A stretch of DNA of 36,240 bases from an uncultured Clostridia bacterium. Lineage in GTDB: Bacteria; Bacillota; Clostridia; Oscillospirales; Acutalibacteraceae. The DNA lies in the NCBI GenBank assembly GCA_944376265.1, contig CALWCD010000018.1:1-36240 (forward strand). Reading direction: 5' to 3'. How positions within the stretch are numbered: position 1 is the stretch's first letter; each line of letters opens with the position of its first letter. The notes beneath the pieces are model-generated. The model did not search any database. It saw only the letters and a list, made by a program, of their open reading frames with translations, and was not told the origin of the DNA. The position numbers and the translations under genes were made by a program. Below are positions 1 through 36,240 of this stretch, piece by piece.

Positions 1-4
1 GTTT

Positions 5-1222
5 TTATACCACTTGGAAGAGATAAAATTTTAAATAGTCGGTCTCAGGCACATTCCATAAGATGGGATGGTCTGGGCCCTGGGCGCGGGCCTCCACCAG
101 GCGCAGCTCCACCTGGGCGTCCCTGGCGGCGCTTTGGAGCATCTTCCGGAACAGGGCGTCCGTCATAAAGTGGGAGCAGGAACAGGTGGCCAGGTACCCG
201 CCCCGGGGCAGGGCCTTCATGGCCCGGTAGTTGATCTCCTTGTACCCCCGCTGGGCACCCTTCACCGTCTTCCCCGACTTGGTGAAGGCCGGCGGGTCCA
301 GAATGATGTAGTCGTACTCACCCGGGGTCAGGGTGGGCAGCAGGTCGAACACGTTGGCGGTCTCGTACTCCACGGAAAGGCCGTTTAACGCGGCGTTTTC
401 CTTGGCGCAGGCAATGGCCGTCTCGGAGATGTCCACGGAATGGACCCGCTTGGCTCCGGCCTTAGCGCAGTTAAGCCCGAAGGAGCCGGGATGGGTAAAG
501 CAGTCCAGCACCGTCTTTCCCGGGGCGATTCGGGCGGCCGCCTGGCGGTTGAACTTCTGGTCCAGGAAAAAGCCGGTCTTTTGGCCGTTTTCAAAGTCCA
601 CATGGTAGCGGATGCCGTTTTCCGTAATCTGGGTCTGGGTGCTCTGAGGCAGCTCCTTTCCGGCAAGGGGATACCACCCCTTGTTCTGCTCCATGCCTTC
701 CAGCTCCCGGATCTTCACGTCGTTGCGCTCATACAGGCCCCGAACCTGCTCCCCGTCCTCTTCCAGGGCCTTTACCAGGGCCGGGAAGATCAGGTCCTTG
801 CGCAGCTCGGTGCCCAGGCACAGGGTCTGGGTCACCAGAATGTCCCCGAACTTGTCCACGGTGAGCCCGGGGAAGCCGTCCGCCTCTCCGAAGATCACCC
901 GGCAGTTTTCCGTGCCCTGGGGGCCCATCACGGTTTTCCGGTAGTCCCAGGCGTAGCGGACCCGCCGCTGGAAAAACGCCTCTTCAAAGGTGTCGTTGGC
1001 ATTCTGGGAGATCATCCGCACCCGGATTTTGGAGTGGGCGTTGAAATATCCGGTGCCCAGATACCGCCCCTTGGGGCTGAGCACGTCGCACAGTTCCCCG
1101 TTTTCCGGGGTGCCCTTTACTTCGGTGATCTCGTTGTCGAACACCCAGGGGTGGCCCCCCTGGGCTTTTTTCGTCCCCCGGGCGTCGATGACCACGGCGG
1201 GATAGGCTCGTTCTGTTTTCAT
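5..1222 (-). CDS. class I SAM-dependent rRNA methyltransferase (RlmI/COG1092 family)
   Basis: The 405-residue product has the RlmI layout. An N-terminal PUA-like RNA-binding part (about residues 5-80, with GGHPWVFDNEI) is followed by a Rossmann methyltransferase domain. Visible motifs are the SAM loop VLDCFTHPGSFGL, the catalytic-region motif ILDPPAFTKS, and a C-terminal Cys-rich strand (LATCSCSHFM), as in cytosine-C5 or related rRNA methylases. The protein is expected to methylate 23S rRNA in the cytoplasm. The family includes enzymes of different base specificity, such as m5C1962 RlmI and the m7G-forming half of RlmKL, so the target is not fixed by sequence alone. The ATG at 1222 follows an AAAGGGGA ribosome binding site. 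It is the last gene of the minus-strand series and probably has its own promoter. Family certain, target uncertain. Confidence 0.9.
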   Translation of the reverse strand: MKTERAYPAVVIDARGTKKAQGGHPWVFDNEITEVKGTPENGELCDVLSPKGRYLGTGYFNAHSKIRVRMISQNANDTFEEAFFQRRVRYAWDYRKTVMGPQGTENCRVIFGEADGFPGLTVDKFGDILVTQTLCLGTELRKDLIFPALVKALEEDGEQVRGLYERNDVKIRELEGMEQNKGWYPLAGKELPQSTQTQITENGIRYHVDFENGQKTGFFLDQKFNRQAAARIAPGKTVLDCFTHPGSFGLNCAKAGAKRVHSVDISETAIACAKENAALNGLSVEYETANVFDLLPTLTPGEYDYIILDPPAFTKSGKTVKGAQRGYKEINYRAMKALPRGGYLATCSCSHFMTDALFRKMLQSAARDAQVELRLVEARAQGPDHPILWNVPETDYLKFYLFQVV

Positions 1223-1273
1223 GGTTTCCCCTTTCTCGCCTAAAAGCCCTTATTTCCTGTTTCTCATTGCTTT

Positions 1274-1302
1274 ATCATAACACAAGAAGGGGCAAAACAC
1301 AA
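1274..1302 (-). promoter_or_regulatory. candidate promoter of the RlmI-like gene
   Basis: On the minus strand TTGTGT (1297-1302), a 17-bp spacer and TATGAT (1274-1279) precede the methyltransferase start by about 50 bases. The -10 box is good and the -35 is weak (three of six). The -35 lies entirely in the loop of the hairpin at 1285-1315. Confidence 0.5.
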
Positions 1303-1315
1303 CGCTGCCCCTTCT
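1285..1315 (-). terminator. hairpin terminator after the NSS transporter
   Basis: A perfect 10-bp stem (AGAAGGGGCA with TGCCCCTTCT) with an 11-base loop lies 15 bases after the transporter stop codon. The following tract (TGTGTT) is only weakly T-rich, so termination may be partial. Confidence 0.55.
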
Positions 1316-1330
1316 CCTCGGTTCTGTTTT

Positions 1331-2689
1331 TCAGATTTTCACAATGCCCAGGGCGTCCAGAATGGAGGACACCAAAATCAGCACAATGCACACCGGCGCC
1401 ACGTAGCGGATCATCACCACGAACAGCTTCTCCCGCTTGAAGGGGGAGGAGCGCTTCACCTCGTTGACCAGGGTCTTGGTCTTGACCACGTACCCCACAA
1501 ACAGGCAGGTGCAGAAGGCCACAATGGGCATCATCACGCTGTTGGTGAGGAAGTCGAACATGTCCAGCACCGAAAGCCCCGCCACAGACACCCAGCTCAG
1601 GGCCCCGTAGCCCAGGGAGGAGGGCACCGCCAGCAGGAAGCAGCCTGCCATCACCAGGGCGCAGGTCTTTTTCCGGCTCCAGTGGAACTTGTCCTGGAAG
1701 ATGGACACCACCGTCTCCATCAAGGACACGGAGGAGGTGAGGGCCGCGAAGAGCACCAGCAGGAAGAACACCCCGCCGAAGATCAGCCCCAGAATGCCCG
1801 CGTCGGCGAACACCTTGGGCAGGGTGACGAACATCAGCCCCTTGCCCTGGTTCAGGGCCGCCTCGTCCCCGCCGGAAAAGGCGAACACCGCGGGGATAAT
1901 CATCAGCCCCGCCACAAAGGCCATGCCCGTGTCGAACAGCTCAATCTGCTTCACGGACTTCTCCAGGTCGTCCTCCTTTTTCATGTAGGAGCCGTAAGTC
2001 ACCATAATGCCCATGGCCAAGGACATGGAGTAGAACATCTGCCCCATGGCCGCCAGCACCGTCATGGGGGAGAACCGGCTGATGTCCGGAGTCAGGTAGT
2101 AGGCCACCCCTTCCAGGGCGCCGGGCCTGGTGACGGAGTAGGCCGCCACCCCCAGGGACAGCACCGCCAGCACAGGCATCATCACCTTGCTGGCCTTCTC
2201 CACCCCCTTCTGCACCCCGAAGAACACAATCAGCGCCGTGATCCCCACATACACCGCCAGCCACAGAAGGGGCTCCCCCGCCTGGGCAATGTAGCCGGTG
2301 AAGTAGGTGTCCTCCGCCGCGGCCATTCCCTGGCCGGTGAGGTACACAGTCAGGTACTTCAACACCCACCCGCCGATGACGCAGTAGTAGGGGAAAATCA
2401 CCATGGGCACCAGGGAGGTCAGATACCCCAAAAAGGAAAACCGCTTGTCCAGCTTTCGAAAGGCCCCCACGGCGCTGAGCTTCGTCTTGCGGCCAATGGC
2501 CACCTCCGCCACCATCAGGGCAAAGCCCAGGGTGACCACCAGCACCAGATACACCAACAGGAAAATGCCGCCCCCGTACTTGGCCGCCAGGTAGGGGAAC
2601 CGCCAAATGTTCCCCAGGCCCACCGCAGACCCTGCCGCGGCCAGCACGAAGCCGATCTTTCCCGAAAACATCCCACGCTTGCGTTCCAT
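1331..2689 (-). CDS. sodium-dependent transporter, NSS/SNF family
   Basis: This 452-residue membrane protein carries the neurotransmitter:sodium symporter signature at residues 17-33 (AGSAVGLGNIWRFPYL), the unwound TM1 region that binds Na+ and substrate. About 11 to 12 hydrophobic helices follow. The length matches bacterial NSS proteins related to LeuT and TnaT. It should import an amino acid or similar amine by Na+ symport, but the substrate cannot be read from sequence. The ATG at 2689 follows an AGGTG ribosome binding site. It is flanked by a hairpin terminator on each side, which suggests a single-gene transcript. The start could be read-through from the MATE gene, since the only upstream promoter candidate (TTGTGC/CAAAAT with 17 bp spacing) is weak. 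Confidence 0.93.
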   Translation of the reverse strand: MERKRGMFSGKIGFVLAAAGSAVGLGNIWRFPYLAAKYGGGIFLLVYLVLVVTLGFALMVAEVAIGRKTKLSAVGAFRKLDKRFSFLGYLTSLVPMVIFPYYCVIGGWVLKYLTVYLTGQGMAAAEDTYFTGYIAQAGEPLLWLAVYVGITALIVFFGVQKGVEKASKVMMPVLAVLSLGVAAYSVTRPGALEGVAYYLTPDISRFSPMTVLAAMGQMFYSMSLAMGIMVTYGSYMKKEDDLEKSVKQIELFDTGMAFVAGLMIIPAVFAFSGGDEAALNQGKGLMFVTLPKVFADAGILGLIFGGVFFLLVLFAALTSSVSLMETVVSIFQDKFHWSRKKTCALVMAGCFLLAVPSSLGYGALSWVSVAGLSVLDMFDFLTNSVMMPIVAFCTCLFVGYVVKTKTLVNEVKRSSPFKREKLFVVMIRYVAPVCIVLILVSSILDALGIVKI

Positions 2690-2757
2690 GTCAATTCACC
2701 TCAGTAATTCCCTAAAATGCCTTTGCTCCCTATTTTGCCACATTTTTCCCCAAAGCA

Positions 2758-2800
2758 CAAGGAGGAAGATGGCCAAACCTTGGCCCTCTCCCTCCTCTTG
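2758..2800 (-). terminator. long hairpin terminator after the MATE gene
   Basis: Just downstream of the MATE stop, the minus strand forms a long hairpin. GGCCA pairs with TGGCC around an AGGTT loop, extended by a nine-pair helix (GGAGGGAGA with TCTTCCTCC) and a CAA/TTG base, with a small bulge. The tail TTGTGCTTT is moderately T-rich. Confidence 0.6.
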
Positions 2801-2802
2801 TT

Positions 2803-4167
2803 TCAGCCATGTTGTTCCCGGGCGCCGTCTTTCAGCAGGCCGCCCCGGATGTTCCGGTAGTACAGCAGGCCCACGGCGTCGGCCAGCATCCAGCCGATGG
2901 GCACGCTCCACCAGATGCCCGCCACGCCGATGGCAGGCACCGCCGACAGGGCGTAAGCCAGCGCCACCCGGGTGCCCAGGGAGACCACCGTGAGCACCAG
3001 GGACATTCCCGGCCGCTCCACCGCCCGGTACAGGCCGTACAGCAGAAACAGCCCGCCAATGCCCCAGTAGAAGGCCCCCTCGATCCGCAGGTACTGGACC
3101 CCCACCTGGAGGATCTCCGTTTCCCAGGGCTTGACGAACAGCAGCAGCAGGGGCTTGGCGAAAAGGATCACCAGCGCCGACACCAGCAGGGAAAAGCTGA
3201 CGGCGCAGACCACCGCGCTCTTCAGCCCCCGGCGGATGCGGTCCGTGCGCCTGGCCCCGTAGTTCTGGGCGATGAAGGTGGAGAAGGCGTTGCCGAAATC
3301 CTGCACCGGCATGTAGGCAAAAGAGTCGATCTTCACCCCGGCGGCAAAGGCGGCCATCACCACGGTGCCAAAGGAGTTCACCAGCCCCTGGACCATGAGG
3401 ATGCCGAAGTTCATCACCGACTGCTGCACGCAGGTGAGCAGGGAAAACCGGACGATCTCCCCCACGTTTTTCCTGCCCCACACCAGGTCCCGCCTGCCGG
3501 GGCGCAGCTGGGGCAGCTTGTTCCAGGCGTAGAAACACAGTCCCGCCCCGGAGACCCACTGGGAAACGGCGGTGGCCAGGGCGGCTCCTCCCACCCCCCA
3601 GGGGACCACCACCACCAGCACCACGTCCAGCACAATGTTCAGCACCGCGGAGATCCCCAGAAACAGCAGGGGCGCGGCGGAGTTTCCCACCGCCCGCAGC
3701 AGGGAGGCGAAGAAGTTGTAGAAAAAGGTGCCCCCTATGCCGAAAAAGACCACCCACAGGTACTGGCGCATCAGGCCATACACGTCGGCGGGAACGGACA
3801 GCAGCCCCATCATGGGGTCGATGAGGAGGAACACCAGCAGGTTCAGCACCACCGTGAACCCGGCGATCATCACAAAGGACAGGGCCATGCTGGTTTTCAG
3901 CCGGTTCAGGTCACGCTCCCCGTACCGGATGGAGAACACCGCCCCGCTGCCCATGCAAAGCCCCAGCAGAATGGAGGTGAGAAAGGTCATCAGGGTGTAG
4001 GAGGACCCCACCGCGGCCAGGGCTCCCGACCCCAGAAACTGTCCCACGATAAAGGTGTCTGCCACGTTGTAGAACTGCTGCAGCAGGTTGCCCAGAATCA
4101 TAGGCAGGGCAAACCGCAGCATGGTGCCGGTGATGGGCCCGGTGGTCAAATCGGTCTTTTGGGGCAT
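2803..4167 (-). CDS. MATE family efflux transporter
   Basis: The product is 454 residues starting MPQKTDLTTGP. It has the typical MATE N-terminus (PMILGNLLQQFYNVADTFIVG) and about twelve hydrophobic helices in two related halves; the second half begins near LLTCVQQSVMNFGILMVQGL. Such proteins export cationic drugs or metabolites by Na+ or H+ antiport. The open frame runs upstream into the RNA methyltransferase gene. I place the start at 4167 because the MATE homology begins there and AGAGGGTGG lies correctly spaced before it. The 17-bp gap to the upstream methyltransferase suggests co-transcription. Substrate unknown. Confidence 0.93.
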   Translation of the reverse strand: MPQKTDLTTGPITGTMLRFALPMILGNLLQQFYNVADTFIVGQFLGSGALAAVGSSYTLMTFLTSILLGLCMGSGAVFSIRYGERDLNRLKTSMALSFVMIAGFTVVLNLLVFLLIDPMMGLLSVPADVYGLMRQYLWVVFFGIGGTFFYNFFASLLRAVGNSAAPLLFLGISAVLNIVLDVVLVVVVPWGVGGAALATAVSQWVSGAGLCFYAWNKLPQLRPGRRDLVWGRKNVGEIVRFSLLTCVQQSVMNFGILMVQGLVNSFGTVVMAAFAAGVKIDSFAYMPVQDFGNAFSTFIAQNYGARRTDRIRRGLKSAVVCAVSFSLLVSALVILFAKPLLLLFVKPWETEILQVGVQYLRIEGAFYWGIGGLFLLYGLYRAVERPGMSLVLTVVSLGTRVALAYALSAVPAIGVAGIWWSVPIGWMLADAVGLLYYRNIRGGLLKDGAREQHG

Positions 4168-4184
4168 GGAGTCCACCCTCTTTC

Positions 4185-5459
4185 TCAGTTGGTTTTTCCC
4201 CTGGAGGGAATCTTTCTGGTCAGCCGCACCACGCACTCGATGTGCTGGGTGTGGGGGAACATGTCCACGGGCTGGATCTTTTCGATCTGGTAATGGTTGG
4301 CCTGTAAAATCCCCAGGTCCCGGGACAGGGTCTCCGGGTCGCAGGAGATGTACACCACCCGTTTGGGCCCGCAGGCGCACAGGGCGGTGAGGAACTCCCG
4401 GCTGGCCCCGGCACGGGGCGGGTCCATGAACACCACGTCCCAGTGCTCTCCCTGAAGGGCGGCTTCCTCCAGAAACTCCCCCGCGTCCCCGCAGGTGAAC
4501 CAGGCGTTTTTCATGCCGTTCTCCTTGGCGTTCTGGATGGCGTCCTTCACCGCGTCGGGGTTTACTTCCACCCCCAGCACCTGGCCGGCGCCCCGTTTGG
4601 CCGCCACCAGGCCGATGGTCCCAATGCCGCAGTAGGCGTCCAAAACCTTCTCCTTCCCGGAAAGCCCGGCGAAGTCCATGGCGGTGTTGTAGAGGACCTC
4701 CGTCTGGACGGGGTTGATCTGGTAGAAGGACTTGGCGGAGATGCGGAACCTGCACCCGCACAGCACGTCGGTGATGGTCCCGGGGCCGTAGAGCACCTTC
4801 TCCCGGTCCCCCAGCACCAGGGAGGTGCGCCGGTCGTTCACGTTCTGCAAAATGGTGGTGATCTCCGGGTGCAGGTCCAGCAGGGCCTTCACAAAGTGCT
4901 TTTTGGCGGTGAACACCGGCGTGCCCGTCACCAGCACCACCATCACCTCTCCCGTGGAGAAGCCCCGCTTCACCAGCACGTGGCGGAGAAACCCCCGGCC
5001 GGTGGTGTCGTCGTAGGCGGTGAGCTTGAAGTCCTTCAGCAGCTTCCGCACGGACACGATAATCCGGTCGGCGGTCTCGTCCTCGGTCTGGCAGGAGTCG
5101 ATGGGCACAATCCGGTGGGTGCTGGACTGGTACACCCCGCTGACGATTTTCCCCCGGCGCTTGTCAAAGCCGAAGGCCGCCTGGACCTTGTTCCGGTAGT
5201 GGTAGGGGCAGTCCATCCCCAAAATGGGGGAGACCTTCCCGAATTTTCCCAAAAGCTTCCGGCACCGGTCCTGCTTCCAGGCCAGCTGCCGGGGGTAGCT
5301 CAGGTTTTGCAGCTGGCAGCCCCCGCACTTCCGGTAGACGGGGCAGGGGATATGGCTCCCTTCTTCCGGGGCCTTTTTTGCGGGCATGGAGGGCTGCGGG
5401 GCTCTCTCACGATGAGGCTCCCTGGGCCGGTCTTTCCGGGGACTGTGTTTTCGTTCCAT
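4185..5459 (-). CDS. rlmD: 23S rRNA (uracil-C5)-methyltransferase, RlmD/RumA family
   Basis: This is a 424-residue TrmA/RumA-type enzyme that uses SAM and a catalytic cysteine to make m5U in RNA. Cys39, Cys45 and Cys48 (CPVYRKCGGC) with a later Cys near 123 form the expected 4Fe-4S site. The SAM-binding motif DAYCGIGTIGL and the catalytic motif YISCDPETLSRDL are intact. No clear N-terminal TRAM domain is present; instead there is a basic tail of about 30 residues (MERKHSPRKDRPREPHRER) that could bind RNA. The upstream Met at 5510 is rejected because the ATG at 5459 has a GGAAAGGAG site at good spacing. Whether it modifies U1939, U747 or both is not decidable, since Gram-positive members may do either or both. 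Confidence 0.9.
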   Translation of the reverse strand: MERKHSPRKDRPREPHRERAPQPSMPAKKAPEEGSHIPCPVYRKCGGCQLQNLSYPRQLAWKQDRCRKLLGKFGKVSPILGMDCPYHYRNKVQAAFGFDKRRGKIVSGVYQSSTHRIVPIDSCQTEDETADRIIVSVRKLLKDFKLTAYDDTTGRGFLRHVLVKRGFSTGEVMVVLVTGTPVFTAKKHFVKALLDLHPEITTILQNVNDRRTSLVLGDREKVLYGPGTITDVLCGCRFRISAKSFYQINPVQTEVLYNTAMDFAGLSGKEKVLDAYCGIGTIGLVAAKRGAGQVLGVEVNPDAVKDAIQNAKENGMKNAWFTCGDAGEFLEEAALQGEHWDVVFMDPPRAGASREFLTALCACGPKRVVYISCDPETLSRDLGILQANHYQIEKIQPVDMFPHTQHIECVVRLTRKIPSRGKTN

Positions 5460-5485
5460 GGGGACTCCTTTCCAGTAAAGGCAGG

Positions 5486-5521
5486 AAAAGGCTCGCCGGG
5501 GAATCCCCAAGCGGGCCTTTT
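5486..5521 (-). terminator. hairpin terminator at the end of the fab-acc operon
   Basis: On the minus strand AAAAGGC pairs with GCCTTTT around an inner CGC/GCG and GGGG/CCCC hairpin with an ATT loop. The last T residues of the stem, followed by CC, resemble a bidirectional intrinsic terminator. It lies 20 bases after the accA stop codon. Confidence 0.6.
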
Positions 5522-5540
5522 TGGTATTCAGGCGATTGTC

Positions 5541-6305
5541 TCAGAATTTCCGGAACCGCTGGTAGCGCTGCTCCAGAAGCTCCTCCACCGGCAGGGCGGA
5601 GAGCTGTTCCAAGGTGGCTTCCAGCTCCTCCTGGATGTGGGCGTAGGTCTGGGAGAACTCCTTCTCCTCGGGGATGACCTGCTCCACCACTCCCAGCTCC
5701 ATCATGTCCTGGGCAGTGAGCCGCAGGCACTCGGCGGCGTCCTTCACCTTTTTGGAGTCCTTCCACAGGATGGAGGCGCAGCCCTCGGGGGAGATGACGG
5801 AATACACCGCGTTCTCCAGAATCCACACACGGTCGGCCACGGCCAGAGCCAACGCTCCGCCGCTGCCGCCCTCGCCAATGAGCACCGACACAATGGGAGT
5901 TTTCAGGCCAGCCATGGCCACCAGGTTCTCGGCAATAGCCTGGCCCTGGCCCCGTTCCTCGGCGCCCATGCCGCAGAAGGCTCCGGCGGTGTCCACGAAG
6001 CAGATCACCGGCCGGTGGAATTTCTCCGCCTGCTCCATGAGCCGCAGAGCTTTCCGGTAGCCCTCCGGGTTGGAAGAGCCGAAGTTCCGCTTCACCCGCT
6101 CCCGCATGTCCTTGCCCTTGTCCATGGCAATGACGGTGACAGGCCTGCCGTTTAACGTGGCAATGCCCCCCACAATGGCGGGGTCGTCGGCGAAGCGCCG
6201 GTCTCCGTGGAGCTCCACAAAGTCCTCAAAGATGTTCTCAATATAGGAAAGGCCGGTGGGGCGGTCTTTTGCCCGGGCCAGCAGCACTTTTTCGTAGGCG
6301 CTCAT
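5541..6305 (-). CDS. accA: acetyl-CoA carboxylase carboxyltransferase subunit alpha
   Basis: The 254-residue product matches AccA, the half of the carboxyltransferase that moves the carboxyl group from carboxybiotin to acetyl-CoA and gives malonyl-CoA. Family motifs include [35 protein letters not shown], the oxyanion loop [17 protein letters not shown] and [16 protein letters not shown]. It lacks the N-terminal coiled extension of the E. coli subunit (about 319 residues), as is common in Firmicutes. The start overlaps the accD stop by four bases (ATGA), implying translational coupling and balanced subunit amounts. It is the last gene of the operon. Confidence 0.97.
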
Positions 6306-7159
6306 GCCTTCCCCCCCTTTCTGTGAAGCCGCAGCAGCTTCCCAATGGTCTCTCTCTGCTCCGTGCGGGGAGTGATCAGGTCCACAAAGCCGTGCTCCAG
6401 CAGGAATTCCGCCTTCTGGAAGCCCTGGGGCAGCTTTTTCCGGATGGTCTGCTCAATGACTCTGGCCCCGGCAAACCCGATGGTGGCTCCCGGCTCCGCC
6501 ATGATGATGTCCCCGTCCATGGCGAAGCTGGCGGTGACGCCGCCGGTGGTGGGGTCGGTGAGCACGGTGAGATAGAAGTTGCCGGCGTCGCTGTGCTTGC
6601 GCACCGCGGCGCTGGTCTTGGCCATCTGCATCAGGGACAGAATGCCCTCCTGCATCCGGGCGCCGCCGGACACGGTGAAGCCCACCACAGGCAGGCCCTG
6701 TTCCGTGGCGTACTCAAACAGGCGGGTGATCTTCTCCCCCACCACGGTGCCCATGCTGCCCATCATGAAGTTGGGGTCCATGACGAACAGGGCGCACGCT
6801 TCCCCGCCCACCTGGGCGGTGCCGCACACCACGCCCTCCTTTTCCCGGGAGGCCAGCTTGGCGTTGCGCAGCTTCTGGTCGTAGCCGGGGAAAGAGAGCA
6901 CGTCCCGGCTCTTCATGTCCCCGTACAGCTCCGAAAAGCTCTCCTCGTCCACCAGGTAGACGATCCGGTCCCGGGGACCGATGCGGAAGTGGTACCCGCA
7001 GGCGGTGCACACCTGCAGGTTGTCCTGCAGTTCACTCAGGGGCAGCTGGGCGCCGCAGTGAGGACAGGCGGTGCGAATGCCCGCGTCCTCCTCCGGTACC
7101 GGCTTGCCGCCCTTTTCCAGCTCGTTTTGAGGCGAGCGGAACAGGCCCATCAAATTCAT
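6302..7159 (-). CDS. accD: acetyl-CoA carboxylase carboxyltransferase subunit beta
   Basis: This 285-residue AccD has the N-terminal zinc ribbon (Cys32, Cys35, Cys51, Cys54; CPHCGAQ and CTACGYHF) that binds nucleic acid and shapes the active site. The crotonase-like carboxyltransferase fold follows, with [33 protein letters not shown] and [17 protein letters not shown]. It pairs with AccA to form the alpha2beta2 carboxyltransferase. It overlaps accA by four bases and lies 28 bases after accC. The length is normal for the family. Confidence 0.97.
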
Positions 7160-7187
7160 ACCTTGCCATCACCCTTCTTTGGGCGGG

Positions 7188-8510
7188 TCAGTTTCCCGCC
7201 TTGTGAAAATGCTTCATAAAATCCGTGTAGTAGTCGCCCTTCTTAAAGCGCTCGTCCCGGATGATCTCAATCTGGTCCTCGATGTTGTTGTGGGTGCCTC
7301 CCACCACCAGCTCGCACAGGGCGGACTGCATCTTGCGGATGGCCTCCTCCCGGGTGGAGGAGTAGACGATCATCTTCCCCAGCATGGAGTCGTAGTAGGG
7401 GGGGATGTCGTAGCCCTGGTACAGGAAGGTGTCGAACCGCACCCAGGGACCGCCGGGAATGTGGAAGAAGTCCACCTTGCCGGGCCCCAGGGCGTTGATG
7501 CGGCACTCGATGGCCGCGCCCTGCACGTGGATGTCCTCCTGGGTAAAGTCCAGAGGCACCCCGGCGGCAATGCGGATCTGCCACTTGACAATGTCCACCC
7601 CGGTGACCAGCTCGGATACGGGATGTTCCACCTGCAGGCGGGTGTTCATCTCCATAAAGTAGAAGTTCTTGTCCTTGTCCATGAGGAACTCCACCGTGCC
7701 GGCGTTCACATAGCCGGAGGCCTTGGCGGCCCGGGCGGCAGTCTCCATCAGGGCTTTGCGCAGCTGGGGGGTCACCGCGGGGGAAGGGGACTCCTCGATC
7801 AGCTTCTGGTTGTTCCGCTGAATGGAGCACTCACGCTCTCCCAGGCAGACGATGTTCCCCTCCTCGTCCGCCAGCAGCTGGACCTCGATGTGCTTTACCG
7901 GGTCCAGGTATTTTTCCATGTACATCCGGCCGTCGCCGAAGGCCTTCTCCGCCTCGCTGGAGGCGGTCTGGAAGGCCCGCTCCATGTCCTCGGGGCGCTC
8001 CACCAGGCGGATGCCCTTGCCGCCGCCGCCGGCGCTTGCCTTGATGAGCACAGGGTAGCCGATTTTCTCCGCGGCCTGCACCGCCTCCTGGGCGTCCTTC
8101 AAAATGTCGGTGCCGGGGGTGGTGGGGACGTTGTTTTCCTTCATCAGCCGCCGGGCGGCGTCCTTGTCGCCCATTTTGGAGATGATCTCCGCGGAGGGGC
8201 CGATGAACACCACCCCGTGTTTTTTGCACAGGTCGGCGAACTGGGCGTTCTCCGCCAAAAAGCCGTACCCGGGATGGATGGCCTGGGCGTGGGTGGCCAG
8301 CGCCGCGCTGACGATCCGCTGGGCGTTCAGGTAGCTGTCGTCGGCACGGGCGCCGCCGATGCAGATGGACTCATCCGCCAACGCCACGTGGAGGGACTCC
8401 CGGTCGGCCTCGGAATACACCGCCACCGTGGCGATGCCCATCTCCTTGCAGGCCCGGATAATCCGGATGGCGATCTCGCCCCGGTTGGCGATCAGAATTT
8501 TAGTGAACAC
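7188..8510 (-). CDS. accC: acetyl-CoA carboxylase biotin carboxylase subunit
   Basis: The 440-residue product is a complete biotin carboxylase, which carboxylates the biotin on AccB with ATP and bicarbonate. It shows the N-terminal ILIANRGEIAIRIIRA, the glycine-rich ATP loop ASAGGGGKGIRLV and the catalytic region EMNTRLQVEHPVSE, then the C-terminal FHIPGGPWVRFDT segment. The initiator appears to be GTG at 8510 (GTG TTC ACT), with AAAGGA about 10 bases upstream. An ATG six bases further upstream is out of frame and stops at once. The 78-base gap to fabZ holds a 13-bp direct repeat. Confidence 0.96.
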   Translation of the reverse strand: MFTKILIANRGEIAIRIIRACKEMGIATVAVYSEADRESLHVALADESICIGGARADDSYLNAQRIVSAALATHAQAIHPGYGFLAENAQFADLCKKHGVVFIGPSAEIISKMGDKDAARRLMKENNVPTTPGTDILKDAQEAVQAAEKIGYPVLIKASAGGGGKGIRLVERPEDMERAFQTASSEAEKAFGDGRMYMEKYLDPVKHIEVQLLADEEGNIVCLGERECSIQRNNQKLIEESPSPAVTPQLRKALMETAARAAKASGYVNAGTVEFLMDKDKNFYFMEMNTRLQVEHPVSELVTGVDIVKWQIRIAAGVPLDFTQEDIHVQGAAIECRINALGPGKVDFFHIPGGPWVRFDTFLYQGYDIPPYYDSMLGKMIVYSSTREEAIRKMQSALCELVVGGTHNNIEDQIEIIRDERFKKGDYYTDFMKHFHKAGN

Positions 8511-8522
8511 GTTTCTTCATCC

Positions 8523-8572
8523 TTTCCGTAAAAGGCAGCCTTTCGCCGTCCTGTTCGGATTTCCGTAAAAGG
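8523..8572. repeat. 13-bp direct repeat ahead of accC
   Basis: TTTCCGTAAAAGG occurs at 8523-8535 and again at 8560-8572, a 37-bp offset. The first copy also forms a small CCTTT/AAAGG hairpin and overlaps the accC ribosome binding site region. Its role is unknown; it could be a remnant of duplication or a protein site. Confidence 0.55.
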
Positions 8573-8588
8573 TGGGCTTACCGCCGCC

Positions 8589-9008
8589 TTATTCGGCCTT
8601 CACCAGGGCGAAGGAGAACTCGGCGCTGATGCACAGCTTGCCGTTCACCTTGCCGGTGCCCTTGGCGAAGTAGAAATTGCCCCGCTGCCGGGTGATCTCG
8701 CACTGGGTCTCCAGGGTGTCCCCAGGCTTTACCTGGCCCCGGAACTTCACCTTGTCCAGGCTGGTGAACATGGGAGTGGAGCCCTCCGCGGCGCCCTGGG
8801 CCAGCAGCACGCAGGCGGACTGTGCCAGCATTTCGCACTGGATAACGCCGGGCACCACAGGATTTCCGGGGAAATGCCCCTGGAGGAAATACTCGTCGCC
8901 CTTGATATGGCACTTGCCGTGGGCCACGCCGTCGATCAGCTCCACCTCGTCCACCAGCAGCATGGGCTCCCGGTGGGGGAGGATCTTTTTGATTTCTTCT
9001 TTATTCAT
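8589..9008 (-). CDS. fabZ: 3-hydroxyacyl-ACP dehydratase FabZ
   Basis: This 139-residue single hot-dog fold protein removes water from 3-hydroxyacyl-ACP to give trans-2-enoyl-ACP. The FabZ motif FLQGHFPGNPVVPGVIQCEM contains catalytic His45 and Glu59, and the N-terminus IKKILPHREPMLLVDEV is typical. The ATG at 9008 follows AGGTGG; the frame continues upstream into the repeat element but that extension has no family similarity. Unlike its neighbours it does not abut the upstream gene: the 632-bp element described separately lies between accB and fabZ. Confidence 0.96.
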   Translation of the reverse strand: MNKEEIKKILPHREPMLLVDEVELIDGVAHGKCHIKGDEYFLQGHFPGNPVVPGVIQCEMLAQSACVLLAQGAAEGSTPMFTSLDKVKFRGQVKPGDTLETQCEITRQRGNFYFAKGTGKVNGKLCISAEFSFALVKAE

Positions 9009-9055
9009 TGGGATTCCACCTATCAGAAAGTTGCAAACGTAAAAGTTTGTGGGGA

Positions 9056-9074
9056 TTGGGGACAGCGTCCCCAA
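9056..9074. repeat. perfect 8-bp palindrome within locus A
   Basis: TTGGGGAC and GTCCCCAA flank an AGC centre. In transcript sense it is a stable hairpin 48 bases before the fabZ start, without a following T tract. Confidence 0.75.
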
Positions 9075-9114
9075 GGTCTTTGCGCAAAGCGGAGCTTCGC
9101 GAAAAAAGGCATCA

Positions 9115-9157
9115 GGAACATTGTCATACCAGGGCAACGCCCTGTAAACAATGTTCC
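9115..9157. repeat. two-tier palindrome within locus A
   Basis: An outer 10-bp arm pair (GGAACATTGT with ACAATGTTCC) encloses an inner 6-bp pair (CAGGGC with GCCCTG) around AAC. Both tiers are perfect, separated by short asymmetric spacers. Confidence 0.75.
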
Positions 9158-9250
9158 GGCCCTCCAGCGGAGAGCCTGCCCAAAACGCTGGATGGGTCCT
9201 TCTGGGGCTGGTCAGTGCTGGGCGTCCGGAAAACAGCCTATCGCCCTTCG

Positions 9251-9489
9251 GGTCTCACCTGCCGGTTCGGTCAGCGCTGGGCGCTCCCCACCGGGGAGCA
9301 GCGCCGCGTGGGGCTGTTTTCCTGCATTTTTTTGCCGGCTTCGCCGGTTTTAAGGTCGTGGGGCTCCGGTCTCGCCTGCCGGCTCGGTCGGTGCTGAACG
9401 GTCGCCACCGGCGACCAGCACCCTACGCCCCGCTTCTCGCCTTCCGGCTCGGTCCGTCGTTGGGCAGCGTGCCACTGGCACGCAACGAC
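9251..9489 (-). repeat. three consecutive compensated hairpin units within locus A
   Basis: Each unit has a conserved linker (plus strand TCTCGCCTKCCGGCTCGGTC with small changes) followed by a hairpin with a 5- or 6-bp outer stem, a 4- or 5-base one-sided bulge, a 7-bp inner stem and a 3-base loop. Inner stems are GCTCCCC/GGGGAGC, GGTCGCC/GGCGACC and GCGTGCC/GGCACGC. Outer stems are GCGCT/AGCGC, GGTGCT/AGCACC and GTCGTT/AACGAC. Hairpins lie at 9274-9304, 9390-9422 and 9456-9489. The first is also enclosed by an 11-bp pair (9228-9238 with 9312-9322). The stems differ while pairing is kept, so structure rather than sequence appears to be conserved. Confidence 0.85.
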
Positions 9490-9640
9490 CCTTTGAAAAG
9501 GCTGGCGAAACTTTTACGCGCTTCGCGTTGTTTTTTCGATGTCCGCGAAGGTCAACGGCGCGGACGCGCGCCATCGCCCTACACAGGCGCGGCATTCAGC
9601 CGCCGCCCCTATGCGCGACTTGAGTCCAGCGTCACGCTGG

Positions 9641-10087
9641 TTACACAATTCTAAACAGCGGCTGGTTGTACTCCACCACCTGGCCGTTGCCCACGCAGAT
9701 CTCCGCGATGGTGCCGTCCACTTCGGCGGGGATCTCGTTCATCAGCTTCATGGCCTCGATAATGCACAGGGTGTCCCCCTTCTTCACCTGGTCGCCCACC
9801 TCCACAAAGGGACGGGCGTCGGGAGAGGGAGAGGCGTAGAACACGCCCACCGTGGGAGACAGCACCAGGGTGCCCTCCTGCTGGGTCTGGGAGGCCTCGG
9901 GCTGGGAGACCACCCCCAGCACCTCCGGCCCGGTGACCGGGGCGCTCACCGCCGCCACAGGGGCCGCGGCAATCACTTCCTGCTTGCGCTCCAGCTTCAG
10001 CACGGTCTCCCCTTCGGAGAGCTCCAGCGCCGTCAAGCCGGTTTCCTGCATCAATTTGGCCAGACTTTCAATCTTTTTCACATCCAT
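9641..10087 (-). CDS. accB: acetyl-CoA carboxylase biotin carboxyl carrier protein
   Basis: The 148-residue product has an N-terminal helical segment, an Ala/Pro/Gln-rich linker (about residues 40-75) and a C-terminal biotinyl domain. The motif CIIEAMKLMNEI places the biotinylated lysine at residue 114. It carries the carboxyl group between AccC and AccDA. The ATG at 10087 is preferred over the in-frame TTG at 10093 because GGAGGG is seven bases before the ATG and only one before the TTG. It begins two bases after the fabF stop codon, so the two are tightly coupled. Confidence 0.97.
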   Translation of the reverse strand: MDVKKIESLAKLMQETGLTALELSEGETVLKLERKQEVIAAAPVAAVSAPVTGPEVLGVVSQPEASQTQQEGTLVLSPTVGVFYASPSPDARPFVEVGDQVKKGDTLCIIEAMKLMNEIPAEVDGTIAEICVGNGQVVEYNQPLFRIV

Positions 10088-10089
10088 TG

Positions 10090-11322
10090 TCAAACCCTCC
10101 GGAAAGCAAGATAGGCATTGTGGCCGCCAAAGCCCAGAGACGCGGACAGGGCCAAATCAATCTGGGCCTCACGGGCCTGGTTGGGCACGTAGTCCAGGTC
10201 GCACTCCGGGTCGGGCTCCTGATAGCCGATGGTGGGAGGCACAATGCCCTCCTTCACAGCCAGCACGCTGGCAATGGCTTCCACCGCGCCTGCGGCGCCC
10301 AGCATGTGGCCGGTCATGGACTTGGTGGAGGACACCATGCACTGGTGGGCGGCCTCGTCGCCCAAAGCCCTCTTGATGGCCTTGGTCTCGCCGGCGTCGT
10401 TCAGGGGCGTGCTGGTGCCGTGGGCGTTGATGTACAGCTTGGAGAAATCCTCACAGCCGCCGGCCTCCTCCAGGGCCATGGTCAAAGCGGCGGCGCCGCC
10501 CAGTCCTTCCGGATGGGGGGCAGTGATGTGGTGGGCGTCGCAGGAGACGCCGTAGCCGCAGATCTCGCCGTAGATCTTGGCGCCCCGGGCCACGGCGTGC
10601 TCGTACTCCTCCAGCACCAGGGCGCCGGCGCCCTCGCCCATGACAAAGCCGTTGCGGCGGGCGTCAAAGGGTACGCAGGCGGCGGCGGGGTCCTGGGTGG
10701 TGGACAGGGCCTTCATATTGGAAAAGCCCGCCACGCCAATGGGCAGAATGGCAGCTTCCGCGCCGCCGGTAAGCACCGCGTCCAGGTAGCCGTGCTTCAC
10801 GGCCCGGTAGGCCTCGCCGATGGCGTTGTTGCCGGTGGCGCAGGCGGTGACAATGGGGATGGAAGCCCCCTGGAAATTGTATTTGATGGCGATCAGGCCG
10901 CCGGCCATGTTGATGATCATGCCGGGGACGAAGAAGGGGGATACCCGGCGGGGGCCCTTCTCCATAAGCACGCCCTGCTCCTCGGCGAAGGTCTTCATGC
11001 CGCCGATGCCGGAGCCGAAGTAGGTGCCGATGCGCTGGGGCTCCAGAGTGCCCTGAATGCCGCTTTCCTCCACAGCCTGGGTGGCCGCGGCCATGGCGTA
11101 CCAGCAGAATACGTCGTACTTGCGCAGGTCGGACTTTTCCATGTACTGCAGGGGGTCGAAGTCCTTTACCTCGGCGGCCACTTTCACCTTGTAGTCGGTG
11201 GCGTCAAAGTGGGTGATGGGCCCAATGCCGCACTTGCCGTTTTTCAAGCTCTCCCAAAAGGTGGCCACGTCGTTGCCAATGGGGGTGACGCAGCCCATGC
11301 CGGTGATGACAACTCTTCTCAT
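10090..11322 (-). CDS. fabF: 3-oxoacyl-ACP synthase II
   Basis: This 410-residue condensing enzyme extends acyl-ACP with malonyl-ACP. The catalytic triad is visible as Cys161 (VTACATGNN), His301 (NAHGTSTPLND) and His339 (KSMTGHMLGAAGA), which marks a FabF/FabB-type rather than a FabH-type enzyme. It begins MRRVVITGMGCVTPIG, typical of FabF. Its ATG overlaps the fabG stop by four bases. It is the only KAS I/II in the cluster. Confidence 0.97.
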   Translation of the reverse strand: MRRVVITGMGCVTPIGNDVATFWESLKNGKCGIGPITHFDATDYKVKVAAEVKDFDPLQYMEKSDLRKYDVFCWYAMAAATQAVEESGIQGTLEPQRIGTYFGSGIGGMKTFAEEQGVLMEKGPRRVSPFFVPGMIINMAGGLIAIKYNFQGASIPIVTACATGNNAIGEAYRAVKHGYLDAVLTGGAEAAILPIGVAGFSNMKALSTTQDPAAACVPFDARRNGFVMGEGAGALVLEEYEHAVARGAKIYGEICGYGVSCDAHHITAPHPEGLGGAAALTMALEEAGGCEDFSKLYINAHGTSTPLNDAGETKAIKRALGDEAAHQCMVSSTKSMTGHMLGAAGAVEAIASVLAVKEGIVPPTIGYQEPDPECDLDYVPNQAREAQIDLALSASLGFGGHNAYLAFRRV

Positions 11323-12056
11323 ATGGCAAGCCCCCCATCCACGCGAATGGTCTCCCCGGTGATGTAGTCACTCTCGGGAGAGGCCAGGAACAGGGCCACG
11401 TTGGCCACGTCCTCGGGGGTGCCCATCTTCCGCATGGGAACCTGCACCAGCAGGGGGTTGTCCTCCTTGATGTCCTTGGTCATGGCGGTCTCAATAAACC
11501 CGGGGGCGATGCAGTTGCAGCAAACGCCACGGCTGCCCAGCTCCTTGGCCACGCTCTTGCTCAGGCCGATAAGCCCCGCCTTGGAGGCGGCGTAGTTCAC
11601 CTGGCCCACGTTGCCCACCAGGCCGGCGATGGAGCTGATGTTGATGATCTTGCCGCTCTTCTTCCGCATGAAGTCCCGATAGCAGGCGCGGATCATGTGG
11701 AAGGCGCCCTTCAGGTTGATGTCCAGCACCATGTCGTAGTCGGCGTCCTTCATGGTGACCATCAGGCCGTCCCGGGTGACACCGGCGTTGTTCACCAGAA
11801 TGTCCACCTTGCCCAGGTCCTTCTTCACCGCGGCCACAGTGTCCTCCACGGCCTGCTCGTCCCGCACGTCGCAGGGGTAGCTGATGGCCCGGCGGCCCAA
11901 AGCCTCAATCTCCTTGCAGGTCTCCAGGGCAGGCTCCTCCGGCCCCACGTAGATCACCGCCACGTCGGCGCCGTTTGCCGCCAGCTTCAAAGCGATGGCC
12001 TTTCCAAGGCCCTGGGAAGCGCCGGTGACCAGCGCGATTTTTCCTTCCAGCTTCAT
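11319..12056 (-). CDS. fabG: 3-oxoacyl-ACP reductase FabG
   Basis: The 245-residue short-chain dehydrogenase reduces 3-oxoacyl-ACP with NADPH. It shows the cofactor loop TGASQGLG (11-18), NNAG (89-92), and the catalytic Ser142, Tyr155 and Lys159 (YAASK). The C-terminus YITGETIRVDGGLAI is typical of FabG. The start at 12056 has AGGAGG nine bases upstream; the longer frame to 12107 is not supported. A 116-bp gap separates it from fabD and contains GC-rich hairpins but no clear T-tract terminator. Confidence 0.97.
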   Translation of the reverse strand: MKLEGKIALVTGASQGLGKAIALKLAANGADVAVIYVGPEEPALETCKEIEALGRRAISYPCDVRDEQAVEDTVAAVKKDLGKVDILVNNAGVTRDGLMVTMKDADYDMVLDINLKGAFHMIRACYRDFMRKKSGKIINISSIAGLVGNVGQVNYAASKAGLIGLSKSVAKELGSRGVCCNCIAPGFIETAMTKDIKEDNPLLVQVPMRKMGTPEDVANVALFLASPESDYITGETIRVDGGLAI

Positions 12057-12172
12057 ATGTCTGAACCTCCTGTCCGCTCCCCTCCCAGATTCTGAGGGGA
12101 ACGGCATCCTTCCTTTTTAGATTTCTCTATGTTCTCCCCGGGGCAATTTCCCCGGAGTCGCTTCCCACAGCT

Positions 12173-13093
12173 TCAGGCCTGAGCCTTCAGCGCTTCCATG
12201 GCGGCCTCCAGGCTCTCCTGGTCCTGCACGTTCAGGGTTTTGACCCCCTTCACCGTCTTGCGGATGAGGCCGCACAGCGTCTTGCCGGGGCCGCACTCGA
12301 TGAAGGTGTCCACCCCCAGGGCGCACAGGTTTTCCACGGTCTCCTGCCACCGCACCGGGTTTTTCACCTGCTGGGTCACAAGCTCCTTGGCGCTCTCGTC
12401 GTAGGGCTGGGCGGTGAAGTTGGCGTACACCGGCACCTTGGCCTCTCCCAGCTCCATGGGCTCCAGCACCCCTTTCAGGGTCTGGGAGGCGCTCTCCATA
12501 AAAGGGGAGTGGAATCCCCCGCTGACGGCCAGAGGCACCGCCTTGCCGCCGGCCTCGGCCACCTTGCCGCAGAACTCCTCAATCTGGGACTTCTCTCCGG
12601 CGCACACCAGCTGGCCGGGGCAGTTGTAGTTCACCGGCCACACCTTCTCAAAACCGGCGCACAGCTCTTCCACCTGCTCATTCTTCAGCTTCAGCACCGC
12701 GGCCATGGCTCCGGGGTTTTCCTCCCCCGCCTGCTGCATGGCCTGGGCCCGCTTGCACACAAAGTCGAATCCCTGCTCTTCGGTGAACACCCCGGCGTAA
12801 GCCAGCGCGGCAATCTCCCCCAGGGAGAAGCCCGCCACATAGTCGGGGGTCACGCCGGCTTCCTCCAGGGCCTTGGCGGCTGCCAAGTCCACGCAGTAGA
12901 GGCAGGGCTGGGTGTTTTTGGTGATGGACAGCTCTTCGGCGGTGCCGGTAAAGCACTGCTGGGAAGTGCCGGGACGCAGCCGGTCCGCCGTGTCGAACAA
13001 GGCCTTGGCGGCGGGGCTTGCCTCGCAGAGGGACTGTCCCATGCCGCTGTACTGGGCTCCCTGGCCCGCGAAAACAAAGGCTATTTTACCCAT
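12173..13093 (-). CDS. fabD: malonyl-CoA:ACP transacylase
   Basis: The 306-residue product charges ACP with malonate. FVFAGQGAQYSGMG opens the protein, the nucleophile elbow GFSLGE gives Ser90, and SGGFHSPFM gives the catalytic His195. The length is standard for FabD. The ATG at 13093 follows AAAGGAG and lies inside the end of fabK, with a 13-bp overlap, so translation is probably coupled. The longer frame upstream is the fabK region in another frame. Confidence 0.97.
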   Translation of the reverse strand: MGKIAFVFAGQGAQYSGMGQSLCEASPAAKALFDTADRLRPGTSQQCFTGTAEELSITKNTQPCLYCVDLAAAKALEEAGVTPDYVAGFSLGEIAALAYAGVFTEEQGFDFVCKRAQAMQQAGEENPGAMAAVLKLKNEQVEELCAGFEKVWPVNYNCPGQLVCAGEKSQIEEFCGKVAEAGGKAVPLAVSGGFHSPFMESASQTLKGVLEPMELGEAKVPVYANFTAQPYDESAKELVTQQVKNPVRWQETVENLCALGVDTFIECGPGKTLCGLIRKTVKGVKTLNVQDQESLEAAMEALKAQA

Positions 13094-14025
13094 TTGCCGG
13101 CTCCTTTCAGCACCTCTTCCGCCTGCTGGAACATCTCTTTGATGATCTCCGCGGCGGGCTGCTCTTTGTTCACCATGCCGGCGATCTGCCCGGCCAGGAA
13201 GTCGCCGGTCTTCTCGTCGCCCTCCACGGCGGCCCGGTACAGGGCGCCGCTGCCCAGCTTCTCCAGCTCCTCGTCGGAGATCTGGCTGTACTCGGCCTTG
13301 GCGTAGTCCTTGGCGAACTGGTTCTTGATCTGCCGCACCGGATGGCCCAGCCGCTTGCCGGTGACCATGGTGGCGATATCGTTGGCCTTTAAGACCTTTT
13401 TCTTGTAGTTGGGATGCACACCGCACTCCTGGGCCACCAGGAACCGGGTGCCCACCTGGACGCCCACAGCTCCCAGCTGGAAGGCGGCCGCAATGCCTCT
13501 CCCGTCGCCGATGCCGCCTGCCGCCAGCACGGGCAGGGTGGTGGCGTCCACCACCTGGGGCACCAGCACCATGGTGGTCAAATCACCCACATGGCCGCCG
13601 GACTCGCCGCCTTCGGCGATGATGGCCGCGGCGCCTGCCTTGGTCACCAGCTTGGCCATGCCCACAGAGGCCACCACGGGGATCACCTTGATGCCCGCTT
13701 CCAGCCACATGGGCATGAACTTGGAGGGGTTGCCGGCGCCGGTGGTCACCACGGCCACCTTCTCTTCCGCCACCAGCTTGGCCACCTCATCGGCAAAGGG
13801 GGACATGAGCATGATGTTCACGCCGAAGGGCTTGTCGGTGAGGCTGCGGGCCAGGTCGATCTGCTTTTTCAGGTACTCGGCGTTGGCGTTCATGGCGGAA
13901 ATAATGCCCAGGCCGCCGCCGTTGGACACGGCAGCCGCCAGCTTCCCGTCGGAGATCCAGGCCATGCCGCCCTGGAAGATGGGGTATTCAATGCCTAAAA
14001 GGTCACAGATAGGCGTTCTGATCAT
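13081..14025 (-). CDS. fabK: enoyl-ACP reductase II (FMN-dependent)
   Basis: This 314-residue TIM-barrel flavoprotein of the nitronate monooxygenase superfamily carries out the last reduction of each elongation cycle. The FMN/substrate motif EGGESGGHVGD, the N-terminal YPIFQGGMAWIS and LAAGGIGDGRGIAAAFQLGA are typical of FabK. Its place between fabH and fabD supports this over a nitronate monooxygenase. FabK replaces FabI in many Firmicutes and is insensitive to triclosan. AAAGGAT lies before the ATG at 14025. Confidence 0.95.
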   Translation of the reverse strand: MIRTPICDLLGIEYPIFQGGMAWISDGKLAAAVSNGGGLGIISAMNANAEYLKKQIDLARSLTDKPFGVNIMLMSPFADEVAKLVAEEKVAVVTTGAGNPSKFMPMWLEAGIKVIPVVASVGMAKLVTKAGAAAIIAEGGESGGHVGDLTTMVLVPQVVDATTLPVLAAGGIGDGRGIAAAFQLGAVGVQVGTRFLVAQECGVHPNYKKKVLKANDIATMVTGKRLGHPVRQIKNQFAKDYAKAEYSQISDEELEKLGSGALYRAAVEGDEKTGDFLAGQIAGMVNKEQPAAEIIKEMFQQAEEVLKGAGKWVK

Positions 14026-14069
14026 AGGACTTCAATCCTTTCTACTCACTGAATGGTTCTTCTATCTCA

Positions 14070-14088
14070 AAGCGGGGAGGCCCCGCTT
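14070..14088. repeat. hairpin in the fabH-fabK gap
   Basis: AAGCGGGG and CCCCGCTT pair perfectly around a three-base loop in the 114-bp gap. In the operon sense it is followed by TTGAGATAG, a poor T tract, so it may be a stabilising or processing hairpin rather than a terminator. Confidence 0.55.
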
Positions 14089-14139
14089 GCTGCGCGTGGC
14101 CGCACAGAGCTGACGAAGTGGGGCGATGTTCGGCGCCAT

Positions 14140-15096
14140 TCACCAGCGAATCACACAGGCCGCCGTGGACAATCCCCCGCCGAAAGCGGTGAGCACCACG
14201 TAGTCCCCCCGCTGGAGCAGTCCCTGACGGTTCGCCTCGTCCAGGAGGATGGGCTCGCTGGCGGAGGAGGTGTTGCCGTAGCGGTCGATGTTCATCAAAA
14301 ACTTCTCGGGAGCGATCTCGGGAATGCGCCGCCGGGCCTCGTTGATAATCCGGTAGTTGGCCTGGTGGGGAATCACCGCCTTCACCTGCTCCCCGGTAAT
14401 CCCGGCCTGGTCCATCACCAGCCGCACGTCCCGCACCATGGAGGTGACGGCGAACTTGTAGGTCTCCTGGCCGGCCATAAAGACGCAGTTTTTCGGGAGC
14501 TCCTTCTCATAGAAGGGGGAGTTGTTCCACCAGGTGGGGATGGAGATCACGTCGTCCCCGCCCAGGGTGCTCAGGGTGGAGGACAGGTAGCCGTCCCCTT
14601 CTCCCAGCACGGTGGCTCCGGCGCCGTCGCCGAAGATGACGCAGGTGCTCCGGTCCTGCCAGTCCAGCAGGCCGCTCATCCGCTCGGAGCTGACCACCAG
14701 CACCTTCTTCACCACCTTCCGGGCGAAGAACCCGGCGGCCACGTCCAGGGCGAACAGGAACCCGGGGCAGGCCACGTTCATGTCGAAGCAGGGGCAGGTG
14801 GCCCCGATGCGGTTCTGCACCATGCCCGCCAGTCCGGGGGAAATGGTGTCCGCGCTGATGGTGGCCCCGATGATCAGGTCCAATTCCTCCGGGCGGACCC
14901 CGGCGTTCTCCAGGGCCGCCAGAGAAGCCGCCACACCCATGTCCGTGTTGCTTTCAGTGGTGCACACGTGGCGCTCTTTCACGCCCACCCGTTTCGTGAT
15001 CCACTCGTCTGAAGTTTCCACCATTTTGGAAAGGTCATCGTTGGTGACGATCTTTTCCGGGGTAAAGCTGCCTGTACCCAAAATTTGAAAGCTCAT
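14140..15096 (-). CDS. fabH: 3-oxoacyl-ACP synthase III
   Basis: The 318-residue product starts fatty-acid synthesis by condensing an acyl-CoA with malonyl-ACP. The triad is Cys110 (NVACPGFLFAL), His244 (VIPHQANYR) and Asn275 (RYGNTSSAS), exactly the FabH pattern. The ATG at 15096 follows AGGAGATCGGGAT and starts the recognisable domain (MSFQILGTGSFTPEKIV); the longer frame to 15207 crosses the promoter and is rejected. It is the first gene of the operon. Confidence 0.97.
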   Translation of the reverse strand: MSFQILGTGSFTPEKIVTNDDLSKMVETSDEWITKRVGVKERHVCTTESNTDMGVAASLAALENAGVRPEELDLIIGATISADTISPGLAGMVQNRIGATCPCFDMNVACPGFLFALDVAAGFFARKVVKKVLVVSSERMSGLLDWQDRSTCVIFGDGAGATVLGEGDGYLSSTLSTLGGDDVISIPTWWNNSPFYEKELPKNCVFMAGQETYKFAVTSMVRDVRLVMDQAGITGEQVKAVIPHQANYRIINEARRRIPEIAPEKFLMNIDRYGNTSSASEPILLDEANRQGLLQRGDYVVLTAFGGGLSTAACVIRW

Positions 15097-15158
15097 ATCC
15101 CGATCTCCTGTTCTTGTTTTTTCTCTCTTTTTTCCACCGGTTTTCCCGGCCATGCAAC

Positions 15159-15176
15159 AGAGGGAGCTTAACCTCT
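15159..15176. promoter_or_regulatory. inverted repeat over the fab operon start point
   Basis: AGAGG and CCTCT flank eight bases and begin about three bases after the -10 box, so the repeat covers the expected transcription start. It could be an operator or the first hairpin of the leader. It does not look like a FapR or FabT consensus as I know them. Confidence 0.35.
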
Positions 15177-15178
15177 TT

Positions 15179-15207
15179 ATTTTATAAGAAAAGGGAGGAT
15201 TTGTCAA
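15179..15207 (-). promoter_or_regulatory. promoter of the fabH-accA operon
   Basis: On the minus strand TTGACA (15202-15207), a 17-bp spacer and TAAAAT (15179-15184) form a near-consensus sigma-A promoter. It lies about 85 bases before the fabH start. The -35 box overlaps the loop and top base pairs of the terminator at 15186-15215. Confidence 0.85.
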
Positions 15208-15215
15208 ACCCTCCC
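15186..15215 (-). terminator. intrinsic terminator after the SDR gene
   Basis: The minus strand folds as GGGAGGGTTT-GAC-AAATCCTCCC, ten pairs including one G-U, followed by TTTTCTT. This is a good intrinsic terminator for the rsmE-SDR transcript. The same bases supply the -35 box of the next operon. Confidence 0.75.
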
Positions 15216-15276
15216 CTGCCCATATTCCCCGCCCTTGGGGGCCAATGTTTTAGAATCTTTTCCCAAAAGCCGGGGT

Positions 15277-16002
15277 TCAGATCACCAGTCCCCCGTTGAC
15301 CCCCAGCACCTGGCCGGTGAGGAACTCCTCCTCCAGCAGGAAGGCCGCTGCCCGGGCCGCTTCCTCCGGGGTGCCGGTCCGCTCCAGGGGGGTCTCCTCC
15401 CGAAGGGCCGCCAGGTCCTCCGGGGAAAGGTCCCCGTTCATGGGGGTGTCAATAACCCCCGGGGCCAGGCAGTTCACCCGAATCCCCGAAGGGCCCTCCT
15501 CCTTGGCCAGGGCCTTGGTCAGGCCGATGACCCCCGCCTTGGCGGCGGAGTAGGCCGCCTCGCAGGAGGCCCCCACCTCCCCCCACATGGAGCTCACGTT
15601 TACAATGCTCCCCCGCTTCTGACGGATCATGGGGGGCAGGGCCCGGCGGCAGCACAGAAACACGCTGGTCAGGTCCGCGTCCATCACCCCCCGCCAGTCG
15701 GAAAGGCTCATGTCGGTGAACAGCCCTTTCCAGGCCACCCCCGCATTGTTCACAAGCCCCTCCAGAAAGCCGAAATCTTTCTCCGCCGCGGAGAACAGGG
15801 CGTCCACCTGGGCCTCGTCGGTCAGGTCGGCCCCGTAGGCCCTGGCCATGCCTCCCTGCCGGCAGATCTCCTCCTCCAGCCGGACAGCCGCCTCCCGGTT
15901 GCTCCGGTACTGGAGCGCCACGCTCCAGCCCCGCCGGGCAAGCTCCAGGGCGACGGCGCTTCCTATGCCCCCGGAAGCCCCTGTCACCAGCACGCTTTTC
16001 AC
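15277..16002 (-). CDS. SDR family oxidoreductase (FabG-like)
   Basis: This short-chain dehydrogenase of about 241 residues has an intact NAD(P) loop (TGASGGIG), NNAG and catalytic Ser, Tyr and Lys (NVSSMWG; YSAAK). The C-terminus FLTGQVLGVNGGLVI resembles FabG. It is a second FabG-type reductase next to, but outside, the fab operon, so it may reduce 3-oxoacyl-ACP or an unrelated carbonyl. I choose GTG at 16002 because it overlaps the rsmE stop as GTGA and follows GGAAGGG. A GTG at 16023 is the alternative and would add seven residues. Confidence 0.85.
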   Translation of the reverse strand: MKSVLVTGASGGIGSAVALELARRGWSVALQYRSNREAAVRLEEEICRQGGMARAYGADLTDEAQVDALFSAAEKDFGFLEGLVNNAGVAWKGLFTDMSLSDWRGVMDADLTSVFLCCRRALPPMIRQKRGSIVNVSSMWGEVGASCEAAYSAAKAGVIGLTKALAKEEGPSGIRVNCLAPGVIDTPMNGDLSPEDLAALREETPLERTGTPEEAARAAAFLLEEEFLTGQVLGVNGGLVI

Positions 16003-16745
16003 TGGTCCCTTCCCCCTTTCCACTCCATGTCCCCCTTCTGGTAAAACACGCAGGCAAGGGCCGCCAGGGGCGCTGTCTCCGTGCGGAGGATCCGGGGCCC
16101 CAGGGTGAGCACCTTTCCTCCCAGGGACCGGGCAAGCTCCGCCTCTTCCGGGGCAAAGCCCCCCTCCGGCCCCACGAACACGAACAGCCTGTCTCCCCCG
16201 GCCTCCAGGGCCTGTTTCAGGCTGTCCTCACCCCGCTCGTAGAAAAACAGGATCTCCCCCTCGCTGGCGGCGGTCTCCAGGGCCTGCTTCAGGGAGGCGG
16301 GCTGCCGCACCTGGGGGATGACTCCCCGGCCGCTCTGCATAGCGGCTTCCCGGGCAATCTTCTGCAGCCGGGCGGCCTTTTTCTCCCCGGACTTTCCCTC
16401 CAGCCTCACCACGCACCGGGCGCTCTCCACAGGCCAGATCTCCCAGGCGCCCAGCTCCACCGCTTTCTGGGTGACGGTCTCCAGCTTGTCCCCCTTGGCC
16501 AGGCACTGGCACACGGTGACCTTCGTCCCCGGCTCGCTGAAGCTGGGACGGCTCTCCTCCACCTGGACCAGGGCGCCCTCCCCGTCGCAGGAGACCACCC
16601 GGCAGGCGTAGTCGGTACCCCTGCCGTCGCAGAGCGTGAGGGCTTCTCCCGGGCGCATCCGCAGGGATTTGGCAATGTGCCGGCCGTCCTCCCCGCCGAG
16701 AAATACCTGGCCTTCCGGCCGCTGGTCCACAAAAAATCTGGGCAT
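15999..16745 (-). CDS. rsmE: 16S rRNA (uracil(1498)-N3)-methyltransferase RsmE
   Basis: The 248-residue product is a SPOUT-class methyltransferase with an N-terminal PUA-like domain (MPRFFVDQR, HIAKSLRMRPGE). Its C-terminal knotted SAM site shows FVGPEGGFAPEEAEL and LTLGPRILRTETAPLAAL. It methylates N3 of U1498 in 16S rRNA of the small subunit. GGGGGAGG precedes the ATG at 16745. In many Firmicutes rsmE follows prmA; here it instead overlaps an SDR gene by four bases. Confidence 0.96.
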   Translation of the reverse strand: MPRFFVDQRPEGQVFLGGEDGRHIAKSLRMRPGEALTLCDGRGTDYACRVVSCDGEGALVQVEESRPSFSEPGTKVTVCQCLAKGDKLETVTQKAVELGAWEIWPVESARCVVRLEGKSGEKKAARLQKIAREAAMQSGRGVIPQVRQPASLKQALETAASEGEILFFYERGEDSLKQALEAGGDRLFVFVGPEGGFAPEEAELARSLGGKVLTLGPRILRTETAPLAALACVFYQKGDMEWKGGRDQ

Positions 16746-16767
16746 GGTCCTCCCCCTTTCTCCCCTG

Positions 16768-16797
16768 ATTCTATCCCCCGCCCCCGGGGTTTGTCAA
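16768..16797 (-). promoter_or_regulatory. promoter of rsmE and the SDR gene
   Basis: Minus-strand TTGACA (16792-16797), an 18-bp spacer and TAGAAT (16768-16773) sit about 25 to 50 bases before the rsmE start. Confidence 0.75.
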
Positions 16798-16846
16798 CGA
16801 GCAGTTGCCTTGGACACACTTTCTTGATGATTTTTTTCCAACAATA

Positions 16847-16855
16847 TGCTATAAT
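16847..16855 (+). promoter_or_regulatory. extended -10 promoter of the lipoprotein-two-component operon
   Basis: TGCTATAAT is a perfect extended -10 element. The -35 region is poor (TTGATG lies 20 bases away), as expected for extended -10 promoters. The leader before the lipoprotein start would be about 80 bases. Confidence 0.75.
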
Positions 16856-16941
16856 ATCCTCGGTATTTTTTGTGGGAGGTTCTCCCCCGACCCCTTTTTC
16901 CCCGGGAGACCGCCCATTATCGGAAAGGAGGCGTCTCTCTC

Positions 16942-18315
16942 ATGGGCTTCTCTGTGCTGAAAAAACTGGCCGCCGCGGCCCTATGCGGGACGGTCCTTCT
17001 CACCCAGACCGGCTGTTCCTTCTCCGGCCTGGACCCTCAGAATCTCATGTCCCCGCCCCGGGCAAACCTGGAGCAGCAGGGCATCTACCAGCTTCTCCAG
17101 GAGGACCGGCAGGAGCTGAATTTCGTCTACCCCAAGCGGGGGGATTACCGCTCGGCCATTATCATGCAGGACTGGACCGGGGACGGGGTCTCCGACGCGG
17201 TGGGCTTTGTGGCCCTGGACAAGGGGGTGGAGGTCTACTTCCTGGAAAAGCGCCAGGACGGCTGGCGCACCGCCGCCTCCTTTGTGAACACCGCCTCCCA
17301 GGTGGACCTGGTGTGCTTCGGCGACTTAAACGGCGACGGCACGGAGGACGTGCTCATCGGCTGGGGCAGCGCCGCGGGCACCACGGGCCGCACCGCTTCC
17401 GCCGCGGCCTACCTCTACCAGGAGGGCAACGTGATGGAGGCCGCCCTGGGCACCTACGGGGAGGTTTCCCTCACCGACTTTGACGGGGACGGGGTCTGCG
17501 AGGTGTTCACCGTGGACAAGTACCTGGCCGCCGAGGAGGAGGGGGCCCAGGCCCTGCCCGCCCTGGCCCACATTTACGCCTGGCAGGACAACACCCTCAA
17601 GGAGGTGTACACCGCCAGCGCGGACAACTCCATCTCCAACTACACCGCCATCCAGTTCGGGAAACTGGGGAACGGGCTTACCGGGGTGGCTGTGGACGGC
17701 GCCAAGGCCGACGGCAGCATGACCACCCAGGTCTTTTACCTGGAGAACCGCCTGCTGAAAAACGGGCCGCCCGGGGTGAATACGGAATCTTACCAAAACC
17801 CCTTCGCCCGGTCCTCCTCGGCGGTGTTCGCCACCCAGGACATCAACCGGGACGGGGTGCTGGAGATCCCTGTGGCCAGCAGGCTGCCCTGCCTGCCGGA
17901 AAGCGTCTCCCCCGACTCCACCAGCTACCTGGTGAAGTGGAGCCACTTCCAGGCCCCGGGGGAATACGCCACCGTGCTCTCCGCCCTGATGAACCTGGGG
18001 GAAAACTACTGGTTCCCCCTGCCCAGCTCCCTGGTGGGGAAGATCTCCGCCTCCAACAACGCCTCCGCTCGCACCGTCACCTACACCGAGGTGGTCACCG
18101 GGGAGGACGGCTCCCAGCTTCTGGGGTCCCCCTTGTTCACCGTGCGGGTGTTCACCCAGTCCGCCTGGGACAGCCGGGGGGAAACCAGCGGCTACGAGCA
18201 GCTGGCGGTCCAGGGGGACCAGGTGTACGGCATTCAAACCCTCACCCAGGACGAGGGCTACCTGCGGGCCATTTCCCAGATCAAACTCACCTTCCGGGTG
18301 CTGTCGGAATCCTAG
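16942..18315 (+). CDS. lipoprotein with DxDxDG (FG-GAP/VCBS-like) repeats
   Basis: The 457-residue product has a lipoprotein signal ending at Cys25 (LTQTGC), so it should sit on the outer face of the membrane. Four short acidic motifs recur: DWTGDG (77-82), DLNGDG (128-133), DFDGDG (179-184) and DINRDG (300-305). They resemble calcium-binding loops of FG-GAP or VCBS beta-propeller repeats. The spacing of the first three, 51 residues each, is regular. The ATG at 16942 follows GGAAAGGAGG. It lies 75 bases before a response regulator with no terminator between, so it may act as an accessory sensor for the kinase; that is inference. I do not know a named family for the whole protein. Confidence 0.85.
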   Translation: MGFSVLKKLAAAALCGTVLLTQTGCSFSGLDPQNLMSPPRANLEQQGIYQLLQEDRQELNFVYPKRGDYRSAIIMQDWTGDGVSDAVGFVALDKGVEVYFLEKRQDGWRTAASFVNTASQVDLVCFGDLNGDGTEDVLIGWGSAAGTTGRTASAAAYLYQEGNVMEAALGTYGEVSLTDFDGDGVCEVFTVDKYLAAEEEGAQALPALAHIYAWQDNTLKEVYTASADNSISNYTAIQFGKLGNGLTGVAVDGAKADGSMTTQVFYLENRLLKNGPPGVNTESYQNPFARSSSAVFATQDINRDGVLEIPVASRLPCLPESVSPDSTSYLVKWSHFQAPGEYATVLSALMNLGENYWFPLPSSLVGKISASNNASARTVTYTEVVTGEDGSQLLGSPLFTVRVFTQSAWDSRGETSGYEQLAVQGDQVYGIQTLTQDEGYLRAISQIKLTFRVLSES

Positions 18316-18390
18316 CTCCGGAAGGGTTCACCCACGAAAAGGCATCCATCAAGCGCGCGGCGGCAGCCGTGAGAAAGGGGGATCCTCTGT

Positions 18391-19095
18391 ATGCGTAAGA
18401 TCCTTGTTGCGGAGGACGAACAGAACATTCGTGAATTTGTGGTCATCAACCTGGAACGGGCCGGCTACGAGACCTTTGAGGCCGAGACCGGCGACCGGGC
18501 CCTGGAGCTCTACGACCAGGAAAACGGCGACTTCGACGTGGCCGTGCTGGACATCATGATGCCCGGGGAACACGACGGCCTGGCGGTGTGCAAGGAGCTG
18601 CGGCGGAAAAACCCCTCCATCGGCATCATCCTCCTCTCCGCCCGCACCCAGGAAATGGACAAGGTAAGCGGCCTGATGATGGGCGCCGACGACTACGTGA
18701 CCAAGCCCTTCTCCCCCTCGGAGCTGGTGGCCCGGGTGGACGCGGTGTACCGCCGGGTGGCCCTGGCCTCCGACAAGCGGGAGGGCGCCGTCCGGGACGA
18801 GCTGGTCTCCGGAGAGTTCTGCCTGAACCTGCGCAACCGGTCCTTCCTCAAGGGGAAGCGCCCCATCGAGCTGACCCAGGTGGAGTTCCAGATTATGGAG
18901 TATTTCTTCTCCCATCCCGGTGTGGCCCTGAACCGGGGGGATATCCTGAAGCACGTGTGGGGCGCCGGCTACACCGGCGAGGAAAAAATTGTGGACGTGA
19001 ACATCCGCCGCCTGCGCATGAAGGTGGAGGAGGAACCCTCCAACCCCCAGCACATCGTCACCGTCTGGGGCTTGGGGTATCGCTGGGACGTATGA
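18391..19095 (+). CDS. OmpR/PhoB family response regulator
   Basis: The 234-residue product has a receiver domain with acidic residues at 9-10, phospho-acceptor Asp54 (VLDIMMPG), Ser83 and Lys105 (VTKPFSP). A winged-helix DNA-binding domain (about 130-234, ending HIVTVWGLGYRWDV) follows. Two extra residues in the loop after Asp54 (GEHDG) are slightly unusual. It should be phosphorylated by the downstream kinase and control transcription. AAAGGGGGA precedes the ATG. Its stop codon lies inside a 13-bp palindrome, and about 515 bp of repeats separate it from the kinase. Confidence 0.96.
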   Translation: MRKILVAEDEQNIREFVVINLERAGYETFEAETGDRALELYDQENGDFDVAVLDIMMPGEHDGLAVCKELRRKNPSIGIILLSARTQEMDKVSGLMMGADDYVTKPFSPSELVARVDAVYRRVALASDKREGAVRDELVSGEFCLNLRNRSFLKGKRPIELTQVEFQIMEYFFSHPGVALNRGDILKHVWGAGYTGEEKIVDVNIRRLRMKVEEEPSNPQHIVTVWGLGYRWDV

Positions 19096-19116
19096 CCCTC
19101 AAGTGAGGGTCATACG
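19089..19116. repeat. 13-bp palindrome containing the response-regulator stop codon
   Basis: CGTATGACCCTCA and TGAGGGTCATACG are exact inverted repeats around AG. The left arm contains the last coding bases and the TGA stop. No T tract follows on either strand, so it is not a standard terminator. It marks the start of repeat locus D. Confidence 0.85.
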
Positions 19117-19383
19117 GAAAAAACCTCGAGATCGGAACGATCTCGTTTTCGCTTCGCGAAAATGCAGGTTTTTTCTCTCATCACTTTCACCCGGAACGGA
19201 CCCGTTTTCCCTTCGGGAAAATTCAGGTTTCTCTCGTGTAATGCCTGGTGGAAAAAACTTGAGATCGGAACGGTTTCGTTTTCCCTTCGGGAAAATGCAG
19301 GTTTTTTCTCTCATCACTTTCACCCGGAACGGACCCGTTTTCCCTTTGGGAAAATGCAGGTTTCTCTGGGCGGTTACCGCCGT
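19116..19383 (+). repeat. tandem repeat of about 133 bp, two copies (part of locus D)
   Basis: Copy 1 (19116-19249) and copy 2 (19250-19383) each hold two related subunits, whose CGGAAC cores start at 19133, 19192, 19266 and 19325 (offsets 59, 74, 59). Each subunit has a TTTTCCC-TTC-GGGAAAA-type hairpin followed by ATGCAGGTTT or ATTCAGGTTT. The first subunit of each copy folds as a three-way junction: AAAAAACCT or AAAAAACTT pairs with AGGTTTTTT and encloses a hairpin with a GAA loop plus the TTC-loop hairpin. Short open frames through it follow the repeat and do not look like proteins. Confidence 0.88.
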
Positions 19384-19610
19384 GACGCTGGACCCAAGCC
19401 GCGCCTTGGACCGTTCGCTAACGCTCAGGCTGCGTAATGCGTAGGCGCGGGTCCGCGCCGTCAGTTTGTGTGCTGCTTTTTGCGAAGCTCCCGCCGCGGA
19501 CACTGAGGAACCAGGTCCCACCGGGGTGAGTAAGCGCAGCGCACGCCCCCGCGGCTTAAAAGTTCTTTGCAGGCTTTCTTTCAAGAAAGCCGGGGAAAGG
19601 AGGAAGGCAA
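19384..19610 (+). repeat. mosaic structured intergenic element, locus D (second part)
   Basis: After the tandem repeat come modules shared with locus A in the same order: GTGACGCTGGAC plus CAAG and CGCGC (from 19382), GGGTCCGCGCCG (19449-19460), TAAAAGTT (19557-19564), and a palindrome GGCTTTCTT-TC-AAGAAAGCC (19572-19591) just before the kinase ribosome binding site. No gene is apparent. Confidence 0.75.
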
Positions 19611-21095
19611 ATGTTTTCAAGGGGCGTCTCCAGGCGATGGCTGCTCAACACCATCGGCGTGGCGTTTCTGGTGCTGGCCGTGTCCATCACCACCTTGTCC
19701 CTCATGGTGCAAAGCTCCACCTACAACGGCATGGAGCTGGCGCTGGCCGGCCGGGCCGACGAGCTGCTCAACTGGCTGTCCACCGTGGCCCAGTACAACA
19801 CCTCCTCCGAATTCGTCAGCAATGTGCGGGACTACATTGAGGTGTTCCCCGACAAGAACCAGATGGAGATTATGGCCCTGGACCAGAACGGCCAGGTGTT
19901 CATCACCTGCACCGGCTTCGAGCCCGACTACGACCAGGAGATGCCCGACTACCAGGAGGCCCTCCAGCGGGCCGACGGCGCCGGCAAGTGGGTGGGCAGC
20001 CTGAACACCGGGGAAAAGGCCATGGCCATCACCCGGGTGGTGCGGGACGACAACGGCTCCCTCATCGGCTCGGTGCGGTATTTGGTCTCCATGGAACAGG
20101 CCGACCGGCAGATCTCCCTCATCATCTTCGTGCTGGTGGCGGCAGGGGTGTTTATCATGCTGCTGCTCACCCTGTCGGGGATGTACTTCATCCGGTCCAT
20201 TCTGGTGCCGGTGCGGCAGCTGAGCCAGAGCGCCCGGCAGATCGCCCAGGGGGATTTCGCCGTGCGCATCGACAAGGCCAAGGACGACGAGATCGGCGAC
20301 CTGTGCGACGCCATCAACGACATGGCCGGGGAGCTGGGCGCCGCGGAACAGATGAAAAACGACTTCATCTCCTCCGTCTCCCACGAGCTGCGCACCCCCC
20401 TGACCGCCATCAAGGGCTGGGCCGAAACCCTTCAGGAAGGGGCCGACCCGGAAACCGCCGAAAAGGGCATGGGGGTCATCATCCGGGAGTCGGAACGGCT
20501 TTCCGGGCTGGTGGAGGAGCTTCTGGACTTCTCCCGGCTGCAAAACGGCCGGATGCGCCTGCTGGTTTCCCGGCTGGACATCCTCTCGGAGCTGGACCAG
20601 GCGGTGTACCTGTTCACCGACCGGGCCCGCACCGAGGAAAAACAGCTCAACTACGAAGAGACCACCGTGCTGCCCCCTGTCTACGGCGACGTGGACCGGC
20701 TGCGGCAGGTGTTTATCAATATCATCGACAACGCCTTGAAATACACCAGCCCCGGCGGGACCATCACCGTGTCCTCCCGGGAGGACGACGGGTGGGTGCG
20801 GGTCCACATCAGCGACACCGGCTGCGGCATTCCCGCGGAACACCTGCCCAACGTGAAAAAGAAATTCTACAAGGCCAACCAGCTGGTCCGGGGCTCGGGC
20901 ATCGGGCTGGCGGTGGCTGACGAGATCGTCCGCCTTCACGGCGGCGTTCTGGAGGTGGAAAGCCAGGAAGGGGTGGGCACCAGCGTCACCATCTCCCTGC
21001 CCACCTGCGCCCGGCTGGAAAACGACCCCCAGCTTTCGGACCTGCCCGAGATCTCCAAATTCATTCAGGAAAGGAACCAAAAGGAACATGAGTAA
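19611..21095 (+). CDS. sensor histidine kinase with HAMP domain
   Basis: The 494-residue kinase has an N-terminal membrane helix (about 11-33), an extracytoplasmic domain (about 34-167) and a second helix (about 168-190). HAMP (195-245), the H box with His258 (SHELRTPL) and a HATPase domain follow. Asn374 in the N box (INIIDNALKYT), DTGCGIP and GSGIGLAV are intact. It should sense an envelope signal and phosphorylate the response regulator upstream. GGAAAGGAGG precedes the ATG. The end overlaps the DUF1385 gene by eight bases. Confidence 0.96.
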   Translation: MFSRGVSRRWLLNTIGVAFLVLAVSITTLSLMVQSSTYNGMELALAGRADELLNWLSTVAQYNTSSEFVSNVRDYIEVFPDKNQMEIMALDQNGQVFITCTGFEPDYDQEMPDYQEALQRADGAGKWVGSLNTGEKAMAITRVVRDDNGSLIGSVRYLVSMEQADRQISLIIFVLVAAGVFIMLLLTLSGMYFIRSILVPVRQLSQSARQIAQGDFAVRIDKAKDDEIGDLCDAINDMAGELGAAEQMKNDFISSVSHELRTPLTAIKGWAETLQEGADPETAEKGMGVIIRESERLSGLVEELLDFSRLQNGRMRLLVSRLDILSELDQAVYLFTDRARTEEKQLNYEETTVLPPVYGDVDRLRQVFINIIDNALKYTSPGGTITVSSREDDGWVRVHISDTGCGIPAEHLPNVKKKFYKANQLVRGSGIGLAVADEIVRLHGGVLEVESQEGVGTSVTISLPTCARLENDPQLSDLPEISKFIQERNQKEHE

Positions 21096-22023
21096 AAAGA
21101 TCACCACCATCGGCGGCCAGGCTTTGATGGAAGGCATTATGATGGTGGGCCCCAAGCGCACCGTGGCCGCCTTCTGCGATGAGGCGGGGACCATCTCCAC
21201 CGAGGAGATCTCCGTCCAGCGGCTGACCAAACAGCACCCCCTTCTGGGCAAGCCCTTTATCCGGGGCATCTTCGCCCTGATCGACTCCTTCCGCATGGGC
21301 TACAAGGCCCTGTCCCTCTCCGCCGACAAGCTCACTCAGGGGGACGAGGAGGAGCTCACCGGCATGGACAAGTGGCTTTCCGACCACCTGGGGGACAAGC
21401 TCACCGAGGTGGTCATGACCATTGCCTCCGTGCTGGGCGTGGCCCTGGCGGTGGTCCTGTTCTTCTTCCTGCCCACGGTGCTGTTCAACCTGCTGGTCTC
21501 CGCCGCGGGGCCGTCCATTGCCGGATGGCGCTCCGTGTTCGAGGGCGTCCTGCGGGTGGGGCTGTTTGTGGGCTACGTGGCGGTGATCGGCCTGGTGCCG
21601 GACATCAAGCGCACCTTCCAGTACCACGGGGCCGAGCACAAGACCATTTTCTGCTACGAGAACGACCTGCCCCTCACCGTGGAGAACGTGCGCAAGCAGC
21701 GCCGGTTCCATCCCCGGTGCGGCACCAGCTATCTGATCCTCCTGCTGGTCATCGGCATTATTGTGGGGTTTTTCATCCCCTTTTCCAACCCCTTCCTGCG
21801 CACCTTCACGAAAATTCTCTGCATCCCGGTGATTATGAACATCGGCTACGAGCTGCAGAAGGCCTGCGCCCGCCACGACAACCTGCTGTCCCGGATCATC
21901 ACCGCCCCGGGGCTGTGGATGCAGCGGCTCACCGTGAAGGAGCCTGACGACAAGATGATGGAAGCCGCCATTGCCGCCATGGAAGCGGTAATCCCGGAAA
22001 ACGGCGAGGACCTGATCCGGTGA
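21088..22023 (+). CDS. DUF1385 domain membrane protein (YqhQ-like)
   Basis: The 311-residue product begins IGGQALMEGIMMVGP. It carries the DUF1385 hallmarks YHGAEHKTI (His180, Glu183, His184) and RFHPRCGTSY, with hydrophobic helices around residues 110-145, 150-170 and 215-250. Its molecular function is not established to my knowledge. The gene next to prmC is a recurrent arrangement in Firmicutes. It overlaps the kinase by eight bases and prmC by four, so all three are probably co-translated. Confidence 0.92.
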   Translation: MSKKITTIGGQALMEGIMMVGPKRTVAAFCDEAGTISTEEISVQRLTKQHPLLGKPFIRGIFALIDSFRMGYKALSLSADKLTQGDEEELTGMDKWLSDHLGDKLTEVVMTIASVLGVALAVVLFFFLPTVLFNLLVSAAGPSIAGWRSVFEGVLRVGLFVGYVAVIGLVPDIKRTFQYHGAEHKTIFCYENDLPLTVENVRKQRRFHPRCGTSYLILLLVIGIIVGFFIPFSNPFLRTFTKILCIPVIMNIGYELQKACARHDNLLSRIITAPGLWMQRLTVKEPDDKMMEAAIAAMEAVIPENGEDLIR

Positions 22024-22874
22024 CCCACCGGGAGCTGTACCTGCTGGCCCGGCAGCGGCTGGGACAGGCAGGGGTGGATTCCCCCGGGGTGGACGCCGCC
22101 CTGCTGGCGGAAAAATTTCTGGGCCTGGACCGGCGGGGGCTGGCCCTTCACGGGGAGGAGGAAGCCGATTCTCCCCAGGAGGAGGCCTTTCTCACGGCCC
22201 TGAGAGACCGGGAAGCCCGCCGCCCTCTGCAATACATCCTGGGGAGCTGGGAATTTCTGGGCATGGACCTTTCCCTGGGGGAAGGGGTGCTGGTGCCCCG
22301 GGAAGATACCATTGTCCTGGTGGAGACCTTGGCCAGCCGGCTGAAAGGGACCCCCGCCCCTTGTGGGCTGGACCTGTGCGCCGGCACGGGAGCGGTGGCC
22401 CTGGGGCTGCTGACCATGGTCCCGGACTGCTCCGCCCGGTGCGTGGAGGTATCCCAAAAGGCCCTGCCCTACCTGGAGGAAAACCTGGGCCGGTACGGCC
22501 AAGGCCGGGTGACGGCTTTTGCCGGGGACGTGCTTTCCCGGGAGACAGCGGCGGCCTTTGCCCCGGGGAGTTTGGACTTTCTCTGCTCCAACCCCCCTTA
22601 CATTGCCACGGGGGAGCTTTCCTCCCTCCAGCCGGAGGTGCAGCGGGAACCCGCCCTGGCCCTGGACGGAGGCCCCGACGGCCTGGTGTTCTACCGAGCC
22701 ATCACCCAGCTGTGGCTGCCTTTGGTGCGCTCGGGGGGCCTGGTGGCCGTGGAGATCGGCGAGACCCAAGGGTCCCAGGTGGCGGAGCTGTTCGTCCGGG
22801 CGGGGCTGAGAGACGTAACCGTGACAAAGGACTGGGCCGGCCTGGACCGGGTGGTCAGCGGCCTAGTGGGCTAG
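22020..22874 (+). CDS. prmC: peptide chain release factor N5-glutamine methyltransferase
   Basis: The 284-residue product methylates the GGQ glutamine of release factors 1 and 2. It has an N-terminal helical domain (residues 1-80), a Rossmann domain with the SAM loop DLCAGTGAVALGL, and the catalytic NPPY motif at 191-194. The start is GTG at 22020, overlapping the DUF1385 stop as GTGA. The usual partner prfA is not next to it; a sigma factor gene follows after 25 bases. Confidence 0.95.
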   Translation: MTHRELYLLARQRLGQAGVDSPGVDAALLAEKFLGLDRRGLALHGEEEADSPQEEAFLTALRDREARRPLQYILGSWEFLGMDLSLGEGVLVPREDTIVLVETLASRLKGTPAPCGLDLCAGTGAVALGLLTMVPDCSARCVEVSQKALPYLEENLGRYGQGRVTAFAGDVLSRETAAAFAPGSLDFLCSNPPYIATGELSSLQPEVQREPALALDGGPDGLVFYRAITQLWLPLVRSGGLVAVEIGETQGSQVAELFVRAGLRDVTVTKDWAGLDRVVSGLVG

Positions 22875-22899
22875 TCCGCGCCTTTGGGGGGAGGAACCT

Positions 22900-23640
22900 A
22901 TGAACGAACATCGTCTGGAAGAATTGCTCCAGGGCACCGCCCGGCGGGAGGAGGAGGCCTTTTCCCTGCTGTACCGGGAGTTTTTCCCGGTGGTGAAAGG
23001 CATTGCCCGAACCGTGCTCCCCACCGGGGAGGACAGCGCCGACGCCGCCCAGGAGGTATTTGCCCTGCTGTGGGCCCTGGCCCCGGAACGGTTTCCCACC
23101 CGGAACCCGGGGGCCTGGCTTTACACGGTGACAAAACGCCGGGCCTGGGAGCTGCTGAAAAAACAGCGGCCCGCCCTGCCGCTGGAGGACCTGCCCCAGC
23201 TGCCCAGCCCCGAACCGGGCCCGGAGTCCGCCCTGGACGAGGAGGCCTTCCGGGAGCTTACCGCCCCTCTGGACCCCGTCTCCCGGCAGATTGTCACCCT
23301 GAAGCTCCAAGCGGGCTTCACCCATGGGGAGATTGCCCGGCTGCTGGGCCTGAACCCGGCCACGGTCCGGTGGAAGTACGCCAAAGCTGTCCACACGCTC
23401 CGGCTGTTCTGGGGGAATCTCCTGGGGGCTGTGGCGGCTGTTTTGGCGGCGGTGTGGGCCTTCCCCCGGCCGGAGATCACCGCCGGGGGCCCCAGCGAAG
23501 GGGGCGTGGATCTCCCGGAGCTGGGCGTCCTCCCGGAAACGGACTGGTTCCCCTGGGCGCTGCTGCCCCTGCTTGCCGCCCTGCTGGCTTTGGTTGCGGG
23601 GTACTTCGGCTGGAAGCTGTGGAAAAAACGAAAAAAATGA
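22900..23640 (+). CDS. ECF-type sigma factor with two C-terminal transmembrane helices
   Basis: Residues 18-90 match sigma region 2 (FSLLYREFFPVVKGIAR, DAAQEVFALLWAL, GAWLYTVTKRRAWELLKK). Residues 115-168 match region 4, with a helix-turn-helix (THGEIARLLGLNPATVRWKYAKAV). The protein continues with a hydrophobic helix (about 172-188), a 28-residue acidic loop and a second helix (about 216-237) ending in a basic tail (KLWKKRKK), 246 residues in all. No separate anti-sigma gene follows. The tail may tether or restrain the sigma domain at the membrane. GGGGGGAGG precedes the ATG. Confidence 0.9.
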   Translation: MNEHRLEELLQGTARREEEAFSLLYREFFPVVKGIARTVLPTGEDSADAAQEVFALLWALAPERFPTRNPGAWLYTVTKRRAWELLKKQRPALPLEDLPQLPSPEPGPESALDEEAFRELTAPLDPVSRQIVTLKLQAGFTHGEIARLLGLNPATVRWKYAKAVHTLRLFWGNLLGAVAAVLAAVWAFPRPEITAGGPSEGGVDLPELGVLPETDWFPWALLPLLAALLALVAGYFGWKLWKKRKK

Positions 23641-23655
23641 AAAAACGCCAACAAC

Positions 23656-23707
23656 AAGACCTCCTGGTCCCCTCTTTACTAATAGAGAGGAAAGGAGGTC
23701 TTTTTTC
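23656..23707 (+). terminator. terminator-like hairpin that includes the next gene's ribosome binding site
   Basis: AAGACCTCC (23656-23664) pairs with GGAGGTCTT (23694-23702) around an inner CCTCT/AGAGG hairpin and is followed by TTTT, giving an intrinsic terminator shape. The 3' arm holds the GGAGGT ribosome binding site of the lipoprotein that starts at 23708. The fold would therefore both stop transcripts and hide the site. Confidence 0.7.
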
Positions 23708-24181
23708 ATGAAACGGATACTTTCTTTGTGGCTGGCCCTCTGCCTGGCCCTGGGCCTTTCCGGCTGCCAAAGCACCCCGGCGCCGGGGCTTGCCTGGGAC
23801 CCGAAGGAAATGGTGGAGCTGCGCCTGGAGAAGGTCCACTACCTGGTGGGGGAAAAGGTGACCCGGGAGCCCTCTGAAATCCAGGCGGCAGCCCAAGGGC
23901 TGCAGGCTCTGCCCGTGGACCGGCCCCGCCGGGAGGAGGATTCCGACTATGAGGGCGGCAGCAGCGTCACCTTCACTTTTTTCCGGGAGGACGGCACCTG
24001 GGAAGAGGTGTGTTTCGCCTTTCCCTACCTGACCACCAACGAAGGGGAATACCTGGTGAAGGAGTCTGCCCAGACCACCCAGGACCATCTGTGGGACCTG
24101 GTAGACGCCCCGGTGGAGTTCCCGCCGGAGAAGAACCACGCCCAGCCCGACCAGGAGACCGCCGAGTTTTTCGGTTTTTAA
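23708..24181 (+). CDS. small lipoprotein, first of a paralogous pair
   Basis: The 157-residue product has a lipoprotein signal ending at Cys20 (LGLSGC). The mature part starts with PGLAWDPKEMVELRL at 26-40. It matches the next gene in total length, in lipidation position and in the segment PGLAWDxxEMVELxL, and both have an FYRED or FFRED motif in the second half. This one reads YEGGSSVTFTFFREDGTWEEV. I know no family for it. The position directly after a membrane-linked sigma factor suggests that the pair is part of, or regulated by, that system. Confidence 0.85.
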   Translation: MKRILSLWLALCLALGLSGCQSTPAPGLAWDPKEMVELRLEKVHYLVGEKVTREPSEIQAAAQGLQALPVDRPRREEDSDYEGGSSVTFTFFREDGTWEEVCFAFPYLTTNEGEYLVKESAQTTQDHLWDLVDAPVEFPPEKNHAQPDQETAEFFGF

Positions 24182-24193
24182 GGAGGAAGGACG

Positions 24194-24667
24194 ATGAAAC
24201 CAAAAGCCATTTTGTGCGCCGCGCTCTGCTTCCTGTTGTGCCTTTCCGGCTGCCGGAGCGACCAGGTGCCGGGCCTTGCCTGGGATGCCAGTGAGATGGT
24301 GGAGCTCCACCTGTTCCAGGGAGGCGTCCCGGCGGACGCCCACCGGAAAACCACCACCGATCCCCAGGAGATCCAGAGGGTGGCAAAGACGCTGAAGTCT
24401 CTGGGGAGGGAGTGGGAATCCACGGACATTGCCCTGTATGCCGGAGGCATTGGCCTGTACCTTTGCTTTTACCGGGAGGATCTCTCCCGGGAGGTGGTCC
24501 ACCTGGGCAGCGGCGGGGAATTCCTTTCCACTGGCGAGGGGTCTTACAAGCTGACCGCCCCTCTTGACTTGGACGCCCTGTGGGACTCCGTAGACGGGGA
24601 GGCGGAATGGGTGGGAGAGGACGGGCTCCCGGAAATCGGCAGCTTCCCTGCCCCGGAAGGGGGATGA
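24194..24667 (+). CDS. small lipoprotein, second of a paralogous pair
   Basis: This protein is also exactly 157 residues, with the lipid-modified Cys at 20 (LCLSGC) and PGLAWDASEMVELHL at 26-40. Twelve bases separate it from its paralog, and they carry AGGAGGAAGG as ribosome binding site. The rest has diverged (LYAGGIGLYLCFYRED, YKLTAPLDLDALWDSVDG), as expected for an old tandem duplication. It is probably secreted and anchored to the membrane. Function unknown. A strong terminator follows at 24676. Confidence 0.85.
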   Translation: MKPKAILCAALCFLLCLSGCRSDQVPGLAWDASEMVELHLFQGGVPADAHRKTTTDPQEIQRVAKTLKSLGREWESTDIALYAGGIGLYLCFYREDLSREVVHLGSGGEFLSTGEGSYKLTAPLDLDALWDSVDGEAEWVGEDGLPEIGSFPAPEGG

Positions 24668-24675
24668 AAGCCAAC

Positions 24676-24711
24676 AAAGGACGCCGGAGTCCAAAGACTG
24701 GGGCGTCCTTT
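24676..24711. terminator. bidirectional terminator between the lipoprotein pair and potD
   Basis: AAAGGACGCC and GGCGTCCTTT form a perfect 10-bp stem, with an inner AGTC/GACT pair. T-rich tails follow on both strands (TTTCTTG and TTTGTTG). It serves convergent transcripts. Confidence 0.8.
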
Positions 24712-24787
24712 CTTGCGTTTTGCAGCGGGGCAACGCCCCGGGGTTCTTCCTGGCGCGTCGTGTGACACAGCAGGCGCCGCAGGCCGG

Positions 24788-25843
24788 TTACTGGCCGCAG
24801 GCAGTGCGGAATTCGTTGAACACCTTGTCGTGGGCGGCCACGGCGTCGGCGCCGATGTTCTCAATCATCTCCATGCTGCTGGTGTCAATATCCGCCGGCA
24901 GGGTGAGGAAGTCGCGGTACTCCTCAGAGATCATCTCCTCCGCGTCCTTGTTGGTGCAGTAGTAGCCCAGGTACTCAAAGCACTGGGCGGAGATCTCCGG
25001 CCGCAGGATATAGTCCATAAACTTGTAGGCGTTTTCCGCGTGGGGAGCGTTGGAGGGGATAAACTGAGCCATAATGCCGAAGCCGATGCCCTCCTCCGGG
25101 AACACCACCTTCAGGTCCGGGTTGGCCATTTTTGCCATGGTCACCTGGGAGGTGTACAGCACGGCGGCGTTCACCTCGCCGGAGATCAGGTCGTCCTGGG
25201 TGTTGTCGTCCTTGATAAGCCGGATGTTGGGGGCTAGCTCCAGCAGCTTCTCCCCGGCGGCCTCAATGGCGGCGATGTCCTCGGTGTTGTAGCTCTCCCC
25301 CAGCACCTTCAGGGCCATGCCGTTGACCACCCGGTAGCTGCCGATCACGCCCACGTCGTCCTCCAGGGAGGGGTCCCACAGGTCGGCGTAGCCCTTGATC
25401 TCAATGTCCACCGCCTGGGGGTTGTAGACAATGGTCTGCACGCCGGCGCCGTAGGGCACGGTGTACTTGTCCTCCGGGTCGTAGAACTGGCCCTGGTACA
25501 CCGGGTTGATGCAGCCGTAATTCTCCAGCTTCCCGGTATCCAGCTCCTGCACCAGCCCCTCCTGGATGGCAGTCTCGATGATGTAGTCGTCGGCGATGAT
25601 CAGGTCGTAGTCTCCGCCCTTGGCGGTTTCCAGCTTGGCAAGCATGGTCTCGTCGTAGTCGAAGTTGGAGTAGGTCACTTCAATGCCGGTCTCCTCGGTA
25701 AAGCCGTCCAGCACCTCCTGGGGGAACATGCCCTCCCAGGTAAACAGCACCAGCTCCCCGTTTTTTTGGGAGGAGCCGGAGCATCCGGCGAAGGCGGTCA
25801 CCAGCAGCAGGGCGCTGAGGACCAGGGCAAACATCTTTTTCAT
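24788..25843 (-). CDS. potD: spermidine/putrescine ABC transporter substrate-binding lipoprotein
   Basis: The 351-residue product has a lipoprotein signal ending at Cys21 (TAFAGC), then the PotD/PotF fold: LVLFTWEGMFPQEVLDGF, YDLIIADDYIIE, VPYGAGVQTIVYN, SQVTMAKMANPDLKVVFPEEG. It captures polyamine outside the membrane and delivers it to PotBC. The start overlaps the potC stop by four bases. The aromatic and acidic ligands fit polyamine binding, but spermidine versus putrescine cannot be read. Confidence 0.94.
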   Translation of the reverse strand: MKKMFALVLSALLLVTAFAGCSGSSQKNGELVLFTWEGMFPQEVLDGFTEETGIEVTYSNFDYDETMLAKLETAKGGDYDLIIADDYIIETAIQEGLVQELDTGKLENYGCINPVYQGQFYDPEDKYTVPYGAGVQTIVYNPQAVDIEIKGYADLWDPSLEDDVGVIGSYRVVNGMALKVLGESYNTEDIAAIEAAGEKLLELAPNIRLIKDDNTQDDLISGEVNAAVLYTSQVTMAKMANPDLKVVFPEEGIGFGIMAQFIPSNAPHAENAYKFMDYILRPEISAQCFEYLGYYCTNKDAEEMISEEYRDFLTLPADIDTSSMEMIENIGADAVAAHDKVFNEFRTACGQ

Positions 25844-26646
25844 GGTTCGGTCACATCCTTTTCAGATTCTTGTTTTTTCGGCGCCCTTCCCAGCAGGGCG
25901 GCCACTCCGCACAGCAGCAGGGTGGCGGCGAACAGCAGGGTGCACAGGGCGTTGATCTCCGGGGTGACCCCGGTTTTTAACTGAGTGTAAACTTTCACCG
26001 GCAGGGTGTTGGTGTCCACCCCGGTGACGAACACGCTGATGATCACGTCGTCCATGCTCATGGCGAAGGCCAGCAGCATGCCGGAGAGAATGGCGGGGAA
26101 CACCAGGGGCAGGGTGACGTCCAGAAACACCCGCACGGGAGAGGCTCCCAGGTCCTGGGCCGCTTCGGGAAGGCTTTTGTCCATGCCCACCAGCCTTGCC
26201 TTCACCAGCATGAACACATAGGGAATGGAGAAGGAGGTGTGGGCAATGACCAGGGTGGTCATGCCGAAGGGCAGGCCGATGAGGGCGAAGAAGGCCATAA
26301 AAACCATGCCCAGAATAATCTCGGGGATCATGATGGGCAGGGTGGAAACGTATTCCACCGCCCCCTTCAGGGGGAACTTCACCTTGCTCATGCCGTAGGC
26401 CCCCAGGGTGCCGATCACCGCGGCGCACAGGCTGGAGAGGACCCCCAGCACAATGGAGTTCCACAGGGCCTGGAACATCTCTCTGTCCCGGAACAGCTCC
26501 CCATACCATTTCAGGGAGAACCCGCCCCACACCGAGCTGATCTTGCTCTCGTTGAAGGAGTAGAGGATGACCAGAAGAATGGGGACGTACATTAAAGCCA
26601 AAACGACCCCCAGGTAGAGGTTGGGCAGTTTGGTGCGGTTTTTCAT
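25840..26646 (-). CDS. potC: polyamine ABC transporter permease PotC
   Basis: The 268-residue permease has six hydrophobic helices and the EAA loop (LPEAAQDLGASPVRVFLDVTLPLVFP) that docks to the ATPase. The N-terminus YVPILLVILYSFNESK is typical of PotC. The ATG at 26646 follows AAAGGAG; an upstream in-frame Met at 26730 lies in the repeat element. It is separated from potB by the 195-bp locus B element, the only large gap in this operon. Confidence 0.95.
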   Translation of the reverse strand: MKNRTKLPNLYLGVVLALMYVPILLVILYSFNESKISSVWGGFSLKWYGELFRDREMFQALWNSIVLGVLSSLCAAVIGTLGAYGMSKVKFPLKGAVEYVSTLPIMIPEIILGMVFMAFFALIGLPFGMTTLVIAHTSFSIPYVFMLVKARLVGMDKSLPEAAQDLGASPVRVFLDVTLPLVFPAILSGMLLAFAMSMDDVIISVFVTGVDTNTLPVKVYTQLKTGVTPEINALCTLLFAATLLLCGVAALLGRAPKKQESEKDVTEP

Positions 26647-26841
26647 GGGCGCAGCTCCTTTCCAATGAAGTGAGCGCAGAGGGCACGCGTAAAAAGTTTG
26701 CAGAGCGCAAGACGCCCACCAGGCCGGCAAGTTTTTTCTAAAACGTTACCCACTTTCGGCGCAGACGGGCTCTCACGTCCAGCACAGGCGCGGCGCTAAG
26801 CCGCCGCCCCATGGTGCGAATTGTCCAGCGGGGGCACCCGC
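26647..26841 (-). repeat. mosaic structured intergenic element, locus B (potB-potC gap)
   Basis: Reading with the operon, a GCGGG-CCCGC hairpin abuts the potB stop. The GGCGGC hairpin module (26783-26810) is 25 of 28 bases identical to that in locus A and lies the same 32 bases from the stop codon. A further 15 bases on is CCGTCTGCGCCG (26757-26768), again at the locus A spacing. The remainder has AAACTTTTTACGCG near the potC end. No gene is visible. Confidence 0.82.
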
Positions 26842-27717
26842 TTACACCAGCCCCTCCAGGTCCTTGACCCCGGAGAGCTTCCGGTACAGCCAGATGATCA
26901 CCGTGGTCAGCACCAGCAGCACCACCGAGAGGGCCGCCGCGAAGGGCCAGTTGTGGGCCTTCATCAGCTGGTCCTGGATCAGGTTGCCCACCAGCACCAC
27001 CTTGTTGCCCCCCAGGATGTCCGCAATGAAGAACAGCCCCATGCTGGGCACAAAGGTGAGCACCACCCCGGAAAGCAGCCCCGGCAGGGTCAGCTTCAAG
27101 GACACGGTGAAAAAGGCCTTCATGGGGCTGGCCCCCAGGTCCCGGGCCGCCTCCACCAGGCTGAAATCCAGCTTTTCCGCGCTGGAATACACGGCGAAGA
27201 TCATAAAGGGCAGCAGGGCGTACACCATGCCCACCACCACCGCCGGGTATGTGTACAGCAGCTTTAACGGCTCGCTGGTAATGTGCAAAGCCATCAGCAG
27301 GGAGTCGAACACGCCCCCTGCCCGGAAAATGATGATCCACCCGTACAGCCGGATCAGGGAGCTGGTCCAGAAGGGGATCATCAGCAGCAGCGTGGTGCGG
27401 CGCTTCCACTTGGGCCCCAGCTTGGCCATAAAGTACCCGAAGGGGTAGCCGATGGCGATCACCAGCAGGGTGCTGAGAAAGGCCAGCCGCAGGGACTGCC
27501 AGAAAGTGCCCAAATACACCGGCTGGGCAATGTCCGCGTAGTTTTTCAGGGTGAATTCCGGCACGGTGCCCCAGGTCTCCGCCCGGGTGAGGAAGCTGAG
27601 CACCACCACATACACCAGGGGTCCCACCACAAACATCACCGTAAACAATATCAGGGGCAGGGTGGTGAGAAAATCTCCCCGGGCCTGGCGCCGTTTCAAA
27701 GAGGTCTCCTTTGCCAT
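26842..27717 (-). CDS. potB: polyamine ABC transporter permease PotB
   Basis: The 291-residue permease has six hydrophobic helices, with the first near LPLILFTVMFVVGPLVYVVVLS. It carries an EAA loop (LVEAARDLGASPMKAFFTVSLKLTLPG) that contacts PotA. It forms the channel with PotC. The ATG at 27717 lies two bases after the potA stop codon, so translation is coupled; AAAGGAGA is just upstream. Confidence 0.95.
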   Translation of the reverse strand: MAKETSLKRRQARGDFLTTLPLILFTVMFVVGPLVYVVVLSFLTRAETWGTVPEFTLKNYADIAQPVYLGTFWQSLRLAFLSTLLVIAIGYPFGYFMAKLGPKWKRRTTLLLMIPFWTSSLIRLYGWIIIFRAGGVFDSLLMALHITSEPLKLLYTYPAVVVGMVYALLPFMIFAVYSSAEKLDFSLVEAARDLGASPMKAFFTVSLKLTLPGLLSGVVLTFVPSMGLFFIADILGGNKVVLVGNLIQDQLMKAHNWPFAAALSVVLLVLTTVIIWLYRKLSGVKDLEGLV

Positions 27718-27719
27718 GG

Positions 27720-28811
27720 TCAGCCCTCCCCGCTTTCTGTCCGGGGCAGGTCCACCGGGCAGGCGTGCTCCGGCTGCCAGTTGATCCGCACCCGGTCCCC
27801 GGGCGCCAGCTCCCAGTCAATGCCGTGGCGGCTGCAGATAAATTCCTCTCCGCCGGAAAGCTCCACGGCAATGCGCAGCATGCCTCCGGAGAAGCTCTTC
27901 TCCTTCACCACGCCTGCCAGGCCGGGGCCTTCCTCCCCCTTTACCGCCTGGGCCTGCTCTCCCCGGACCGCCAGCGTCACCGGGGAACCGGGAACGAAGC
28001 TGTGTCCCCGGCTGCCGAAGGAGGTTTTCCCGTTTTGGCCCACAAACTCCACCAGATCCCCGGAGACGGTTCCCACTGTCCCCTGGACAATGTTGGCCGT
28101 GCCCACAAACCTGGCCACGTAGGAGGTGAGGGGGGAATCGTACACCTGGGAGGGGGTGCCCACCTGCTGGAACCTGCCGTCCTTCATCACGGCAATGCGG
28201 TCGGACATGTTCAGGGCTTCCTCCTGGTCGTGGGTGATGTAGATAAAGGTGATGCCCAGCTTTTTCTGCAGGCGCTTCAGCTCCTGCTGCATCTGCCGGC
28301 GCAGCTGCAGGTCCAGGGCCCCCAGGGGCTCGTCCAGCAGCAGCAGTTTGGGCCGGTTGATCAGGGACCGGGCAATGGCCACCCGCTGCCGCTGCCCGCC
28401 GGAAAGCTCTCCGGGCATGCGGCGCTCAAAGCCGGAAAGCTGCACCAGCTCCAGCATCTTTTTCACTTCCTCTTTGATCTCCCCCTTGGGCCGCTTCCGG
28501 ATCTTCAGGGCGTAGCCCACGTTCTGCTCCACGTTCATGTGGGGGAACAGGGCGTAGTTCTGAAACACCGTGTTCACGTCCCGCTTGTTGGGGGGAGCCT
28601 GGGTCATGTCCCTGCCCTCCAGCAGCACCCGGCCCTGGTCCGGGGTCTCCAGCCCGGCGATAATCCGCAGCGTGGTGGTTTTGCCGCAGCCCGAGGACCC
28701 CAGCAGGGTGATAAACTCCCCCTGGGCGGCTTTCAGGCCGATGCCCTGAAGCACCGGCGTGTCCCCGAAGCTCTTATATATCTCCTGCAGTTCCAGGATG
28801 GTTTCGCTCAA
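27720..28811 (-). CDS. potA: polyamine ABC transporter ATPase PotA
   Basis: The 363-residue ATPase has Walker A GSSGCGKTT (38-46), signature LSGGQRQRVAIARSL, Walker B LLLLDEPLGALD and a C-terminal TOBE domain (about 240-355) as in PotA. It powers import through PotBC. The start appears to be TTG at 28811 (TTG AGC GAA ACC), with AGAGGCGG upstream and no in-frame ATG before the conserved IYKSFGDTPVLQGI. It is the first gene of the operon. Confidence 0.94.
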   Translation of the reverse strand: MSETILELQEIYKSFGDTPVLQGIGLKAAQGEFITLLGSSGCGKTTTLRIIAGLETPDQGRVLLEGRDMTQAPPNKRDVNTVFQNYALFPHMNVEQNVGYALKIRKRPKGEIKEEVKKMLELVQLSGFERRMPGELSGGQRQRVAIARSLINRPKLLLLDEPLGALDLQLRRQMQQELKRLQKKLGITFIYITHDQEEALNMSDRIAVMKDGRFQQVGTPSQVYDSPLTSYVARFVGTANIVQGTVGTVSGDLVEFVGQNGKTSFGSRGHSFVPGSPVTLAVRGEQAQAVKGEEGPGLAGVVKEKSFSGGMLRIAVELSGGEEFICSRHGIDWELAPGDRVRINWQPEHACPVDLPRTESGEG

Positions 28812-28850
28812 AATGGACCGCCTCTTCCCTCGTTGGTTTCCTGTTTCGGG

Positions 28851-28875
28851 AAACTATACCGTTTCAGTATAGTTT
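28851..28875. promoter_or_regulatory. operator-like palindrome of the pot operon
   Basis: AAACTATAC and GTATAGTTT are perfect 9-bp arms around CGTTTCA. The site begins about 10 bases after the -10 box, so it covers the early transcribed region. A repressor could bind there and block the promoter; it would also form a leader hairpin. No regulator gene is adjacent. Confidence 0.65.
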
Positions 28876-28884
28876 TCTTGCTTG

Positions 28885-28913
28885 ATTATACTGGCTCTCT
28901 TTCCCCTTGTCAA
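28885..28913 (-). promoter_or_regulatory. consensus sigma-A promoter of potABCD
   Basis: On the minus strand TTGACA (28908-28913), exactly 17 bases, then TATAAT (28885-28890). Both boxes match consensus fully. The palindrome at 28851-28875 lies immediately downstream, which fits a strong promoter held by a repressor. Confidence 0.9.
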
Positions 28914-28969
28914 GGCGAAGGGCGCAGGTTAGTTTTAACTATCACCTTTTTCTTTTCCCCGCCCCCCAC

Positions 28970-28997
28970 AAAAAGAAGCCGGCGGCCCGCCGGCTTC
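28970..28997 (-). terminator. intrinsic terminator of recA-recX
   Basis: GAAGCCGGCGG and CCGCCGGCTTC pair around a single central base (about nine pairs with a realistic loop), followed on the minus strand by TTTTTGT. It lies five bases after recX. Confidence 0.88.
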
Positions 28998-29002
28998 CCA
29001 GT

Positions 29003-29620
29003 TTATTCCATTTCCTCCGGCTGTCCCATAACCTCCCGGATCTTCCCGTAGGAGTAACCCATGCGCTGGAGGGCCGCCACTGCCCGGCGGCGTGTCTTTT
29101 CGTCCTCCCGCCACAGGGGGTACCGCTTGGCAAGCACCAGGGCCATGTTCTCCTCCCCGGCGTCCTCCTCCAGATAGGGGGCCATCACCTGGTCGATGAG
29201 CTCCCGGTCAATGCCCTTCCGGGAAAGCTCCTGCCGCACCCGCAGCGGCCCGAACCGCTTGCGCACAAACAGCTCCCGGGCGTAGTTCTCCGCGAAGGCC
29301 CGGTCGTCCAGAAGGCCCATCTCCTCCAGCCGGTCCGCCGCGGCTTGGGCAGCCTCCTGGGAAGCCGCCGTTCGGGCGATCTTCTCCGTCAGCTCCCGCT
29401 TGCTGTGGCTCCGGTGCTCCAGCAGGTACAGGGCCTTTTCCCGCGCCCGGCGGGCGTCGGACTGCTCCAGCAGCTGGGAGAGCTCCTCCTGGGTCAGTTC
29501 GTCCCCGGGCTTCAGCCGGGACAGCAGGAACACCTCTGTGTCCACCTTGGGCCCCGGTTCCCCGTCCAGGTACAGCTGGGTCAGGTTTTTCCGCCGGGGC
29601 TCCGCCGCCGTCAGCTCCAT
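29003..29620 (-). CDS. recX: recombination regulator RecX
   Basis: The 205-residue product has the helical RecX repeats (ALYLLEHRSHSKRELTEKI, MGLLDDRAFAENYARELF, LSRKGIDRELIDQVM). It binds RecA filaments and modulates their activity. Its ATG shares one base with the recA stop (TGATG), so it is translationally coupled to recA. It is at the upper end of RecX length because of an N-terminal extension with some beta character. Confidence 0.93.
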   Translation of the reverse strand: MELTAAEPRRKNLTQLYLDGEPGPKVDTEVFLLSRLKPGDELTQEELSQLLEQSDARRAREKALYLLEHRSHSKRELTEKIARTAASQEAAQAAADRLEEMGLLDDRAFAENYARELFVRKRFGPLRVRQELSRKGIDRELIDQVMAPYLEEDAGEENMALVLAKRYPLWREDEKTRRRAVAALQRMGYSYGKIREVMGQPEEME

Positions 29621-30801
29621 CAGTCGTCGTCCACCGTGATGTCGATGCTCTTCTTGGCCGCCGCCTTATTGGCGGGGGCAGGGGCCGCCCCTTCCGGGGC
29701 CTCCTCCTGGGCGGGCATCTCCACAGGCTTGGCCACGTCCTTGGGGGCGGGCCGGTTGGGGAGCTTGTCGTACAGCTTGTCCACATTGGCCCGCACAGCC
29801 TGCTCGATCTCGTCGGCCATCTCCGGGTGGTTGGTGAGGAACTCCTTGGAATTGTCCCGGCCCTGGCCGATGCGCTCCCCGTTGTAGGAGAACCAGGCGC
29901 CGCTCTTCTGGACCACCTCCAGCCGGACGGCCATGTCCAGCAGCTCGCCCATGCGGGAGATGCCGGTGCCGTACATCACGTCGAATTCCGCGGTGCGGAA
30001 GGGAGGGGCGATCTTGTTCTTCACCACCTTGGCCTTGGTGCGGGCGCCGATGATGTCCGTGCCGTTTTTGATGACCTCCGCCTTGCGCACCTCAATGCGC
30101 ACGGAGGAGTAGAACTTCAGGGCCCGGCCGCCGGGGGTGACTTCCGGGTTGCCGTAGATGACGCCCACCTTTTCACGAAGCTGGTTGATAAAGATGGCCA
30201 CGCAGTTGGACTTGGAGATGGCGCCGGCCAGCTTCCGCAATGCCTGGCTCATCAGCCGGGCCTGCAGGCCCACGTGGGAGTCGCCCATCTCCCCCTCGAT
30301 CTCCGCCCGGGGCACCAGGGCCGCCACGGAGTCCACCACAATCACGTCGATGGCGTTGGACCGCACCAGCGCCTCGGTGATCTCCAAAGCCTGCTCGCCG
30401 GTGTCCGGCTGGCTCACCAGCAGGCTGTCCACGTCCACTCCCAGGTTCCCGGCGTACACAGGGTCCAGGGCGTGCTCCACGTCGATAAACGCGGCGTTGC
30501 CCCCCTGCTTCTGCCCTTCGGCAATGCAGTGCAGGGCCAGGGTGGTCTTGCCGGAGGATTCCGGCCCGTAGATCTCGATAATGCGGCCCCGGGGCATGCC
30601 GCCAATGCCCAGCGCCAGGTCCAGGGACAGGCTGCCGGTGGGAATGGCCTCCACGTTCAGGGCGGAATCCTGCCCCAGCCGCATAACGGCCCCTTCGCCA
30701 AACTGCTTCTTAATCTGCGCCAGGGCAGTTTCCAGTGCCTTGGCCTTTTCCTCGGCGCCGTTTGCCGCCTTGGCCACGGCCGCCTTTTTGCTCTCCGCCA
30801 T
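29620..30801 (-). CDS. recA: recombinase RecA
   Basis: The 393-residue RecA has Walker [10 protein letters not shown] (79-87), [18 protein letters not shown], the L1/L2 region with [20 protein letters not shown], and [14 protein letters not shown]. It binds single-stranded DNA, pairs strands and triggers LexA self-cleavage. It is longer than the E. coli protein (352) because of an N-terminal Lys/Ala stretch and an Ala/Pro/Glu-rich tail ending in DITVDDD. The ATG at 30801 follows AGGAGG. The frame upstream to 30894 is the promoter region and is rejected. Confidence 0.98.
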
Positions 30802-30840
30802 ATCAGTAACCTCCTGTGAAGTGGTGTTTCTCTGCCCTCT

Positions 30841-30869
30841 ATTATATAGGATGCTGCCGGGAAAAGCAA
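30841..30869 (-). promoter_or_regulatory. recA promoter
   Basis: On the minus strand TTGCTT (30864-30869), 17 bases, then TATAAT (30841-30846), about 40 bases before the recA start. Confidence 0.8.
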
Positions 30870-30887
30870 TGGATTTCCCAAAATTTC

Positions 30888-30901
30888 CGAACAAACGTTT
30901 T
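30888..30901. promoter_or_regulatory. LexA (Cheo/SOS) box upstream of recA
   Basis: CGAACAAACGTTTT matches the Gram-positive LexA consensus CGAACRNRYGTTYC at 13 of 14 positions. It is centred about 25 bases upstream of the -35 box and just touches the stop codon of the kinase gene. It is the only such site I found near recA. Confidence 0.8.
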
Positions 30902-31398
30902 TACTCCGGGTACTTTCCCTCCAGCTCTTCCCGGTCCGGGGGCTGGAACAAAGCCGCCCGGGATTCCACATCCTCCCGGGTAATGGTGGAAAACACGTCC
31001 TCTCTCCCCTCACGGCCCCGGTCTTCCAGCCGGCGGCAGAGCTCCTCCAGAGGGGCGCAGGTGTAGCGGATTTGAAACCCTGCCCCCAGGGCCTGGGCTT
31101 CCCGGTACTTTTCCTCCCGCTCCTCCCTGGCCCAGAAGCCGTAGTCCAAAATGACGCTGACCCCTTTTTCCAGCAGCTTTTTTCCCAGCTCCCACTGAAG
31201 CGCCTCCACCCGGCTGTGGCGGTCATCGTGAAGGGCGTGCTCCTCCGGGTGGTGGAAGTCGTCCCCGAACAGGAACAGGTGCCACTCGTCCGGGGTGAAC
31301 CGAACGGCGCCTGTCTCCTGCTCCAGCCGCTTGGCCAGGGTGGTCTTGCCCGAGCCTGGCAGGCCCACCATCAGGGTGAGGGTAGGTCTTGGTTCCAT
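30901..31398 (-). CDS. P-loop ATP-binding kinase-like protein
   Basis: The 165-residue product has Walker A GLPGSGKTT (12-20) and the AAA_33/zeta-like pattern: FTPDEWHLFLFGDD, then ILDYGFWAREEREEKYREAQ and a C-terminal Arg-rich segment. Such proteins phosphorylate small substrates, but the substrate here is unknown. AAGGAGG precedes the ATG at 31398. It is transcribed toward recA from its own promoter; no terminator separates it from recA, so some read-through into the SOS gene is possible. I prefer a generic predicted-kinase name to any drug-resistance label. Confidence 0.85.
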   Translation of the reverse strand: MEPRPTLTLMVGLPGSGKTTLAKRLEQETGAVRFTPDEWHLFLFGDDFHHPEEHALHDDRHSRVEALQWELGKKLLEKGVSVILDYGFWAREEREEKYREAQALGAGFQIRYTCAPLEELCRRLEDRGREGREDVFSTITREDVESRAALFQPPDREELEGKYPE

Positions 31399-31420
31399 GG
31401 CGGTCCCTCCTTTTGGGAGT

Positions 31421-31449
31421 ATCATAGGGGAGGCCGCCGGATTTGTCAA
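31421..31449 (-). promoter_or_regulatory. promoter of the P-loop kinase gene
   Basis: Minus-strand TTGACA (31444-31449), 17 bases, TATGAT (31421-31426), about 25 bases before the start codon. It is back to back with the ABC-F promoter. Confidence 0.82.
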
Positions 31450-31467
31450 CGTGTTTCCCGAAAACAG

Positions 31468-31496
31468 TTGACAAACCTTCTCCCCCGTGCTATCCT
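31468..31496 (+). promoter_or_regulatory. promoter of the ABC-F gene
   Basis: TTGACA (31468-31473), 17 bases, TATCCT (31491-31496), with TG one base before the -10 as in extended -10 promoters. It gives a leader of about 225 bases before the coding start, long enough for attenuation control. Confidence 0.82.
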
Positions 31497-31676
31497 GTGG
31501 CTGATAACAAAATGAATGGAGTGGAAGGATGTTAGTATAAGCCTTGAGATCGGACGAGACCATCACTGGCTTTCGGGCATGGCCCGGGGGCGGTTTCGTG
31601 CTGCCGGTTTTCGTGGCTTGTGACATCCTTTTTCTATGGCTGGGGGCGGGGCCTCCTGCCTTTTCCTGGGATGCGT

Positions 31677-31709
31677 GGGTCTGTTCCGGCGGCGGGACAG
31701 GCCCTTTTT
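31677..31709 (+). terminator. attenuator before the ABC-F gene
   Basis: GGGTCTGTTCC and GGGACAGGCCC form an 11-pair stem (two G-U) with a GGCGGC loop, followed by TTTTT. The hairpin ends 18 bases before the ATG, so it must be bypassed for expression. GGGGCCT about 30 bases upstream can pair with AGGCCC of the 3' arm and could act as antiterminator. Very short frames lie in the leader (for example MLV and MARGRFRAAGFRGL), but none has a convincing ribosome binding site. Confidence 0.8.
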
Positions 31710-31727
31710 GCATGTTGAGGAGGCACT

Positions 31728-33284
31728 ATGCTGCAAGTACGAAATTTGACCGTCACCATGAAAAAAGACCTTCGCCAGCTGCTGAAGGACTTCACCTTCG
31801 CCCTGAACCCCGGGGACAAGGCCGCCATTATCGGGGAGGAGGGCAACGGGAAGTCCACCCTGTTAAAGCTGCTGTACGACCCGGCCATGGTGGAAGAGTA
31901 CGTGGAATATACCGGCACCATCCAAACAGACGGCATGATCCTGGGCTACCTGTCCCAGGAGCTGCCCCCGGACCAGGGGGAGCTTTCCGCCTATGAGTTC
32001 TGCTGCCAGGAACCCGCCTTTCTGGACGCTTCCCCGGGGGAGCTGGCAGCGGCTGCCAAACAGCTCCGGTTCCCCCTGGAATGGTTTTACGACGCCCGGA
32101 AGATGTCCACCTTTTCCGGCGGGGAGAAGGTGAAGCTGCGCATGGCCCTTTTAACCCTGCGCCGCCCCGACTGCTACCTGCTGGACGAGCCCTCCAACGA
32201 CCTGGACATTGAGACCCTTACCTGGCTGGAGGAGTTTATCCGGGAATGCCCCGCGCCGGTGCTGTACATCTCCCACGACGAGACCCTGCTGGAGAACACC
32301 GCCAATGTGATCCTCCACCTGGAGCAGCTGCGGCGCAAGACCCTGCCCCGGTGGACCGTGGCCCACATGGGCTACCGCCAGTACGTGGAGGAGCGGCTCC
32401 ACAAATTCGCCCACCAGGAGCAGCTGGCCCGGAAAGAGCGGGAGGAGGACCGAAAGAAGCAGGAACGGCTGCGGAAGATCCAGCAGAAAGTGGAACACCG
32501 GCTGGACACCATCTCCCACGCGGAGCGGGACCACGTGGGACAGCTTTTGAAAAAGAAAATGAAAGCGGTAAAATCCATGGAACGCCGCTTTGACCGGGAG
32601 CGGGAGGACATGACGGAATTCCCAGACAGCGAGGAGGCCATCCTGGTGGGGTTTGGGGAGGACACCGGCCTGCCCTGGGGCAAGACCGTGGTGGACTTCA
32701 CCCTGGCCCGGCTGGAAACCCAGGACCGGCTGCTGGCCCAAAACCTGCGGCTGTACGTCCGAGGGCCGGAGCATGTGGGGATCATCGGCCGCAACGGGGC
32801 GGGGAAGACCACCTTCCTCCGGGTCCTGGCCCGGCAGCTGCTTTCCCGCCAGGACCTGCGGGCGGCCTACATGCCCCAGGACTACGGGGAGACGGTGGAC
32901 CAAACCCAGACCCCGGTGGAATTCCTGGCCAAAAGCTGGGAGAAGGAGGAGCTTACCCGGGTAAAGACCTACCTGGGCAGCATGAAGTACACCCCCCAGG
33001 AGCAGGAGCACACCATCCGGGAGCTTTCCGGGGGCCAGAAGGCCAAGCTGTTCTTCCTGAAAATGATCCTGGACGGGGCAAACGTGCTGGTGCTGGACGA
33101 GCCCACCCGGAATTTCAGCCCCCTGTCCGGCCCGGTGATCCGGGGCATCCTCCGGGATTTCCCCGGGTGCATCATCAGCGTGTCCCACGACCGGAAGTAC
33201 CTGGGGGAGGTTTGCTCCACCCTGTACCGTCTGGAGCCCCAGGGCCTGGTGAAAACAGACAACCCCTGGGCCACTGACAACTGA
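31728..33284 (+). CDS. ABC-F family ATPase (ribosome-acting, possibly antibiotic resistance)
   Basis: The 518-residue protein has two ABC domains and no membrane segments. Walker A motifs are GEEGNGKST (36-44) and GRNGAGKT (354-361), and signatures are FSGGEKVKLRM and LSGGQKAKLFFLK. Walker B motifs are CYLLDEPSNDLD and VLVLDEPTRNFSP. A charged helical linker (about 225-290) joins the domains, as in proteins that reach into the ribosome. The second half resembles the clostridial group of ribosome-protection ABC-F proteins, and the attenuator leader fits antibiotic-induced expression. The drug class cannot be assigned. GAGGAGG precedes the ATG. Confidence 0.92.
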   Translation: MLQVRNLTVTMKKDLRQLLKDFTFALNPGDKAAIIGEEGNGKSTLLKLLYDPAMVEEYVEYTGTIQTDGMILGYLSQELPPDQGELSAYEFCCQEPAFLDASPGELAAAAKQLRFPLEWFYDARKMSTFSGGEKVKLRMALLTLRRPDCYLLDEPSNDLDIETLTWLEEFIRECPAPVLYISHDETLLENTANVILHLEQLRRKTLPRWTVAHMGYRQYVEERLHKFAHQEQLARKEREEDRKKQERLRKIQQKVEHRLDTISHAERDHVGQLLKKKMKAVKSMERRFDREREDMTEFPDSEEAILVGFGEDTGLPWGKTVVDFTLARLETQDRLLAQNLRLYVRGPEHVGIIGRNGAGKTTFLRVLARQLLSRQDLRAAYMPQDYGETVDQTQTPVEFLAKSWEKEELTRVKTYLGSMKYTPQEQEHTIRELSGGQKAKLFFLKMILDGANVLVLDEPTRNFSPLSGPVIRGILRDFPGCIISVSHDRKYLGEVCSTLYRLEPQGLVKTDNPWATDN

Positions 33285-33288
33285 ACGG

Positions 33289-33322
33289 AAAAAACCGCCG
33301 GACACATGCCCGGCGGTTTTTT
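33289..33322. terminator. bidirectional intrinsic terminator
   Basis: AAAAAACCGCCGG and CCGGCGGTTTTTT form a 13-pair palindrome around an 8-base loop, with A and T tracts on both sides. It serves the convergent ABC-F and M28 peptidase genes. Confidence 0.93.
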
Positions 33323-33331
33323 TGCAAGAGC

Positions 33332-34609
33332 TTATTGTTCCTCGGCAGCTTCGGAGAGCTCCTTCTTGTACAGGTACTTCTCCACGTCCTCCACAATGTT
33401 CTGGGGGATCTTCCGCTCCACAGGCAGCACCTTGGCGTTTGCCATGGCCTTGCCGAACTCCAACACAATGTGGGTGGTCTTGGCCAGAGCCTCGGGAGAG
33501 AGGAACTCCAGGGTGTCGAACCGGTTGTGGATGTAAGCCGCGCCTTCCGCGCCGTCACGGCTGAAATTGATGCCGGGCACGCCGCTGTCGGCGAAGGGGA
33601 TGGAGTCGCTGGAGTAGATGCCCTGCTTCACCTCAGCGGAGAAACCGTGGATCTTCACAAAATACTCCATAAAGGAGGCAAGCTTCTCCTCGGCGGTGGC
33701 GGTGACCCGGTCCACGCCCAGAATGGGGCCGCCCACGTCCACGTTGATCATCAGCAGGTGGTCCTTCAGCTCCTCCTTGTGGCCCTTCACGTAGGCCCAG
33801 CTGCCCTCCAGGCCGATCTCCTCCGAGCCGTACCACATGAACTTCAGGGTCCGCTTGGGGGGATTCTCAGCGAAGTACCGCAGCACCTCCATGTTGATGA
33901 CAGAGCCCGCGCCGTTGTCGTACACACCCTTGGAGAAGTCCACAGAGTCGTAGTGGGCGCCGAAGGAGACGATCTCCTCCGGTTTCTCCGTGCCCAGCAC
34001 CGTGGCCACCACGTTGTGGGAGGTCCACTCCTCCGTGCGGCCCTTCAGCACAATCCGGGCCTTGCAGGCGCCTCTGCGCACCATGTCTATGGCGTCCAGC
34101 ACCCGGGTGTGGACCATGGGCAGGTTGCCGAAGGCCCGCAGGGTGCGGCGCAGCTTCCGGGTGGACAGGTCGGTCTCCTCCCGTTTGTCCCGCAGCTGGC
34201 CCTCCATGGTGACAACCCCCGCCACGCCGGCCTTTATCAGCCGCTTGAACAGGGGCACCCGCATAAAGCCGTTCACCAGCACGATCTTCCCCCGCACGTC
34301 GGCAAGGTCCACATCGGTGCCGTTTTCCACGTAGACAAACTCCGCGGTGAGCCCCTCCTCCGGGGTGTTTTCCGCGCACTGGTAGCCTGTCACGGGATAT
34401 TCCTGATAAAAGGGCTCCAAGATCTCCAGCTTGGCTTCCTCCACAATGCCCTGCTCGATCTCAAAGGGCTCGATAATGGCGGGAACGCCCATGGCGTCGC
34501 ACTCCGCCTTTAAAATCTGGGCCGCTTTCTCCTCCTCTGCCGAACCGGCGATCCGGGTGAACCCGATCTTCTCCAGCAGCTCCATTTCCCGCTTCCCACA
34601 GATTTCCAT
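33332..34609 (-). CDS. M28 family metallopeptidase
   Basis: The 425-residue product has the five M28 zinc ligands and catalytic acid in order: His219 (GAHYDSV), Asp231 (VYDNGAG), Glu263/Glu264 (GSEEIGLEGS), Asp291 (INVDVGG) and His361 (AYIHNRFDT). A PA-like insert lies at about 90-200. No signal peptide or membrane segment is seen, so it is probably a cytoplasmic aminopeptidase. The ATG at 34609 follows AAAGGAGG. Substrate specificity is unknown. Confidence 0.93.
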   Translation of the reverse strand: MEICGKREMELLEKIGFTRIAGSAEEEKAAQILKAECDAMGVPAIIEPFEIEQGIVEEAKLEILEPFYQEYPVTGYQCAENTPEEGLTAEFVYVENGTDVDLADVRGKIVLVNGFMRVPLFKRLIKAGVAGVVTMEGQLRDKREETDLSTRKLRRTLRAFGNLPMVHTRVLDAIDMVRRGACKARIVLKGRTEEWTSHNVVATVLGTEKPEEIVSFGAHYDSVDFSKGVYDNGAGSVINMEVLRYFAENPPKRTLKFMWYGSEEIGLEGSWAYVKGHKEELKDHLLMINVDVGGPILGVDRVTATAEEKLASFMEYFVKIHGFSAEVKQGIYSSDSIPFADSGVPGINFSRDGAEGAAYIHNRFDTLEFLSPEALAKTTHIVLEFGKAMANAKVLPVERKIPQNIVEDVEKYLYKKELSEAAEEQ

Positions 34610-34641
34610 GGCAAGATCCTCCTTTGTTTTCCAAATGCCCC

Positions 34642-34668
34642 AAGACCCGGGGCTGTTCCCCAGGTCTT
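34642..34668 (-). promoter_or_regulatory. leader hairpin of the M28 gene
   Basis: AAGACC and GGTCTT enclose GGGG/CCCC with one U-G pair, 11 pairs in all, starting within a few bases of the expected transcript 5' end. No T tract follows. It probably stabilises the messenger or is a regulatory fold. Confidence 0.55.
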
Positions 34669-34680
34669 TGCTTTATTAAA

Positions 34681-34709
34681 GTTATACACCACAACAGCGC
34701 CCCCGTCAA
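34681..34709 (-). promoter_or_regulatory. promoter of the M28 peptidase gene
   Basis: Minus-strand TTGACG (34704-34709), 17 bases, TATAAC (34681-34686), with TG one base before the -10. It lies just downstream of the repeat element that follows cysS. Confidence 0.82.
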
Positions 34710-35060
34710 GGGAAAGCGCCGGCTCAGCGCTTTCCGGCCGCGCCTTGGCCTATCGCCCGGGGCGCGTGCAGCCTGCGGCGCTGCATTTTTGGCGGCTGCG
34801 CTGGTTTAGGGTTGCCGGGCGCTGATTTGTCCCTCTCCGCTTGTCGTCCGCTCGCCGGGCTATCGCCTGGGGCGCGTGCGCCCGGCTCGCTGCTTTTCTT
34901 TCCGGCTGCGCCGGGTCAAGGTCGCGCCTTTTTGAAAAAAGGCGCCCGAAAAACTTTTACGCCGCTTCGCGGTTTTTCCTTCTTCGGTCCGGGCACAGAC
35001 ACCTTCTTACGGCGCGGACGCGAGGGGGCCTCCTTATCAGGCGCGAAGTGTCCAGTCCGG
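34710..35060 (-). repeat. mosaic structured intergenic element, locus C (after cysS)
   Basis: Reading with cysS, the AGTCCG/CGGACT hairpin has the cysS TGA stop in its loop. Then come GGAC and CGCGCC, the GCGTCCGCGCCG box (35010-35021), TAAAAGTTT (near 34952-34959) and a TC-centred 10-bp palindrome (34924-34945), the same order as in loci A and D. Two copies of CTATCGCCYGGGGCGCGTGC (34750 and 34860, one mismatch) show a 110-bp internal duplication. Each is followed by a GC hairpin, then a short T-rich run and a CCGGC-TGC-GCCGG-type hairpin. No gene is apparent. Confidence 0.8.
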
Positions 35061-36240
35061 TCACGGACTCACGTGCCATTCCACCCCGTTGGCGGTATCC
35101 TTCATCACCACGTGGCGGGCGGCCAATTCGTCACGGATAGCGTCGGCGGTGGCCCAGTCCTTGTTCTTCCGGGCCTCGGCCCGCTTTGCGATCAGCGCTT
35201 CGATCTCAGCGGTCTCCTGGGCGGAAAGTTCCTTCCCGGCAGGCTTCTGGGCTTTCTCCGCTGCTTTTAGCAGGTCCAGGGACAGCACCTGGTCAAAGTC
35301 CCCCACAAGGTACCGCTTGGTAGCGTCGGTCAAGTCAGCTTTCAACACGTCGTACAGCACGGTCAGCCCCAGGGAGGTGTTCAGGTCGTTGCCCAGGGCC
35401 TCCTTGAATTTCTCCTGGAAGGGCTTGGCGGCTTCCAGGTCGGGCTGGCCCTCTTTGGACAGTGCCCCGATCCGGGCCGTCAGCTTCTGGTAGGCCTGGG
35501 CGGCGTTGTCCAGAGTTTCAAAGGAGAAGGTCAAAGGCTTCCGGTAGTGGGACTGGAGGCAGAACAGCCGGTACACCAGGGGGTCGTAGCCCTTTTCCTC
35601 CAGCAGGGACACAGTGAGAAAGCCTCCCTTGGACTTGCTCATCTTGCCCCGGGCGTCGTTCAAATGGAGCACGTGGAACCAGTTTTTGCACCAGGGATGG
35701 CCCAGGTAGGCCTCACTCTGGGCGATCTCGTTGGTGTGGTGGGGGAAGGCGTTGTCAATGCCGCCGCAGTGGATGTCCAAATACTCCCCCAGCTCCTTGA
35801 CGGAGATGGCGCTGCACTCGATGTGCCAGCCGGGGTAGCCCAGGCCCCAGGGGCTGTCCCACTTCAGCTCCTGGTCGTCGAATTTCGACTTGGTGAACCA
35901 CAGCACGAAGTCGGTCTTGTTCCGCTTGTTGCCGTCCTCCTCCACGCTGTCCCGGACGCCCACGGCCAGGTCCTCCCCGGTCTGGTTGCCGAAGACGTAG
36001 TAATTGTCAAGCTTCGAGGTGTCGAAGTACACGTTGCCCCCGGCCTCGTAGGCGTAGCCCTTCCCCAGCAGGGTCTCCACCATTTCGATGAAGTCCGGGA
36101 CCCGGCTGGTGGCGGGCACCACCGTGTCCGGCTTGCGGATGTGGAGCTTCTCGCAGTCGGCAAAAAAGGCGTCGGTGTAGAACTGGGCGATCTGCAGCAC
36201 GGTCTTGTGCTCCCGCTTTGCCCCGGAGAGCATCTTGCAC
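35061..36240 (-). CDS. cysS: cysteinyl-tRNA synthetase, N-terminus beyond the window
   Basis: About 393 C-terminal residues are present and the frame continues past the end of the window (Cys-Lys precedes the first Met seen at 36233). Features include [19 protein letters not shown], the zinc-binding region with WHIECSAIS and [21 protein letters not shown], and the KMSKS loop (GKMSKSKG). The C-terminal anticodon-binding helical domain ends [17 protein letters not shown]. It charges tRNA-Cys. The HIGH motif lies outside the window. The TGA stop lies in the first hairpin of repeat locus C. Confidence 0.97.

Follow-up and report, generated by a model that had tools for sequence, protein, structure and literature searches.

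The four intergenic loci A to D in the window (the whole 36,240-nt stretch of DNA analysed) share a core unit of 84 nt, established by sequence comparison and covariance models. Copies of this unit are numerous, dispersed, structured, mosaic, non-coding and intergenic, as in repeats of the BOX/BIME class. We assign a probability of roughly 0.6 to the reading that they form a new family of BOX/BIME-like mosaic repeats, interspersed, non-coding and specific to one clade, with a structured 84-nt core that acts in 3' UTRs. A sequence-only reading had described A to D as hairpin-rich elements anchored to stop codons; this observation is confirmed and was understated, and the interpretation is supported, since its proposed tests (a covariance-model search, placement behind stop codons, covariation) were largely passed.

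The unit and its distribution

From 5' to 3', the unit consists of a stem-loop S1 with a TGN loop, a linker, AAKTCGCG, a stem-loop S2, a closing stem and a GCGTCCGCGCCG-like box. Loci A, B, C and D, which had been proposed to be one family, each align to all 84 positions of covariance model R1; as they are among its 16 seeds, their matches hold by construction and the evidence lies in the remaining copies. The proposed search of the genome and its relatives returned these in quantity: the genome itself holds 27 copies at E<=1 (R1) or 23 at E<=0.01 (model R2), and 109 were found across seven genomes (40, 23, 23, 16, 4, 2 and 1 per genome). These carriers group as one clade of the genus (local support 0.990; three concatenated proteins, 28 of the 29 genus genomes). 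The model search found no copy in the remaining 22 genomes of the genus (150 candidates scored), nor in 393 further genomes of the order, where weak copies could escape because filters were stricter and 11 candidates were scored per genome. In sampled stretches, which had been picked around matches, intergenic occurrences outnumbered coding ones for CGTCCGCGCC (15 vs 2), GACGCTGGAC (12 vs 2) and GTAAAAGTTT (10 vs 0).

The host genes are core operon genes unrelated to each other, the same S1-linker-body sequences are found again at unrelated genes, and tandem arrays of three to four copies exist. Integron attC sites came into consideration solely on account of the location behind stop codons. 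In 48 of 79 cases a copy had its nearest neighbour at a different locus within its own genome (permutation mean 20.6, maximum 41; 2000 permutations).

The combination of TAAAAGTT with a TC-centred palindrome, previously listed as a family box, does accompany the unit here but is a separate module, present also in relatives without the 84-nt family. The AAAAGTT module is a distinct, more widely distributed element joined to this family.

The four loci

Features are given with window coordinates and strand; all four core units are R1 seeds.

9556 to 9640, minus: locus A core unit (S1, linker, TCGCG, S2, box); R1 92 bits, E 2.1e-12
9626 to 9640, minus: A, S1 stem-loop CCAGCG-TGA-CGCTGG; perfect stem of 6 bp at a distance of 0 nt from the stop codon
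9586 to 9607, minus: A, S2 stem-loop GGCGGC..GCCGC, offset 33 from the stop codon; S2 covariation over 96 copies
9009 to 9555, minus: A, mosaic tail (CGCGGACA box, GTAAAAGTTT module, GACCGAGCCGGCAGGCGAGAC module, others); from sequence
26757 to 26841, minus: locus B core unit; R1 77.6 bits, E 6.6e-10
26647 to 26841, minus: B, whole 195-nt spacer, kept in genome G019 at 91-92%
35010 to 35068, minus: locus C core unit, internally deleted, without S2; weak match (R1 34.5 bits, E 0.0175)
35061 to 35063, minus: C, cysS stop codon TGA (called frame) within the S1 loop
19377 to 19460, plus: locus D core unit, internal in its spacer, S1 stem broken; R1 77.9 bits
19089 to 19116, plus: D, palindrome CGTATGACCCTC-AAGT-GAGGGTCATACG; from sequence
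19116 to 19367, plus: D, 133-bp tandem repeat of other hairpins, 1.9 copies

The cores of A and B lie directly 3' of the stop codons of the BCCP gene (9641-9643) and of the upstream ABC permease gene, respectively. Their spacings are identical, as had been noted, except that GGCGGC starts 33 nt and not 32 nt after the stop codon; the CGTC[CT]GCGCCG box starts at 74 nt in both. The G019 spacer, 244 nt long, lacks most of the mosaic tail of A. In C, the S1 hairpin GTCCG-TGAC-CGGAC overlaps the end of cysS; the S1 loop serves as stop codon, and the gene product has its usual length. A hairpin at or near the stop codon, claimed for all four loci, is S1 in A, B and C, with the stop codon of C inside the loop, but not in D: the palindrome there, which spans the stop codon of the response-regulator gene (19093-19095), is a different hairpin from S1, the shared unit begins 281 nt downstream, and the stem check of the R1 match found no perfect S1. 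The GGCGGC hairpin, described for A and B only, is indeed absent from C, which has lost S2, but D has a homologous S2 with a different stem.

We rejected intrinsic terminators (a GC-rich stem followed by a sense-strand T run) as a reading of A and B, the two spacers scanned: neither has one on the sense strand, the scan giving two matches on the plus strand in A (1.2 expected in all) and none in B (0.5 expected).

Position at stop codons and orientation

Of 42 sense spacers, 29 have a first copy whose start falls in the interval from 9 nt ahead of the stop codon to 2 nt behind it; two of the 13 unanchored ones (1245 and 1341 nt) are probably gene-calling misses. Where spacer length is known, 27 of 36 are anchored, against 0.63 expected under uniform placement, which bears out the claim that copies sit just after stop codons. 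Between convergent genes the figure is 8 of 10 (0.23 expected). In five loci, C included, the upstream gene has the TGA of the S1 loop as its stop codon. All elements had been said to point with transcription; this is true of A to D, but the fetched loci show a 2:1 bias relative to the upstream neighbour, with 42 strand-specific spacers sense (not fully independent, as some are orthologous between genomes and one spacer is counted on both strands) and 21 antisense (two of which, L103 and window 34901, depend on one doubtful hairpin). The share of perfect S1 stems is not significantly higher at stop codons (22/22) than elsewhere (44/51, p = 0.09). Hairpins right behind stop codons are at best a weak general habit: in a sample of 356 gene ends, enriched in family matches, a 5-bp hairpin begins at −2 to +2 in 17, and seven of these are family members.

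Anchoring could also be a survival bias of neutral, parasitic repeats that insert at random and persist only where harmless, in tight operons the gap between stop codon and ribosome-binding site. We regard this as a rather unlikely explanation. It accords with the C7-gene site, whose empty form has AGGAG immediately after the stop codon, so that only that junction would tolerate an insert, and with six antisense R1 copies next to the ribosome-binding site of the neighbouring gene, which begin within 30 nt of that gene's start. It does not account for the convergent genes, where anchored copies lie no more than 2 nt from the stop codon with no ribosome-binding site at risk, nor for the retention of pairing and the conservation of spacer B described below.

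Pairing and covariation

Perfect S1 stems occur in 57 of 73 distinct windows around matches (shuffle mean 2.4, maximum 9); R1 encodes no S1 pairs, yet its 16 seeds count among the windows tested. Pairing by covariation, as proposed earlier, is upheld by the covariation scores together with these paired fractions: the scores were 0.568 vs 0.183 and 0.599 vs 0.143 in shuffles for S1 and 0.290 vs 0.107 for S2 with the closing stem (96 copies for S2), each reached by 0 of 500 shuffles. Two stricter measures, the numbers of covarying pairs and of pair types, were no better than in shuffles for S1 (equalled by 386 and 333, and by 106 and 386, of 500) and beat them only narrowly for S2 (25 and 23 of 500). 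An initial scan for H modules was poor as a count (156 and 155 hairpins for control motifs vs 157; per-site rates 3.5%, 6.6% and 7.9%); we used only its TG-loop subset and assessed S1 on R1 matches. That the hairpins stay paired while their letters change hints at a role at the RNA level.

Orthologous sites and constraint

Some relatives have empty spacers at orthologous positions, and G019 has no unit at the D site (the D spacer alignment, 74/85, pairs 515 nt with 85 nt and was not used). Together with the genome-specific nearest neighbours and tandem arrays, these filled and empty sites support a spread of the family inside the genomes of a single clade.

In G019, spacer B has an identity of 91-92% (178/193 and 176/194), far above the fourfold sites of its flanking genes (0.67 and 0.58 identical), while seven other shared spacers range from 0.62 to 0.89. 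Repeat bodies exceed fourfold identity in only four of seven orthologous pairs; they do not between G000 and G012 (41/57 vs 0.80; 38/52 vs 0.77) or between G000 and G021 (44/53 vs 0.83). The strong constraint on B is not general among copies, and the three unconstrained pairs fit neutral repeats. Conserved structure and the conservation of B and of the body of A between G000 and G019 would also suit a vertically inherited, non-mobile regulatory RNA of the host, such as an attenuator or a riboswitch-like element. We consider this improbable in view of the genome-specific subfamilies, arrays, antisense copies, unrelated host genes and missing D unit in G019.

At the orthologous site of A, S1 is of another type with a body identity of 71/81, and at the C7-gene site G012 and G021 differ in S1 with 85/92 in the body. 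At these two sites, S1 appears to have changed by exchange of the whole hairpin and linker cassette, stop codon and body remaining unchanged. By eye, no target-site duplication of the kind expected for a MITE is visible at two empty/filled sites, the right end being undefined. G021 retains a partial GTCCGTGGC ahead of the new hairpin, which could point to hairpins that arise locally at the ends of genes when replication switches template, without transposition; the stop codons within the D palindrome and the C loop, the latter with CysS of usual length, agree with this. We hold such an origin to be improbable as well, as it leaves the recurrence of S1-linker-body sequences at unrelated genes unexplained.

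A more speculative and rather unlikely reading is a mobile RNA/DNA hairpin cassette system that actively finds gene ends: S1-linker cassettes would be placed exactly at stop codons, sometimes with the loop as stop codon, and replace one another while the body stays, perhaps via mRNA or the terminating ribosome. We know of no enzyme for stop-codon-directed insertion; if insertion itself aims at stop codons, an unknown targeting mechanism would be implied.

Known families and mobilising enzymes

The earlier statement that no named family is recognisable holds for Rfam (4227 families, curated gathering cut-off), which gave no match in the window and 16 related loci. Phages and plasmids gave no match to one query each, nor viral contigs to three exact patterns, and by these searches a phage, plasmid or viral origin is unsupported.

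Several known repeats resemble the family in part. BOX elements of Streptococcus pneumoniae are likewise modular structured repeats with variable internal copy number in few species; they are co-transcribed in several cases, probably parasitic, and their distances to genes track the general decay of spacer lengths (PMC3049150). Here, unlike in BOX, first copies are at the stop codon; the likeness is one of general description.

GTAG-tagged REP/BIME and CGTC-tagged palindromes are also short intergenic hairpins with stem variants and mosaic groups, some near stop codons (PMC3733652, PMC12306157). In E. coli, 446 of 4,072 REPs are found no more than 15 nt from a stop codon, a distance at which they are reported to lower translation (PMC12306157); the 31 of 42 sense spacers within that distance here concern first copies only, so that the denominators differ. 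The resemblance of a multicopy short intergenic hairpin with a conserved flank might suggest REP/RAYT or IS200-type elements, whose single-strand hairpins a Y1 (HUH) transposase mobilises in trans. We think this very improbable. Y1_Tnp was found in one of seven carriers and in 8 of 22 non-carriers, a distribution that disfavours such an origin; it was not found in the genome itself or in six of the seven carriers, which are 82-98% complete drafts, so that a Y1 gene may have been missed. In addition, S1 carries no unpaired GTAG or CGTC tag among the 5' flanks listed for 90 hairpins (26 stop codon, 22 CGCG, 4 ribosome-binding site, 38 other) or in the 3' linkers, which are of GGAC/TGTC/GGC/ACCC type.

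YPAL/RU-2 repeats of Yersinia insert close to stop codons. They are small palindromic repeats of intergenic regions that are expressed together with the genes upstream and, as here, show both filled and empty sites; they measure about 168 bp with target duplications of 3-26 bp (PMC2229807). The present family differs in the lack of a visible duplication at the two sites and in its variable S1 cassette, which is absent from the part of the YPAL description used. Neisserial intergenic mosaic elements (dRS3/RS) combine short palindromes and longer units in mosaics, as does our family. Since dRS3 equals CGTC-1 (PMC3733652), it belongs to the CGTC-tagged class, unlike S1.

A probable role in transcript ends

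In the preferred reading of a BOX/BIME-like repeat family, the 5' edge of the unit, the S1 hairpin, settles or is retained where the upstream gene ends, as we observe. As about two thirds of the strand-specific spacers are co-oriented with the upstream gene, co-transcription is expected, and the unit should appear in the transcript as 3' UTR or inter-cistronic RNA. S1 behind the stop codon, followed by S2 and the closing stem, would then most likely work at the RNA level, by altering how translation terminates and how it is coupled to the next gene. Hairpin repeats can shield the upstream message against 3' exonucleases, and the unit may perhaps do the same. Some copies seem now to be under selection, as conservation at B and in the core of A supports.

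The family offers a compact, testable case of short structured repeats that are perhaps turning into regulatory RNA: within one clade, it combines filled and empty orthologous sites, changing yet paired hairpins and at least one strongly constrained copy with a position relative to translation termination that is fixed almost to the base.

Architecture and pairing of the unit

Oriented like the gene upstream, three of the four intergenic loci described in the window contain one and the same 84-nt unit; at the fourth, locus C, it occurs with its second stem-loop (S2) deleted.

Locus A, 9009-9640, between the BCCP and FabZ genes
Locus B, 26647-26841
Locus C, 34710-35060, at the end of cysS
Locus D, 19096-19610

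The sequence-only reading had described boxes shared in the same order at all four, which holds for A, B and D and, except for S2, for C; the GGCGGC hairpin (S2), given there for A and B only, has a homologue with another stem in D. The unit starts with S1, a stem-loop of 5-6 bp with loop TGN or TGNN, followed 3' by a linker of 4-5 nt that mostly matches the S1 type. Then come AAKTCGCG(C), a TTGGG-like box, S2, a spacer and GCGTCCGCGCCG or GCACGTGCGCG, the GCGC of which pairs with the first GCGC of the unit as a closing stem. Tandem units occur on contigs C9 (three copies) and C20 (several) and in the related genome G021 (L291, four); in G012, S1 cassettes form arrays with CGCG at the joints.

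S1 types and linkers
CAGCG-TGA-CGCTG: ACCC
GNNNG-TGNN: GGAC
NNNAG-TGC: TGTC or TCTC
GGGGT-TGC: GGC

No base pairs of S1 are encoded in the covariance model R1 (16 seed copies), which makes its matches a fair sample for S1, apart from the 16 seeds among them. A perfect S1 stem of ≥5 bp was present in 57 of 73 distinct windows (200 shuffles: mean 2.4, maximum 9), with 14 different inner stems and a loop starting TG in 56 of the 57; this is the least biased structural test. In the comparisons tabulated below, none of 500 shuffles equalled the real copies in paired percentage or in covariation score, and both dropped sharply when partners were slid by 1-3 columns. Two further measures tell against this: the numbers of pairs changed on both sides and of further pair types do not exceed shuffles for S1, and do so only narrowly for S2. 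The S1 loop groups were defined after the stems had been seen, the S2 alignment was fitted to its own structure, and the covariation score on its own can be inflated by relatedness of the copies.

Pairing and covariation, observed vs shuffled; last, shuffles (of 500) reaching the observed both-side-changed pairs and further pair types
S1, four-base loop: 100% vs 78.2%; 0.568 vs 0.183; 386 and 333
S1, three-base loop: 89.9% vs 62.2%; 0.599 vs 0.143; 106 and 386
S2 and closing stem (96 copies): 92.6% vs 80.1%; 0.290 vs 0.107; 25 and 23

Phylogenetic range

R1 matched 27 places in the window's own genome (G000) at E≤1, and seven of the 60 genomes searched, G000 included, carry copies, all within the genus. 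A second model, R2 (96 copies), found the same seven carriers among 29 genus genomes (40, 23, 23, 16, 4, 2 and 1 copies, 109 in total), bearing out the proposal of a wider family. An order-wide R2 search of 394 genomes from 168 genera, at least three other genus members among them, matched G000 alone, with 11 candidates per genome scored under stricter filters. In a midpoint-rooted three-protein tree omitting G024, whose matches were only partial, the carriers form a single clade (local support 0.990), within which some branches are weak. The closest named relative of the BCCP among the matches listed is an Oscillospiraceae bacterium (64% identity).

Rfam gave no match to the window or 16 related loci, in agreement with the earlier failure to recognise a named family. 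Small structured mosaic repeats are a known class (review, PMC2229807), including BOX (PMC3049150) and the GTAG/CGTC REPs (PMC3733652). We found no account of intergenic or extragenic palindromic repeats in Ruminococcaceae or Oscillospiraceae, and for interspersed or palindromic repeats in Faecalibacterium or Flavonifractor nothing relevant stood among the papers listed; broader literature searches listed general work only. As far as these searches reach, the family itself, its near base-exact stop-codon anchor with loop-encoded stops and its apparent hairpin-cassette turnover are new.

Anchoring at stop codons

Across the loci sampled, a copy or array in the sense direction was present in 42 strand-specific spacers. 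Relative to the stop codon, the 5'-most unit starts at -9 in five, at -1 to 0 in 16, at +1 to +2 in eight, at +6 or +7 in two and further off in 11. Starts at +2 or earlier were found in 27 of 36 spacers of known length, where uniform placement predicts 0.63, and in 8 of 10 between convergent genes (0.23 expected); as some spacers are orthologous between genomes, the number of independent events is smaller than these counts. Where the unit starts at -9, as at locus C and four other sites, the called frame ends on the TGA in the S1 loop. Of 4,072 REPs of E. coli, 446 lie within 15 nt of a stop codon (PMC12306157); here 31 of 42 sense spacers have their first copy in that range, a value that counts first copies only and has a different denominator. 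Hairpins of 5 bp begin between -2 and +2 at 17 of 356 sampled gene ends; since seven of these are family members, the habit is mainly this family's.

That all elements follow transcription is true of the four loci in the window, but not of the whole family: in 21 further strand-specific spacers, two of them doubtful, the units run antisense to the upstream neighbour, and six antisense R1 matches start ≤30 nt from that neighbour's start, beside the ribosome-binding site.

Filled, empty and apparently exchanged sites

The BCCP-FabZ spacer (locus A) was measured in 27 genomes: it spans 632 nt in G000 and 244 nt in G019, whereas 12 genomes, the carrier G003 one of them, have 12-22 nt. Between G000 and G019 the S1 type differs, and the body downstream of it is identical at 71 of 81 positions. 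G019 lacks the unit at the locus D site, where its spacer is 85 nt long. Nine of 23 loci were readable for the gene that precedes the copy on contig C7. S1, of type CAGCG or GTCCG, lies exactly behind its stop codon in G000, G012, G025 and, with one of its pairs mismatched, G019; in G021 part of GTCCGTGGC stands at the stop, ahead of a GCGCG-type S1, and G003 and G023 have AGGAG directly 3' of the stop. S1 differs between G012 and G021, with bodies identical at 85 of 92 positions. On the simplest reading of these alignments, hairpin cassettes would have been swapped behind a fixed stop codon at both the A and C7-gene sites; separate insertions are the alternative.

At cysS (25 of 27 loci readable), G003 has the same loop-stop arrangement as G000. 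In G021 (L378) and G025 (L366) the frame apparently continues across a remnant resembling S1 and on into the linker, so that the CysS C-terminus there appears now to be made of repeat sequence.

Other modules beside the unit

Spacer D contains a 133-bp tandem repeat (19116-19367, 1.9 copies) of further hairpins (CGGAACG..CCCTTCGGGAAAATGCAGG), directly behind a palindrome with 12-bp arms that takes in the stop codon. A separate module, AAAGTTT..CTTTT-C-AAAAG..GGGACAG(A/C)GTCCC, lies in the tail of A (about 9470-9520) and in C (about 34920-34960). As it also follows genes in genus members without the R1 family (L253 in G001, L373 in G022, L374 in G018), it is older or wider than that family. Another, (GTTTCCAGCGCTGG)GAGTAAGCGCAGCGCACG..CCCCGCG, is joined to the R1 unit, at times head to head with an inverted copy:

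L102 (contig C20), about 22,930-23,520
L097, end
L098, 14,100-14,450
Window, about 19,500-19,556
L235

At L274 (G012, contig C145, about 3380-3725) a coding-like segment ending GTGGTATAA is tandemly repeated upstream of an R1 copy; a gene end seems to have been duplicated along with its stop codon.

Constraint, spread and origin

Spacer B has the same length, 195 nt, in G000 and G019, and the two sequences are 91-92% identical from end to end, compared with 0.67 and 0.58 at fourfold-degenerate sites of the flanking genes. Within the syntenic block, seven more spacers shared by both genomes, excluding A (0.80) and D, range from 0.62 to 0.89, the top value over just 44 columns. Bodies exceeded fourfold identity in four of seven orthologous pairs: A (88% vs 0.63), B, L096-L278 (40/56 vs 0.60) and L268-L290 (57/62 vs 0.81), and not in the other three (41/57 vs 0.80, 44/53 vs 0.83, 38/52 vs 0.77). 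For 48 of 79 copies the closest copy was another locus of the same genome (2000 permutations: mean 20.6, maximum 41). Together, these comparisons indicate that the family spread within lineages and that some copies are now constrained.

No mobilising enzyme was found; a Y1/RAYT system is disfavoured, Y1_Tnp having been found in one of the seven carriers (drafts 82-98% complete) and not in G000.

Our data show or support a structured, dispersed, mosaic and anchored family with filled and empty sites and local constraint. Neutral parasitic repeats, inserted at random and seemingly anchored through survival bias, are an unlikely explanation, strengthened by constraint in only four of seven pairs, which also weakens the one we favour: a clade-specific mosaic repeat family, S1-anchored at gene ends, with a role at the RNA level and some copies under selection (probability about 0.58). 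The unit would then be co-transcribed with the upstream gene, S1 would turn over through cassette exchange, and the RNA may act in translation or decay; E. coli REPs within 15 nt of a stop codon are reported to lower translation (PMC12306157).
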